Below, one piece after another: positions 1-64,000 of a DNA stretch of 64,000 nucleotides. Location of the stretch: contig JALSMA010000086.1 of the NCBI GenBank assembly GCA_026988015.1, positions 17,972 to 81,971 of the forward strand, read 5' to 3'. Within the stretch, counting starts at the first letter, position 1; each line of letters starts with the position of its first letter. The notes under the pieces are model-generated. The model was not told the origin of the DNA and did not search any database. It was given only the letters and a program-made list of their open reading frames with translations. The position numbers were made by a program, and so were the translations under genes. Source of the DNA: Desulfobulbaceae bacterium. GTDB taxonomy: Bacteria > Desulfobacterota > Desulfobulbia > Desulfobulbales > Desulfocapsaceae.

Positions 1-17
1 GACACTCGCTGCGACGA

Positions 18-959
18 TCATTTCTCCAAAGCAAGCTGCAACAGCCTGTCGATAAGTTCGGTAAAGTTGAGACCGAACTTTTCTGCGGCCTGGGGTAGCA
101 GACTGGTCGGAGTCATTCCTGGAATAGTATTGGTCTCGAGCAGATACAGGGATCCATCGGCAGCAAGCATCATGTCCGTCCTGGAACAACCGCGCAGTTG
201 CAGGATCTGGTGGGCCCGTATTGCATATTTTTGAGCAAGCGCTGTAACATCAGCACTCACCTCTGCCGGACACACCTCCCTTGAAGCACCTTCCTGATAT
301 TTTGCAGTATAATCAAAAAAGCTGAACTCCTCTCCAGGAATTATTTCAACCAGTGGCAGTGGAATTAGTTCCTCATTCCCCAACACCCCGACTGTAATCT
401 CCCTGCCGGATACAAACGCCTCAACCATCACCTGGGAGTCGTGCTTGTACGCAAGCCGTATTCCATCCCGCAGCTCATCACTATTCCGGGCAACACTCAT
501 ACCAAGACTGGACCCCTCACGGGCAGGCTTCACAACCACTGGACACCCGATACTTTGAAGGAGTCGAGCCGGATCATCACCGTCTTCGGGCCTGGCCATG
601 TCCCATCTCGCAACCGGCAATCCATTGAGACGATATAATATTTTGGACATATTTTTATCGATGGCAAGGGCGCTGCCAAGAACGCCAGAGCCCTGATAGG
701 GAATTCCGAGCAGATCAAGAAACCCCTGAACAGTCCCATCTTCACCATGAATACCGTGGAGTAGTATAAAAGCCACATCAATATTCCCAGCCTCACGACT
801 CAGCCTGCCAAGATCCGTTTTGGGGTCATAGCGAAACACTTCATACCTATCACGATTTATGGCCTCTTCAAAACCTGCAGCACCAGCCAGAGAAACCTCG
901 CGCTCACCTGAGGCACCACCGGCCAGCAGAGCGACCCGGATTTTATCTTCAGCACTCAT
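18..959 (-). CDS. ddl: D-alanine--D-alanine ligase
   Basis: Protein has GGxSxEREVSL N-terminus, LHGxxGEDGTVQGFLDLLGIPYxGSGVLxSALAxDK, VVKPAREGSSxG, LLExNTxPGMTxTSLxPQ typical of Ddl. Confidence 0.96.
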   Translation of the reverse strand: MSAEDKIRVALLAGGASGEREVSLAGAAGFEEAINRDRYEVFRYDPKTDLGRLSREAGNIDVAFILLHGIHGEDGTVQGFLDLLGIPYQGSGVLGSALAIDKNMSKILYRLNGLPVARWDMARPEDGDDPARLLQSIGCPVVVKPAREGSSLGMSVARNSDELRDGIRLAYKHDSQVMVEAFVSGREITVGVLGNEELIPLPLVEIIPGEEFSFFDYTAKYQEGASREVCPAEVSADVTALAQKYAIRAHQILQLRGCSRTDMMLAADGSLYLLETNTIPGMTPTSLLPQAAEKFGLNFTELIDRLLQLALEK

Positions 960-977
960 AGCTATCCTTTCTTTTAC

Positions 978-1055
978 ATGAATCTGCGACAGATTCGCGA
1001 TTGTTTTCCTGGTAACATATTAAAATAAAAAATATCGAACACTCATGGATCCAGG
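978..1055 (+). repeat. Dispersed intergenic element family 1, copy 1 (shortened)
   Basis: catgaatctgcgacagattcgcgattgttttcctggtaacatattaaaataaaaaatatcgaacactcatggatccagg. Confidence 0.7.
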
Positions 1056-1180
1056 ATTTACCCCTGTCACCGTTGATAAATAGACCCTTCCTGTTATTCT
1101 ACCGCATGATAAGAGCAACATCCACAGCGACCTGCAAATCCCTGCTGTTTTTTTTTGAGCTATGGGGGTAATATATATAC

Positions 1181-2587
1181 ATGAACAGAGATATATTTCA
1201 AAAAATTGTGCAAATTGTCGGCAGAAAACACTGCAGCATGGAAATTGAAGAGCGCCACTGCTACTCATACGACAACAGCAAGCAGACATTTCTTCCGGAT
1301 GCTGTCGCCCTACCCGATAGTACCGAGCAGGTCGCAGCCCTTGTAAAACTTGCCAACAACAACAAAATTCCAATTGTTGCCCGTGGAGCAGGAAGCGGTA
1401 CGACAGGTGGCGCCATCCCTACCCACGGTGGAATTGTACTGAGCTGCACCCGACTGAACCGAATCCTTGAAATAGACCGGGAAAATCAGATTGCCATAGT
1501 AGAACCTGGAGTGATCACCGGGGAATTCCAACAGCAATTAAAAAAACATGGTCTCATGTATGCACCCGACCCAGCCAGCCTTAAATTCTGCACCATTGGT
1601 GGAAATGTTGCAGAATGCGCAGGGGGGCCCTCTGCCATTAAATATGGAGTGACTAAAGACTCAATCATCGGCCTTGAAGTGGTCCTTGCAAACGGCGATA
1701 TCCTGTGCACCGGTTGCCGTACCGAAAAAGGGGTGGTTGGCTACGATCTCACCCGACTCTTTATCGGCTCTGAAGGAACCCTCGGGATTATCACCAGAAT
1801 AATCACCAGACTCCTCCCCCTGCCGGAACACAAAGAAACATTCCTCCTCACTTCCAGATCCCTGCCAGAGGCAACTGCGCTTGTGGCCACCATTCTTCAG
1901 AAAAACATCCTGCCCTGTACTCTGGAGTACATGGACAAAACTGCCATAGCAGTTGTCTCTAATCTTCTCCCCGAAGCTCCGGGAAAAGATATTGAGGCCA
2001 TGCTGATAATAGAGATTGACGGCAGCCAAAAACACACTGCTGAGCAGGCAGAACTTTTAAGAAACCTGGCTGCCACCAGAGAGCTGTGCACCCTGAGGCA
2101 GGCAGCAACGGAGGAGGAAGTAACTGAAATCTGGAAGGCGAGGCGCTCCATTTCTCCCGCGGCATTCAAACTCAGCCCGCACAAAACCAGCGAAGACGTT
2201 GTGGTACCAAGAAGCCGCATTCCCGAACTGGTCAGCTTCTGTGAAGCATTGAGCCGGGATCTCGAGCTTACCATCCTCACCTTCGGACATGCCGGCGACG
2301 GAAACATTCACGTCAACATCATGTCCTGCAACACAACAGAATTGGAAAAAGAAAAGGTCGTCGCCGCAAAAAAAGCTCTTTTTGAAAAAGTACTCGGCAT
2401 GAATGGCACCCTTTCCGGAGAACATGGTATCGGGACAAGCAAGTCAGCCTTTATATCCATGGAACTCAATGATACCAGCATAATGATTATGCAACAGATC
2501 AAACAGCTTTTTGATAAAAACAATATCCTGAACCCTGGGAAAATTTTTCCGGCAAACAAGTTCAGTGACCCTTCTGCCTCTTGCTGA
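1181..2587 (+). CDS. FAD-binding oxidase, glycolate oxidase subunit GlcD / D-lactate dehydrogenase family
   Basis: PxxxEQVAALVKLAN..PIVARGAGSGTTGGAIP FAD-binding 4 motif, GxxTxDSIIGLEVVLANGD, FGHAGDGNIHVN, SGEHGIG. Confidence 0.93.
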   Translation: MNRDIFQKIVQIVGRKHCSMEIEERHCYSYDNSKQTFLPDAVALPDSTEQVAALVKLANNNKIPIVARGAGSGTTGGAIPTHGGIVLSCTRLNRILEIDRENQIAIVEPGVITGEFQQQLKKHGLMYAPDPASLKFCTIGGNVAECAGGPSAIKYGVTKDSIIGLEVVLANGDILCTGCRTEKGVVGYDLTRLFIGSEGTLGIITRIITRLLPLPEHKETFLLTSRSLPEATALVATILQKNILPCTLEYMDKTAIAVVSNLLPEAPGKDIEAMLIIEIDGSQKHTAEQAELLRNLAATRELCTLRQAATEEEVTEIWKARRSISPAAFKLSPHKTSEDVVVPRSRIPELVSFCEALSRDLELTILTFGHAGDGNIHVNIMSCNTTELEKEKVVAAKKALFEKVLGMNGTLSGEHGIGTSKSAFISMELNDTSIMIMQQIKQLFDKNNILNPGKIFPANKFSDPSASC

Positions 2588-2721
2588 AAAATCCATTGAC
2601 AGACACAGAAGTTTTTTTTATATAAAGAAGATTATTGTCATGACTTTTTATAATTGTAATGAAAGTCTGAAAATTCTTGTTTTCGGATTTTTCGTAAATA
2701 TTGTTGATAACGGAGCCCCAA

Positions 2722-2913
2722 ATGATAGAAGTTGAAGTTCGTGGAGATCTTGAGTATGCCATCAGGCAGCTGAAAAAGAAACTGCAGATTGACGGCATCA
2801 AACGTGAACTGAAACGCCGGGAGCATTATGAAAAACCCAGCGTCAAGAAACGTCGCAAACAAGCTGAAGCTCGTCGTAAACTCCGCAAGTTTAACCGTGT
2901 CAGACGCGGCTGA
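2722..2913 (+). CDS. rpsU: 30S ribosomal protein S21
   Basis: IEVEVRGD..YAIRQLKKKLQIDGIKRELKRREHYEKPSVKKRRKQAEARRK; start chosen at internal Met 2722. Confidence 0.95.
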   Translation: MIEVEVRGDLEYAIRQLKKKLQIDGIKRELKRREHYEKPSVKKRRKQAEARRKLRKFNRVRRG

Positions 2914-2938
2914 GAGTAAGAAAGCTTTATTTTACCTG

Positions 2939-2976
2939 CGCCCGCTGTAATGAGTACAACGGGCGTTTTCTCTTTT
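2939..2976 (+). terminator. Intrinsic terminator downstream of rpsU
   Basis: CGCCCGCTGT-aatgagt-ACAACGGGCG stem (9/10 pairs) followed by TTTTCTCTTTT. Confidence 0.7.
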
Positions 2977-3903
2977 GCACCACAGTCTGCCATCGCCAGA
3001 AAGCCCCTCCCACAAGAGTTTACCTCTGCCAAAGAGCTCTTTCTCCACTATCTGATCACCGAGAAACGCTTTGCAGAAAACACTGTCGCAGCCTACAACG
3101 CAGACATTCACTTTTTTCTCAATTTTCTCATTACCAAAAAGAAGAAGCTGAATCAGGTGAACAGCAAGGTCGTCCGCAGCTTCCTTGAGCTATGCCGCAG
3201 TAGAAATATTTCAAATCGCAGCAATGCCAGGAGGATCTCAGCGCTACGAAGCTTTTTTCATTTCCTCACTGCAGCCCATATTATTCAAGACCACCCTTTT
3301 TCAAATATCACCGCCCCGAAAAGCGGAACAAGCCTCCCAAAAGGACTGTCAGTGGCTCAAGTGAACCGCCTGTTACAGCCTCCAACAATTCCCACTCCGC
3401 TCTCACAACGCAACCATGCCATGCTGCAACTCCTCTATTCCACAGGATTGAGGGTCTCAGAGCTGACCAGTCTCCCTGTCACCAGTTGCAACCTCTCTTC
3501 CTGTTTTATTCGAGTTCTTGGCAAGGGAGAAAAAGAGCGCCTGATACCCTTTGGAACTCCTGCAAAAGATGCCATTGAATCCTACCTGGATACAGCCCGT
3601 CCCATGATCCTTAAAGGCAGACGCAGCAACACCCTTTTTATCACCAATCGCGGCCAAGGAATGACACGACTCAGATTCTGGCAGATAATTAAAGAGGCTG
3701 CACGTGCTGCCGGAATACGTGAGCAGTTATCCCCCCATAGCCTACGCCACTCGTTTGCCACTCACCTTCTCTCCCATGGCGCCGATCTTCGCTCAGTTCA
3801 ACTCATGCTTGGCCACTCAGACATCACCACAACCCAGATTTACACCCAGGTGGACCGGGATCGCCTGAAATCACTCCATAAAAAATTTCACCCTCGCGGC
3901 TGA
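2950..3903 (+). CDS. Tyrosine recombinase XerC/XerD-like
   Basis: SAM-like N-domain; catalytic motif GLRVSEL, HSLRHSFATHLLSHGADLRSVQLMLGHSDITTTQIYT. Confidence 0.93.
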   Translation: MSTTGVFSFAPQSAIARKPLPQEFTSAKELFLHYLITEKRFAENTVAAYNADIHFFLNFLITKKKKLNQVNSKVVRSFLELCRSRNISNRSNARRISALRSFFHFLTAAHIIQDHPFSNITAPKSGTSLPKGLSVAQVNRLLQPPTIPTPLSQRNHAMLQLLYSTGLRVSELTSLPVTSCNLSSCFIRVLGKGEKERLIPFGTPAKDAIESYLDTARPMILKGRRSNTLFITNRGQGMTRLRFWQIIKEAARAAGIREQLSPHSLRHSFATHLLSHGADLRSVQLMLGHSDITTTQIYTQVDRDRLKSLHKKFHPRG

Positions 3904-4064
3904 TCCCGGGTATTAATCCGGTTCATCAGCAGAGAAATACCTTATATTTTTTTTTTCATATGGGCAGTTAAAACAACTGGTAAAAAGAGAGAAGAATAGA
4001 GTACCATTCACCACTGTCTCCAATAATTTCGTTCAATGATGAACATTCCACCTGCCCTCTTTCT

Positions 4065-6734
4065 ATGAAAGTCATTACCTCCCACCTCAATGCAGACTTC
4101 GACAGTCTCGCCGCCATGATAGCAGCCCAGAAGCTTCACCCCGATGCGGTAATGGCATTTCCTGGATCCCAGGAAAAAAATGTTAGGCGGTTTATCGGCG
4201 AAACACTCAAATACAAATACGAATTTGTAAAACCCAAGCACCTCGACCTCAACCAGATTACAACGCTCATTGTGGTGGACACCCGACAAAAATCCCGTAT
4301 TGGAGAATTTGGAAAGTGCAGTGACTCCCCAAAGACTAAAATCTACATCTACGACCACCACCCTGACAACAAAGACTCCATAAAAGGAGACATTGAGTCA
4401 ATTGCTCTAGTTGGATCAACCACCACTATAATATGTCAGGAACTGAAAGCAAAAGAAATTCCAATCTCCCCGGATGAAGCTACAATTTTTGGCCTTGGTA
4501 TATATGAGGACACTGGATCCCTCACCCACCTGACCACAACACCAGAGGACCTCTTTATTGTTGCCTGGCTTCTTGAAAAAGGTGCTCAGCTCGACATCAT
4601 TTCCCAGTTTCTTTCCTACGATCTTTCCTCCCGCCAGGTAAGTCTGATTCACGAACTTGGTAAGACTGCCCAATCCTATATAATATCCGGGATTAAAACT
4701 GTCCTTGTGAATCTCACTTTACAAGAATATGAAGACGATTTTTCCCTTATTGTACGCAGGTTCATGGTGATGGAAAACCTCAACTGTCTTTTTGCCCTGG
4801 TGTGTATGGAGGGACGTATCTACCTTATTGCCAGATCACGAATCCCCGAAATCAATGCCGGAGCCATTGCCCGTGACTTCAATGGTGGCGGCCATGCTTC
4901 TGCTGCTTCAGCTACCATTCGTGATATGACCATGATTGAGGCCCAGGAACTGCTTATTCGCAGCCTTCACCGTCACATCAAGCCACAGGCCATTGCCGGA
5001 GAAATGCTTTCCAGCCCGGTTATCAGCATCCCACCCGAAACATCCATCCTTGAGGCCAACAAACTGCTTACCCGATACAACATTACCGTTCTCCCCATTA
5101 TCACCAGCAGTGCAACTGACAACCGTCCCATCCTCCACAAGGAGATTATTGGAACCATCTCAAGAAGGATCATAGAAAAAGCAATTCATCACAACCTGGG
5201 TTCTTTCCCGGTGAGTGATTACATGACAACAGACGTTGAGGTACTTCCTTTAAGTGCTACTCTCGCCGAAATTGAAGAGCTGATCATAGAAAAAAGACAA
5301 CGACTGATCCCCATTATCCATGAACAAAAGCTTGAAGGTGTTATCACCCGGACCGATCTCCTCAATATGCTCATAAATGACCCGGGGCACCTTCCCCAGG
5401 ATTTTGGTCGCGAAGATGGACACCCAGCAAGGGAAAAAAACAAAAATGTCCTCCAGCTGATGAGTGAAACTCTGCACCGTGACCTTATCATTCTCCTCAG
5501 AACCATTGGAGAAGTTGCTGAAAGTTCCGGTTTCAAAGCTTACGCAGTTGGTGGATTCGTTCGCGACCTGCTCATGAAACAGAAAAATCTTGATCTTGAC
5601 ATTGTTGTTGAAGGTAATGGAATTGTCTTTGCAAAGCACCTGGTGGCCCGACTTGGCGGCAGACTCAGAAGTCACGAGCGTTTTGTCACAGCCAATGTAA
5701 CTCTGGCTGATGGATTTAAGATCGATGTTGCCACAGCGAGACTGGAATACTATGAATATCCGGCAGCGCTGCCAACCGTTGAGCTTTCATCAATTAAACT
5801 TGATCTCTTTCGGCGAGACTTCACTATTAATGCCATGGCCCTGCAGCTCAATCCTGAGAAATTCGGGATTCTAATTGACTTTTTCAGCTGTCAGAACGAT
5901 CTGAAGGACAAACTTATAAAAGTGCTCCATAACCTGAGTTTTGTTGAAGATCCCAGCCGTATTCTGCGAGCCATTCGCTTTGAAAGACGGATGGATTTCA
6001 AGATAGCCAGACACACTGAAAAACTGATCCAGGGAGCCGTGAAAATGGACCTCTTTGGCCAGGCAACCAACCCAAGGCTCTTCTCAGAACTTAAACAGAT
6101 ATTTTCGGAAGAAAACCCGATACTTGCCATAAGAAGACTTGCGGATTACAACCTGTTCCAATTTCTTTGGCCAGATCTGTTACCCAATCTGAAAACCGAT
6201 CGACGGTTTCTACATATATTGAGACAGACTCAGCAGGCCCTGTCCTGGTTCTCTCTGCTCTACCTTGAGGAAGAGATTGAATCGTGGAGAATTTATCTGC
6301 TTGCCATCATGGCAAGATCCCGCCCGACACAGATAGAGTCTTTCTGCAAACGTTTCCAGATCCACGATCAGGTATGCCGCGAGCTAATCATCCAGAAGCT
6401 CAAGGCCGAGGAGCTTGCCAATAAGCTCTATATCAAAATCCCGGCAAAAAACAGCCTCATCCGAAAAATGCTGTCTTCACTCTCCAACGAAGGTTTACTC
6501 TACCTTATGGGCATAGCCAGAAAAAAGGAAATAAAAAAGACGGTGTCACTCTATGTCACCACTCTGCGCACCATTCAGCCACTGCTCAATGGTGATGACT
6601 TAAAGGAATGCGGGTATACCCCCGGCAAACTATTCAAGAAGATCCTCACCGCTCTTCGGGATGCACGTCTTGATGGCATAGTTGAAAGTCGTGAGGACGA
6701 ACTGGATTATCTGCACAGGAATTTTCCACGATAA
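4065..6734 (+). CDS. DHH phosphoesterase - CBS pair - tRNA nucleotidyltransferase (A-adding/CCA-adding) fusion
   Basis: N-term HxNADFDSLAA..DTR..DHH motifs; two CBS repeats; C-term AVGGFVRDLLMKQKNLDLDIVVEG nucleotidyltransferase and RRDFTINAMA, RILRAIRFERR. Confidence 0.93.
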   Translation: MKVITSHLNADFDSLAAMIAAQKLHPDAVMAFPGSQEKNVRRFIGETLKYKYEFVKPKHLDLNQITTLIVVDTRQKSRIGEFGKCSDSPKTKIYIYDHHPDNKDSIKGDIESIALVGSTTTIICQELKAKEIPISPDEATIFGLGIYEDTGSLTHLTTTPEDLFIVAWLLEKGAQLDIISQFLSYDLSSRQVSLIHELGKTAQSYIISGIKTVLVNLTLQEYEDDFSLIVRRFMVMENLNCLFALVCMEGRIYLIARSRIPEINAGAIARDFNGGGHASAASATIRDMTMIEAQELLIRSLHRHIKPQAIAGEMLSSPVISIPPETSILEANKLLTRYNITVLPIITSSATDNRPILHKEIIGTISRRIIEKAIHHNLGSFPVSDYMTTDVEVLPLSATLAEIEELIIEKRQRLIPIIHEQKLEGVITRTDLLNMLINDPGHLPQDFGREDGHPAREKNKNVLQLMSETLHRDLIILLRTIGEVAESSGFKAYAVGGFVRDLLMKQKNLDLDIVVEGNGIVFAKHLVARLGGRLRSHERFVTANVTLADGFKIDVATARLEYYEYPAALPTVELSSIKLDLFRRDFTINAMALQLNPEKFGILIDFFSCQNDLKDKLIKVLHNLSFVEDPSRILRAIRFERRMDFKIARHTEKLIQGAVKMDLFGQATNPRLFSELKQIFSEENPILAIRRLADYNLFQFLWPDLLPNLKTDRRFLHILRQTQQALSWFSLLYLEEEIESWRIYLLAIMARSRPTQIESFCKRFQIHDQVCRELIIQKLKAEELANKLYIKIPAKNSLIRKMLSSLSNEGLLYLMGIARKKEIKKTVSLYVTTLRTIQPLLNGDDLKECGYTPGKLFKKILTALRDARLDGIVESREDELDYLHRNFPR

Positions 6735-6772
6735 GAATCGCCACTTCCTGCCCTGACCTGAGCACCTGAATC

Positions 6773-8245
6773 TCAGAAAGCAACCACCTGATTACGACCA
6801 TTGGATTTAGCAGTGTACAGTGCCCTGTCGGCCCTGCGAATAATCTCATCCCTGTTATCTTTCTGCTGAAAAACTGTGACCCCGACACTGACAGTGACAG
6901 CCAGGTTTTTCCCATCAAGCAGCAAAGGGTGATTCAAAATACCCAGCCGCAGCTCCTCGGCCATATTCATTGCCGTTTTCAAATCACAGCCTTTTAGTAG
7001 AACCATAAATTCCTCCCCACCCCAGCGGCATTTAATATCTGTCTCACGTAAACGGGATTTTATCAGCCCGGCAATATGCACAAGCACTGCATCCCCAGCA
7101 AGATGCCCATGTGAATCGTTGATTTTCTTAAAATGATCAATATCAAGCAGCAGCAGGGACAACTCGTCGGGAACACGCTTCAGATCAAGTACCAGTGAGT
7201 CAAACAGCATATCAAATGCTTGTCGATTATAGAGACCTGTCAACTTATCAGTGGTGGCCATCTCTTCAATATCCAGCTGATACAGAGAGAGCGTTCGATT
7301 GGTGATCAGCAGCACGACAGCGACCACCACTGCACAAAACAGTAAATTCAGAACCAACGCACGGGTGAGCTTATCCTGACCTTCAAGCTCACTCTGAATA
7401 ACAACCAGGTACCAGTCAAACTCTTCAATGTAACGGACATTAAAAAAAACAGGATAATTATCCAGCTCATACTCCAGTGATATAGAATCAACCGCATTGA
7501 TTTTATTCAGAAACGACTCACTTTTAATCAATTCAAACAGGGTCGAACTCCGGTCTTTAGCTTCAGCCTGCAGATCAGAATTCAGCATCACCTCACCCTT
7601 ACTGTCCATAAAAATAATGCTTCGCCCGAATTGCTTCTGGTAGGCAAGAATACGTTCTTTCACCTTTTCAACAGCAAGGCCAATCCCTACAACACCTATG
7701 AATATTCCATCATAATCAAGGACCCGGTAGTTGATAAAAACAGTGAGATTATCCTGATTATTCTCATCGATATCGACGTTAATCTCATAATCCTGTTTCA
7801 GTTCTCGTACCCGAAAATACCAGTCGTCCCTTTCGTCCTGCGGCCGAACCTGCTTCGCGACCCCACTTGGATGATAGTATTTCCGGGTGTTCTCTGATAC
7901 AAAAAATGCGGTAACAGCTCCATATTTCAACTTAATCTCAGTTAAATACCGAACAATAGCCCTCTGGTCCTTCTCTCCACCCTTGGCCCAGTCATACAAA
8001 AAGGTGTCAGATGCCATAAGAGAAGAGATAAGTATTGGCGGCAGGAGATCACGCTGAATTTCAGAATAAATATTATCTCCGGTAAGGGGTAGTTCACCTG
8101 CGGTCAACTGATACCGCAAAGAAGCAATAGAGACAAAATAGCTGAACAGACTGGTGAGTAAAAAACCGACAGTGAGCAGCATACTGACAAAAAGAATCAG
8201 ACGTTTTTTCTGTTTCAACATACAGGTGTCTTTTCTGTTAAACAT
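6773..8245 (-). CDS. Membrane diguanylate cyclase with Cache-like sensor (GGEEF)
   Basis: TM + extracytoplasmic region, then TDKLTGLYNRQAFD..RWGGEEFMVLL; alternative start at 8221. Confidence 0.92.
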   Translation of the reverse strand: MFNRKDTCMLKQKKRLILFVSMLLTVGFLLTSLFSYFVSIASLRYQLTAGELPLTGDNIYSEIQRDLLPPILISSLMASDTFLYDWAKGGEKDQRAIVRYLTEIKLKYGAVTAFFVSENTRKYYHPSGVAKQVRPQDERDDWYFRVRELKQDYEINVDIDENNQDNLTVFINYRVLDYDGIFIGVVGIGLAVEKVKERILAYQKQFGRSIIFMDSKGEVMLNSDLQAEAKDRSSTLFELIKSESFLNKINAVDSISLEYELDNYPVFFNVRYIEEFDWYLVVIQSELEGQDKLTRALVLNLLFCAVVVAVVLLITNRTLSLYQLDIEEMATTDKLTGLYNRQAFDMLFDSLVLDLKRVPDELSLLLLDIDHFKKINDSHGHLAGDAVLVHIAGLIKSRLRETDIKCRWGGEEFMVLLKGCDLKTAMNMAEELRLGILNHPLLLDGKNLAVTVSVGVTVFQQKDNRDEIIRRADRALYTAKSNGRNQVVAF

Positions 8246-8543
8246 TCACAGCAATCTGGGCCCTATGCCTAAGACAGGAATATCCCTTCAACAAAGCAAT
8301 AAATTACCTCGCTGTTAGACAAGGATATCCTATTTGCCAGGAAAAAAAATGAATATTATTTGCGCCGCTCCGACAAACCCGAGACTTCCTGAGCCAGCAA
8401 ACCGTATGTTATTTTTAACCGCATCATGCCCATTAAACAGAATTTAATTCATTATTATTGCCAGGTAGCTGAATTTTTACCTTGCACATCCCCATTTTAT
8501 GAAATATATAAACAAGACAAGACAGACAGAACCATTCCAGAAG

Positions 8544-8656
8544 CTGCAGGATACTGAAGGGAGGTGAGTGTTTTTTTAACATACCTGATTGTGAATCTTA
8601 TATCTGTATTTCAGCAGGTTACCACAGACAACAACTACGAAGCCGTCACGGATTCA
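8544..8656 (-). repeat. Dispersed intergenic element family 1, copy 2
   Basis: Reverse complement CTGAATCCGTGACGGCTTCGTAGTTGTTGTCTGTGGTAACCTGCTGAAATACAGATATAAG...GGTATGTTAAAAAAAC matches other copies. Confidence 0.75.
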
Positions 8657-8672
8657 GAAGGGTAGTATAACG

Positions 8673-9188
8673 ATGCATCACGAAAACTCAAATAGCGCCT
8701 TTGATGAAAAAGATAGGTCAATTCTCAACAGCCTGCAGAAAGACTCAACCATCACCAATGCAGAACTGGCAAAACAGGTAGGCCTTTCACCGTCAGCATG
8801 TCTCGGCAGAACCAAACGACTCAAAGAGAGCGGACTGATAAAACAATTTGTTGCTGTACTCGATGAACAAAAGGCAGGCCTGGAAGTAGTCACCTTTGTT
8901 TTTATAACCCTCACACCTCACGACAGAGAGACCACAGAGTCATTTTTGGCCACCATCCGTGATATCCCCAACATTATGGAGTGTTACAATATCTCAGGAA
9001 ACTATGATTATCTGCTGAAGATCCTCTCCCCTTCAATCAGTGCATATAGAAATTTTGTAATCGATACCCTCATTGAAGTTCCGGGAGTTGGAAAGGTCGA
9101 GACCACCGTGGTCTTAAGCAGTGAAAAACAGTCACATCAGCTGCCACTTATCGATTCACGACTATGGAACAAAGGAGAACGCATATGA
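8673..9188 (+). CDS. Lrp/AsnC family transcriptional regulator
   Basis: DRSILNSLQKDSTITNAELAKQVGLSPSACLGRTKRLKESGLI HTH + RAM domain. Confidence 0.95.
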   Translation: MHHENSNSAFDEKDRSILNSLQKDSTITNAELAKQVGLSPSACLGRTKRLKESGLIKQFVAVLDEQKAGLEVVTFVFITLTPHDRETTESFLATIRDIPNIMECYNISGNYDYLLKILSPSISAYRNFVIDTLIEVPGVGKVETTVVLSSEKQSHQLPLIDSRLWNKGERI

Positions 9189-9400
9189 ACATCACTATCA
9201 ATGGTGAAAAAGAACATCTCACCGGCCAGACCATTGTAATTTCAGATCTGTTACAAATAAAGAATGTTGAATCTCCGGAAATGGTGTCTGTCCAGCTAAA
9301 TGGCAAAATTGTGAACCAGGAGCGGTTTCAAAGTACATCGGTCACAGAAAATGATGAGCTTGAATTTCTTTACTTCATGGGCGGTGGGGAGAACAAATGA
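9185..9400 (+). CDS. hcyS: ThiS/MoaD-like sulfur carrier with C-terminal extension after GGG (HcyS-like)
   Basis: MNITINGEKE...VQLNGKIV...DELEFLYFMGGGENK; ubiquitin-like sulfur carrier in operon with ThiF-like and JAMM protease; ATGA overlaps with both neighbours. Confidence 0.8.
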   Translation: MNITINGEKEHLTGQTIVISDLLQIKNVESPEMVSVQLNGKIVNQERFQSTSVTENDELEFLYFMGGGENK

Positions 9401-10629
9401 CAGGTTTCACCACCACAGCCATACACGGTATCCGCTCAAAAGAGAATCCACATGGCACCCTGCGGGTTCCGACTTATGACTGCGTCAGCTTTGAATATGA
9501 GGATTCCAAAGCCATTCAGCAGGCATTTGAGGGAAAAAGGATGGCACACACCTATTCCAGGATATCCAATCCAACAGTGACCCACTTGGAGCAAACCTTA
9601 CGTTTATTATCGGGCGGGATAGCTGTTCTTGCAGTTTCTTCCGGAATGGCTGCGATTTCAAACACTATCCTGGCCCTTGGTTCTGCTGGAAAAAACATAA
9701 TCACAACCAAGCATCTCTTTGGAAACACCCTGTCACTTTTTGAAAAGACCCTTTCCGCTTGGGGCCTAGAGGTCCGATATGTCTCCATGAATGATATGGA
9801 TACAATTGACACCGCCATTGACACAGATACCTGCTGTGTTTTTCTTGAAAGTATCACAAATCCTCAGCTTGAAGTTGCCGACTGCAACGCCATATCAGTG
9901 GTTGCCCAGAAACATGGTGTCCCACTGGTTGCTGACAATACGCTCATGACTCCTTACCTTTTTAACAGCCGGAAAAACGGGGTGGATATCGAGATACTCT
10001 CGAGCACCAAATATATTTCAGGAGGAGGAACCACTGTTGGTGGAATTATCATAGACAACGGTACCTTTGATTGGAACAAGTCTGCGAAACTGAAAGAATA
10101 CGCGGCACGATATGGATCAATGACCTTTATCGCGCGACTTCGCCAGGAAATTTACCGCAATGTAGGTGCCTGTCTCTCCCCCCATAATGCCTCCATGCAG
10201 AGTCTTGGTCTGGAAACATTAAGCCTCCGTATTGACAAAAGCTGTGAGAGCAGCCTTGAAATTGCACATTTTCTCAGCAGACACTCCACGGTTCAGGCAA
10301 CTCACTACCCCGGCCTTCCGGATTCTGCAAGTTATGATATAGCACAAAAACAGTTCGGATCACAATCCGGTGGAATCCTCACCTTTGACCTGAAAAACAT
10401 TGACTACTGTTTCAAATTAATGGATTCACTCAATGTCATAAGAAGAGCCACCAATGTAAATGACAACAAAAGCCTTATCATCCACCCCTGGTCCACCATC
10501 TTTGCCGAATATCGTGATGAAGAAAAATGCGCCATGGGGATCCGGCCGACAATGCTCCGACTCGCAGTGGGCATTGAGGACATAGCGGATTTAATAAAAG
10601 ACCTAGAACAGGGACTGGAGCAGTTATGA
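9397..10629 (+). CDS. metY: Cys/Met metabolism PLP enzyme, O-acetylhomoserine sulfhydrylase-like (MetY-like)
   Basis: TYSRISNPTVTHLEQTL, SSGMAAISN, ADNTLMTPYLFN, SSTKYISGGGTTVGGIIID PLP lysine region. Confidence 0.87.
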   Translation: MTGFTTTAIHGIRSKENPHGTLRVPTYDCVSFEYEDSKAIQQAFEGKRMAHTYSRISNPTVTHLEQTLRLLSGGIAVLAVSSGMAAISNTILALGSAGKNIITTKHLFGNTLSLFEKTLSAWGLEVRYVSMNDMDTIDTAIDTDTCCVFLESITNPQLEVADCNAISVVAQKHGVPLVADNTLMTPYLFNSRKNGVDIEILSSTKYISGGGTTVGGIIIDNGTFDWNKSAKLKEYAARYGSMTFIARLRQEIYRNVGACLSPHNASMQSLGLETLSLRIDKSCESSLEIAHFLSRHSTVQATHYPGLPDSASYDIAQKQFGSQSGGILTFDLKNIDYCFKLMDSLNVIRRATNVNDNKSLIIHPWSTIFAEYRDEEKCAMGIRPTMLRLAVGIEDIADLIKDLEQGLEQL

Positions 10630-11429
10630 TAGATTTCACAGAAGATCAGCTTGAACGATACAGCCGCCACATTCTCCTCCAGGACGTGGGGGTTGAAGGA
10701 CAGGAAAAACTCCTGAATGCAAAAGTACTTCTTGTGGGGGCGGGTGGACTGGGAGCCCCTGTATCACTCTATCTTGCCGCTGCAGGTGTTGGAACGATCG
10801 GTGTCGCTGACAATGATGTTGTGGACCTGTCCAACCTGCAGCGTCAGGTTGTTCACTTCCACAAGGACATAGGTACAGCTAAAGTTGACTCAGCACGGGA
10901 CAAGATGTTAGCTATCAATCCTGATATAACAGTCAAAACCCACAAAACATTCCTCTGCGCAGACAACATCCGGGAGATAATCAGAGAATATGATTTTGTG
11001 GTGGAAGGAACCGATAATTTTCCCGCTAAATTCTTGATCAACGATGCCTGTGTCATGGAGAATATCCCCTTTTCCCATGGTGGTATCCTGCGATTTGACG
11101 GGCAGACAATGACTGTTGTGCCAGGAAAATCATCATGCTATCGTTGCACCTTTCGCAATCCCCCTCCACCTGATGTCGTACCGACCTGTTCTCAGGCTGG
11201 TGTTTTGGGAGCCATTGCCGGAATGCTCGGTACAATTCAGGCGGCAGAAACCCTCAAATTCATCACCGCTACTGGAGATTTGCTCACAGACACCCTCCTC
11301 ACTTTTGACGCCAAAAGCATGAACTTTCGAAAGATACCTCTGAAGCAACAGAAGGATTGCCCAATCTGTGGTGAATCCCCACGCATCACCAAACTCGAAG
11401 ACGCAGTACAGGCAGTCTGCGGAATCTAA
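10626..11429 (+). CDS. hcyF: ThiF/MoeB/HesA family adenylyltransferase (HcyF-like)
   Basis: ERYSRHILLQDVGVEGQEKLLNAKVLLVGAGGLGAPVSLYLAAAGVGTIGVADNDVVDLSNLQRQVVH; CxxC Zn motifs. Confidence 0.88.
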   Translation: MIDFTEDQLERYSRHILLQDVGVEGQEKLLNAKVLLVGAGGLGAPVSLYLAAAGVGTIGVADNDVVDLSNLQRQVVHFHKDIGTAKVDSARDKMLAINPDITVKTHKTFLCADNIREIIREYDFVVEGTDNFPAKFLINDACVMENIPFSHGGILRFDGQTMTVVPGKSSCYRCTFRNPPPPDVVPTCSQAGVLGAIAGMLGTIQAAETLKFITATGDLLTDTLLTFDAKSMNFRKIPLKQQKDCPICGESPRITKLEDAVQAVCGI

Positions 11430-11446
11430 GGGGCCAAGGGAAAACT

Positions 11447-11851
11447 ATGCTTATAAATCAATCTGTTCTCTCGGCAATAACAGAGCATGCAAAACAGGAG
11501 CTTCCCCATGAGGCTTGTGGCTACCTTGCTGAACGGAATGGGGTTATCGAACAGCACTACCACATGACCAATACTGACAAGGCCGCGGACCACTTCTCAA
11601 TGGATCCCGGTGAACAGTTCGCTGCAGTAAAAGAGATGCGCAGGCAAGGGCAGAAACTTGCTGCAGTCTACCACAGCCACCCGGAAACACCGGCCAGGCC
11701 ATCCGAGGAAGATATTCGGCTTGCTTACGACCCAGGCATCAGCCATGTTATCATTTCACTGGCCGTCCCTGAATCCATCAGTATCAAGGCATATAAGATA
11801 CTATCAGAAGAGGTCTTTCCTGAAAACATCGAGATCAATCTGGAGGCTTAG
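11447..11851 (+). CDS. hcyD: JAMM/Mov34 metalloprotease (HcyD-like)
   Basis: ELPHEACGYLAER...YHSHPETPARPSEEDIRLA JAMM motif (E, HxH, D). Confidence 0.88.
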   Translation: MLINQSVLSAITEHAKQELPHEACGYLAERNGVIEQHYHMTNTDKAADHFSMDPGEQFAAVKEMRRQGQKLAAVYHSHPETPARPSEEDIRLAYDPGISHVIISLAVPESISIKAYKILSEEVFPENIEINLEA

Positions 11852-11860
11852 AAAAATAAA

Positions 11861-12103
11861 ATGAACAAGAAAAAAACGATAGCTGCAGTGAAAAACTGCC
11901 GAGGAATAGGATGTCCCATGAACATGGTTCACACCAAGGTTGCCCTTGCAAAACTGGTTTCCGGGCAAGTACTCGAAGTCATCCTTGACGATGGAGCCCC
12001 AATCAACAATGTCCCCGGGTCAGTGGAAAGAGAGGGACACACCATCCTCAAGAAGAATTCTCTTGGCGACGGCAGCTGGTCTCTCCTTATTGAAAAAGCA
12101 TAA
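11861..12103 (+). CDS. TusA/SirA-like sulfurtransferase family protein
   Basis: CRGIGCPMNMVHTKVALAKLVSGQVLEVILDDGAPINNVPGSVEREGH. Confidence 0.85.
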   Translation: MNKKKTIAAVKNCRGIGCPMNMVHTKVALAKLVSGQVLEVILDDGAPINNVPGSVEREGHTILKKNSLGDGSWSLLIEKA

Positions 12104-12176
12104 CCTCAACTACGCTCATACGGTGCAGAAAAAAAGGGGAAGTAACCATCAATAGAACTTCCCCTCAAACCATACG

Positions 12177-12800
12177 TTATTTCTTTGCTTTTGAAAAGAC
12201 CAGCTGACCACCAAGGTGCCCTGCAATACCGACGGAACCCAGTAATAAAAGAGATAGCAGCAAAAAGACCCAGCGCGCAGAAGATGCCACCATCAGCACA
12301 TCCGGCTGCAGCAGTTTCCAAATAATAAGTACAGCCAGCACAGTTATGGCCACAACGCTCGCAGCAATCTTCACCTTAAAAACAGAGGTACTCACTCCCT
12401 GATACTTCTTCTGCCAGGTCACATAACCGGATAAAATAACAACTGGCATGCTCAGAAATACCGCAATCATATTATAAAGGGCTGCTGTTTCAAAACTGGT
12501 CACACTAAAGATAACCGCAATGATAAAAAACCCCACAGCAATCGGGATAATTCCGTTGGGACTGTGAACACTGATGGGGTGGAGGTGATTTTTCACCATA
12601 TGATCGGTCATCATGGCGACAAATCCGGTGGAGGGTTCTTTCACCATTTCATCACCAGTTATTTCGCCCCTTGCTGCATCCTCATCCTCGGCCTTTACTT
12701 CAAAAAATTTTTCCCGACCTGCACCACAGACCGGACACTTCTCCGGTGGTTCTTCACCTTCATGAATATACCCACACACTGAACATTCCCACTTTTTCAT
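12177..12800 (-). CDS. Rubredoxin-type domain fused to a multi-TM membrane domain (DUF2231-like)
   Basis: [28 protein letters not shown] then 4 hydrophobic segments; start set at Met 12800. Confidence 0.8.
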
Positions 12801-12837
12801 CCCGTAACTCCTGATTTCTTTGTATTTTAATTTATTC

Positions 12838-12959
12838 CCTGAATCAGCGACAACTTCGTGATTGCTTTTCCTATAACCCACGAAATGTAATTTAAATCCC
12901 ACATCCTGGTATATAAAACAAACCTAGCTGCATTACCATCAAACGCTCACGGATTCAAG
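12838..12959 (+). repeat. Dispersed intergenic element family 1, copy 3 (full length)
   Basis: cctgaatcagcgacaacttcgtgattgcttttcc...gcattaccatcaaacgctcacggattcaag. Confidence 0.8.
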
Positions 12960-13044
12960 TATGACAATCTCGTAAAAAGGTCAATTGATAGATGACTAAG
13001 TAAAAACCTTAAGATGAGAAAAATGTATTTTTTGTTTGATTTCT

Positions 13045-13119
13045 GCGTACCAGGGCACGTCGTAGTTGATATAAAAAATGCAGCAACGAAGCAGGAAAAG
13101 AGTTTTTACGACGCCATCA
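13045..13119 (+). repeat. Dispersed repeat family 2, copy 1 (short form)
   Basis: gcgtaccagggcacgtcgtagttgatataaaaaatgcagcaacgaagcaggaaaagagtttttacgacgccatcaa; shared with 19161 and 59146. Confidence 0.75.
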
Positions 13120-13125
13120 AGTATA

Positions 13126-13161
13126 CCCATGTGAAACCACATAACTGCAATTTCACATGGG
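13126..13161 (-). other. Perfect 11-bp inverted repeat downstream of katA
   Basis: CCCATGTGAAA - 14 nt - TTTCACATGGG, no clear U-tract. Confidence 0.5.
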
Positions 13162-13186
13162 CACATCATTTCCACAACATCCGGAT

Positions 13187-14623
13187 CTACAGACCAAGTG
13201 CTTTCGCCACCCCCGCACCGTATGCTGGATCAGCTTTTGAACAATTTGCAATATGACGCTTCTTGATCTCATCCGGCGCATCGCCCATTGCCCTGGCAGT
13301 GTTTTCAAATAAAACCTGCTGCTCATCTTTTGTCATAAGCTGGAAAAGCCTTGCAGGCTGACTATAATAATCATCATCTTCCCTGTGGTTCCAGTGTTCC
13401 GCAGCACCTTCCACGCTGAGTGGCGGCTCACTGAAATCGGGTTGCTGCTGCCATTCTCCCTGGCTGTTTGGCTCGTAACCTATGGTGCTGCCATGATTGC
13501 CATCCACCCGCATGGCCCCATCACGATGATAATTATGAAATGGGCAACGTGGTGCATTCACAGGAATCTGTTGATGGTTCACCCCGAGACGATAGCGCTG
13601 CGCATCTCCGTATGAAAAAAGTCTTCCCTGAAGCATCTTATCCGGAGAAAAACCAATTCCCGGAACCACGCTGGCCGGGTTAAAGGCAGACTGTTCCACC
13701 TCTGCAAAATAGTTTTCAGGATTGCGGTTCAACTCCAACACTCCGACCTCGATGAGTGGATAGTCTCCCTGGTACCAGACCTTGGTCAGATCGAATGGGT
13801 TATATGGACAATCGGCAGCATCTTTTTCTGCCATCACCTGTATAAACATGGTCCAGCGCGGAAAATCGCCATTTTCAATGCTCTGGTATAGATCTTCCTG
13901 ATGACTTTCCCGGTTTCTACCGACCAGAGCCTCAGCCTCCGCATCACTGAGATTCTTTATTCCCTGCTGGGTATGAAAGTGAAATTTTACCCAATAACGC
14001 TCATTTTCGGCATTGATAAAGCTGAAGGTATGACTGCCAAAGCCATGCATATGCCGATAGGTTGCCGGGATGCCTCTGTCACTCATGGTGATGGTTATCT
14101 GATGCAGGGCCTCCGGCAAGGAAGTCCAGAAATCCCAGTTGTTCTTTGCACTACGCATATTGGTTCTCGGATCTCTTTTGACCGCATGATTCAAGTCGGG
14201 AAACTTCAAAGGGTCACGAAGAAAAAATACCGGTGTATTATTACCTACCAGATCCCAGTTCCCCTGGTCAGTATAAAACTTAAGAGCAAAACCACGAATA
14301 TCCCGTTCAGCGTCCGCTGCTCCTCTTTCCCCGGCAACAGTCGAGAAACGTGAAAAGACTTCTGTCTTTTTCCCCACCACAGAGAAGAGATCAGCCTTGC
14401 TGTACTTAGTGATATCGTGAGTCACTGTAAAGGTACCATAGGCACCTGACCCCTTGGCATGCATACGCCTCTCCGGGATAACTTCCCTGTCAAAATGTGC
14501 CAGCTTTTCCTGAAACCAGATGTCCTGCATCAGCATGGGTCCACGCGGCCCCGCTGTCATCACATTCTGATTATCCACCACCGGGGCACCATTATTTCCT
14601 GTCAATTTTTTTTCAGTAGACAT
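13187..14623 (-). CDS. katA: Monofunctional haem catalase
   Basis: [101 protein letters not shown]. Confidence 0.97.
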
Positions 14624-14668
14624 AATTCATTTTCCTCTAGGTGAAATGTTTTCCGCAACATCCACACT

Positions 14669-15130
14669 TTATTGTTTATCTTTCCTTCCAATATTCAGAC
14701 AATTCCTGCACACTCCGTGAAACTCCAAGTGCCGTGATTCTATCATTCCAACCTCCCCTATCCCTTCAGGAAGCTTGCAGCTGTCAAATCTCTGCCAGTA
14801 AATATCCTCCACTTTCCTACAGTGGTTACAAATAAAATGATGATGAACCTTGAGATTGGTATCAAACAACGTCCTCTCATTCATAAGATGTAGCTTTTTA
14901 ACCAATCCCAACTCATCGAATGTTGCCAGTGTCCGATAGACCGTATCCAAAGCGACTGTGGGAAGTTTCCTGCGAAGTCTCTTGTAAATTAACTCCGCCG
15001 ACGGGTGGTTACTAACTGCCATCAACTCCTTAAATATTTCAAGCCTCTGATGGGTAAGCTTAATTCCGGACTCCCCACACAATTTCTTGAGCTCCTCTAT
15101 CTGCTGTTTTGTAAATTTTGCATTATCCAT
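14669..15130 (-). CDS. perR: Fur family regulator, PerR-like
   Basis: LTHQRLEIFKEL..SNHPSAELIYKRLRRKLPTVALDTVYRTLATFDELGLV; HHHFICNHC metal/Zn motifs; adjacent to catalase. Confidence 0.88.
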   Translation of the reverse strand: MDNAKFTKQQIEELKKLCGESGIKLTHQRLEIFKELMAVSNHPSAELIYKRLRRKLPTVALDTVYRTLATFDELGLVKKLHLMNERTLFDTNLKVHHHFICNHCRKVEDIYWQRFDSCKLPEGIGEVGMIESRHLEFHGVCRNCLNIGRKDKQ

Positions 15131-15154
15131 TTTGCCAACCTACCTAGTATCATT

Positions 15155-15169
15155 TATTATTTAAGAATA
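15155..15169 (-). promoter_or_regulatory. Candidate 7-1-7 PerR/Fur-type operator upstream of the perR-like gene
   Basis: TATTATT-T-AAGAATA (6/7 symmetric) 25 nt upstream of the start. Confidence 0.4.
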
Positions 15170-15308
15170 CTTCATACTAAATACGATGTCAATAACTATT
15201 ACCACATAAAAATCATTAGTGTTTGCATATTACCTAACGGACTCATGTATATTCGAAACAAGCAGCTGGATAAACACAGATCTTTTAAAAAAAACTACGA
15301 AATGTATA

Positions 15309-16190
15309 CTAGAATAAAAACTTTTTGATACGAGTGGAGAGGATGACCAGGAGATATACTGCAGCAGCGATAACAATAATGACGGGTCCACTGGGAAGAT
15401 CCAGGCTATAACTGGCCCCAAGCCCCAGAACCACAAAACTTGCACAAAAAAGGACAGAGAGCACCATCATCTGGAAGATATTTTTTGAAAAATTTCCTGC
15501 TACAGAAGCAGGAAGGGTGAGAAGAGCAATCACCATAACAATACCCACCACTCTCACCAGCAGTACAATGGTAAGAGCAGCTAGGCAGAGGAGCAGAAGA
15601 TAAATCCAGCCGGTATGAACTCCACGCAACCGCGCAAATTCTTCATCAAAACAAACTGCCAGAAATTTATTATAGAAGATCCCCACCAGTGTCAGCACAA
15701 CGACATCAAGTGCCAGCACAAAAAAGAAATCCTCCTTTGAAACCAACAGAATATTACCAAAAAGATAGCTCATCGGATCAACATACCCTGGGGTCCTGGC
15801 GATAAAAAGAAGCCCCGCAGCCATCCCCACTGCCCAGAGGGCGCCGATAACACTGTCTTCCCTCTGCGAAGCATAGCGACTAACCAGCGCCAGAACAACA
15901 GCAGCCAGTAAGGCCACCAGCACGGCTCCCTGCATAGGACCAAACCAGGTAATACCAACACCTCTTTCAAGATACAGTCCCAAACCAATTCCTCCGAGAA
16001 CGCAGTGGGCAATGGCTCCAGCTATATAGCTGATCCTGCGAACCACAACGAAGGTTCCTATGACACCAAAGGGAAGCGAGGCAAATATTCCGGTGAGCAA
16101 GGCGTAGCGGAAAAATGGCAGATTAGGATCGGATAGAGCAGCCAAAAATTCAGTCATGCTGATGCCCCTCCGAGCTACAGCAGTGATCAT
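15309..16190 (-). CDS. znuB: Zn/Mn ABC transporter permease (ZnuB/MntB family)
   Basis: ABC-3 family permease, multi-TM, VVVRRISYIAGAIAHCVLGGIGLG; adjacent ZnuC- and ZnuA-like genes. Confidence 0.88.
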   Translation of the reverse strand: MITAVARRGISMTEFLAALSDPNLPFFRYALLTGIFASLPFGVIGTFVVVRRISYIAGAIAHCVLGGIGLGLYLERGVGITWFGPMQGAVLVALLAAVVLALVSRYASQREDSVIGALWAVGMAAGLLFIARTPGYVDPMSYLFGNILLVSKEDFFFVLALDVVVLTLVGIFYNKFLAVCFDEEFARLRGVHTGWIYLLLLCLAALTIVLLVRVVGIVMVIALLTLPASVAGNFSKNIFQMMVLSVLFCASFVVLGLGASYSLDLPSGPVIIVIAAAVYLLVILSTRIKKFLF

Positions 16191-16923
16191 GGCGAATCAT
16201 CTGCAGGTCCCCACCATACATCTCACGGATAAGATCTCCGGTGAGCGCACTGGTGGGGTGAATCACCACCTGCTTATTAACACAGGCAATTCGTTTGAAA
16301 AACGTAGATGCGAAACCGACCTCATGGGTCACCATGAGGATAGTCATATTCCTGTTCAGCTCTGTGAGTAGATCAAAAAGGTGTAACTCCGACTCATGAT
16401 CTATGTTTGCTGTGGGCTCATCAAGTATCAGAATATCGCCACGGGACGCAAGGGCCCTGGCAATCAGAACCCTCTGTCGCTGCCCGCCGGAAATAGAAGA
16501 GAACGGGCGATTCGCTAAATCCTCAATCCCGGTGGTAGCCAGAGACTTCATCACCTGATCTCCGTCACTTTTACTATACCTGCCGGTGAATGACCCTCCG
16601 AGACACCCCATGCACACGACCTCAAAGACCGAGATGGGAAACTGCGGGTCATAATGTGCATACTGCGGCACATAGCCAATTCTCAAACGAGCCGCCTCCG
16701 GTCTCTCTCCAAAAACCCGCACCGTACCACTGTCTGGACTGAGGAGACCGACAATCAACTTGATTAGCGTAGATTTCCCTCCGCCATTGGGACCCACCAC
16801 ACAGATGGAATCAAAGCTGTTCACCTCGAGGTTTACATCGGTAAGCACCAACTGGGTATCGTAGGAAAACGAGAGATTCCTTATGGAGATGGCACTCTCT
16901 CTGTTTTTCTGGTCAGGGCTCAC
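16150..16923 (-). CDS. znuC: Zn/Mn ABC transporter ATP-binding protein
   Basis: GPNGGGKSTLIKLI Walker A, SGGQRQRVLIARALA signature, ILDEPTANID Walker B. Confidence 0.93.
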   Translation of the reverse strand: MSPDQKNRESAISIRNLSFSYDTQLVLTDVNLEVNSFDSICVVGPNGGGKSTLIKLIVGLLSPDSGTVRVFGERPEAARLRIGYVPQYAHYDPQFPISVFEVVCMGCLGGSFTGRYSKSDGDQVMKSLATTGIEDLANRPFSSISGGQRQRVLIARALASRGDILILDEPTANIDHESELHLFDLLTELNRNMTILMVTHEVGFASTFFKRIACVNKQVVIHPTSALTGDLIREMYGGDLQMIRHDHCCSSEGHQHD

Positions 16924-17816
16924 GTTGCAGGACCACCCAAAGCACTGGCAATCTTTTCAGCCATTATCCGAATGGATTCAACACTATTTTCAGCAAGAGG
17001 ATCAAGGGCTACAACCTTGCCATCAATGGCCCGGGCGATACTCTCGGCGCTACTGGGGTCGAACTGCGGCTGGACAAACACCACCTTCACACCATCAGCC
17101 CTAGCCTTTCTGATAAGCGCAAAAAGTTGCCTGGGTGTGGGAGACTTCCCTCCTGTCTCCACCGCAACCTGATGCAGATTATAGCGATGGGCAAAATAGC
17201 CAAAGGCCGGATGAAATACAAAAAAAGAAGCCCCGCCATAAGAGGCAAGTTCTTTTAATACAGTGCTGTCAAGAGCATCAAGCTCTCTACTCAATCTTTG
17301 AAAATTGTCTCTATAAAGCCGTTCATTGCCAGGCTGCACCCGAACAAGGGAACCTAGCATAACCTCAGCCATGCTCTTTAAGTTTGGGGGTGATAACCAA
17401 ACATGGGGATCCAGCACCTCCATCCCCCCATGTTCATGTACAGCCTCTTTCATGGGAATTTTCTCGATGTTGTTACTAGTATCTACAATGCGAAGATTGG
17501 GAGAGCTACTCTTGAGACGCCTGGTTATTTCATGCTCAAACTCCAATCCTGCAGTAAAAAAGAGTACAGATCGGGACAGGGCCTGAATCTGTCTGGGGGT
17601 GGGTTCAAAGGCGTGCGGTTCCTGACCTTTATCCACCAGCAGATGGACTGTGACTTGATCTCCAGCTAATTGCCTGCAGAGCCACCTCTGGGGTGGGATG
17701 GAGACGAACACGTCTACCGGGGAACCGGTTGCTGCAAAGAGCTGCCATGGAAACAGCAGTACAAAAAAGAAAAGCAGCGAAATCCCTCTATATCTGATAC
17801 CCACATTTTTTTTCAT
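16920..17816 (-). CDS. znuA: Zn/Mn ABC transporter substrate-binding protein
   Basis: Signal peptide; EPHAFEPTPRQ, DPHVWLSPPN, FHPAFGYFAHRYNL; start set at Met 17816. Confidence 0.9.
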   Translation of the reverse strand: MKKNVGIRYRGISLLFFFVLLFPWQLFAATGSPVDVFVSIPPQRWLCRQLAGDQVTVHLLVDKGQEPHAFEPTPRQIQALSRSVLFFTAGLEFEHEITRRLKSSSPNLRIVDTSNNIEKIPMKEAVHEHGGMEVLDPHVWLSPPNLKSMAEVMLGSLVRVQPGNERLYRDNFQRLSRELDALDSTVLKELASYGGASFFVFHPAFGYFAHRYNLHQVAVETGGKSPTPRQLFALIRKARADGVKVVFVQPQFDPSSAESIARAIDGKVVALDPLAENSVESIRIMAEKIASALGGPAT

Positions 17817-17870
17817 ATACATTTCTTTTGCAGCCAGCCATTTCACAAAAAGTGTTCGTAACATGCACTG

Positions 17871-17983
17871 ACTCAAATCCGTAAGCATTCGATGATTTTT
17901 CCAAACACACCGAATTGCGTTTTTTTACAGCGACATTTCATTATGTTACTCAGAAACCAATCAAAAATCCGTCACAGATTGAC
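17871..17983 (-). repeat. Dispersed intergenic element family 1, copy 4
   Basis: actcaaatccgtaagcattcgatgat...gcgtttttttacagcgacatttcattatgttactcag...aatccgtcacagattgac. Confidence 0.7.
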
Positions 17984-18076
17984 AACTGAATCAGCAATCT
18001 ATTAAGCAGCAGCAATCTCGTCAAGGGAGAATAAGCATTGCAGTGAAAACTGATTTTCAGTATAGAGCAATGCACC

Positions 18077-18973
18077 ATGGCAACCTACCTCCTTAAAAAC
18101 CTGAAGGCATCACTTTCCAGTGCCGTTCTTATTCTGAAACTGGTTATCCCCTTTTATATCCTCGCTGACATTCTTCTCTATTTTGACCTGCTCAAACCAA
18201 TAAGTTTCATCTTTTCCCCGGTCACCTATATTTTACAGCTCCCTGCAGAGACAGCAATGGCCATTTGTGCCGGGGTTTTCCTGAATATGTATGCTGCTGT
18301 CGCATTTGCCGCCCCCCTTGGTCTCAGCTCCCAGGAATGGACCATTCTTGGAGTCTTCCTCGGAGTCTGTCACTCTATACCGGTGGAAAACAGCATCATG
18401 AAAAAACTGGGAATCAGCTTCACCTACTCCACCTGTCTCCGGGTTTCCATGGCTTTCCTCACCACCCTGCCCCTCCTCTATCTGCCTGCCAGTCTGTTTA
18501 CCGGAGAAGCCAGCACCAGAGAGGTACAACTCACATCCTATAATAACATTCCGGACCTGCTCCTCCACTCACTCACCAATGCGGCAACACTTTCCATGAA
18601 AATCATCTTTCTCATTACAGCGGTGATATTTCTGATGGATGGGATAAAACGGACAAAGTTTATCAGCGACTATGGACAAAAGGTCCAGACATCATTCTCT
18701 CTTCTCACCGGACAACTCCTTGGTATAACCTACGGTGCCGGTATCCTGTTTAAGGAGGCTGAATCCGGGAACCTAGACAGAAGAGATATTTTCTTCATCG
18801 GTACCTTCCTCATGATCTGCCACTCACTCATTGAGGACCCCCTGCTTTTCGTTCTCTTTGGTGCCAACTACTGGATTCTAGTTGGCAGTCGACTTGCTAT
18901 GGCCTGTCTGGTGACTCTGTTGCTTCGCAGGTTTTTATTCAACACTGAACTATCAGCAAAAAAACATTCTTAA
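18077..18973 (+). CDS. Nucleoside-recognition (Gate) domain membrane protein
   Basis: Multi-TM, AICAGVFLNMYAAVAFAAPLGLS, CHSIPVENSIMKK. Confidence 0.7.
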   Translation: MATYLLKNLKASLSSAVLILKLVIPFYILADILLYFDLLKPISFIFSPVTYILQLPAETAMAICAGVFLNMYAAVAFAAPLGLSSQEWTILGVFLGVCHSIPVENSIMKKLGISFTYSTCLRVSMAFLTTLPLLYLPASLFTGEASTREVQLTSYNNIPDLLLHSLTNAATLSMKIIFLITAVIFLMDGIKRTKFISDYGQKVQTSFSLLTGQLLGITYGAGILFKEAESGNLDRRDIFFIGTFLMICHSLIEDPLLFVLFGANYWILVGSRLAMACLVTLLLRRFLFNTELSAKKHS

Positions 18974-18976
18974 AGG

Positions 18977-19021
18977 TTAGTTACCAGAAGAACAATGGTA
19001 TAAAGCCACCACGGACTCAGG
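18977..19021 (-). repeat. Dispersed intergenic element family 1, copy 10 (half copy)
   Basis: gttaccagaagaacaatggtataaagccaccacggactcagg aligns with copy 2. Confidence 0.55.
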
Positions 19022-19160
19022 TTTCAGACATCTACTCCTTGCACCACCACCTTTCAGTGCTTATCCTTGATTCAAACTATCTCGTGAGTGTTCTCTCTAT
19101 AAATATGATGGACTCGAAAAAAAGCCCCATATCCGAGGCACGGAGAGATCCTGTCTTTTC

Positions 19161-19314
19161 GGCGTACCATAAAGGTACCTTGAAAAGATAATAATTTTGT
19201 ACCCCAAGGGCACTTCCTGCGGGGCGCACCCCAAGGGCACTTCCTGCGGGGCGCACCCCAAGGGCACTTCCTGCGGGGCGCATAACGAAGCAGGTGAAAA
19301 GTTTTTCACGACGC
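19161..19314 (+). repeat. Dispersed repeat family 2, copy 2, containing an expanded 27-bp tandem
   Basis: ggcgtaccataaaggtacc...cgcataacgaagcaggtgaaaagtttttcacgacgc. Confidence 0.75.
19201..19281 (+). repeat. Perfect 3 x 27-bp tandem repeat
   Basis: accccaagggcacttcctgcggggcgc repeated three times without mismatch. Confidence 0.97.
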
Positions 19315-19339
19315 TGGAAAATATACTCAAACAACAATT

Positions 19340-19969
19340 ATGAACGACATCATCCTACAGATCATTATCCTGGCTCCACCCATTCTACTGGCACTCACCG
19401 TCCATGAGTTTGCCCACGGCTATGTGGCCTATCGGTTTGGAGATCCCACAGCACGGGACCAGGGCAGACTGACTCTAAACCCTCTAAAACATCTCGATCC
19501 TCTGGGAACCCTGGCATTTTTCATCATCAAGATAGGTTGGGCAAAACCGGTTCCCGTAAACCCCCATTATTTCAAGAACCCCCGCAGAGATATGCTCTGG
19601 GTGGCCTTGGCCGGGCCTGCTGTGAATCTGGTTCTGGCAGTCATCAGTGCAATATGCGCCAAAACCGTATGGTTTATCGCCGCCACAATTCCCTACTCTG
19701 TCCTGGCTGAAGCTATCCTAGTACCACTGAACAAGGTGCTGCTGGCTTCTGTCTGGATCAACCTGGTACTCTGCATATTCAACTTCCTCCCCATCCCCCC
19801 CCTGGATGGAAGCAAGATATTGGCAGGTATCCTCCCCCCCGACATGGCGCGGTCCTATGCCTCAGTTGAACGGTACGGTTTTGTAATCATCATGATTCTT
19901 GCCTTTTCAGGGATACTCTCTAAAATGATCATGCCTGTGATTTCATTTGTGCAACACATACTGCTGTAA
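19340..19969 (+). CDS. Site-2 protease family (M50) membrane metalloprotease
   Basis: VHEFAHGYVAYRFGDPTARDQGRLTLNPLKHLDPLGT; FNFLPIPPLDGSKI. Confidence 0.93.
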   Translation: MNDIILQIIILAPPILLALTVHEFAHGYVAYRFGDPTARDQGRLTLNPLKHLDPLGTLAFFIIKIGWAKPVPVNPHYFKNPRRDMLWVALAGPAVNLVLAVISAICAKTVWFIAATIPYSVLAEAILVPLNKVLLASVWINLVLCIFNFLPIPPLDGSKILAGILPPDMARSYASVERYGFVIIMILAFSGILSKMIMPVISFVQHILL

Positions 19970-20103
19970 AAAAATACCCTTTCAAACAGATAACGCCCCT
20001 GCAGACAGTCGTCCACAGGGGGGTTACCCAACACTGATGGATTCGCAAAAACTCTTCATTCCGGGGGTACCCGCAAAAAAAAAAGAAGAGATAAAGAAAA
20101 GTG

Positions 20104-20424
20104 CTATTTTTTGACCCAGTTGCCGTCCACATTAATAAATTGACCGGTCGGTGTCTTCTCGATGGCCTTTTTTCCGGCAAGTTGCTCCACAGCATTCAAT
20201 GACGTCTTGTTTCTTGACGAAATTTTCTGATAATGAGCCTTGCGTTTGGCATTAATCGTATCAACAAGTTCCTGGACCTCCGGGCTTGCTTTTACCGGAG
20301 CTAAATACCCCGTTGCTGTTTCACCAACCAGCCCACTGACCTTGGCTTCCTGTAAATTCAGCGCAAAGGCAGGTTGGCAGATCAACAACAGAGCGAAAAC
20401 CATTAACGTTACAACTTGCTTCAT
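20104..20424 (-). CDS. ydbL: YdbL family (DUF1318) periplasmic protein
   Basis: Signal peptide; AKVSGLVGETATGYLAPV..EVQELVDTINAKRKAHYQKIS. Confidence 0.85.
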   Translation of the reverse strand: MKQVVTLMVFALLLICQPAFALNLQEAKVSGLVGETATGYLAPVKASPEVQELVDTINAKRKAHYQKISSRNKTSLNAVEQLAGKKAIEKTPTGQFINVDGNWVKK

Positions 20425-20463
20425 AATTACTCTCCTTTCCTGAGAAATGTTTTAGAGGGTTAT

Positions 20464-20569
20464 CCTGAGTCCGTGGGCATTCAATGGTGAGGTAGCCTGT
20501 TTTCTAATTTTACACTTGCATTTCAGCACATTACCAAGAAAACAATCTCGATTCCGTCACAAATTCGAA
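20464..20569 (-). repeat. Dispersed intergenic element family 1, copy 5 (between ynbE and ydbL)
   Basis: cctgagtccgtgggcattcaatggtgaggtagcctgttttc...gcatttcagcacattaccaagaaaacaatctcgattccgtcacaaattcg. Confidence 0.75.
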
Positions 20570-20570
20570 A

Positions 20571-20759
20571 TCAAAAGAGACCGCTGTCCTCACTGAGCAC
20601 GTCATCAAGCTCTTTATCCACCTTCACCAGGATTTCATGCTGTATTTTAACATTGAGGTTGATGGTTATTGGCTTATCCGGTGCTGCCACTTTAACCGTA
20701 GGGCTGCAACCGTAACTGAAGAGCACAACCGCCATCAGAAAAATCACTTTATATTTCAT
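20571..20759 (-). CDS. ynbE: YnbE-like lipoprotein
   Basis: Lipobox SYGCSPTVKVAAPDKPITINLNVKIQHEI, between ydbH and ydbL homologues. Confidence 0.85.
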   Translation of the reverse strand: MKYKVIFLMAVVLFSYGCSPTVKVAAPDKPITINLNVKIQHEILVKVDKELDDVLSEDSGLF

Positions 20760-20802
20760 AAACTCTCTCCATCTTCTTAAAAAACTTTCACCAACATCCT
20801 GA

Positions 20803-23175
20803 TTAGTTGTAATGCTGTTTCAAACGTTTGTCCAGCTCGTCGGTCAACCCTTTGCTGAATCGCAGACTCTGCAGCAAGGCCGGCAGGTTCTGTTCGGCAT
20901 GAATATTGAGCTGTACCGGCCGGATTGTATCAAGTCCAGGACTCTTCCCCAGCAGACTGATGTCAAGGTCGAGCTGTCCGGAAGCCTTATACCCAGCCGT
21001 TGCTGTCAGGGTACTATACTGCAGATTTTCAACAGCCAGTAACGCATAACCAGTCACCCCGGTCTGCCCGGCACCAGCAGGTGTATAACGAATCACTCCT
21101 CCTGGTGATTCACTATACAGCTCTCCGCCCTCAACAGTCACCTCTCGACCTTTCACAGCGACAGGTATTGAACCGCTAACCTTCCCGGTCACATGAAGAC
21201 TGTCCATCTTTATTAGATCCACAATGGTCTCCAGATCAATATTGGCAAGATTCACAACAAAGGTGGAGTCCGGCTGGTTAAGATCATAACAGATTTCCGG
21301 ACTGTTCACCCGGCCGGCAAAGAGCCCGGCATCCAGTTCATCAATCTGCAACACTGGCAAAGGGCCGACCTGAGATGGCAGTAGGTCGATACTAGCCCGG
21401 ATAGCAGTCACATCCACTCCTCCAATCAGACGCTCAAGAAAAAAGCTTCCCGACCTGTTGCTGGCTAGAACCGGAAAAAGGGAAATATCCTGATGCAGCT
21501 CCAGACCTTTGAACAGTAGATTCTGGTAATAACCGCTCCCTCCTCTGATACCTGCCTGGAGAACCGCTGAACGCAATCCGGAACGATCCCAGTCGCCAGT
21601 CAGTCGGAAGTCCAGGCTGCCACCCTCAAGGTTGCCTGGATAGTCCCAGTGCGCCAAAAGAGCCGACAGTCCTGATTCCCCTTCAACAAATTCAAGAGTT
21701 TCCTCTGTTTCAAAAATCACACTGCCGCGTCCTGTAACAAGATCATGCTGCCCCTTCAGCTGCAGCCAGGAATCCATCTTCTGTGGTGTAAACAGTACCC
21801 TCCCGCGAACCTGATTCTCTTTATAAGTCAGAATGGCAGAAATATCTTTCACCGCCAGGCCCTGCTGTTCATTACTGAAAAAGGCATCAGAAACCTGTAG
21901 CTCTGCCCCAATCCCAGTCTCCCCAAAAGAACTCCGAACCCCTGAAAAAGTGCAACTGGCTGGTCCGATGTCAGCAAAAGCACCTCTTCCAAAAATACTG
22001 AAAGGGGTGCAGTTGAACGTATTATCAGCAACTTCCCAGCGCCCCTCTCCAAATGATATCTGCAACGGTCTGGCAACGCAGAAATCAAGCTTTTTCACCC
22101 TGAACTCACCCATCAGCAGATTTTCCAATATGAACTTCTGTTGATCAAAAAAGAGCAGTTGCTGCTGCCCGTCGCTCTGGCTGACAACACCCCTAAGTCC
22201 AACATTCAAACGACCAAGGGTTAGCTGTTCAGTTTCAATTTTCACAGCCTCAACAAAAGAACTCTCATTCAGATATAAACTGCCATTTTCCAGCTTCCCA
22301 GCAAGCTGCAACCGAACGGAGCTCACGTCAAACCCGGAGACAACAGCGTCCTTGAGCACCGCCACAAACTCGACTTCTTTTTTTTCAGCTGCCGCCCAGG
22401 GCACAGTGACAGTTGTTGTGAGCAATCCTCTGCTTGCACCAGCCAGCAAATCACTGTCCCCAAAGACAACAAACTCCTTCAATGTTGCCAGATCCAGGTC
22501 GGTCTTCACCAAAATAGTTTCAGGAAGCAGAGACACATCCGCCTCAAATTTTGGCCCGCCAGTCTTTTGTAAAATAACTTTTGCCGTGCCATGATATGCA
22601 TCCGGACTCTGAAGGATAACAGTTATACTTTTCCCGAGAGATAACGCAAGGCTCAGCTCCGCGCGTATCAGGTGCTCCTCAACTGCAGCAGTAATTCTGA
22701 TACTCTTCCCTCGAAGGTGGGGGGAAATATCTCCATGAAGTTGCAGTTTTCTAACCAGAATTTCCTTCACAGGAATGCGGGAACGTAAATGCTCTTTAAC
22801 AAGGGCGATTCTCATAGGAAGTTGGATGGGCAGTGCCAACTTCTGCCCTCCCTTATGCCACAGGGTGACACTCAACTGCTCAACCCGGCACTTCTCGAAC
22901 TTTGCGGTATTCAATAACTGTGGAAGATTATAATTGAAGGAGATATTATTGAGTTCCACGGCAATACGCCCCCCGGCAGGAAGGTCAAAAACTGCCCCCA
23001 GCTCCGCAACATTCAGCCGATCAAGACCGACGTCCACTCCCTGTACCAAAACATTCTCCGCCCCCGCCTTCTGTAGGATATAGGTCAGCGTTTGATCCAG
23101 AAAATAAAACCGTACCGCTGCCACGGCACAACTCAGCAGGAGCATCATAACAATCACTAATTTGACAATTCGCAT
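20803..23175 (-). CDS. ydbH: YdbH family (AsmA-like/intermembrane lipid transport) protein
   Basis: Large beta-rich envelope protein upstream of ynbE/ydbL; start moved to 23175 because the ORF-track start overlaps a terminator. Confidence 0.8.
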   Translation of the reverse strand: MRIVKLVIVMMLLLSCAVAAVRFYFLDQTLTYILQKAGAENVLVQGVDVGLDRLNVAELGAVFDLPAGGRIAVELNNISFNYNLPQLLNTAKFEKCRVEQLSVTLWHKGGQKLALPIQLPMRIALVKEHLRSRIPVKEILVRKLQLHGDISPHLRGKSIRITAAVEEHLIRAELSLALSLGKSITVILQSPDAYHGTAKVILQKTGGPKFEADVSLLPETILVKTDLDLATLKEFVVFGDSDLLAGASRGLLTTTVTVPWAAAEKKEVEFVAVLKDAVVSGFDVSSVRLQLAGKLENGSLYLNESSFVEAVKIETEQLTLGRLNVGLRGVVSQSDGQQQLLFFDQQKFILENLLMGEFRVKKLDFCVARPLQISFGEGRWEVADNTFNCTPFSIFGRGAFADIGPASCTFSGVRSSFGETGIGAELQVSDAFFSNEQQGLAVKDISAILTYKENQVRGRVLFTPQKMDSWLQLKGQHDLVTGRGSVIFETEETLEFVEGESGLSALLAHWDYPGNLEGGSLDFRLTGDWDRSGLRSAVLQAGIRGGSGYYQNLLFKGLELHQDISLFPVLASNRSGSFFLERLIGGVDVTAIRASIDLLPSQVGPLPVLQIDELDAGLFAGRVNSPEICYDLNQPDSTFVVNLANIDLETIVDLIKMDSLHVTGKVSGSIPVAVKGREVTVEGGELYSESPGGVIRYTPAGAGQTGVTGYALLAVENLQYSTLTATAGYKASGQLDLDISLLGKSPGLDTIRPVQLNIHAEQNLPALLQSLRFSKGLTDELDKRLKQHYN

Positions 23176-23211
23176 GGATATCCCTACCGCAAATATTCGG
23201 GTACAAACAAG

Positions 23212-23247
23212 AAAGCCCCCTGCCGACAAAGTCAGCAGGAGGCTTTT
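23212..23247 (-). terminator. Intrinsic (probably bidirectional) terminator after fadL-like gene
   Basis: aaagccccctgccgac-aaa-gtcagcaggaggctttt hairpin. Confidence 0.8.
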
Positions 23248-23309
23248 CCTAGACATTATGTTTTTATAGATCTGTAGAGTCCAGCAAAAAGACCTGCTCG
23301 AACTGGCTC

Positions 23310-24551
23310 CTAGAAGTCGTAGCTCAAGCCAACACTCAGCAGATGAGCAGAGCTATTGGTAAACTCACCATTAATTCCGGTGGTGGGGCTGCCATTTACA
23401 ACTTTACGATTCTCTTTGTAATCGTAAAGGTAACTCACCCCGATTTCCATCGCCTCGTTTATGCGATAACGACCACCCAGAGAATAGAGCCAGGCATTGC
23501 TGTCTGGAAGCTCAAAGCCAAGAGTCTCATCGGGTACAGGAGTCTCGTCATAGGCAAAGCCGAACATCAGGATAACATCCTGATTCAGCTCATAATCAAA
23601 GCCGATTCGGTAGGAATTACTGTCGTCCCAGTTTTTAGGAACGGAGGGAGTAAAAACAGCGTTCAGCACAGGATGAATAACTGTGGAGTCATATACAAAA
23701 TCAATACTCTCATACTCTGACCAGAATGTACGGTCCCAGGTCAGGTCAACTGTGGCAGGACCAAAAGTATAAGCCACAGAAAAAGAAAGGACAGCCGGAG
23801 CAGGAATTTCCACAGAGCCACCGGTTTTCATAGTGTAGGCTGATGGATAATTGGTGCTCATCTTGACATCACCTTCCAAATCCATATCAATATTTGAACG
23901 ATACGTTACCGATATGTTCATATCTTCGGTGGGACGAACAGATGCAGCGACATTATAACCCCACTCCATGGTATCCCCGTCCATGTCACGCGAAAGCACC
24001 ATCCCATTGGACTGTGCGGCATAGTTGGAAACGGTAGCAGAAGCGTAAAGCATACGAACACCACCAGCAACGGAGAACATGTCACCAAAGGAATAGGAAG
24101 CTGTTGGATTCAGCTCATACACTGCAAGGCTGTATTCTTTAGCAGTACTTTTGGGAAAAGGCTGGTCCCAACGTTTTGAAAGCCCGTAGGGGGCTGTTGC
24201 TGAAATACCAAAACGGAAGTTATTAAAATCCGGTGTAACAAAAAAGAAGGTGGGAAGGAGAAAATGCTCAGTTTTGGAACTGCCGTTCAGATTAGGACTG
24301 CGGTTGTCACTGTAATCAACAGATGGCAGATTAATATAGGTCAGCGCACCTTCAAACATCCAGGCATCTTTCAACCATGACATATTGGCTGGATTATAAT
24401 AAGTGGTATCTGCCTTATTGGCTGATGCAATGTTCGCCCCTGCCTTGGCCACGGAATCAACAGACTGCTCAGGAATACGAAATCCCGAGGCCATGGCTGT
24501 TCCTGCGATCAGTATGGAACTGAGTGCCAGTAGTGAAATTTTTTTCTTCAT
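23310..24551 (-). CDS. fadL: OmpP1/FadL family outer membrane transport protein
   Basis: Signal peptide; ASGFRIPEQSVDSVAKAGANIASANKADTTYYNPANMSWL; C-terminal Phe barrel. Confidence 0.92.
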   Translation of the reverse strand: MKKKISLLALSSILIAGTAMASGFRIPEQSVDSVAKAGANIASANKADTTYYNPANMSWLKDAWMFEGALTYINLPSVDYSDNRSPNLNGSSKTEHFLLPTFFFVTPDFNNFRFGISATAPYGLSKRWDQPFPKSTAKEYSLAVYELNPTASYSFGDMFSVAGGVRMLYASATVSNYAAQSNGMVLSRDMDGDTMEWGYNVAASVRPTEDMNISVTYRSNIDMDLEGDVKMSTNYPSAYTMKTGGSVEIPAPAVLSFSVAYTFGPATVDLTWDRTFWSEYESIDFVYDSTVIHPVLNAVFTPSVPKNWDDSNSYRIGFDYELNQDVILMFGFAYDETPVPDETLGFELPDSNAWLYSLGGRYRINEAMEIGVSYLYDYKENRKVVNGSPTTGINGEFTNSSAHLLSVGLSYDF

Positions 24552-24629
24552 TGTGTTCTCCCTCTTCTTTAAAAGAATAAAATAGTGTTTCGGCCCAGAC
24601 TTGAAAGAAGGCCGGACAGATCAAATAAG

Positions 24630-24688
24630 CCTGAATCCGTGACAGACTCGTCATTATTTCCCAGTAACATTCTGAAATGAAAAACTCA
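24630..24688 (+). repeat. Dispersed intergenic element family 1, copy 6 (left half)
   Basis: cctgaatccgtgacagactcgtcattatttcccagtaacattctgaaatgaaaa. Confidence 0.7.
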
Positions 24689-24710
24689 CAGTCAAGTGTG
24701 TTTGGGAAAA

Positions 24711-26399
24711 TCAATCACCACTGTACAAATACCGTTTAATCTTATGAGTGGCCGTCTTAATAAAAGGCTCACGCCGTTCAACTACTCTGGCCAGTCGGGA
24801 AGCTGTTGACACCTGGGCATTCACCTCTTTTCTCATCGTGCTGCACAGGTCATCAATATATTTACGACGCTCAACTCTGGACTGGCCCTCGGTCATATCA
24901 TCAATAAACTCATAATCAGGATATACCCAGGCATCGAGTTTGCCGTTGTTTTCCACAACCAGTGATTCAACCACCCATGAATACGCATTAATTTTGTGCT
25001 CAATGGGTTCCGGATACACATTTTCACCATTTGCCATAACAATAACATTTTTAGAGCGTCCCCGGATGTGCAGGTTTCCAGCCTCATCAAATGAGCCCAG
25101 GTCTCCTGTTATTAACCAGCCATCTTCGGTAAGAGCGTCTGCAGTCGCATCAGGGTCACCATAATAGCCCTGCATGATATTAGGACCACATCCGTAAATT
25201 TCCCCAACACCACTATCTGGATCGGGATCAACAATCTTTATCTGAACACCAGGGAACGGCTTTCCGGTTGAGCCAAGCGCAATGGTGGGATCACCCACCG
25301 GTCCGCCGGCAAGGATCGGAGCAGATTCTGTTAAGCCATATCCTATTAAATAGGGAAACTCCGCCTCTTTCAAGAACTTTTCCACCTCTGGATTCAAGGC
25401 AGCCCCGCCGATTCCCATAATTTCCAGGTCACCACCGAAAAATTCAAGAAGTTTTGCACCAATTTTTTTGTACACAAACTTTCTGCCAAAATTACATTTA
25501 CAGAGAACAGAGAGCAAAATACTTTTTTCAACCTGTGGTAAAACCCGCTTTTTGTATATCTTCTCCATAATAAGCGGAACCGTGAACATAACCTTTGGTT
25601 TTTCATGCTTACAGAGTTTCTGAAGAATTGCCGGCGTCGGGGTTTTTCCGGCATAGGCAACCTTACAACCTTTAATCAGCGGTGTTATAAACCCGAGGGT
25701 AAACTCATAGGTGTGGGACATTGGCAACACAGAAAGAAAAACGTTCCCACTGTCAACCTTTATCATAGTGGCTGCACTGTAGGCATTGGCGGTCAGGTTT
25801 TTGTGACTGAGCATGACAGCTTTTGAATATCCCGACGTCCCCGATGTATAAAGAATGGAGGCGAGATCATCTTCTTCCACCTCGGCAAAAATGACCTCTT
25901 CTGCATCCTCTGCTCCTGTCAGTGCCAGAGCCTCATCAAGATAGCTGGAAAAAAAGGTGACCTCAACCACATCCTGGGTTGCCCCGGAATCATCAAGGGT
26001 AATAATCCGTTTCAGGGACTTCTGGTTCAACTCATATATTTTTTCTATCTGCCGCTGTGACACGAACAGAACCGGTACTTCCATTTCATTGAGAATATGA
26101 TGTACATCAGCCTCCGGCAAATCTGGAAGAATGGGTACGGCAATAGCGCCAAGACGTACAATGGCAAAATAGGCTATCCCCCAGTGTGGTGAATTCTCTG
26201 ATAAGATCGCAATCCGATCACCTTTTTTCACTCCTTCCCTAGAGAGATGACCTGCAAGAGCAATGATACGCTCATAAAATTCATTATATGTAAGGGATTT
26301 TTCTGCTGCCATTCCAATGGCAGGAAGATCCCCGAATCGTTCGACACTGGTATCAAGCGTATAATTTAACGTCATCCGTACATCATTGGATTCCGGCAT
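24711..26399 (-). CDS. Long-chain acyl-CoA synthetase / AMP-binding ligase
   Basis: SILYTSGTSGYSKAVMLSHKNL, GYGLTESAP, GWLITGDLGSFDEAGNLHIRGRSKNVI. Confidence 0.94.
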   Translation of the reverse strand: MPESNDVRMTLNYTLDTSVERFGDLPAIGMAAEKSLTYNEFYERIIALAGHLSREGVKKGDRIAILSENSPHWGIAYFAIVRLGAIAVPILPDLPEADVHHILNEMEVPVLFVSQRQIEKIYELNQKSLKRIITLDDSGATQDVVEVTFFSSYLDEALALTGAEDAEEVIFAEVEEDDLASILYTSGTSGYSKAVMLSHKNLTANAYSAATMIKVDSGNVFLSVLPMSHTYEFTLGFITPLIKGCKVAYAGKTPTPAILQKLCKHEKPKVMFTVPLIMEKIYKKRVLPQVEKSILLSVLCKCNFGRKFVYKKIGAKLLEFFGGDLEIMGIGGAALNPEVEKFLKEAEFPYLIGYGLTESAPILAGGPVGDPTIALGSTGKPFPGVQIKIVDPDPDSGVGEIYGCGPNIMQGYYGDPDATADALTEDGWLITGDLGSFDEAGNLHIRGRSKNVIVMANGENVYPEPIEHKINAYSWVVESLVVENNGKLDAWVYPDYEFIDDMTEGQSRVERRKYIDDLCSTMRKEVNAQVSTASRLARVVERREPFIKTATHKIKRYLYSGD

Positions 26400-26462
26400 G
26401 GACCACCTCGTTAGTAAACATTTTTCATCACGCACTGCGCACTATTCAAACTGACACCGTCC

Positions 26463-26585
26463 CCTGAACCTGTGATGGACTCACACTTGTATTTTTGATA
26501 ACATACTGAAATACGAAAACAATATCCGCAATATGGTATGCTAAAAAAACAGGATGCATCACCATCGAATATTCACCGGTTCAGA
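26463..26585 (+). repeat. Dispersed intergenic element family 1, copy 7 (full length)
   Basis: cctgaacctgtgatggactcacacttgtatttttgataacatactgaaatacgaaaac...tatgctaaaaaaacaggatgcatcaccatcgaatattcaccggttcag. Confidence 0.8.
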
Positions 26586-26827
26586 ATCTTCGGGAAAACT
26601 CAGCTGAGAGACCAAAACAGTAAATGTCCCACATACTACATAAAAGTACTTTTCAGGTCAATCAAGAACGAATAAAGACTCTTTCCATGCTGAAACCAGC
26701 TATTATTCCATCATTATAATGAAATAACCTTGACAGTCGAAGGAACAGCTTATAGAAAATAGAATACACGTTTTTGTTATTTCAGTACTCTACCTAAGCC
26801 TTATGGGAAATTCTTAAACAGTTTTTT

Positions 26828-27880
26828 ATGCACAAACCATTCTATTTACCCCCTCTATTTCTCATGTTCCTCATAGTCGCACTCCTCCTTGGAAGTCGTG
26901 CCGACTACTCACACGCAGCCATCCCCATCCTCAACGACACGGCTAAATGGAAACCTGCTTTTTCGAAATCCACTGCAACCAGCTCAACTCCTGCAAAACC
27001 CAAAATATCAGGCAAGCGATCTCTTGCTACTCTGGGCCGTGTCAATGACATATCCCGATTCAAAAAACGGATCGGTCCTGTTGTCACAGCTGCAACCACC
27101 AGAAAACTCAACAGAAAAATCACATCCAAATCCGCCATTATTATCGACGCCGTAACCGGAAGAACTCTCTACTCCAGAAATCCTGACATCCAGCGGCAAC
27201 CGGCCTCCACAATTAAGGTGCTCACCGGGATGATTGCCCTGAAATCGCTCAACCGTTCGGAAAAAGTACCCGTGAGCCGTAAGGCCGCCCGGCAACCCCG
27301 CTCCAAGGTGTACCTGGACCAGAAAAAACGGTACCAAGCCAATGACCTGATCAACGCCGTACTCTTGGCCTCTGCAAATGACGCCAGCGTGGCTCTTGCT
27401 GAGAAAATAGCTGGTAATGAAAAAGATTTTGCCAAAATGATGACCCTTCGAGCCAAACTCTGGGGAGCCGGCAACACAGTCTGTAAAACAGCCACCGGAC
27501 TCACCGCGAAAGGCCAGAAATCCACCGCCAGAGATCTTGCAGCAATTTTTCGCCACGCCATGAACGACCCTGAGTTTTCTGCCAGGATGAAAAAAGTCAA
27601 GACCCGTACCACCGAAGGGAAACTCCTCCGGAACCACAACAAAGCCCTGTGGCAGGTCAAGGGAACCCTTGGTGGAAAAACCGGTTACACAAACGCTGCC
27701 AGGCAGACTTATGTCGGAAAATTCAAACGCGGCAAAGATGAAATCATTGTTGCCATCATGGGCAGTGAAACCATGTGGTCCGATATCAAACAACTGGTGA
27801 CCTATGGTTTCCAGAAAAAGATCGCCATGTCCAAAGAAACTGACTCAAGCAGCAGTACCGAGCTGGTTGCTGACCTGTAA
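26828..27880 (+). CDS. D-alanyl-D-alanine carboxypeptidase (serine-type, PBP5/6-like)
   Basis: PASTIKVLTGM (SxxK), SAND (SxN), GGKTGYT (KTG). Confidence 0.92.
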   Translation: MHKPFYLPPLFLMFLIVALLLGSRADYSHAAIPILNDTAKWKPAFSKSTATSSTPAKPKISGKRSLATLGRVNDISRFKKRIGPVVTAATTRKLNRKITSKSAIIIDAVTGRTLYSRNPDIQRQPASTIKVLTGMIALKSLNRSEKVPVSRKAARQPRSKVYLDQKKRYQANDLINAVLLASANDASVALAEKIAGNEKDFAKMMTLRAKLWGAGNTVCKTATGLTAKGQKSTARDLAAIFRHAMNDPEFSARMKKVKTRTTEGKLLRNHNKALWQVKGTLGGKTGYTNAARQTYVGKFKRGKDEIIVAIMGSETMWSDIKQLVTYGFQKKIAMSKETDSSSSTELVADL

Positions 27881-30841
27881 AGGATATTCTCCCAGCATCT
27901 CCAGAGCCTCCACAGTCAGAGTGACCGCACCATACTCTTCTTCCACTTCTCCCTGCAGCATATAGACACATCCTTTGGATAAAACCGCAGCATAGCGTCG
28001 GTACATCTTTGGAAAAAATATTGCCTCCACCAACCCGGTTTCATCTTCAAAGGTCAGAAACTCCATCACCTCACCCGTTTTGGTCGAAACCATTTTCCCG
28101 GTAAGAAGCCACCCGCCAAAGCGTATTCGTTTCCCTGCATACTGCTTCATGTCACAAGCCTTGACCCGCCCCCATAATTTCCTGCCAAAATTGAGAACAG
28201 GGTGCTCTCCACAGAGAAAACCCAACGCACCGTACTCCTGCTGCTGTAATTCCTGCCAGGTAAAATCAGTCAGTTCCGGGGCATCCGGTACCTGCACCTC
28301 AAAAAGGGAGCTCTGTATTGCTTTTTTTGCAAGAGCTCTGCACTGGGCAATCTCCCAAAAAAGACGACTCCTGTTGCCATGCCCCGCAAGAGTATCCATG
28401 GCCCCTGCCTGAATCAGCGTTCTGCACTCATCCTTGTGCGGTTGAACCCGATGCCAGAAATCAGCACTTGAAATAAACGACCCTTCTTCTGTTCTACATG
28501 CCACGATCCTTTCCATGGTCGCTGCAGACAGTTGCTTTACAGCCATCAACCCCACCCGAATTGTTTTTTCTTCTCCACCACTGTATTCTGATCCCCAGCG
28601 TATGTTACTGCTGTTGACACAAGGGGGAAGGACGGTGACTCCCAGTCTTTTGGTCTCTGAGACGTAGGCGAAAGTCGAATAATACCCACCCTGATTAGAG
28701 AGTACAGCTGCCATAAATTCCGCCGGATAGTGATTCTTCAGATAGGCTGCCTGATAAGACACTCTGGCATAGGATGCAGAGTGCGGTTTGCAGAAGGAAT
28801 AGCCATCAAAACTCATCATCATCTGCCACAATTTTTCACAAACCTCCGCGACCACGCCATGTTCAGCACAGCCCCTGCTGAACTCCAAATAGTAGTCCTG
28901 CAAACGCAGCACCTTATCTTTTTTGGACATCACCTTGCGCAGCCCATCAGCTTTGGAATGACTGAAACCAGCAAGGGCGACAGCCACCCGTGACACATCT
29001 TCCTGGTACACCATCAGCCCAAAGGTCTCATCAAGCACTGTGGCCAGTTTCGGATGGATATGCTCCCAGGCCCCCCCATGCAATCTACGAATATATTCAC
29101 GCACAAAGTCATTGGCCGCCGGACGGATAATTGAAGACTGCAGCACGAGTTGCTCAAACTCTCCGCTTGCTGCACGCTGCTGCAACAGCCGCATTGCCGG
29201 ACTTTCTATATAAAAACAACCGATGGTCCTGCCAGCTGCCACCATCTTTTTTGTCTCCGGATCCTCCTCCGGCTGCCAGTACTCCTCATCAAAACAGCGC
29301 CCCCTGCCTGCCAGAGAATCAATACAGTCTCTTATAACCCCAAGGCTGCGATTGCCAAGCAGGTCAATTTTGACAAGACCGCCATCCTCCGCACCATCTT
29401 TATCCCACTGAATAATTGGCACACCCTTTGACGAAGGCTCAATCGGCACATAGTTGCTGACCAGCTCAGGAGTTATGATAACTCCTCCGGGGTGAACCGA
29501 AAGGTGGCGTGGAATCCCGATCAACCTTGCCGCAAGCTCTAATATTTCAGGCCAGGGATGCACCATCCCCCCCTTGTCACCGCTGGAAAATCTCACCTGT
29601 TTTACCCCCCTCGCGATCTCCTCTGTTCCCAGCCCGAAAGCCCGTGCCGTTTCCCGGATAGCCATGCGCGGCTGAAACCGGATGACGGTTGCCACCATGG
29701 CTGCGCGACACCCATATCTCCCGAGCACTTCAGCCAGTATCCCATCCCTCTCATCCCAGGCAAAATCAATATCAATATCAGGAGGATCACTGCGACCTGG
29801 GTTAAGAAACCGTTCAAAGTAGAGATTGTGTTTCAAGGGACACACATTTGTAATCTCCAGACAATAAGCAACAAGAGATGCCGCCCCTGAGCCGCGTCCA
29901 CAGATTTTAGAAGAGGAATCACTCTTCTTAACAGCCCGGTTAACGATATCACGAACCACCAGAAAATATGAGGAAAACCCCATGGACTCAATGACCTGCA
30001 GTTCCTTTTCCAGTCGTTCAACCACCGCCTCTGAAAGATCAGTTCCATAACGTATGCAGGCACCTCTGTAGGAGGCCTGGTACAAAGCGGATTGCGCAGT
30101 TTCTCCTCCCACCGCCCAAGGTGGCATCACCATTCCAAAATCGGGCCCCCGAAAATGGCAGGATCGGACTAGTTTTTCGGTTGCAGCGATAACTTCCGGC
30201 CATACCGCAAAACGGGACAAATACGCCTGCTCCGACTCCATCCAGAAGGGATTTTCATTGTGCCTCACCCCGTTTCGTTCCAGTATCTTCTTCTCCCGTA
30301 TTGCTGCCATGAGCTCCAGTACCTCCCTTTCGTTCTGCCGCGCCATATAAATCTGCGGCAGCAGTACAGCAGGTACGGAATGTTTCCGGGCCCATTTTCT
30401 AAGAGCAGTAGCCCCTGCCTCCGGCCGGGGGCCGACATTTGCAGCCAGCCGGATATCATGCCGGTTCAAGCGGGTAAGGAGGCTCAGGGAGGAACTGATA
30501 ATAACGAGCCCTCTGGAATATCGCACAATATCCCCTTCAAAAGAAAAATGGCCTCCTTTCCTGCTGGTTATCAAATTGGATAAATTAGCATACCCTCTCA
30601 CATCAAGAGTCAGACAGACCACAGTTACAGGGGATGTGGGATCAGTTATTTCAGCCGCCACACAAGGTGTTATCCCATACCGTTTACATGCGGCCAGAAA
30701 AGGCCATAGTCCCGCAAGGGAGTCGAGATCGGCCAGCACAAGACTGCCATACCCAAGATCCCGGGCACACCTGCAGAGTTCATCCGGTGAGCTGCAACCC
30801 TTCATTAGGGAATAGTAGGAACGAACAAAAAGTGGCAACAC
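27845..30841 (-). CDS. dnaE2: Error-prone DNA polymerase III alpha subunit DnaE2
   Basis: PHP N-terminus; GRGSGAASLVAYCLEITNVCPL, FERFLNPGRSDPPDIDIDFAWDERD; OB-fold C-terminus; operon with lexA and imuB-like. Confidence 0.92.
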   Translation of the reverse strand: MLPLFVRSYYSLMKGCSSPDELCRCARDLGYGSLVLADLDSLAGLWPFLAACKRYGITPCVAAEITDPTSPVTVVCLTLDVRGYANLSNLITSRKGGHFSFEGDIVRYSRGLVIISSSLSLLTRLNRHDIRLAANVGPRPEAGATALRKWARKHSVPAVLLPQIYMARQNEREVLELMAAIREKKILERNGVRHNENPFWMESEQAYLSRFAVWPEVIAATEKLVRSCHFRGPDFGMVMPPWAVGGETAQSALYQASYRGACIRYGTDLSEAVVERLEKELQVIESMGFSSYFLVVRDIVNRAVKKSDSSSKICGRGSGAASLVAYCLEITNVCPLKHNLYFERFLNPGRSDPPDIDIDFAWDERDGILAEVLGRYGCRAAMVATVIRFQPRMAIRETARAFGLGTEEIARGVKQVRFSSGDKGGMVHPWPEILELAARLIGIPRHLSVHPGGVIITPELVSNYVPIEPSSKGVPIIQWDKDGAEDGGLVKIDLLGNRSLGVIRDCIDSLAGRGRCFDEEYWQPEEDPETKKMVAAGRTIGCFYIESPAMRLLQQRAASGEFEQLVLQSSIIRPAANDFVREYIRRLHGGAWEHIHPKLATVLDETFGLMVYQEDVSRVAVALAGFSHSKADGLRKVMSKKDKVLRLQDYYLEFSRGCAEHGVVAEVCEKLWQMMMSFDGYSFCKPHSASYARVSYQAAYLKNHYPAEFMAAVLSNQGGYYSTFAYVSETKRLGVTVLPPCVNSSNIRWGSEYSGGEEKTIRVGLMAVKQLSAATMERIVACRTEEGSFISSADFWHRVQPHKDECRTLIQAGAMDTLAGHGNRSRLFWEIAQCRALAKKAIQSSLFEVQVPDAPELTDFTWQELQQQEYGALGFLCGEHPVLNFGRKLWGRVKACDMKQYAGKRIRFGGWLLTGKMVSTKTGEVMEFLTFEDETGLVEAIFFPKMYRRYAAVLSKGCVYMLQGEVEEEYGAVTLTVEALEMLGEYPLQVSNQLGTAA

Positions 30842-30844
30842 TTT

Positions 30845-32029
30845 TTAAACCCTGACTTCGCAAGCATTTCCCAGCACAATGGAACCATCACCAAAACGGG
30901 AACAGATCTGGTCCATTGCAGTTATTATTTTCTCCTGCTGCTCCTCCCGCAGACTTTTCAGCACAAAGAGTGCCTGTTGCGGAGAACGGGGCAGTAGATG
31001 CTCACAAATGAGCACGCAGCTACGTACCCGAACCCGGCGTCCCCAGACCTGTCCCAAAGCCCCAAATGCCATATTGCGAAGCACAAAATCATTATCACTC
31101 CCCCCTTTCCTACCCACCTGTCTTTGACTCTTCTTTCCATCAGCATGGACCAGAACCAACTTCAGACGCCGCCCAAGCATGTTGCGGCGACGCAGGGATC
31201 TCCCGACACCATGAACCAGCATCGCCACAGCTGCCTCTACCTCTGTATAACTTGCAGTATCCTCCTCAAAGATATGTTCCACTGAAAAGGAATCACCTTT
31301 CTCCGGCACAGGACGTACTGCAGTATGGTCTCTGCCCCGGCTGGCCTCATACAGATAGCTGCCACGTTTTCGGAAAGGAACAAGGAGCTGTCTGCGGCTG
31401 AGCTCTGCCAGCTGGCCGATCCGGTGCAAATTAAAATCCTGGAGAATTTTAATCTCTTCAGCGGTGAGTCCGGGCAGCATGGAAAGAGGCAGAGGAGCCA
31501 GAAAGACATGTTCCTCACCCGCTCCCACAATATACTCGCCAAAGGGACGTACCATCCTCGAAGCGACCTTGGCCACCAGCTTGCTGGAGGCGATACTCCA
31601 GACCGGATCAAGCCCAAGATCTGCAGCCAGCTGTTTACGAAGGCGCCAGGCAATATCTGGAGCCGGCCCGAAAAGCCTATGGGTCCCGGTGACATCCAGG
31701 AAAAGATGTCCGTCCTCTTCCCCCTTTTCAACTAATGGTGTGTAATGAATAACCCCCTTCACCAGAGCAGCCATGGCCCTGCGATACCGATCCGGCCTGG
31801 GCGGTATAATCCGTGCCGCCCGGCAATACCTGTTTGCCTGCTGCAGTGACATCCCCTTGCGTACTCCGTCCTGGTAGGCCTCTTCGCTCATATCATAGAC
31901 CACAGCTCTGCTTTTTCCGGCGATGCCCGATGCCACAATCAAAGGGGAGTGGCGCAGACTGCTGTCGCCAATTCGTTCAACAGCAACTGCAAAATCAGTA
32001 ACATTAAGATGAATAATTGCCCGATCCAT
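30845..32029 (-). CDS. imuB: ImuB-like Y-family polymerase, apparently lacking catalytic acidic residues
   Basis: Y-family fold signatures (RAVVYDMSEEAYQDGVRKGMSLQQA, LFLDVTGTHRLFG); N-term IHLNVTDF where DinB has HVDMDCF, and GHLFLDVT where DinB has DEAYLDVT. Confidence 0.85.
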   Translation of the reverse strand: MDRAIIHLNVTDFAVAVERIGDSSLRHSPLIVASGIAGKSRAVVYDMSEEAYQDGVRKGMSLQQANRYCRAARIIPPRPDRYRRAMAALVKGVIHYTPLVEKGEEDGHLFLDVTGTHRLFGPAPDIAWRLRKQLAADLGLDPVWSIASSKLVAKVASRMVRPFGEYIVGAGEEHVFLAPLPLSMLPGLTAEEIKILQDFNLHRIGQLAELSRRQLLVPFRKRGSYLYEASRGRDHTAVRPVPEKGDSFSVEHIFEEDTASYTEVEAAVAMLVHGVGRSLRRRNMLGRRLKLVLVHADGKKSQRQVGRKGGSDNDFVLRNMAFGALGQVWGRRVRVRSCVLICEHLLPRSPQQALFVLKSLREEQQEKIITAMDQICSRFGDGSIVLGNACEVRV

Positions 32030-32032
32030 AGA

Positions 32033-32827
32033 TTACTGCAGCAACATTTCCTGAAAAAACTTACCATTTGCCGGAGCCTGAGCCCGAACATGATTATTAA
32101 AAAACACCACGCCACGATCAGCGTTTCTGCGTAACGGATTGAGATATTGCTCGTTCCACTGCTGCAACTCCTCATCAGTGTAACAGTAATCAAATTTTTT
32201 CTGGATATTTTCAGACTGCCAGCCCTGCTTATTACGACCATGAAAACGAACAAAAAAAAGATCGGGATTGGTCACCACATCCAGACAGGGAAAGAGGCCA
32301 CGAACAGGAGGCGCATCTACGGTAACCAAGGTAACATGGCGTTTTTCAAGTTCTGCAAACACCGAATCACGAACCCAGGATACGTGACGAAACTCAACAG
32401 CCAGGGGAAAACCATGCAGACTGTCAAGGAGATGGGCAAGGTAGTAACGATTGTTCCTGCTCCAGTCAAAACTACTAGGTAACTGGATCAGGATAACAGT
32501 CAGTTGTCTCTGCAGCGGCCGAATTCCTTCCCGGTACTTCTTCACCTCCTGCTGCCAGTTACGATCCCGCTCATGGGTCAGGGTTCTGGTAAGTTTTGCA
32601 GCAAAGAGAAATTCTTCAGGAGCTTTGGATATCATACGGCTGATAGCCTCTGCCCGAACCATCTGGTACCAGGTGTAGTTCAGCTCGACAATGGGAAAAG
32701 ACCGGGCGTAGATGTTCAGCATTTCCGGGGTTCTCGTACCTTGCGGATAAAAACCGCTGTCCACCCATTCGGTGTAGGAATAACCGCTGGTGCCGACAAG
32801 AACCGGACAGAGTGTCTCACTTGTCAT
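32033..32827 (-). CDS. DUF72 domain protein
   Basis: VGTSGYSYTEWVDSGFYPQGTRTPEMLNIYARSFPIVELNYTWYQM, AVEFRHVSW, YVRFHGRN-like FVRFHGRNKQGW. Confidence 0.9.
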   Translation of the reverse strand: MTSETLCPVLVGTSGYSYTEWVDSGFYPQGTRTPEMLNIYARSFPIVELNYTWYQMVRAEAISRMISKAPEEFLFAAKLTRTLTHERDRNWQQEVKKYREGIRPLQRQLTVILIQLPSSFDWSRNNRYYLAHLLDSLHGFPLAVEFRHVSWVRDSVFAELEKRHVTLVTVDAPPVRGLFPCLDVVTNPDLFFVRFHGRNKQGWQSENIQKKFDYCYTDEELQQWNEQYLNPLRRNADRGVVFFNNHVRAQAPANGKFFQEMLLQ

Positions 32828-33434
32828 AACTTCTGATCACCCCCAGCACCTTTCCCTGCACCAGAACATCAGAGAATGGATAACGGGTGGGGCTGAATGT
32901 TTTATTTTCAGGGCGCAGCTCAATGTGATCCGCCCCTGAAAAGAACCGTTTTACCGTTGCCTCTTCACCCTGAATGAGGACTGCCACGATCTCTCCGTTC
33001 TCCGCGTACTGCCGAGGCTCACAAACCACAAGATCCCCATCAAGAATTCCGGCCTCCTCCATGGAACTTCCCTGAATACGCAGACAAAAAAGATTACTTC
33101 CAGGAAAAAGTGCCGCATCCACCACCACTGAACCATCATACTCCTGCTGGGCATACATGGGTACCCCTGCGGTAATTCTCCCCACCACTGGCAGCTCCCT
33201 GCCTCGAAGTACCTCTCGCGACTCCTGTGGCGGCAGGATCCGGATGGATCTGCTGTAACGCCCCTCCCGTTCAATGACACCCTTACGCTCAAGCTGTGTG
33301 ATCAGTTGCGCCACAGCATTATGGCTCACCCCTAGATCTTCTGCCGCCTGCCGCAGGCTCGGCGCCCGCCCCTCATCTTCCAGTTGCCGCTGGAGATAGT
33401 CAAATAAATGCTGCTGTTTTTTTGTCAGATCCAT
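32817..33434 (-). CDS. lexA: LexA-type SOS repressor
   Basis: LTKKQQHLFDYLQRQLEDEGRAPSLRQAAEDLGVSHNAV HTH; ITAGVPM cleavage site; GSSMEEAGILDGD Ser, EATVKRF Lys; start at Met 33434. Confidence 0.95.
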   Translation of the reverse strand: MDLTKKQQHLFDYLQRQLEDEGRAPSLRQAAEDLGVSHNAVAQLITQLERKGVIEREGRYSRSIRILPPQESREVLRGRELPVVGRITAGVPMYAQQEYDGSVVVDAALFPGSNLFCLRIQGSSMEEAGILDGDLVVCEPRQYAENGEIVAVLIQGEEATVKRFFSGADHIELRPENKTFSPTRYPFSDVLVQGKVLGVIRSYDK

Positions 33435-33444
33435 GCCCCCCCGT

Positions 33445-33460
33445 AATGTACATTTACATT
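33445..33460 (-). promoter_or_regulatory. Candidate LexA operator 1
   Basis: AATGTA-CATT-TACATT, perfect 6-4-6 palindrome 11 nt upstream of lexA start. Confidence 0.75.
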
Positions 33461-33485
33461 CACTAATTATCACACCATCACCACA

Positions 33486-33501
33486 AATGTCAATGTACAT
33501 T
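33486..33501 (-). promoter_or_regulatory. Candidate LexA operator 2
   Basis: AATGTC-AATG-TACATT, one mismatch from operator 1 architecture, 41 bp away. Confidence 0.7.
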
Positions 33502-33511
33502 GCTCATGGAC

Positions 33512-33546
33512 AAAAAAAAACCCGAAGGAGATTGCTCTCTTTCGGG
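33512..33546 (-). terminator. Intrinsic terminator of the DUF1566-like gene
   Basis: CCCGAAGGAGA-ttgc-TCTCTTTCGGG with A-run on the plus strand (U-run on minus-strand RNA). Confidence 0.8.
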
Positions 33547-33571
33547 CAGGAGGAGGGAGAAAAAATAAAAA

Positions 33572-34546
33572 CTATAGACTGCGACAGAGCCGGGCAAAGC
33601 CTCCGGGAATAGTACCGGAAGACCAGAAGGCACGACCATGTTTATAGTCCACAAACCAGTAACCACCCGGTTTTCGCTGAGCTGCCACAAAGATAAAAGG
33701 CTGCTCTTTTGAAAAACAGAGGTTCAGGTGAATATCCTTACTGTTGGATTCTTTTTCCATCAGAGACATGGCCTCTTCCATGGTGGGCATCCGCCAGTCA
33801 TGGAAACCTGCAAAACCGTCCTTGTTCAGCTGCTCGATCCTGCGCTGCATGCTGCGAACCGATGTGATATCAAGCCCACCACGCTGCCACATCAGCCCGG
33901 TACGCTGATCAACAATCACCCGGCCATCACCGGGGTCAACCAGAGCATTTTCAAAGGCTCCCTCTGTATTATAATCGCCATCATAAAAACCCCATTTTTG
34001 CATGACAGCGGTAATTTCACCATCATTAATAAAACTATGTTCACTGGGCAGGGTTATTTTTTCACCCGTAAATTCCGAGTCCGCCATAGCTGGCAGAGGC
34101 CCCCCCATATCCTCCACCTCATTTGCATCATAAAGAGGAATCACTGCCGAGCTGTCTTCTCCAAGAAGAACATTGGCCTGCAGCCACTCTTTAACCTCTT
34201 CATTAATAGCATAACTTTTTTCAAAGAGAGAAGAAGTACCCTGTTTTGTTACACAGGTCTGAAGCATCTGCTTCGGAGCCCTGATCTCAGCCAGGACCTT
34301 GGCGTGCTTAACTCCCCGCTCCATGAGACAAAGTTTCACCTCATCATCCCAGTTATCAATAAAAAAATAGTAAATCCGTTCGTCATTATTACGTACCCGC
34401 TCACGTCCTCCCCAGGACTCAAAAGTCCCAAAGGTCATATCCGGTGTCATTTCCCAATCGATTTCGGGGGTAACATCACCACCGATCGCCAACTTCTGAA
34501 ACATACCCATAAAGGACTCCTTTGCTATGGTTTCAATGCCATACAC
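33572..34546 (-). CDS. DUF1566 / Lcl C-terminal domain protein
   Basis: VDQRTGLMWQRGG...LNKDGFAGFHDWRMPTMEEAMSL. Confidence 0.75.
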   Translation of the reverse strand: MYGIETIAKESFMGMFQKLAIGGDVTPEIDWEMTPDMTFGTFESWGGRERVRNNDERIYYFFIDNWDDEVKLCLMERGVKHAKVLAEIRAPKQMLQTCVTKQGTSSLFEKSYAINEEVKEWLQANVLLGEDSSAVIPLYDANEVEDMGGPLPAMADSEFTGEKITLPSEHSFINDGEITAVMQKWGFYDGDYNTEGAFENALVDPGDGRVIVDQRTGLMWQRGGLDITSVRSMQRRIEQLNKDGFAGFHDWRMPTMEEAMSLMEKESNSKDIHLNLCFSKEQPFIFVAAQRKPGGYWFVDYKHGRAFWSSGTIPGGFARLCRSL

Positions 34547-34863
34547 CTAAACCCGACAGTGCAGCATTCTCAAAAAAAAACAATTCCACTTTTTCGCATA
34601 CTGGTACATTGTCGAAGATACGAACCATTATTAATTATAATTACCATTACTAAAATATTCAAGCAAAAAAATACACCGGCTGGAGGCGAGTTATTCCTGC
34701 AAAGATTTAAATGGTAATCAGAATCTATTATCCCTGTTGGCAGTACTTTTTCATTATGGTATGCTTGTCAAGACAACAAAGAATACTTATTATCTTCAGA
34801 GCGTTTGGGATTTGGTTTCCCCGGCGCACAACAATCTTCATCAGAAATGATTCTTTTTTTATA

Positions 34864-35385
34864 ATGACTCAAAGTAATTTTCTTTTTCTTGGCGATTCGC
34901 TCATAGCTGATTTTGACTGGCAGACGAGAATGGGTAATTTCAATATACTCAACTATGGAATGCCCGGTGAGACAGCTCAGGGCCTCCGCAACAGGCTTCC
35001 CGCCATTGCTGAAGAAGTCCATGCCCCGGAACTTATCCTGGTGATGATTGGAACAAACAACCTGATCATTGAAGACTACAGCTTTCTCGAACCTCTGCGT
35101 CAGATCAATATCCAACTAACATCCCGCTACCCCACAGCAGAGGTCATAACAAACAGCCTTCTTCCCTGCCAACTGCCCTGGCTCAACATGGAGACCCTGC
35201 AGCGAATGAACACAGCCATTGAAACAATGACCCGACAGACCGGGTCCTGCTATCTTGATATGTTCTCAAAATTTAACCCGGATTCTGATTTTTTCCAAAG
35301 TGATGGTATCCACCTTCAGCCTAAGGCTTACGACCTCTGGTCAAAATCAATACTTGAATTTGTTGCTTTTTTGATCGAAGATTAA
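34864..35385 (+). CDS. SGNH/GDSL hydrolase
   Basis: FLFLGDSLIADF, NYGMPGETAQGL, VMIGTNNL, DGIHLQPKAYDLW. Confidence 0.9.
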   Translation: MTQSNFLFLGDSLIADFDWQTRMGNFNILNYGMPGETAQGLRNRLPAIAEEVHAPELILVMIGTNNLIIEDYSFLEPLRQINIQLTSRYPTAEVITNSLLPCQLPWLNMETLQRMNTAIETMTRQTGSCYLDMFSKFNPDSDFFQSDGIHLQPKAYDLWSKSILEFVAFLIED

Positions 35386-35457
35386 CGTTAATCTGTTGAT
35401 AAATCTTGCGTCATATGTCATATATTTCATCAACTACCACAAAAAAAGGATAGAAAC

Positions 35458-36273
35458 ATGAAAAAAACACTCTTTAAAGGAATCGTAGTTTGTCTTTTTA
35501 TCAGTCTCGCAGTGCTGAGCAGCAATGTTCAAGCCAGCCCGGGTGCCACCACTGCAGCGGCTTCTCAAAGCCTTGGCGGTGAGGTGGTTGAAACCATGAG
35601 TTCAGGCGGCTACACATACATGAAAGTTGACACAGGCTCCGAACAGACCTGGGTCGCAATCCCCCAATCCAACATCAAAGTTGGTCAGAAGGTGAACTAT
35701 CAGCCTGGAATGGTAATGAACAATTTTTCCAGCAAAACCCTCAACAAGACCTTTGACTCCATCCTCTTTTCTTCAGGCCTTGTTGGTGGAGGCGGTGCCC
35801 ACGGCGGTATGGCCATGGGTATGCCTGGTGCCACTGGAGACTCTTTCGCCAATGCAGTTCAGGCTGAAAGTGGCGCAGCTCCCACTGCTGCCCAGGCTTC
35901 TACTGCTGGTTCAGGTGGCAGCCTTGGTGCCATCACCCCTTTTGCAGAGGTCAAAATTGAAAAGGCAGCTGGAGACAATGGTTACACTGTTGGTGAAATT
36001 TTTGCCAAAAGTGCAGCACTTCATGGAAAAACCGTCCGCATCCATGCAAAAGTTGTAAAATTCAGCCCCATGATCATGGGCCGCAACTGGATCCACCTTC
36101 AGGATGGAACCGGTGATCCCATGGCTAACACCCATGACCTTGTCGCCACCACCTCCGAGCAGGTAAATGTTGATGACATCATCATCATTGAGGGAGTAAT
36201 GGCATCCAACAAGGACTTTGGTGCAGGCTATAAATACAGTGCAATTATTGAAGATGCGAAAGTTGTAAAATAG
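35458..36273 (+). CDS. Secreted protein with OB-fold nucleic-acid/ligand-binding-like domains (NrfJ-like)
   Basis: Signal peptide; GGYTYMKVDTGSEQTWVA and KTVRIHAKVVKFSPMIMGRNWIHLQDGTGD. Confidence 0.6.
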   Translation: MKKTLFKGIVVCLFISLAVLSSNVQASPGATTAAASQSLGGEVVETMSSGGYTYMKVDTGSEQTWVAIPQSNIKVGQKVNYQPGMVMNNFSSKTLNKTFDSILFSSGLVGGGGAHGGMAMGMPGATGDSFANAVQAESGAAPTAAQASTAGSGGSLGAITPFAEVKIEKAAGDNGYTVGEIFAKSAALHGKTVRIHAKVVKFSPMIMGRNWIHLQDGTGDPMANTHDLVATTSEQVNVDDIIIIEGVMASNKDFGAGYKYSAIIEDAKVVK

Positions 36274-36314
36274 TGCACGCTTGACTGTGTTTATCCAGCG
36301 AGAAGGAGTACAGA

Positions 36315-37250
36315 GTGAAGATTGGTATCATTGGCCCCGGTGCCCTCGGCTGCCTCTTTGCCTCCAGACTCTTTCTCGCTGTTGCCACTGCAGAGCAACA
36401 CAAAGTTCTGCTCATTGATCACAACGCTTCCCGGGCCGACAGGCTGAATTGTTCTGGAATTATCTATGAAACAGAGGATTCCAGGCAACACCTCAACATA
36501 CCGGTAAACAGTTGCCCTGAAGACGTCGGAATACTCGATGTGCTCTTTTCCTGCGTGAAGTCATACGATATTGAAGAGAGTTTACGCTTTGCCGCCCCCC
36601 TGACAGCAACTTCCACGTTGCTTGTATTTCTTCAAAACGGTATCAGCCACCTCAACTATTCCCAAATGCCCCTTTCCGCCACCCCCGTTTTTGCCACAAG
36701 TTCTGAAGGGGCAACCCTACTGGCTCCCGGTCATGTAAAACATGCGGGCCGTGGCCAAACCTATCTGGGATTTTATGACTCCGGGGCGCAGCAACATAAC
36801 AGTCACCTCTATCAAGTGCTTGCCCTGCTGCAAAAAGGCGGTATCAGCAGCAGTGTTTCATCTGACATTTGCTCCAGAATATGGGCCAAACTCCTTATCA
36901 ATGTCGGCATCAATGCCCTCACCGCAATCCACAACCGGAGCAACGGCTTTCTTCTCACTTCACCCGGTATCCTGACCGAGCTAAAAGCGCTTGTCCTTGA
37001 AGCCACCCGGGTAGCAGAGGCCATGGGAATAACAATCCGTGAGGATCCAGTTCAGGCCACAATCAGTGTCTGTAAAAATACAGCCGCCAACATCTCATCC
37101 ATGCTTCAAGATGTGCGCGCCGGACGTGCCACTGAAATTGACGCAATAAACGGGGCAGTTACCATGCTTGGCAGAAAACTCGGCATCGCCACCCCATACA
37201 ATGATGCAATCGTGGCCAGGATTCGATCAATACAGGAGCATTACCAATGA
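36315..37250 (+). CDS. panE: Ketopantoate reductase (2-dehydropantoate 2-reductase) family
   Basis: MKIGIIGPGALGCLFASRL; KLLINVGINALTAIH; TEIDAINGAV. Confidence 0.92.
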   Translation: MKIGIIGPGALGCLFASRLFLAVATAEQHKVLLIDHNASRADRLNCSGIIYETEDSRQHLNIPVNSCPEDVGILDVLFSCVKSYDIEESLRFAAPLTATSTLLVFLQNGISHLNYSQMPLSATPVFATSSEGATLLAPGHVKHAGRGQTYLGFYDSGAQQHNSHLYQVLALLQKGGISSSVSSDICSRIWAKLLINVGINALTAIHNRSNGFLLTSPGILTELKALVLEATRVAEAMGITIREDPVQATISVCKNTAANISSMLQDVRAGRATEIDAINGAVTMLGRKLGIATPYNDAIVARIRSIQEHYQ

Positions 37251-37825
37251 ACATTAACAGTAACGAAATAGGATTTGACCTCGACGGTGTTATTGCCGAC
37301 ACGGGAGAAGCCTTTGTTCGCATCGCCTGTGAGGAATACGACCACTGCTCCTTTCGGCTGGAAGATATCACCAGTTTTCAGGTTGAGAGCTGCCTGTCCA
37401 TCCCCACGGAACAGGTGGAGCAGATTTTTTATACCATCCTCAAGGACTCTCTGGGGGTGGGGCTCAAACCCAATCCCGGCGCGGTTGAAGTAATCAGCTC
37501 CATGGCACAGCAGGCCACAGTGACAATCATCACCGCACGCCCCATCGAGAAACCAGTAATTGACTGGCTGGAACACCACTTCTCTGAGGAGACATGCTCC
37601 CAGATAAACCTTGTGGCAATGGGAGACCATGACGACAAGGCACGCTACATCAGAGATCACAGCCTCAACTACTTTATCGATGACCGGATAGAAACCTGCC
37701 TTCAGCTGGCAACAACAGGTATCACCCCCATTGTCTATAATCAGCCGTGGAATCAGAGCAGCCATGACCTGAAGACAGTCAACAACTGGCATGAAATCAA
37801 TAATCTACTGAGTCAACCAGAGTAA
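37247..37825 (+). CDS. HAD-superfamily 5'-nucleotidase-like protein
   Basis: [12 protein letters not shown] motif; [16 protein letters not shown]. Confidence 0.8.
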
Positions 37826-37827
37826 CC

Positions 37828-38298
37828 ATGCGTTGCCCCCATTGTCAAAGAGAGATTCATGTCTACAAAAATCCTGTACCAACCGTTGATATCATCATTG
37901 AGATTGCCGACACAATCGTCCTCATCAAGCGTAAAAACCCTCCCCATGGCTGGGCCTTGCCAGGAGGTTTTGTTGATTACGGTGAGTCTTATGAAACAGC
38001 AGCGAAAAGGGAAGCAGAGGAAGAAACGGGGCTTGCAGTGAGTAACCTGCAACAGTTTAGAACCTACTCAGACCCGACACGAGACCCGCGCCAGCACACT
38101 GCCTCAACGGTATTTACAGCCACAGCAGAGAGCCCCCCGACAGCAGGAGATGATGCAGCAGAAGCCGCTTTATTTACAGAGGAAAACCTGCCGCAACTGG
38201 TCTTTGACCATGGCAGAATAGTTGCGGATTATTTTCTTTCTAAGAAAAAAAGAACTTGCAAAAGGGAGAATGAGACACTGCGGAAGCAACCTTACTGA
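37828..38298 (+). CDS. NUDIX hydrolase
   Basis: [38 protein letters not shown] Nudix box. Confidence 0.93.
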
Positions 38299-38456
38299 AA
38301 AAACCACTGCAGCAGAAAAAAGGTCCCGAGTCCTGCGCCCGCAGAACTGTAGAGCATCAGTCAGGGCATACATTCACTGCCATACTTTCTGGCAATGATT
38401 GCAAAGGTGGCAATGGCTGCCACCCCTGCTATTATCATAAAAATCAGACTTTGCAT
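38292..38456 (-). CDS. Tiny two-TM ORF with in-frame TGA (candidate selenoprotein; otherwise a 31-aa TM ORF 38361..38456)
   Basis: Conceptual [31 protein letters not shown](TGA)[22 protein letters not shown]; hairpin begins 12 nt after TGA. Confidence 0.4.
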
Positions 38457-38465
38457 AATTGTCTT

Positions 38466-40265
38466 TTATCCCCGGATACGCACTCCACTCTTTTTGCGCA
38501 GCCGAATTGACTTAGGAGTAACCTCAACCAGCTCATCATCGTTGATATAAGCAATACAGTCTTCAAGGGTCATCTCAACAGGAGGGGTCAACACAACGGC
38601 CTCATCAGATCCGGAGGCGCGCATGTTGGTGAGTTTTTTACCCTTTGCCGGATTCACAACCAGGTCTGTTGCCCGGCAGTGCTCACCCAAAATCTGTCCC
38701 TGATACATTGGAGACCCCGGCCCTACAAAAAGTTTACCACGATCCTGCAGATTAAACAAAGCATAAGCAACAGAGGTACAGGGTTCTTTCACCACCAGCA
38801 CACCGTTAATACGGTTCTTGATCTCTCCAGCCCATGGACCATACTCTGCGAAAACATAGCTCATCATACCCATTCCCTTGGTATCAGTCATAAATTCTGA
38901 GCGATAACCAAGAAGCCCGCGGGTAGGAATCTTGAACTTGAGACGAACCATACCATTCTGGGTGGTCATCTCTTCCATCTGGCCGCGCAGCTTCCCGAGT
39001 TTTTCAATAACAGGCCCCTGGTACTGTTCATCAACATCAACGGTGAGTTCCTCATAAGGTTCAAGGGTTTCACCATCTTTTTCAATAAGAATAACCTGCG
39101 GTCTGGTCACCTGCATCTCATAATCCTCACGTCTCATTTTCTCGATGAGAATAGAGAGATGCAGCTCACCACGCCCGGAAACCCTGAATCCCACAGCATC
39201 AGTAAGTGGTTCATACTGCAGAGCAACATCGGCAAGTGTTTCCCGCTTGAGTCTGTCCTCAATGTGACGGGAGGTAACAAACTTCCCTTCCTTTCCGGCA
39301 AATGGCGAATCATTGGGGATAAAGTTCATGGAGATGGTGGGAGGATCAATATCAATGAGCGGCAATGGATGCGGATCATCAGGGTCGGTGAAGGTTACTC
39401 CCACGGTCACATCTTCCATTCCGGCAACAGCAACTATCTCGCCGGTGGTTGCTGTCTCTGTGGGGATCTTCTCATCACAGGAGAAACGATAAATTTTGGT
39501 AATACGGATCGGTTTGATACTCCCGTCACGACGGGCAACCACAACCGGCTGGTTAATAGAGAGGTGACCATTTACCACCTTACCGATTCCAAGGCGTCCA
39601 AGATAAGGGGAGTAGTCAATGGTTCCAACCTGCATCTGCAGGGAAGCATCAGCTGATCCGACAGGGGCGGGAATATGGTCAACGATCATCTGGGAAACCA
39701 CATGCATGTCACCGTCCCCGACTTTGGAGTCAGTATGCTCTTTCAGGGCATAACCCTCTTTGGCAGAAGCGAATACAACGGGAAAATCCAGTACATCATC
39801 CGGGGCGTTAAGCTTTACAAAGAGGTCAAATACCTGATCCACAACCCAATCACAACGGGCTGCTGGCTTATCAATTTTGTTAATCACAACAATAACCGGG
39901 AGATGGTTTTCCAGGGCCTTTTTCAAAACAAAATAAGTCTGCGGCATGGGGCCTTCCTGAGCATCAACCACCAGGAGTGCACCATCTGCCATCCTGAGAA
40001 CACGCTCTACCTGGCCACCGAAATCAGCATGGCCGGGGGTATCGATGATATTGATCCAGAAGTCCTTGTACTCGTAGGAACCATTCTTTGCGGTGATGGT
40101 GATACCACGCTCCCGTTCCAGATCCCCGGAATCCATCATACGTTCCGCAACACGCTCGTTTTCCCTGAACATACCTGAATGTTTAAATAACTCATCAACG
40201 AGAGTTGTTTTGCCATGGTCAACATGAGCGATAATAGCAACGTTCCGAATTTTATCCTGTTCCAT
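38466..40265 (-). CDS. typA: Translational GTPase TypA/BipA
   Basis: EQDKIRNVAIIAHVDHGKTTLVDELFKHSG, RERGITITAKNGS, DTPGHADFGGQVERVL. Confidence 0.97.
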   Translation of the reverse strand: MEQDKIRNVAIIAHVDHGKTTLVDELFKHSGMFRENERVAERMMDSGDLERERGITITAKNGSYEYKDFWINIIDTPGHADFGGQVERVLRMADGALLVVDAQEGPMPQTYFVLKKALENHLPVIVVINKIDKPAARCDWVVDQVFDLFVKLNAPDDVLDFPVVFASAKEGYALKEHTDSKVGDGDMHVVSQMIVDHIPAPVGSADASLQMQVGTIDYSPYLGRLGIGKVVNGHLSINQPVVVARRDGSIKPIRITKIYRFSCDEKIPTETATTGEIVAVAGMEDVTVGVTFTDPDDPHPLPLIDIDPPTISMNFIPNDSPFAGKEGKFVTSRHIEDRLKRETLADVALQYEPLTDAVGFRVSGRGELHLSILIEKMRREDYEMQVTRPQVILIEKDGETLEPYEELTVDVDEQYQGPVIEKLGKLRGQMEEMTTQNGMVRLKFKIPTRGLLGYRSEFMTDTKGMGMMSYVFAEYGPWAGEIKNRINGVLVVKEPCTSVAYALFNLQDRGKLFVGPGSPMYQGQILGEHCRATDLVVNPAKGKKLTNMRASGSDEAVVLTPPVEMTLEDCIAYINDDELVEVTPKSIRLRKKSGVRIRG

Positions 40266-40333
40266 CTTATGCCTCGTAAAAAAGAAAAAAGCACCCAGCC
40301 GTATGCGGATGCTTTGAATGAATTTCATTATAT

Positions 40334-40394
40334 CCGGAATCCGTGATGACAGAGTCACTCGCCTCCTTTCTGGATGGACGATCACAGATTCAGG
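40334..40394 (+). repeat. Dispersed intergenic element family 1, copy 8 (short form)
   Basis: ccggaatccgtgatgacagagtcactcgcc...gatcacagattcagg inverted ends. Confidence 0.55.
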
Positions 40395-40458
40395 TATTTT
40401 TTGGATTGAAAAATTTCACAGAATAACAAAACCTCAAGAACTTGGCAAGGAAATTAAA

Positions 40459-41808
40459 TCAGAGAGCTTCAAGGATTTTTCTTCGTCCAGCCGCGGAACG
40501 TTTCAACACAGAAACGGCCTCATCGACATAATCGAATACCTGTGCCTGCTTCCCCTTTGCCGGACGCATTATACGCCCCAGCACCTGCAGTAGCCGCCCC
40601 TCAAAAGTGATCGGGGTTGTTAGAAACAGATTACTGAGACCGGGGCAGTCAAAGCCTTCACCGATAAGCTGTAAAGTCGCCACCAGCACCTTCACCCTTC
40701 CTGACTGCACATCGGCAACAACTGCGGCCCGCTGCTCAGCAGATGTCTTGCCGATAAGTAACGCCACGGCAACCCCGCGCCGTTTCAGACCGTCTTCAAA
40801 GATCCGGCAATGAGAAATACGATCGGATACCAGCAATTGAATACCGCTGTTCCTGCGCCTGCTCTCCCGCACCACATCATCAATTATCTGCTGATTACGC
40901 GCGGCATCTTTGATCAATGCAGCAATAAGGGGTTGATAGTCACCACGATATCGATAGCGAAAAACAGTTTTACAGCGCACCAGACTTGGTTTGACAATGG
41001 CTCCGCTTGCCTGGAGTTCCGCCTGATCCACCTTGTGGAACTGGTCCCCCATGTAAAAACTAATCAGCCGCGTCAACCCTTCGTCACTGCGAAATGCAGT
41101 GGCCGAAAGCCCGAGCAGGTAGTGGCCGCTGAAGCTTCCTACCACATCGGTAAACAAGGTAGCTGGCACACGGTGACACTCATCCACAACCAGATGTCCA
41201 AATCGAGAAGCCAACTCTTGGAACCTTTTTCTGGCAGTATTAACAATGGCAATGGACACTGGAGCCACCTCAAAATGGCCATCTCCAATCAGGCCCGGCT
41301 CAAGTCTCAGAAACTCCCTTACTCTTTCCTGCCACTGATACAACAGTTCCCTAGTGTGAACCACAATAAGAGTCGGCTGACGGCGCGCTGCAATAATTGC
41401 CAGGGCCATCACCGTTTTGCCACTGCCGGTTCCGGCCTCCAGCACACCGAAGGAGCGTTTCTCGGCTGCCACAACAGCCGCCTCCTGATAGGGCCGCAAA
41501 ACACCATGAAAAGCAGTGTCCATCTCTTCAAGAAGCAGACGTTTATCGTGTATCAGCGGAGTTTCCCGGAAAAATTCACGGCACAGCAACACCGCCTGGT
41601 TGGCAAACCCCCTTGGAAAACGCAGGCCGTCAGGTACCGACTGGTAATATTTCAAGGTGGGTTTTATCTTATTCCCTACCCAGCGGCCATATTTTTTAGC
41701 TGCCACATATTTGGGATTATCAATGGTAAGCCGAGCTGTAAACTCCTTTTCCAGGGAGAAGGGTATATCCTCAAGGAGACAGTCGGCAGCGATGGTTAGA
41801 GTTGGCAT
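40459..41808 (-). CDS. DEAD/DEAH-box helicase (SF2, SSL2-like)
   Basis: LRPYQEAAVVAAEKRSFGVLEAGTGSGKTVMALAII, VDECHR, SATAFR, GEGFDCPGLSNLFLTTP. Confidence 0.92.
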   Translation of the reverse strand: MPTLTIAADCLLEDIPFSLEKEFTARLTIDNPKYVAAKKYGRWVGNKIKPTLKYYQSVPDGLRFPRGFANQAVLLCREFFRETPLIHDKRLLLEEMDTAFHGVLRPYQEAAVVAAEKRSFGVLEAGTGSGKTVMALAIIAARRQPTLIVVHTRELLYQWQERVREFLRLEPGLIGDGHFEVAPVSIAIVNTARKRFQELASRFGHLVVDECHRVPATLFTDVVGSFSGHYLLGLSATAFRSDEGLTRLISFYMGDQFHKVDQAELQASGAIVKPSLVRCKTVFRYRYRGDYQPLIAALIKDAARNQQIIDDVVRESRRRNSGIQLLVSDRISHCRIFEDGLKRRGVAVALLIGKTSAEQRAAVVADVQSGRVKVLVATLQLIGEGFDCPGLSNLFLTTPITFEGRLLQVLGRIMRPAKGKQAQVFDYVDEAVSVLKRSAAGRRKILEAL

Positions 41809-42012
41809 GGTACACTTTTGTTTTGACAACATATTGTAATGCAAACAGAGCATTCACAAGCAGCTATGGTTAAATAAGATCTCCCACATCCCTTCAGGGC
41901 GAATTCAGGTTGATTATCTACAAGGTCTGTGGCATTTCTAGAAAGGTGTCTGTCCATTATGAGTTTTTTCTCTACATTGAGCCCCCAGGAAAACCCCAAC
42001 CACAGGAACTGT

Positions 42013-42633
42013 ATGAATCTCAAAAAAACCTTTTTCATCCTTCTCTTTGTCCTGCTCTCTGCCTCTCTCTCCCGGGCAGAACCCAAACAGCAGGCAATCA
42101 CCATGAATTTCCCCGCAAACATTGTTCAGGACGTTCTCACCAAAAGTCTGCCGTTGCAGCTAGCGATTGATTCCAACACCATACTCGGTTCAGTTTCCAT
42201 CGACACCATTAAAGAACTGAAAATACACAAAAATAAACTTTCAGGACACGTCACCCTAAGCGGCCACAAACTTAACTTGGTGACCACCATAGCCGGCCAT
42301 AATCTCCGCATGAAAATAGGCAGCCTCACCATGAATTTTCAGTGTGACGCCACCATCCGCTTCGATGCTGCATCACAGACCCTTTACATCCGACCGCTTA
42401 TCACAGAGCTGCAATCTACCGGAACCGAACAGGCCGATATCGCCTCGACCATTGTTCTGCTGTTTAACAATCAGGAATTCCCGATTTCCCTCGGAAATTT
42501 CAAGCCAATCACCCGAAAAACAGGGGACAAAAGCCTGACTTTCACAATGAACATAAATGAAGTAAACCTGCAACCGGATAATCTGCTCCTCAGCATTATC
42601 CCAGCCATCGAAGTCAGAAGAAAAACAAACTGA
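42013..42633 (+). CDS. Secreted/envelope protein of unknown function (DUF1439-like character)
   Basis: Signal peptide MNLKKTFFILLFVLLSASLSRA; no confident family. Confidence 0.6.
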   Translation: MNLKKTFFILLFVLLSASLSRAEPKQQAITMNFPANIVQDVLTKSLPLQLAIDSNTILGSVSIDTIKELKIHKNKLSGHVTLSGHKLNLVTTIAGHNLRMKIGSLTMNFQCDATIRFDAASQTLYIRPLITELQSTGTEQADIASTIVLLFNNQEFPISLGNFKPITRKTGDKSLTFTMNINEVNLQPDNLLLSIIPAIEVRRKTN

Positions 42634-42757
42634 TCTCCGCCACTCAGATTCAGAGAGAAACGAGGCTCACTGTTTGACTTTTCCACACAAAGATGGATAC
42701 AATAAGGGGTACTGGCAGCTGGCACCAATCACAGCAAATCACTGACAAGGATCAAAG

Positions 42758-44662
42758 ATGAGGCACAAAAAACTAATCTGTTGTACGCTGTGCCTGCTCA
42801 TCTTTTTTTTCTGCATTCCCACAACCACCTTTGCCGCTAAAAAGATACTCTATATAGACTCCTATTTTCCGACCTATCAATGGAGTGCCGGTATAACCGC
42901 CGGTATCCAGTCCATCCTTGAAGACCGTAATGATATCGAATTAAAGATCTTTCGCATGGACACCAAGCGAAACCAGTCGGAAGAGCACATACAAGCCATT
43001 GCCCTCACAGCTAGGGACCTTATTCTATCCTGGCAACCGGATCTTATCATCGCCTCAGATGATAATGCCTCAAAATATCTCATTGCTCCCTGGTTCAAAA
43101 ACTCCGATATCCCCGTTGTATTCTGTGGCCTGAACTGGGATGCCACAGTCTACGGTTTCCCAACCAGGAACATAACCGGTATGGTGGAAGTATCCCATGC
43201 CAACTCAATAATCAATACCCTGAAACCCTTTGCAAGTGGCAACAGGATAGGCTTTCTGGCCGCAGATACCATTACTGAGCACAAAGAGATTCAGAACATC
43301 TCAAAACGTTTTGGCATCCAATTCAACTTCCGCTTTGCACGAACATTTGATGAGCTGAAACAGGCCTTCCTGGATTTGCAGCAGGAAACCGACATGATTC
43401 TCCTTCAGGAATGTCGCTCCGTGACAGGATTCAACCATAAAGAGATGATAAAATTTGTCCTGAAAAACATACAAATACCAACTGGAACAACCCACAAGTT
43501 CCTCAAGCACTATGTTTTGGTTACACATGCCAAACTTGCAGAGGAACAAGGACACTACGCAGCAGAAACAGCTCTGAAAATCCTCAGTGGAATCCCTCCG
43601 TCAGAGATCCCTGTCGCCTACAACAAGAAAGCAACAATATATCTCAACATGTCCATTGCCCGAACACTCGGGATCAAATTCCCCATGGCGCTTCTTGAAA
43701 ATGCCCACCTAACCAGCACGGATCTCCCCAAAGTTCTGTACATAAATTCCTACCACAAGGGATACCAGTGGAGCGATGACGTAGAGAAAGGGCTTCTGAA
43801 GGCACTCCATATCAAAAGTAGAGCAGATGGTTCCCTCGACACTTCCAACAGTGAGGTTGATTTCAGATTGTTTCGGATGGATACCAAACTGAACAAGTCC
43901 CAGACATTCATTGAGCAGTCAGTCCAGACGGCCAGGGACATTATAGAAAGTTGGAAACCTGATATAGTCGTTTTCAGTGATGACAATGCTGCAAAATACC
44001 TCATCGAACCTTTTTATAAGAAAAGCAGCTTCCCCATTGTATTCTGCGGCCTCAACTGGGATGCCAAAATATACAACTTCCCCCGGGAGACCACTACAGG
44101 AATGGTCGAAGTCGACCCCATCATGGAGACTATTGACCTATTAAAACTCTATGCAAAAGGAAAACGGCTGGGCTATATCGGCAGCGACAACCTCTCCAAC
44201 CAAAAGAGTCTCGAGAATTTCAGAAAACAACTTGGATTGCAGTTCTCCAGCGGTAAACTGCTTCGCGACCTGAAAAGCTGGAAAAAACAATATGTCCGTA
44301 TCCAGGATAAGGTCGACATGCTCATCTGGCTTACAGCCAACGATCTTCCCGGCTGGGATCAAGAAAAAATCCATACGTTTATCCTGGCCAACACCAGAAT
44401 TCCCACGGGCAGTATGGGGGAGCACCTTGTCTCCTACACCCTCCTCGGCAACGTCAAAATTGCTGCGGAACAAGGTTGGTGGGCGGGAAACACTGTACTT
44501 CAGATACTTGATGGTACCGCACCCTCCGCCATAGCGGAAACAACGAACCGACAATCAAAGCTCTACCTGAACATGCCCCTGGCCAAAAAAATGAACATCA
44601 AGTTCCCCATGTCTCTCCTGGAAAAAGCAACTTTTGTTAAAAACCAATCACAGCAAAAATAA
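42758..44662 (+). CDS. Periplasmic ABC-type substrate-binding-like protein with two tandem homologous domains
   Basis: KKILYIDSYFPTYQWS...FRMDTKRNQSEE...PVVFCGLNWDATVYGFPTRNITGMVEV repeated as PKVLYINSYHKGYQWS...FRMDTKLNKSQ...PIVFCGLNWDAKIYNFPRETTTGMVEV. Confidence 0.85.
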   Translation: MRHKKLICCTLCLLIFFFCIPTTTFAAKKILYIDSYFPTYQWSAGITAGIQSILEDRNDIELKIFRMDTKRNQSEEHIQAIALTARDLILSWQPDLIIASDDNASKYLIAPWFKNSDIPVVFCGLNWDATVYGFPTRNITGMVEVSHANSIINTLKPFASGNRIGFLAADTITEHKEIQNISKRFGIQFNFRFARTFDELKQAFLDLQQETDMILLQECRSVTGFNHKEMIKFVLKNIQIPTGTTHKFLKHYVLVTHAKLAEEQGHYAAETALKILSGIPPSEIPVAYNKKATIYLNMSIARTLGIKFPMALLENAHLTSTDLPKVLYINSYHKGYQWSDDVEKGLLKALHIKSRADGSLDTSNSEVDFRLFRMDTKLNKSQTFIEQSVQTARDIIESWKPDIVVFSDDNAAKYLIEPFYKKSSFPIVFCGLNWDAKIYNFPRETTTGMVEVDPIMETIDLLKLYAKGKRLGYIGSDNLSNQKSLENFRKQLGLQFSSGKLLRDLKSWKKQYVRIQDKVDMLIWLTANDLPGWDQEKIHTFILANTRIPTGSMGEHLVSYTLLGNVKIAAEQGWWAGNTVLQILDGTAPSAIAETTNRQSKLYLNMPLAKKMNIKFPMSLLEKATFVKNQSQQK

Positions 44663-44668
44663 GCCCTC

Positions 44669-46990
44669 ATGAAATTCACATCCATCACTGTCAAGTTGCT
44701 TGCCATTATCACCGTCGCTTTTGTCATCTCAGGGGTCAGTGTTTTCTATATTGCCGATAAAAAACTGATCCAGGTCATAGACAAGAGCCAGGAGGCTCTG
44801 TATGCAGAAAAAGTGGACACCATTTACAACTTTCTCAGTAGAAATAACGAACGTCTGAAAAAGACCGGAATGGTAGAGGCATATATTGAAGATTTCCAGA
44901 AGGCAAGCATCAGAGACCTCCGTTTAGATCATTACAAAGGCACAGACAAACTGCTCATCTACCCTTTTATCCTCGACTATAACGGAAAAGTTATCATGCA
45001 CCCGGAACTTCCCAAAGGGGATCTTTCGGTGACCCAGCTCGACATTGTCAAGACCCTCCTTACAGCACCTGAGGAAGGAGGCTTCAACTACACCTATCTC
45101 AGAGAAAGAAAGTGGGGCCGTTTTAAGAAATTCCCGGAATGGAAATGGATTATCGGGTACGCTGTTCCAATGGACCTTAAATACGCAGATGCCCGTGAAT
45201 TCCTCACCGCACTTGTCTACATCATGGGAGGGGTGGCCCTGGCTGCAATACTTATTCTTTCACTTGTTGTTGCCAAATTCACTAAACCCATAACCAGGCT
45301 GACCAGAATCGCCACCCGCATGGCCGATGGCAACCTGGATCAGCAAATTAGTATAGCTGGGAGAGATGAAATCAGAACCCTTTCCCAAAGCTTCAGTAAC
45401 ATGCGTGATGCCATCCGGCAGAAAATCCGAGAGCTGGAAGAGGAGAACCGGGAACGAAAAAAAGCAGAAGAAGCCCTGGCTGCCGAAAAAGAACGCCTCT
45501 CCGTGACCCTGCGTTCCATTGGGGATGGCGTCATAACTACCGATGTATCCGGTAACGTCATTTTCCTGAACAAGGTCGCCGAACACATCACAGGATGGCC
45601 GAACTCAGAAGCTGCCACCCGACCCATAAGTGAAATATTCCATGTTATCAATGAGGGGAGCAGGGAAAAACCGGACTACTCCATTCTCCAGATAATCAAT
45701 GACGGCCAGATCATTGATTCCAGAGATCTCATCCTCATCAATAGGGATGGACAAGAGATCAACATCACCAGCAATGGCGCTCCCATCCTCAACGCTGACA
45801 GCGAAATAATTGGTGCCGTCCTGGTTTTCAGAGATATTACCGAGTTTCTCAAAACCGAAAAGGAATTGCTTAAAGTAACCAAACTGGAATCCGTGGGAAT
45901 CCTTGCCGGTGGGATCGCCCATGACTTCAACAATATTCTGGCCGCTATCCTTGGGAATATCAACCTGGCTCTCTTTGATAAAACGCTGCAGGACAAAACC
46001 CGAGAGCTTCTTGCTGCAGCGGAGAAGGCCTCCCTGCGTGCTAAAGACTTAACCCAGCAGCTACTCACATTTGCAAGGGGTGGCGATCCCGTAAAAGAGG
46101 TCTCATCACTGGAGACTGTCATTAAAGATTCGGCAAACTTTGTTCTTCATGGAGATAAGGTCGCCTGCCATTTTACTATTCCAGATGATTTATGGCTGGT
46201 TGAAATAGATAAAGGCCAGATCAGTCAGGTTATCCAGAATATCGTCCTGAACGGCAGCCACGCCATGCCAGAGGGCGGAATAATCACCATTAGTGCCGAA
46301 AATGTTCACGCCGGAGATTACCCGTTCCTCAACACCAATAAGGATGCAGGATTTGTCAAGATAGCAATCAAAGATTGCGGAATAGGGATGTCCCCACACA
46401 TAATGGAAAAAATATTTGATCCCTACTACTCCACCAAGAAAGAAGGCAATGGTCTTGGCCTGGCTATCACCCAGTCCATCACCATGAAACACAACGGACA
46501 TCTCACGGTGGAATCCACCCCGGGAATCGGATCCACCTTTGCATTATTCCTTCCCGCCTCCGGCAAAATAGAGGCAAAAAGCCAGGGAACCACAGCAACA
46601 TCTGCCCAACCATTTCGCGCCCGAATACTACTGATGGATGACGAGGAAATGGTACTGCAGGTGGCAAAAGAGATGCTCACCCTGCTTGGCCATGAGGTCA
46701 CCCTTTCCAAACATGGTGAAGAGGCTATTCAATGCTACCGGGAATCCATTGAAAAAGACGCTGTATTTGACCTCATCATCATGGATCTAACTATTCCTGG
46801 AGGAATGGGGGGGAAAGAGGCGGTGAAAGAGATCCTGATCCTTGACCCCACCGCACGAATAATTGTCTCAAGCGGCTATTCCAACGATCCGGTCATGGCA
46901 AAATACAGCGAATACGGGTTCTGTGCTGCAATTGTAAAACCCTACATCCTCAAAGATCTTTCACGAACCATCAGTGAGTTGACATCATAG
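44669..46990 (+). CDS. Hybrid sensor histidine kinase (Cache-like, HAMP, PAS, HisKA/HATPase, REC)
   Basis: HAMP KFTKPITRLTRIATRMADGNL; PAS; GGIAHDFNNILAAILGN; GNGLGLAI; LLMDDEEMVLQVAKEML..DLIIMDLTIPGGMGG. Confidence 0.94.
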   Translation: MKFTSITVKLLAIITVAFVISGVSVFYIADKKLIQVIDKSQEALYAEKVDTIYNFLSRNNERLKKTGMVEAYIEDFQKASIRDLRLDHYKGTDKLLIYPFILDYNGKVIMHPELPKGDLSVTQLDIVKTLLTAPEEGGFNYTYLRERKWGRFKKFPEWKWIIGYAVPMDLKYADAREFLTALVYIMGGVALAAILILSLVVAKFTKPITRLTRIATRMADGNLDQQISIAGRDEIRTLSQSFSNMRDAIRQKIRELEEENRERKKAEEALAAEKERLSVTLRSIGDGVITTDVSGNVIFLNKVAEHITGWPNSEAATRPISEIFHVINEGSREKPDYSILQIINDGQIIDSRDLILINRDGQEINITSNGAPILNADSEIIGAVLVFRDITEFLKTEKELLKVTKLESVGILAGGIAHDFNNILAAILGNINLALFDKTLQDKTRELLAAAEKASLRAKDLTQQLLTFARGGDPVKEVSSLETVIKDSANFVLHGDKVACHFTIPDDLWLVEIDKGQISQVIQNIVLNGSHAMPEGGIITISAENVHAGDYPFLNTNKDAGFVKIAIKDCGIGMSPHIMEKIFDPYYSTKKEGNGLGLAITQSITMKHNGHLTVESTPGIGSTFALFLPASGKIEAKSQGTTATSAQPFRARILLMDDEEMVLQVAKEMLTLLGHEVTLSKHGEEAIQCYRESIEKDAVFDLIIMDLTIPGGMGGKEAVKEILILDPTARIIVSSGYSNDPVMAKYSEYGFCAAIVKPYILKDLSRTISELTS

Positions 46991-47038
46991 CAGCCAAGGC
47001 CAGAATAAAGAGATCAGGGTGAATTTATTAGCGGATTA

Positions 47039-47102
47039 GCACCGGAGCTCAGCTTTTACCGGTATTGGGTGTATGAGCCCACTCCCGTGGGCGAAAAAAG
47101 CC
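47039..47102 (+). repeat. Dispersed repeat family 3, copy 1
   Basis: gcaccggagctcagcttttaccggtattgggtgtatgagcccactcccgtgggcgaaaaaa; similar to 50174. Confidence 0.7.
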
Positions 47103-47143
47103 TGCAAAACAAAACATAATCGATTAGTTTCACAGGCTTTAAC

Positions 47144-47220
47144 TGGTACGCCAGACAGGGTTCGAACCTGTGACCTACGGCTTAGAAGGCCGTTGCTCTA
47201 TCCAGCTGAGCTACTGGCGC
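47144..47220 (-). tRNA. tRNA-Arg (anticodon UCU)
   Basis: Minus-strand GCGCCAGTAGCTCAGCTGGATAGAGCAACGGCCTTCTAAGCCGTAGGTCACAGGTTCGAACCCTGTCTGGCGTACCA cloverleaf with encoded CCA. Confidence 0.95.
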
Positions 47221-47262
47221 ATGGTATGGCTTGTATAAAATATAGCTGCTAAAAAATCAACT

Positions 47263-49587
47263 TCATTTTTTAGCAACAGGCTTCCAGACAGGTCCCGTTG
47301 CGGTATCAATGATCTGGATTCCCTGCCGGACAAGTTCATCCCGTGCCTCATCGGCTGCCTTCCAGTTTTTCCCCAGCCGCGCCTCTTCGCGGCGCTGAAT
47401 AATGGCATTCACAGCAGGAGCCAGCGGACAGCCCTTGAGTCGGAAAATCTGGAGAATTTCATTCAGCTTGCCAAGGCTATCCAGAATATATTTTTTCTGA
47501 TCCCCGTCCAGATGATTCACATGGAGAATGGGGTTGGTCTGTTTGATAAATGTATACACAGCCGCCATCGCCATGGAGACATTGAGATCATCATCCATGG
47601 CACCAAAAAACTGTTCTTCCATGGCTGAGACATAAGATGCCACTTCCGGATGCGGTTTTCCCGGCGGCAGACAGAGCAGTTTGCAGGTAAACTCGTCAAT
47701 TCGACGCAGCGCAGTGCGCACATTAATCAAGCGCTGGAATGAAAAATCCAGCGGTTTGCGATAATGTACTGAGAGGAGCATAAAGCGAACATCACGCGGT
47801 GTAAAGCCGCGCAACACTGCATCGTTCAAGGTCACCACATTGCCGGCCTCCGATGACATCTTCTTCCCGTCCACCAAAAGCAGCTCCGAGTGCAGCCAGT
47901 ATTTTGCCAGGGGCTTTCCTGTAAGCGCCTCAGCAATGGCTATTTCATTTTCATGGTGAGGAAAGATCAGGTCACGACTGGCCGTATGAATATCCATGGT
48001 TTCGCCAAGGTATCTGGTGGACATGGCAGAACACTCAATATGCCAGCCTGGACGCACATTGCCCCAGTCAGTTTCGTAAAAGATCCCCACTTTCAGTTCA
48101 GCCAGGGTGGATCGCTTGAGCAGGGTAAAATCCCGCGGATTATCCTTTTCATAATTATCAAGATCAACGGTCCTACCCAGCTGAATTTTACTCAGATCAA
48201 TCCCCGAAAGCCGACCATATTTCTTAAATTTGGAGATATCAAAATATATGGACCCATGTTTTTCGTATGCATACCCCTTATGAAGCAGCTTATGGGATAT
48301 TTCTATCATATCCTCCACATGTTCCAGAGCGCGTGGATAATTCGTAGCACGTTTCACCTTCAGAGAATCAATATCCGCCATAAATCCATCAATATAGCGG
48401 GAGGTGAATTCCGCAAGAGACTTGCCTGTCCTGATTGCCCCCTCAATGGTGTTATCATCAAGATCCGTGAAATTCATACATGAATTTACCTCATAACCCT
48501 TGTGTTCAAGATAACGGGTAATAAGGTCCGACACCACCAACCGGCGGCACAGAGACAGATCTGCAGGTTCATACGCTGTGGGGCCACAGGTGTACAGGGT
48601 AACTTTTTTATCACGCTGTGACTGAAACTCCTCTTTCTTCTTGCTCAGGGTGTTAAAAAAACAGAGCCCGGATTTCTTCTCGGTGACATTGTTCTTCCTG
48701 GTAAACAGCGGGGTGGACAGGTAACGCTCCCCGCCGTCCGGAATAATCGTTACAATAAAACCATCTTCAAGTTCTTCGGCCAGCTTCAGGGCACAGAACA
48801 TTGCCGCCCCGCTGCTCATTCCAACCAGCAACCCTTCTTTTCTGGCCAGCATCCGCGCCATGCGAAAGGCATCTTCATCATGAACATTAGCAATTTGATG
48901 TGGAAGGGATTTATCGAAAATACCGGGACGATAAGACTCCTTCATGTTTTTCAGCCCCTGAATTTTATGGCCGAGAAAGGGCTCGACTGCCACAATTTTT
49001 ACCTCAGGATGATGCTCGGAGAACCATTTACAAAGGCCCATCACTGTGCCGGAGGTCCCAAGTGTTGCCACAACATGGCTCAGCTTCCCCCCGGTCTGTT
49101 CCCATATTTCAGGAGCAGTGTTGTCATAGTGCGCCCGCCAGTTAGCCTCATTATTGAATTGATCCGTCAGATAATAGCGTTCCGGATGCTCCCGGGCCAT
49201 AACATAGGCCTTTTCAATGGCACCATCAGTACTGCGTTTTGCTGGAGTGAGAAGGATTTCAGCACCATAGGCCTGCATAATCTGCCTTCTTTCAAGGGAG
49301 GCAGATTCCGGCATAACCAGCTGACAACGATACCCCTTGGCAGCACAGACCATGGCAAGCCCTATACCTGTATTGCCGCTTGTTGCCTCGAGCACAATCT
49401 TATCCTCAGTCAACTCACCGCTGGCTTCTCCTGCTTCAATAAGAGACAGGGAGATCCGTTCCTTCACCGACCCTCCAGGATTGCTGAATTCGAGTTTGGC
49501 GTACACAGGAATATCTGTCTTATTCAGGCGATTCACCCTGATCAGAGGAGTACCGCCAATGGCGTCTAATACTGTATCATATAGCAT
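47263..49587 (-). CDS. Fusion of cysteine synthase (CysK-type PLP domain) with a cysteinyl-tRNA synthetase-like domain
   Basis: N-term IGGTPLIRVNRL..PGGSVKERI..EATSGNTGIGLAMVCAAKG; C-term FNTLSKKKEEF..LYTCGPTAYEP..RPGWHIECSAMSTRYLG..FPHHENEIA..KKMSSEAGN. Confidence 0.92.
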   Translation of the reverse strand: MLYDTVLDAIGGTPLIRVNRLNKTDIPVYAKLEFSNPGGSVKERISLSLIEAGEASGELTEDKIVLEATSGNTGIGLAMVCAAKGYRCQLVMPESASLERRQIMQAYGAEILLTPAKRSTDGAIEKAYVMAREHPERYYLTDQFNNEANWRAHYDNTAPEIWEQTGGKLSHVVATLGTSGTVMGLCKWFSEHHPEVKIVAVEPFLGHKIQGLKNMKESYRPGIFDKSLPHQIANVHDEDAFRMARMLARKEGLLVGMSSGAAMFCALKLAEELEDGFIVTIIPDGGERYLSTPLFTRKNNVTEKKSGLCFFNTLSKKKEEFQSQRDKKVTLYTCGPTAYEPADLSLCRRLVVSDLITRYLEHKGYEVNSCMNFTDLDDNTIEGAIRTGKSLAEFTSRYIDGFMADIDSLKVKRATNYPRALEHVEDMIEISHKLLHKGYAYEKHGSIYFDISKFKKYGRLSGIDLSKIQLGRTVDLDNYEKDNPRDFTLLKRSTLAELKVGIFYETDWGNVRPGWHIECSAMSTRYLGETMDIHTASRDLIFPHHENEIAIAEALTGKPLAKYWLHSELLLVDGKKMSSEAGNVVTLNDAVLRGFTPRDVRFMLLSVHYRKPLDFSFQRLINVRTALRRIDEFTCKLLCLPPGKPHPEVASYVSAMEEQFFGAMDDDLNVSMAMAAVYTFIKQTNPILHVNHLDGDQKKYILDSLGKLNEILQIFRLKGCPLAPAVNAIIQRREEARLGKNWKAADEARDELVRQGIQIIDTATGPVWKPVAKK

Positions 49588-49640
49588 AATAGTTAGTTAT
49601 CTTGGTTTTGACCTTTTTATATATGTATTTTAAAGGAATA

Positions 49641-50111
49641 TTACATTTTCTTACAGGCCCGGGAAAGATACCAGAAACGAAAGAGAGCCTCACGCGCATC
49701 TTTATCAGAAATGGACCCGACGCATGACTCAAATGCTGCAATATCAGCAGCAAGTGGTTGCTGATATCGCAATGCGGGCTCACTGCTTCCTTCATCCTCC
49801 ATCGCTTTCTCTGCAACACAGAAACGCAGCCCCTTCAAACGGGTTTTTCTCAATGAGCTATTCAATTTTTCCAATGTGAAAACAGTCTGATATTGAAACT
49901 GCTGCAGCCAGGATGAATTTTCGGCCTCAAGCCATAAAACCCGCTTCACGATTTTCAACGGACGACAGTGCGCAGCCATATCTTCATCCACAAGTTCCTG
50001 CCAGTTTACAAAAATTGAATGGAGATCAAGCTGATCTTCCCAGCCCCGCTGCCGGGTTATCTGCGGGAGAAGGAGCGCCAGGCCCTGTAATGTTTTACTA
50101 TTTTCTTTCAT
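49641..50111 (-). CDS. DUF721 / DciA-like protein
   Basis: FVNWQELVDEDMAAHCRPLKIVKRVLWLEAENSSWLQQFQYQTVFTLEKLNSSL. Confidence 0.7.
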   Translation of the reverse strand: MKENSKTLQGLALLLPQITRQRGWEDQLDLHSIFVNWQELVDEDMAAHCRPLKIVKRVLWLEAENSSWLQQFQYQTVFTLEKLNSSLRKTRLKGLRFCVAEKAMEDEGSSEPALRYQQPLAADIAAFESCVGSISDKDAREALFRFWYLSRACKKM

Positions 50112-50114
50112 TAT

Positions 50115-50165
50115 CCTGAATCCGTGACAGCTTCGTGATTGTTTTTTTTGATAACATATTAAAAC
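50115..50165 (+). repeat. Dispersed intergenic element family 1, copy 9 left half
   Basis: cctgaatccgtgacagcttcgtgattgttttttttgataacatattaaaa. Confidence 0.75.
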
Positions 50166-50173
50166 CTGCTTAC

Positions 50174-50235
50174 CACCGAAGCTCAGCTTTTACCGGTATC
50201 AGGTGCAGAAACTCACTCCCGTTGACAAAAAATCG
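50174..50235 (+). repeat. Dispersed repeat family 3, copy 2
   Basis: accaccgaagctcagcttttaccggtatcaggtgcagaaactcactcccgttgacaaaaaa. Confidence 0.7.
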
Positions 50236-50465
50236 TCAGTTTTTCGAGCAGTTATAGCCCACGGGAGCGGGACCCTACAATAGCAATTTGTTGTTGCCTG
50301 GGCTTTCGTGGTAACTATGTATTAAAATGCAGATACAAAATCACAAATCAAGCATGAAAAAAAAACATTTGCCCCCTTCAGGGGTTAGCTGCCGATACAT
50401 CCTGTTACCTTTGTCCTCATTGACAGAGCACATTTGAAAAATTTACACAGGCCACTATAACCAAC

Positions 50466-50518
50466 GTACTCAAAAAAAACCAGACTGCATCACCATTGAA
50501 GGCTCACGGATTCAGGTA
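50466..50518 (+). repeat. Dispersed intergenic element family 1, copy 9 right half
   Basis: gtactcaaaaaaaaccagactgcatcaccattgaaggctcacggattcaggta. Confidence 0.75.
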
Positions 50519-50546
50519 CTTCTCATCAATAAAAACTGCAAAAATG

Positions 50547-50589
50547 GGTATATTTACCTATTGACTTAAATAACAGAGATTCTTATATT
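50547..50589 (+). promoter_or_regulatory. EPS-locus promoter 1 with GGTA-N4-TACC palindrome
   Basis: GGTA TATT TACC TA TTGACT N17 TATATT. Confidence 0.8.
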
Positions 50590-50646
50590 AACGACATAAA
50601 TGGGCACTTTAACATGGCAACAACAACAATATTTCAGGAGTTTCGT

Positions 50647-51084
50647 ATGAAGACGTTAGTCATATCAACGATTCTGGGCGTTTTACTTGCTTCTCCGGTC
50701 TTCGCTGACTGGATTGAGGACTTTTCGGTAAATTTCCAAAATCAGGGTATTGAAGTTGCCGTTCCAAAGGCATTGGAACAGGGTAAAACTCCAGAGGATA
50801 TCGTTGAGGAAGGGCTGAAACTCACCGACCTCAACCCACAAAACCTTCTCAAGGCACTCTACTGTTCTGGTGCAAGTGGTGATGACATCAAGCTTGCCGC
50901 AGATAAAAATGGAATCTCCGAGATTATCGTTGTGGCGGCATTTAAGAAGAGCGTAGTTGAGTGTGGCGATCAGGTTGCCGATACCCAGGCATACACCCCC
51001 GTTGCAGCTGGCCCCCGGTTTGCCGGAATGCCCTCTCCAGGCGCCCGTAACGGTTCCAGCTTTGCGAGCCCATCCACATTCTAA
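50647..51084 (+). CDS. Small secreted protein of unknown function at head of EPS locus
   Basis: RBS aggag; signal peptide MKTLVISTILGVLLASPVFA; C-terminal low-complexity tail. Confidence 0.75.
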   Translation: MKTLVISTILGVLLASPVFADWIEDFSVNFQNQGIEVAVPKALEQGKTPEDIVEEGLKLTDLNPQNLLKALYCSGASGDDIKLAADKNGISEIIVVAAFKKSVVECGDQVADTQAYTPVAAGPRFAGMPSPGARNGSSFASPSTF

Positions 51085-51105
51085 TTTCCTCGACTTTACG
51101 ACCTG

Positions 51106-51140
51106 AGCTCTGTATCCCACAGGTGTACAGAGCTTTTTTT
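51106..51140 (+). terminator. Intrinsic terminator between the small secreted protein and the EPS operon
   Basis: AGCTCTGTA - tcccacaggtg - TACAGAGCT TTTTTT. Confidence 0.88.
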
Positions 51141-51182
51141 TGCTGACGTTTTTTTATCACACCAAAAAAGAAGACTATACCT

Positions 51183-52565
51183 ATGAAGCACTTACCTTCT
51201 CTCTTTTTCGCAGCTTTACTCCTCTCCGGAACAACGGTTACAGCTCAGGAATTAACAGTAAATAAGATGGATGTGGTGGAGAACTTGCCTGACATGCCCA
51301 TGGGACAGACAACGGATACTATTTCACTCCTTCCCGAAGACGAGGCCGGACAGCAGATAGACAGTGATCTCTTCGGAACAGAGGGCGGTGGATACGCCCA
51401 TCCATTCATCAGTATCAGCGGAGAGTACACCGACAACCTCTACAATGTTGACCTGGACACCACAAGTAACTTTCTCACCACCATATCTCCAGGGATCTGG
51501 TTTTCAGTCCCCCGCAGAAAAGAAGTCCCCCTCCATGTTGCTCCCAATAATACTTCTGCAGGTGGACTGCAGACAGGACTTCCAGATTACGAAAGTTTCG
51601 ATCGCATCAATGCTTATGTTCTCGGCGCCTTGGATTACAAAATGTATTCAGACGACTCTGATCTCAATGACTGGGGTGGAATTGGAGAAGGTTTGTTCCG
51701 CTATAACCTGCGTGGTGGTCTATCACTCGGTATCGTTGACCGCTTCACCAGGGGTCAGGATCGTTTCGACATAGGCAGCTCAACAGCAGAGCAGCTTCGC
51801 ATGTACTATTCCAACATCGCCATAGCTGATGCCGATTGGCTCTTCACTGAGAAACTTCGGGCCAAAATTGAATATTCCAACTTCTACCTCAACTATGATG
51901 ACCAGATTGATGAGTTCATGAACAGAAGTGATAATTCATTTTCTGTTTACGGATTTTTCAACTACAGCATGAAAACCGCACTGTTCCTGCAATACCAGTA
52001 TATTGATGTCAGCTATGACACCGCTGATTTAAAAGATAATGAACAGGACTTTATCTACGGTGGTATTAACTGGGTTTCCTCTGCAAAGACCTCTTTCCGG
52101 TTCAAAGCCGGTTATCAGCAGCGAACCTACAAGAATTCCATCGTTGATGCCCTTGTTGAGGAGTCTGATTCGGTAAAAAATGATGGTTTTGCCCTGGAAC
52201 TCGCATTCCAGTACAAAGTCACCGATAAAACCGGTATAACCCTTGGGGCAAGTAATAAACTCGAGGAAAGTGACAGCTACGATGCCCTTAACAAAGATGT
52301 TATCGCCGCAACATTCCGCTATGAGCAGGAGTTCACCGAAAGATTCACCGGTACCTTGAGTCTGCTCTACGAAAATGCTGACTATGGAATGAGAGACGGC
52401 AGTCGAGATGAAGACCGATATGTTGTACGACCTGCCCTCCAATACGTCCTGAAAGACTGGTTAATGGCCGAAGTTTCCTATATGTACGACACCAGAGATT
52501 CCTCTGACGATTATTTTGACTATTCCTCAAACACCATTTCCTTTAGTTTGAATTCTGCGCTATAA
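51183..52565 (+). CDS. Outer-membrane beta-barrel protein of exopolysaccharide locus
   Basis: Signal peptide; repeated beta-strand pattern, EYTDNLYN...; precedes polysaccharide export gene. Confidence 0.75.
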   Translation: MKHLPSLFFAALLLSGTTVTAQELTVNKMDVVENLPDMPMGQTTDTISLLPEDEAGQQIDSDLFGTEGGGYAHPFISISGEYTDNLYNVDLDTTSNFLTTISPGIWFSVPRRKEVPLHVAPNNTSAGGLQTGLPDYESFDRINAYVLGALDYKMYSDDSDLNDWGGIGEGLFRYNLRGGLSLGIVDRFTRGQDRFDIGSSTAEQLRMYYSNIAIADADWLFTEKLRAKIEYSNFYLNYDDQIDEFMNRSDNSFSVYGFFNYSMKTALFLQYQYIDVSYDTADLKDNEQDFIYGGINWVSSAKTSFRFKAGYQQRTYKNSIVDALVEESDSVKNDGFALELAFQYKVTDKTGITLGASNKLEESDSYDALNKDVIAATFRYEQEFTERFTGTLSLLYENADYGMRDGSRDEDRYVVRPALQYVLKDWLMAEVSYMYDTRDSSDDYFDYSSNTISFSLNSAL

Positions 52566-52634
52566 TAGGTCAAATACTTGCCCTCCCTGCCAGATATATT
52601 ATTGCTGTCTGACGCAACAAAGTAAGAACCTATA

Positions 52635-53432
52635 ATGCAGAAAAAGCCTTTTATTTTTACCGCAGTTTTTGTCGTACTTATCTGTCTGTTTATCTCTCGC
52701 AATGCCCCTGCTGAAAACTACATCGTGGGTCCCGGCGATGTCCTTATGGTCGATGTCTATGATCATGATGACCTCCAGAAAACGGTACGGGTTTCCAACG
52801 ACGGATCCATCGTCATTCCCTTTATCGGTCGGGTGCATGTGGGTGGTCTGACCATCCCGGAGGTTACAGAAAAGCTCACCTCCCTTCTTGCAGATGGGTA
52901 CATTGTTAACCCTCAAGTCAATATCTTCATCAAAGAGTTTCGTTCAAAGAAAGCGGTGATTCTTGGCCACATCAACAAACCGGGAATCGCAGAATTACGC
53001 GGCACCACAAGCTTTCTTGAGATTATTTCCCAGGCTGGCGGACTGCGGGAAGGCGCAGGAGATACCGCCACCATAAAAAGAAACAAGAACGGCAAGCAGG
53101 AAGTACTAATCGTTAATATCAAATCCATAGTGGAAGGCGGCGATCTCAGTCAGAACATTCTTATTCAGGATGGCGATACCGTCTATATCCCCAAAGGCGG
53201 GATGTGTTATGTCACCGGAGAAGTTGGCGATCCCGACGCATACCCCTGCGACAAAGACACCACGGTCCTGAAACTTATCGCCCGGGCCGGCGGGTTCACC
53301 GGGAAGGCATCGAAATCAAGTGTCCGCATTGTGCGAATTGTTGACAACAAAAAAACAACGCTCAGAGATGTGGACCTTAACACCTCAGTTCTTGCCAATG
53401 ATATCATCGTTGTTCCTGAAAGCTTCTTCTAA
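52635..53432 (+). CDS. Polysaccharide export protein (Wza/GfcE family, SLBB)
   Basis: YIVGPGDVLMVDVYDHDDLQKTVRVSNDGSIVIPFIGRVHVGGLTIPEVTEKL. Confidence 0.93.
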   Translation: MQKKPFIFTAVFVVLICLFISRNAPAENYIVGPGDVLMVDVYDHDDLQKTVRVSNDGSIVIPFIGRVHVGGLTIPEVTEKLTSLLADGYIVNPQVNIFIKEFRSKKAVILGHINKPGIAELRGTTSFLEIISQAGGLREGAGDTATIKRNKNGKQEVLIVNIKSIVEGGDLSQNILIQDGDTVYIPKGGMCYVTGEVGDPDAYPCDKDTTVLKLIARAGGFTGKASKSSVRIVRIVDNKKTTLRDVDLNTSVLANDIIVVPESFF

Positions 53433-53452
53433 ATACACAGATCATAGACACC

Positions 53453-55675
53453 ATGAATAACACTTTCTCCATCCAGCCCGGCAGTGAAGAACCACAGGAA
53501 CAGGAGATACACCTCCGAGATTATCTCAGCATTATCACAAAGCGTAAAACAACCGTCATCACCTTTTTCATCATTGTTTTCCTCATTGTCCTGATAAAAA
53601 CCTACACCACCACTCCGCTCTACACCGCTTCCTCTCAGGTCCTCATAGAGCGAAATTTCGGAGACAGCGCCCTCGACTCTTCTCCATATGCTCGCTGGGA
53701 CCCCGATTTTCTTGCAACCCAGTTTGAATTAATTAAAAGCCCTAATGTGACCCGGCGTGTGGTCAGCACCCTCAAACTTGACACCAAGTATAAACACTAC
53801 TTCCTGAAAGAGAAAAAAGAAGGCCTGTTCAGTTTTATTTCCACTGCTAAAACCGGGCTCAAAGATTTCATCAAAGGACTGCTTCCGGCACAAGAGACCG
53901 ATCCAGAATCCCTGGCATCCGACAATAATCTCCTTGTCAGTGCAGAACCGGTAACAGACGCTGACAGAATTGCCTCAATGATCAGGGCTAACCTGTCAAT
54001 CAAACCCGTCACCAACACCAAGACCGTTGTAATCAGCTTCAGTCATAAGAATCCTGCTATGGCCAAACTGGTGATGGACTCCATTGTCAAGGCGTATACC
54101 GATGAAATCTTAGAAATAAAACTTGCCTCCAGCAGCTATTCACTACAGTGGATGACCAGCAAGGCTGACGAAGAGCGTAAAAGACTGGAAAAGTCCGAGC
54201 TGGCCCTGCAACAGTACATGCGCGATAATGACCTTGTCACCGTCGAAAACAAGCTCGCCGTCTACCCACAGAGACTCAGTGAATTCAGTTCTCAACTCTC
54301 CAAGGCTCAGGGAACCCTGAAAGAACTGGAAGCATTACACAACCAGATACAAAAACTGGGCAATGATTATAAGAATATTGAAACAATCTCCGTATTTGCC
54401 AAGAATCCGGTCCTTCAAAGTCTGCGCGAAAAGATATTTGCAGTCGAGCAGAAGATAAAAGATCTCTCGAAGAAATACGGTTACAAGCATCCTGTGATGA
54501 TCAATGCCAAAGCCGAACGCGACCTCCTCCTGAAGGAAAAAGATTTTGAAATAAACAGGATAATCGACGCAACCCGCAATGCTTACGAACTGGCAGAATC
54601 AAAAGTTGCCAGCCTCAAACAACTGCTGGCCAGCACCAAACAGGAGATACTGAATATCAACGAGCGCTTTACCCAGTATTCCATCATGAAACGTGAGGTG
54701 GACATGAACCGGGTCCTCTATGACGCGCTCACCTCCAGCATCAATAAAGCCGGGGTCACCAAGCAATCTCAGGATGTAAAAATCTGGGTAGTACGAGAAG
54801 CCCAACTCCCCACCGCGCCATCCAAACCAAACAAAAAACGAAACCTGGCTCTTGGGGTCATCTTGGGCCTCTTTGGTGGTATCGGCGTCGCCTTTTTCAT
54901 TGAGTACCTGGATAACAATGTCAAAGATGGAAAAGATATAGAGCAGCGTTTTGACATAACTGTGCTTGGAACTGTTGAAGAACTCAAAGCCCCTGATGAA
55001 TCCATTGAAACCCATCTCGTTAAACACCCTCTGTCACCTCTGGCTGAGAATTACCGTCTTATTCGTTCCGGACTGCTTCTTTCATCTCCTGACCATCCGC
55101 CACGATCAATCCTGGTGACCAGTATGTCGCCCAAGGAGGGGAAGACTGTCACCACCTGCAACCTTGCAAGAATCCTTGCCAAGAACAATAAAAATGTCCT
55201 TATCATCGACTGTGACATGCGCCGACCACGCACCCACAACCTCTTTAAAATTCCCAACTCCACAGGACTCAGTAATTACCTGTCCGGCAATACCGACAGA
55301 GACCTCATTAAAACCATCCCCAATGAGCCCATTTCACTCATTACTTCCGGGCCTATTCCCCCCAACCCTGCTGAATTACTGCAGTCAGACAGGATGAAGA
55401 CACTCATGAGGGAGATGTTGAAGAAGTTCGATTTTGTTCTTCTCGATTCCCCTCCCCTGCTTCGAGTCACAGACAGTCTCAGCATCAGCACCATTGTTGA
55501 TGGCATCCTGCTCGTCGCCAGATCGAGACAGACAACCTATGATTCCCTGGAAAGCGGCTTGAGAAAATTACACGATATCCACGCACCAGTTCTCGGTATT
55601 GTACTCAACAGGCTTGTTAAATCGAGAAAGCAGTCAGGATATTATGGATACTATGAGTACTACAACAAAGAATAG
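53453..55675 (+). CDS. Wzz-type chain-length determinant fused to BY-kinase (EPS biosynthesis tyrosine autokinase)
   Basis: Wzz domain; SILVTSMSPKEGKTVTTCNLARILAKNNKNVLIIDCDMRRPR; FVLLDSPPLL; C-term Tyr cluster YYGYYEYYNKE. Confidence 0.95.
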   Translation: MNNTFSIQPGSEEPQEQEIHLRDYLSIITKRKTTVITFFIIVFLIVLIKTYTTTPLYTASSQVLIERNFGDSALDSSPYARWDPDFLATQFELIKSPNVTRRVVSTLKLDTKYKHYFLKEKKEGLFSFISTAKTGLKDFIKGLLPAQETDPESLASDNNLLVSAEPVTDADRIASMIRANLSIKPVTNTKTVVISFSHKNPAMAKLVMDSIVKAYTDEILEIKLASSSYSLQWMTSKADEERKRLEKSELALQQYMRDNDLVTVENKLAVYPQRLSEFSSQLSKAQGTLKELEALHNQIQKLGNDYKNIETISVFAKNPVLQSLREKIFAVEQKIKDLSKKYGYKHPVMINAKAERDLLLKEKDFEINRIIDATRNAYELAESKVASLKQLLASTKQEILNINERFTQYSIMKREVDMNRVLYDALTSSINKAGVTKQSQDVKIWVVREAQLPTAPSKPNKKRNLALGVILGLFGGIGVAFFIEYLDNNVKDGKDIEQRFDITVLGTVEELKAPDESIETHLVKHPLSPLAENYRLIRSGLLLSSPDHPPRSILVTSMSPKEGKTVTTCNLARILAKNNKNVLIIDCDMRRPRTHNLFKIPNSTGLSNYLSGNTDRDLIKTIPNEPISLITSGPIPPNPAELLQSDRMKTLMREMLKKFDFVLLDSPPLLRVTDSLSISTIVDGILLVARSRQTTYDSLESGLRKLHDIHAPVLGIVLNRLVKSRKQSGYYGYYEYYNKE

Positions 55676-55740
55676 TTCCAACGTTAACCGGAGGCTGAAC
55701 TGACGATTCGCCATTTTCTCTTTGCACAGGGCAGATACTT

Positions 55741-58080
55741 ATGAAGTCCCTTTCTTACGCGCTCTTTCTAGGTACACTGTTTTTTGCCCCCCTGGCCTTC
55801 GGCAGCGTGGAAACATGGTCCATCGCCACCGTTGAAGTCCTGGTCTTCCTGACCACCATCATTTATTTTTTTACAATCAGGCGTAACTCCTCTCCATTTC
55901 ATAAAGTTCCAGGAATCATTCCCCTTTTCCTGCTCCTCCTCTTTATGTGGGGCCAGTTGCTGCCACTGCCACCATCCCTTGTGGCAATCATCGCCCCCGG
56001 TATCCACAAGGCCTATGCCCCGATCATTGCGGTATCAGAAGGTTCCCAGTGGATTCCACTAACCGTTAACCAGAAATCAACCCTGCTTGAAGCACTTCGA
56101 ATAAGCTCATACGTCCTCTTTTATATATTGACCATCCAACTGTTAAGCCGCCAGGAGCTGCTCCGTAAGACCGTTAAGATCGTTGTCTGGCTGGCAGCCG
56201 CCATCGCGTTCCTGGCTATCCTCCAGAAGTTCACTTCCCCGGATCTGATCTACTGGTTTCGCGCTGCTCCCGAAAACGCCAGCCCTGTCGGCCCCTGGAT
56301 TTACAGAAATCATTATGCCGGATTTATGGAGCTGCTCTTTCCAATTGTCCTGGCACTGTTTTTTTATTACCGGCCCAGGATTGACAGGAAAACTTCATGG
56401 CGCCAGAAGGTGGTCTCGACACTCTCTTCCCATGGTTCAAGCGAATATTTCTTCCTGGGATTCAGTGCCATACTCATCATAAGTTCCATCTTTATCGGGC
56501 TCTCCCGCGGAGGAATCATCTCTGCCACTCTTGCCCTGTTGTTCTTCCTGGTACTTCTCAGTAAAAAATCATCCCACAGGGGAAGAATTGCTCCACTCAT
56601 TCTCTTTAGTTCACTGCTGCTTGTTATAACCTGGTTTGGCTGGGATCCAATCATGGAGCGCTTCAACGCCACCACAGATGCCAGCGGAGCAATCAAGGAA
56701 GGGAGATTGCTGGTGTGGAAGGACTGCCTGCCATACATCAAAGACTTTTTTCTCACCGGATCTGGTTTTGGTACCTTTATCCACACTTTCCCGCAATACA
56801 GCAATCAGCCACCCGCCACAATCTACGACCATGCCCATAATGACTACCTGGAACTCTTCACCGATGGCGGACTGATCGGGTTTATCCTTGTGGCAGGTTT
56901 TGTCTGTATAGTCCTTAAAAATGGTTTTGTTCAGCTGAAAATTCGCCGTGAACCCTACTCTGTTTTCCTGATCATTGGCGCGCTCAGTGCCATATTTTCC
57001 ATAATGATCCACAGTATCACAGACTTCAACATGCACAATGGCGCCAACGGACTCTATTTTTTCTTCCTCTGCGGCCTGCTCATCTCCGCCGGAAACACTC
57101 GAATCCATTTTCGCAACAGAAGAACCCTGCTCCCTGAAGACCGGGCCGGTTGGAAATTTTCCTGCCTGACCGCACTGCCTCTCCTTATTCTGACTATTGT
57201 TGTTCAGTCTGGTATCATCTCAGCCAGACAGCATTTTCAGGAAGCCTCGAAAATTTATATCAACCCGCTTCTCTCCAAATCCCTGCTCACCGAGCAGTTA
57301 GCACAGATTGACACCACCATTGGCCAGGATCCGCTGGAAGGCCTTTACTCATCATACAAGGGCAATATTCTCTCTTTTCTCAAGGACCATAGCGCCGCTC
57401 TTGATAATTACATAGATGCTGCCAGGAAAGATCCCCTTGAAGGAGCCTACCTCCAGCGGGTTGGACTCCACCTTCCCAAAGACAAAGAAGCTCTCACCGC
57501 GATCTTGATGACAGAAGGCTACAAAAGGGGATTGAACAAAGAGCAGCATGTCCTTGTTCTTGCCGAATGGTACATGAACCGAGAGGAACGACAGAAGGCG
57601 GTTTTCGTACTGCAACAGGGATCCAGGCAGTTCAGCGACATCGCCAAAAGATTGCCGCCTTTTCTCCTCAACTACCATTTCACAAGGGATGAGATCACCC
57701 AAATTCTCCCCGAAAAGCCAGGTCCCTGGATTGCACTCGGGGTGTTTTATGAGCGCGCCGCACAGGTTGAAGAAAGCGAATACTACCGCCGTCGAGCACT
57801 GGAATTTATCGCCAATGATGACAAAATACTCCCCTCATATTTCACCCAACTCTACCAATTCTATAGAAAACAAAAACGTATAAATGATGCTGTCGCTGTC
57901 CTTCATCAGGGCATTGAATGGCTCCCGGACTACGCACCCTTCCATATCTACCTTGGCGATTATTATAATAAACAGAAAATCACTTACCGCGCCAGGGAGG
58001 AGTATGAGCAGGCCCTCATGCTTGAGCCCGGCAACGACCGGATACGAAAACGGCTGGAACGTTTGGAAATCAACAAATAA
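55741..58080 (+). CDS. O-antigen ligase/Wzy-like polymerase with C-terminal TPR-like region
   Basis: Multi-TM; GSGFGTFIHTFPQY..AHNDYLELFTDGGLIGFIL; C-term repeat helices. Confidence 0.88.
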   Translation: MKSLSYALFLGTLFFAPLAFGSVETWSIATVEVLVFLTTIIYFFTIRRNSSPFHKVPGIIPLFLLLLFMWGQLLPLPPSLVAIIAPGIHKAYAPIIAVSEGSQWIPLTVNQKSTLLEALRISSYVLFYILTIQLLSRQELLRKTVKIVVWLAAAIAFLAILQKFTSPDLIYWFRAAPENASPVGPWIYRNHYAGFMELLFPIVLALFFYYRPRIDRKTSWRQKVVSTLSSHGSSEYFFLGFSAILIISSIFIGLSRGGIISATLALLFFLVLLSKKSSHRGRIAPLILFSSLLLVITWFGWDPIMERFNATTDASGAIKEGRLLVWKDCLPYIKDFFLTGSGFGTFIHTFPQYSNQPPATIYDHAHNDYLELFTDGGLIGFILVAGFVCIVLKNGFVQLKIRREPYSVFLIIGALSAIFSIMIHSITDFNMHNGANGLYFFFLCGLLISAGNTRIHFRNRRTLLPEDRAGWKFSCLTALPLLILTIVVQSGIISARQHFQEASKIYINPLLSKSLLTEQLAQIDTTIGQDPLEGLYSSYKGNILSFLKDHSAALDNYIDAARKDPLEGAYLQRVGLHLPKDKEALTAILMTEGYKRGLNKEQHVLVLAEWYMNREERQKAVFVLQQGSRQFSDIAKRLPPFLLNYHFTRDEITQILPEKPGPWIALGVFYERAAQVEESEYYRRRALEFIANDDKILPSYFTQLYQFYRKQKRINDAVAVLHQGIEWLPDYAPFHIYLGDYYNKQKITYRAREEYEQALMLEPGNDRIRKRLERLEINK

Positions 58081-58228
58081 AACAAGGAAGAATCACGAGA
58101 CGATGGCCTGAGTGTAAAAAGTGCTCATAGATAGTGATGGGATCGTGAGAAGTTAAGACAGCAACTGCAGCACCGCAGGACCTGCCCCCACCCACCCCTA
58201 AACAAAAGAACATAACACACTGAAAACC

Positions 58229-58271
58229 CGTATATTTACCTATAGGAAAACATACAACCTACTGGTATAGT
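58229..58271 (+). promoter_or_regulatory. EPS-locus promoter 2 with same architecture, upstream of PEP-CTERM gene
   Basis: CGTA TATT TACC TA TAGGAA N17 TATAGT. Confidence 0.75.
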
Positions 58272-58332
58272 ACTAACCAGATGAGTACTGTCTTCCGATC
58301 ACGCTAACAAACATACAGGAGCAGGGGATAAA

Positions 58333-59010
58333 ATGAAGAGAAGGATTTTCACTGCAGCAATTATGACTGGAACCATGTTTATTTTCTATGGAGTTGCAGG
58401 GGCTATACCACTTGCCAATACTGTCTATTTCGAAGACTTTGAAAGCAAGTCATTGCTTACCGAGTGGACCAATAGCAACACTTCCTTCGATAGCAATGTA
58501 ACCTTCTATCTCGGCGATTATACTACTAACAGCAGCACCATTTTGACGCTGACAGGGCTTGGTGCACACACAGAGCTAGCTCTGGATTTCGATTTATACC
58601 TTTTCGGCTCATGGGATGGTGAAAACACAACATACGGCAAAGATTATTTTGGCTTGATGGGTGACGGTGTTGATGACATCTGGACTTTCACAAATCATCA
58701 AACTCAAGGGCAAACCTACCCAGGATCCCCAAGTGAAATATACGGATCAGGCTCCTCCGCAACCTACGTCTATAGAGATTTTGACCTCACAGGAACAGGC
58801 ACAGGAATCAACATTGCCCATACCGGTGACACGTTCAGCATGACCTTTTACAGCAACACTACGCAGAGTGATGAATGGTGGGGTATTGACAACGTTCAGG
58901 TTTCCATTAACAATGACACCCCCATACCAGAACCCGCAACCATGCTCCTGTTTGGTACAGGCCTGGTCGGACTACTAGGGGCGAAGCGGAGAAAAAACAA
59001 GAAACAATAA
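58333..59010 (+). CDS. PEP-CTERM sorting-domain secreted protein
   Basis: Signal peptide; C-terminal PIPEPATMLLFGTGLVGLLGAKRRKNKKQ. Confidence 0.94.
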   Translation: MKRRIFTAAIMTGTMFIFYGVAGAIPLANTVYFEDFESKSLLTEWTNSNTSFDSNVTFYLGDYTTNSSTILTLTGLGAHTELALDFDLYLFGSWDGENTTYGKDYFGLMGDGVDDIWTFTNHQTQGQTYPGSPSEIYGSGSSATYVYRDFDLTGTGTGINIAHTGDTFSMTFYSNTTQSDEWWGIDNVQVSINNDTPIPEPATMLLFGTGLVGLLGAKRRKNKKQ

Positions 59011-59145
59011 AACTGCAGTCCTGCCTCCTCCCTTTTCATGGTAATCCCCATCGAGAGATACTAGAATCCGTGTTAAGAGAAGGGGGGGCGGTATGCCCAA
59101 GAGTACTTCCTTCGAGTGCGAGGGGCTAATTTTTTATTTAATTTC

Positions 59146-59245
59146 GGCGCACCAAGGTACGTCATGATTAAACAAAAAATGTACCCAAGGGCACTTCCCA
59201 GGGGGCGCACAACGAAGCGGGTAAAGAGATTTTACGACGCCATCA
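59146..59245 (+). repeat. Dispersed repeat family 2, copy 3
   Basis: ggcgcaccaaggtacgtcatgattaaacaaaaaatgtacccaagggcacttcccagggggcgcacaacgaagcgggtaaagagattttacgacgccatca. Confidence 0.75.
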
Positions 59246-59564
59246 TTGTTGCGAAAAGTGAAACCGTTGCAGGGCACTCTTTTTTTGTGAAGAATACCCA
59301 TACTCACAGCCAGGAGAAGAGTCGTCCTTACTCATCAGATCGCACCTGCATCGCCCTCCACCTAATCTATATGATTTATTTTAATCAGTCTCCGTCTCCA
59401 CGGTGCGAGGTGGTCTTGCAGCAACGGTTATTGCGGATACAGTTTCTCCCCCCGTCCGATTATCAGCGAGACTCCTCCATCTCTCCTAACCGCAGGAGTG
59501 AGAAAGAGTTAAAATGACAACTGCGGCACTGCAAGACCTGACCCCCTTATTTTATGTTAAAATA

Positions 59565-59607
59565 GGTATTTCTACCTATTTACATTTTAACTCCACTACT
59601 CTATATT
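59565..59607 (+). promoter_or_regulatory. EPS-locus promoter 3 with same architecture, upstream of the dehydratase gene
   Basis: GGTA TTTC TACC TA TTTACA N17 TATATT, inside larger AATAGGTA-TTTC-TACCTATT palindrome. Confidence 0.8.
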
Positions 59608-59759
59608 TTTTGCCCTCACCTCACTTCAACGAAGTAATTGATGAGAAACAACAAGCATATTTTTTCTGATTTCAATTATCGTCGTTCCGTGACACACACC
59701 TATGATAGTGTTAGGATATCTATTATAGCTGAAGCACCCATTATGAATTTGACTATTCA

Positions 59760-61664
59760 ATGAAACTTCATTCAAAACTACTTATTGTTGTCCTGATTGA
59801 CACCCTTTGCATTATAGCAGCACATACCCTCGCCTACGAACTCCGTTTTGACCTTGTCCTCAGTGCCAAATTATTAAATCAGATATATATAACCGTCCCC
59901 CTGCTGATCTTCCTGAAAATTCCAATTTTCTACTTTATGGGACTTTACAGAGGAATGTACCGCTACACCAGCATCATAGACCTGATAAACATCCTCAAGG
60001 GAGTTGTCATTTCATCAGGCATAGTCATACTTTCCATAGTCTACACCAGTCGTTTCCAGGGACTCTCCCGCTCTGTTTTTATTATGGATGGAATATTTAC
60101 CTTTATATTAATAGCCGGGAACAGGGTTTCCATCCGATACTTTTTCCAGCTTAAAAACAATAAAAGGCCAACCCTTCTCTCTCAAAAAGACAAGAACACC
60201 AGACATCTTCTTCTGGTTGGAGCAGGAGACTCCGCAGAAAAAATAATAAGAGAAATCCAAAGTAACAACACTCTTTCCTACCTCATAGTCGGCCTAGTAG
60301 ATGATGATCCTGAAAAAACAAAAAGACAGATCCACGGCTATTCAATCCACGGAAGCATTGACCAGATAGAGTCAATAGTGCGTAATACCGGGGCTGACGA
60401 GATCCTCATCACCATCTCCTCTGCGAGCAGCGAAACTATGCAGAGGATTGTTGCAAAATGTAAGAAGACGGGTCTTCCTGTTAAAATAATGCCCCCCATG
60501 GGAGAAATAATTGGCGGCAAGAGTGCCCTTCAATCCATCAGGGATGTTGCCTATAGAGATCTCCTGGGCCGGGAAAAAGTCACATTGGATCAGCAAAAAA
60601 TAGGGAAATATATCACAGGCCAGGCCATTGTGGTCACAGGGGCAGGAGGTACCATCGGTTCTGAGTTGTGTCGCCAGATACTTCACTTTCAACCTAGCTT
60701 AATTATCCTGCTTGATGCAGGGGAAGAAAATCTCTACAACATAGAAATGGAGTTCAGGCACGAACTCCATTTCACGGATTACATTACGGTTCTAGGGAAA
60801 ATTCAGAACAGAGATCTTCTCGACACGCTCTTTAAAAAATATCGTCCTACTGTTGTTTTCCATGCTGCCGCATACAAACATGTCCCCCTTGTAGAAATCA
60901 ATCCCTGGGAGGCGATCTTTAACAACGTGTTCGCAGTGCGAAACCTTATCGAAACATCCATGCGCCACAACATCAAACGATTCGTACTGGTCTCAACAGA
61001 TAAGGCTGTCCGTCCCACCAATGTGATGGGCGCATCAAAACGACTGACCGAAATGCTTATGATGGCCTATTGCCAAAAACAGAACCATTCTACGGGCGGC
61101 GACAATCCAAACAAAACACTTTTTATGGCGGTACGTTTTGGGAATGTCCTGGGTTCTTCGGGCTCAGTTATCCCTCTTTTTAAACGTCAGATTGCGCGGG
61201 GCGGGCCAGTAACAGTTACGGATCCGGAGATAACCCGCTATTTCATGTCAATAGATGAAGCTGCCCAGCTCATACTGCAGGCAGGTGCCATGGGATCCGG
61301 CGGTGAAATTTTTATACTCAAAATGGGAACTCCCATTAAAATTGCGACCCTGGCCCAGGACCTTATCATACTAATGGGGTTGAAGCCTGGAAAAGATGTA
61401 AAGATTACCTATACAGGCCTACGCCCTGGTGAAAAGCTGTACGAAGAACTCATAACTGAAGGCGAGGGTATAGTCCCCACCCCTCACAAAAAAATCATGG
61501 TATTACGAGGAAACAGCAAATCGTATCAGGAAATCGAAGAGGATCTTACCAGACTGGCCGTTGCCGCAAAAAAACATGATGCTTCGGAGATAAAATATAT
61601 CCTGGAACAAATCATCCCTGAATATGTCCCGGACACCACTACCAAATCCATTGTGGACGTATAG
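59760..61664 (+). CDS. Membrane nucleoside-diphosphate-sugar 4,6-dehydratase (WbpM/CapD/PglF family)
   Basis: N-term TM helices; VVTGAGGTIGSELCRQIL; AAAYKHVPLVEINPWEAIFNNV; STDKAVRPTNVMGASKR; RFGNVLGSSGSVIPLF. Confidence 0.95.
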   Translation: MKLHSKLLIVVLIDTLCIIAAHTLAYELRFDLVLSAKLLNQIYITVPLLIFLKIPIFYFMGLYRGMYRYTSIIDLINILKGVVISSGIVILSIVYTSRFQGLSRSVFIMDGIFTFILIAGNRVSIRYFFQLKNNKRPTLLSQKDKNTRHLLLVGAGDSAEKIIREIQSNNTLSYLIVGLVDDDPEKTKRQIHGYSIHGSIDQIESIVRNTGADEILITISSASSETMQRIVAKCKKTGLPVKIMPPMGEIIGGKSALQSIRDVAYRDLLGREKVTLDQQKIGKYITGQAIVVTGAGGTIGSELCRQILHFQPSLIILLDAGEENLYNIEMEFRHELHFTDYITVLGKIQNRDLLDTLFKKYRPTVVFHAAAYKHVPLVEINPWEAIFNNVFAVRNLIETSMRHNIKRFVLVSTDKAVRPTNVMGASKRLTEMLMMAYCQKQNHSTGGDNPNKTLFMAVRFGNVLGSSGSVIPLFKRQIARGGPVTVTDPEITRYFMSIDEAAQLILQAGAMGSGGEIFILKMGTPIKIATLAQDLIILMGLKPGKDVKITYTGLRPGEKLYEELITEGEGIVPTPHKKIMVLRGNSKSYQEIEEDLTRLAVAAKKHDASEIKYILEQIIPEYVPDTTTKSIVDV

Positions 61665-61691
61665 TGGGTTCAGGAGATAGCGAGCAACTGC

Positions 61692-61832
61692 AAAAGACTT
61701 TAGCCACGAATTACACGAATGGCACGAATGGTAAAGACAAAGCAGTATTCGTGTAATTCGTGACTGAAAAAACTTGGTAGGTCTACTTGAGTGCAGCGAA
61801 AGCGGACAGAAGGCTCAAAGTGAGATTTGACC
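61692..61832 (+). repeat. Direct repeat copy A with internal hairpin
   Basis: aaaagactttagccacgaattacacgaatgg...attcgtgtaattcgtgactgaaaaa...gtgagatttgac. Confidence 0.92.
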
Positions 61833-61972
61833 CTTTATTGTTACTACCTTACAGCACACTTTTTGAGGGTGAAGATGGCACTGTAAGGCCCGGAAACAGA
61901 TGTTATTTAGAGCTAAAGGATGAATACAGTATTATAGTCTGGTTCGCCCCTAGTTCATACAATCTTACAAAC

Positions 61973-62103
61973 AAAAGACTTTAGCCACGAATTACACGAA
62001 TGGTAAAGACAAAGCAGCATTCGTGTAATTCGTGACTGAAAAAGCTTGGCAGGTCTACTTGAGTGCAGCAAAAGCGGACAGAAGGCTCAAAGTGAGATTT
62101 GAC
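61973..62103 (+). repeat. Direct repeat copy B with internal hairpin
   Basis: Near-identical to copy A minus a 10-bp cacgaatggc duplication. Confidence 0.92.
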
Positions 62104-62257
62104 TCTTTTGTATTGGAACCACATATTTCCTATAATGCTCTTTTTAGGGGCAAAAAGGACGACATAGGGGGTGAAAATGGCTATATTTGGGGTATTTTTG
62201 AACAATAAACAGCTGGTTAGCTTGGCCCGACCCCAATCTACCCATACCAGGTAAACA

Positions 62258-62520
62258 ATGAAAAAAACAAAACCAGTCTATGTAACTCAACCCTCCATGC
62301 CCCCCCTTGAGGAATTTACCCCATACCTTGAGAAAATATGGGGTAATAAGTGGCTTACAAATGCCGGCGAATTCCACCAGCAACTGGAAGTTGCTTTAGC
62401 TGAATATCTAGGCGCTGAATATATTTCACTTTTTGCAAACGGCACTATTGCACTGGTAACAGCGTTGCAAGCGCTGCGTGTTACGGGTGAAGTTATAACA
62501 ACACCTTATTCTTTTGTTAT
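62258..62520 (+). pseudogene. 5' fragment of DegT/DnrJ/EryC1/StrS sugar aminotransferase, interrupted by IS
   Basis: WGNKWLTNAGEFHQQLEVALAEYLGAEYISLFANGTIALVTALQALRVTGEVITTPYSFV then reads into IS110 transposase sequence. Confidence 0.88.
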
Positions 62521-63530
62521 ACGCTGGAATTGATCTGCATTCAAACAATAGCCATCTTGCTGTTCTGGATCAGGATGACAAACGTGTGTATCACAAGAAA
62601 CTTCCCAACATGGCAGATGTACTGTTGGCTGAACTTGAGCCATTCCAGGATGCATTATCTGCCGTTGTAGTGGAGTCCACATTCAACTGGTATTGGCTTG
62701 TGGACAGTTTGATGGAGCAGCAATACCACGTGCTGTTGGCTAATCCGGCTGCAATGCAGCAGTACAAGGGGCTAAAACATATCGATGATAAACATGACGC
62801 TTTCTGGCTGGCCCATATGGCAAGATTGGGCATTATTCCACAGGGATATATTTATCCTAAAGAGGAAAGACCTTTTCGTGATCTCCTGAGAAAAAGAGGA
62901 CATCTTGTTCGGTTACGTACATCAGTGATCAACAGTTTGCAGGGAATCATCAGCCGAAACTGCGGCTGCAGCTTAGGCGGAAACAAAATCAAGCAACTGC
63001 GAACAAATCATGTGGCACCACTTTTAGACGGCCAGGAAGATCTGATGCTCAGTGGAGAAGTATCCAAAGATGTAATAGATTTTCTTGGGCAGCAGATATA
63101 CCGGATTGAATTTCTGGTGCTGGAGAGAATCCGGTTACGCAAGTCCTTTCAATGTTTGCAGAGTATACCGGGAGTGGGCAAAATTCTCTCATTGACTATT
63201 ATGCTGGAAACCGGGCCCATTTCCCGTTTTAAAAAAGTCGGTAACTTCACTTCCTATTGCCGGAAAGTACCGACGAGTTGGACAAGCAACAACAAAAAGA
63301 AAGGTAAAGGAAACCGCAAGAGCGGCAATAAATACCTGGCTTGGGCCTTTTCTGAGGCAGCTGAGTATTCACGCCGTCACTGTGACCAGGCCAGAACATT
63401 TTTCAATAAAAAAGCAGCCAGAACGAATAAATCAGTTGCCTATAGTGCACTGGCGCACAAATTGGCAAGAGCGGCCTACTACATGATGAGGGATCAGGTA
63501 GACTTTAATCCAAACAAACTTTTTGCCTGA
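62514..63530 (+). mobile_element. IS110/IS1111-family transposase (DEDD), TTG start near the IS boundary
   Basis: YAGIDLHSNNSHLAVLD, VVESTFNWYWLVD, DDKHDAFWLA; C-term IPGVGKILSLTIMLETGPISRFKKVGNFTSYC..NRKSGNKYLAWAFSEAA. Confidence 0.93.
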
Positions 63531-63734
63531 GAATGGCCGAGTCGGTGAACCTGAGAAGGGGTTGGCTGAACCACCAGATTTGATTGGCAGCCGTCTCGCC
63601 CAGTGATGATTTATTTTTACCGCCCATGGCGTGAGCCACTAAGGGGCTGGCTTGCAACCACGAGATTTGAAACAAACATTTGGACACGTCATGGTACCAA
63701 TTATTTTCTGGGTCCACAGTGTGGACAGGGGCCA

Positions 63735-63800
63735 CCACAAGATTAAGATGTTCCGCTTCGAGCTTTTGAAGGCTCTTCGCTACACAACTTAATCTTGTGG
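63735..63800 (+). ncRNA. Long hairpin in the IS right end; candidate part of bridge/seek RNA
   Basis: CCACAAGATTAAG ... CTTAATCTTGTGG perfect 13-bp stem with inner GAGC/GCTC hairpin. Confidence 0.4.
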
Positions 63801-64000
63801 AACGTGCCTAGATCCTGATGGGTGACTGGTGCGGTGAAATTTCACTGACACAACACCTGAAATAGCGGGTGCGGCAAAAAAGAGCATTACTATGGCAGAG
63901 TAAACAGCAAATTCGAACTGTCCTTACAAAGAAAAAAAACTTTTTTTCTTGATGGGGAGATATGTGCCTTGACAGGGGACCTTTTAATGGGTGACCCCTT

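Follow-up and report, generated by a model that had tools for sequence, protein, structure and literature searches.

A Desulfobulbales MITE, probably mobilised by IS1380-type transposases, with a conserved internal fold that may be a structured RNA

Genomes of the bacterial order Desulfobulbales carry a MITE that is probably moved in trans by transposases of the IS1380 family and whose internal fold appears to be kept by selection, likely as a structured RNA. We put the probability of this reading as a whole at about 0.86. Bacterial MITEs are usually seen as a pair of ends with filler between them. Here, the filler keeps its fold across a bacterial order while its sequence has almost wholly changed, and this implies that the fold is recognised by something. 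In the proposed mechanism, DDE transposases of the IS1380 family would recognise the 13-bp ends of the MITE and move the element in trans, and insertion would duplicate 5 bp of an AT-rich target. The full element would be laid out as the left end, an AT-rich stretch of about 70 bp, the motif TTCACC, a folded domain of about 110 nt and the right end. Selection on base pairing in one strand would maintain this domain, most likely as a structured RNA.

The window, which is the whole 64-kb stretch of DNA that was analysed, contains about 11 copies of one dispersed family. The end TCACGGATTCAGG, at no more than two mismatches, has 15 matches in the window while 1.67 are expected, and 15 matches were reached in none of 100 shuffles. 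In the source genome (3.15 Mb, 91 contigs), 365 end-like sites were found, compared with 19 for a reversed control pattern. These counts confirm the dispersed repeat claimed in the original prediction and place its copies, in the genome-wide search set as a check that could refute it, far above chance. Neither do the copies have only their 12-bp ends in common: a profile built from copies in the genome recovers the window copies with E values down to 1e-22, and the likeness reaches well past the ends. In a sample of 1.17 Mb of the source genome, 87 copies were counted, of which 78 are intergenic (outside ORFs), though 88% of the sample is coding. The sample consists of stretches some of which were picked for containing ends, and the extrapolation to about 234 copies per genome is for this reason an upper estimate. 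The source genome has about a couple of hundred mostly worn copies of the MITE.

All the copies that had been listed for the window were found at or within a few bases of their expected positions, and one diverged copy that the list had missed was added at 41790-41891 (+; profile match, E = 6e-12). The strand given here corresponds to the left-end-first orientation. Short copies with both ends are located at 977-1055 (+), a deleted form, at 12838-12959 (+) and at 26463-26585 (+), which is the best short copy with 123 bp. Two other short copies are at 17871-17984 (-), which has worn ends, and at 20464-20569 (-). The left-end part of a copy lies at 8544-8658 (-), with a 13-bp end at 8646-8658 that has one mismatch, and the left half of another, with a perfect 13-bp end, at 24630-24720 (+). 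A left-end fragment at 18977-19021 (-) lies 4 bp past the stop of an ORF, and the 61-bp copy at 40334-40394 (+) is made of the ends only. The one full-length element of the window, at 50115-50516 (+), has two perfect 13-bp ends and is interrupted by another repeat. Its segments 50115-50165 and 50466-50518 had been described as separate halves, but they belong to a single copy, split by an unrelated repeat of about 165 bp at 50162-50330 (+) that is nested in the element and lies outside the MITE proper.

Two other repeats were observed in the window. The nested repeat of about 165 bp is a low-copy repeat that is also found at 47030-47099 and in contigs C64 and C83 of G000. The sequence of the host element on its two sides, TAACATATTAAAA / TAACTATGTATTAAAA, is perhaps a target duplication. 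A different dispersed repeat of about 170 bp, which abuts the copy ending at 12959, occupies 12959-13127 and is found again at 59111-59250 and, weakly, at 19105-19314. It has 71 matches in the 1.17 Mb of the source genome and many in the same-genus genome G010; it lacks the 13-bp ends and has a palindromic core near TGCGTACCAGGGCACGTCGTA.

The complete element measures about 217-220 bp. With a 220-bp consensus, full-length copies were recovered in the source genome (70-80% identity) and also in G003, a genome of the same genus. Elsewhere in the order, the sizes of the elements flanked by duplications peak at 200-262 bp, and smaller groups lie near 100-138 and 34-45 bp. The forms of 105-125 bp are thus internal deletions that have retained the ends. 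The length of 105-125 bp originally taken as the unit size is that of an internally deleted, worn form of the complete element. The inverted ends are 13 bp long, CCTGAATCCGTGA / TCACGGATTCAGG, and the element is short, non-coding and bounded by terminal inverted repeats, as a MITE should be. The left end is followed by about 70 bp of AT-rich sequence that is unalignable and constant in length. In 77 of 82 copies, the motif TTCACC lies at a distance of 84-88 nt from the left tip, though the intervening sequence is not conserved. Three near-pure end-to-end palindromes of 40-45 bp, L147:6505-6544, L181:1091-1135 and L202:2034-2074, have 5-bp duplications and can be read as mobile or residual elements reduced to the two ends. 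Larger composite elements were rejected, as no pair flanked by a duplication was found in the range of 300 to 7000 bp at the loci examined.

The MITE character of the family, which is close to certain, is borne out by the traces that its insertion has left. Of 119 two-ended young copies in named genomes, 70 are flanked by an exact duplication of 5 bp of the target, compared with 1.1 by shuffled pairing, and duplications of 2, 3, 4, 7 or 8 bp show no excess in the same 119 copies. The worn two-ended copies of the source genome have the 5-bp duplication in only 4 of 14 cases. In G010, which represents a sister species of the same genus, the sites orthologous to copies 8544 and 26463 are cleanly empty. 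Nearly all of copies 17871 and 20464 is absent there, with a few bases left at the place of insertion. The short end-like remnant that G010 has at the orthologue of 50115 is not counted among these four sites. Target duplications are still seen around deletion forms that have nothing but the ends, which suggests that the ends are enough for movement.

The search for a parent transposase with the same ends led to the IS1380 family. In G018, transposases of this family (PF13701) are encoded in elements of about 1.67 kb, whose ends are exactly CCTGAATCCGTGA and TCACGGATTCAGG. In G018, G118, G075 and others, the match to the MITE is complete at both ends (13 of 13 bases), and across the order the ends of IS1380 elements are identical to those of the MITE or differ by 1-2 bases. 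By protein search, IS1380-family transposases are present in 22 of 146 genomes of the order. An exact 5-bp duplication flanks 10 of 18 two-ended IS1380 copies, and repeats of 4-5 bp upon IS1380 insertion have been reported (PMC12116815). The common 13-bp ends and the 5-bp duplications thus point to an IS1380-type transposase as the likely mover, and we consider it very probable, with good support, that the MITE has been mobilised in trans by such an enzyme. The protein search detected no IS1380 transposase in the source genome, so mobilisation there would be historical. With its worn, mostly mid-deleted copies and no detected transposase of this family, the MITE family of the source genome looks like an old relic. 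The left 85 bp or so of the MITE gave, against IS1380 left ends, a weak best score of 7.6 bits compared with 2.9 for shuffled sequences, in its own copies only; an origin of the left part in the promoter region of IS1380 may be taken as a lead. The IS1380 left ends (L257-L285) have a leader hairpin, CACCTG...CAGGTG, just upstream of the transposase start and over the likely ribosome-binding site. IS1380 elements as carriers of the folded domain were rejected, the domain being absent from those examined.

Inwards of the right end, each full element has a domain of about 110 nt that consists, when read from that end, of a long stem interrupted by a tandem G.A internal loop and of two hairpins. 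The inner hairpin has a single-base bulge and the second hairpin is GC-rich. The inverted ends had suggested one long RNA hairpin, a description that misses the main structural signal, which is this separate, internal, branched and covarying domain. In an alignment of 40 sequences, 28 of 35 pairs are altered on both sides, 92.9% of cells are paired (79.7% when shuffled, at most 45% when slid) and the covariation is 0.381, compared with 0.159 +/- 0.009 for shuffled and at most 0.094 for slid versions. In 43 further copies, two-sided changes occur in 34 of 35 pairs and the covariation reaches 0.647, compared with 0.254 +/- 0.011 when shuffled and at most 0.108 when slid; these copies, most of them from genomes that did not contribute to the model, were aligned by the model, and such a fit leans towards the structure. 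The long copies of the source genome match the model of the domain. Most window copies have lost the domain, and the one match in the window, a degenerate copy at 50374-50516 (-) read inwards from the right end, is weak (model R1, 20.1 bits, E = 0.004). In searches against Rfam, the window gave only a tRNA and six loci with full elements gave no meaningful match up to E = 1; no family reached its gathering score with the element.

On the basis of these alignments, the structure of the folded domain is very likely conserved under selection. Covariation could also arise by mutation, if template switching at quasi-palindromes repeatedly matched the arms to each other with no selected function. 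The long near-perfect inverted arms of some copies (L301, L346) and the multicopy, repetitive nature of the elements fit such a process, which should however erase the one-base bulge. The bulge is retained in 37 of 40 and 39 of 41 copies, 76 of 81 together. Template switching yields Watson-Crick pairs, not the 253:43 excess of G.U over A.C described below, and the fold persists with fixed spacing across families of the order. These features make a purely mutational origin very improbable. In L151, L177, L201, L117 and L128, the folded domain contains an insertion of about 25 bp with the core GCGAGCCTGCGAGAC, which sits in one or another arm of the hairpin depending on the lineage and resembles an independent small palindromic repeat. 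On the left-to-right strand, one loop is similar to a CsrA site (GGA); it was discarded as a candidate because, as read from the alignment, the loops of other lineages differ at this place.

The two strands of the domain are not equivalent. On the strand that runs inwards from the right end, G.U wobbles and A.C mismatches occur in a ratio of 253:43, and in test copies from outside the genus the ratio is 86:15. Within genomes, 62 stem transitions lead to G.U and 32 to A.C (p = 0.0026). The control at unpaired positions gave 66:60, and the difference between stem and control is borderline (Fisher p = 0.053). The excess of G.U favours selection on this strand, as RNA or as single-stranded DNA. 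The domain might act as strand-specific single-stranded DNA, for instance in replication or transposition, where a protein would recognise it as it does the hairpins of IS200/IS605 or REPINs. The strand asymmetry, the kept bulge and the lack of bias towards neighbouring genes fit a DNA-level role equally, and the promoter-like signal of the element would not transcribe the favoured strand. However, 5-bp duplications and 13-bp inverted ends are unlike those of HUH/Y1 systems, and the tandem G.A/A.G positions and the many G.U pairs are typical of RNA. We regard the single-stranded DNA reading as rather unlikely, and lean slightly towards RNA over both single-stranded DNA and a mutational artefact.

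The promoter-like signal was found in the source genome, where 42% of the copies reach a sigma-70-like score of at least 9/12 on the left-to-right strand, compared with 11% for the other strand and for shuffles. It points inwards from the left end, opposite to the strand favoured by the pairing, which speaks against simple transcription from a promoter within the element. In this genome, 50 of 70 cases have the left-end gene pointing away from the element. The signal and this arrangement would be expected if the element were kept as a promoter or as a stabilising untranslated region for neighbouring genes, but the young copies of other genomes have no preferred orientation to their neighbours (20/19/19/13) and four sites in the sister genome G010 are empty or nearly so, so that we hold this explanation to be improbable as well. 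The random orientation also weakens a cis-regulatory untranslated-region element as a candidate. The preferred reading is still that of a fold kept by selection, most likely as RNA. That the domain is an order-wide, unannotated structured RNA (or a strand-specific DNA structure), carried as cargo by an IS1380-type MITE as a fold-selected mobile non-coding gene that serves the transposon or the host, is an extension that we put forward tentatively.

Within the order Desulfobulbales, the model of the folded domain has matches in 72 of 146 genomes and in 37 of the 55 genera. In other orders of the phylum, it matches 2 of about 285 genomes, G280 with 11 matches and G257 with 3, which suggests horizontal spread. 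GTDB contigs were searched with a short right-end pattern. Among the matches listed are Desulfobulbus alkaliphilus, bacteria named Desulfobulbales or Desulfobulbaceae, less specifically named Desulfobacterales and Deltaproteobacteria, Bacterium BMS3Bbin14 and a few MAGs labelled only Proteobacteria or Pseudomonadota. A long pattern from the window's own consensus gave no matches in these contigs because the copies in this genus are worn. Some genomes have many young copies together with matching autonomous transposons, which makes it possible to test directly how the MITE is mobilised and what the folded domain does. Furthermore, hundreds of intergenic repeats in these genomes could be annotated with the covariance model.

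Several known systems resemble this family. The MITEs Chunjie (Geobacter uraniireducens, 178-235 bp), Correia, ERIC and BOX, as described in a review (PMC10969869), are similar in size, inverted ends, direct repeats, intergenic location, deleted partial copies and hairpin folding. They differ from the present family, which has a conserved internal structure with order-wide covariation. IS1380 is not mentioned in that review of bacterial MITEs (PMC10969869). REPINs, which are REP doublets moved by RAYT, are likewise short hairpin elements of intergenic regions, for which folding as single-stranded DNA or as mRNA is predicted (PMC3116915), whereas the element described here has inverted ends of 13 bp and duplicates 5 bp of its target, as a DDE transposon does; given these duplications, membership of the REPIN/RAYT system was rejected. 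The family also resembles the IS1380 family, which includes ISEcp1/ISEc9: the 13-bp ends of IS1380 elements in the same order are identical to those of the MITE, and the 5-bp target duplication is common to both. The ends also start with CCT in both the MITE and ISEcp1, whose IRL is ACGTAGAATCTAGG (PMC12116815), i.e. CCTAGATTCTACGT. Unlike the IS1380 elements examined, the MITE has no transposase gene and carries the folded domain.
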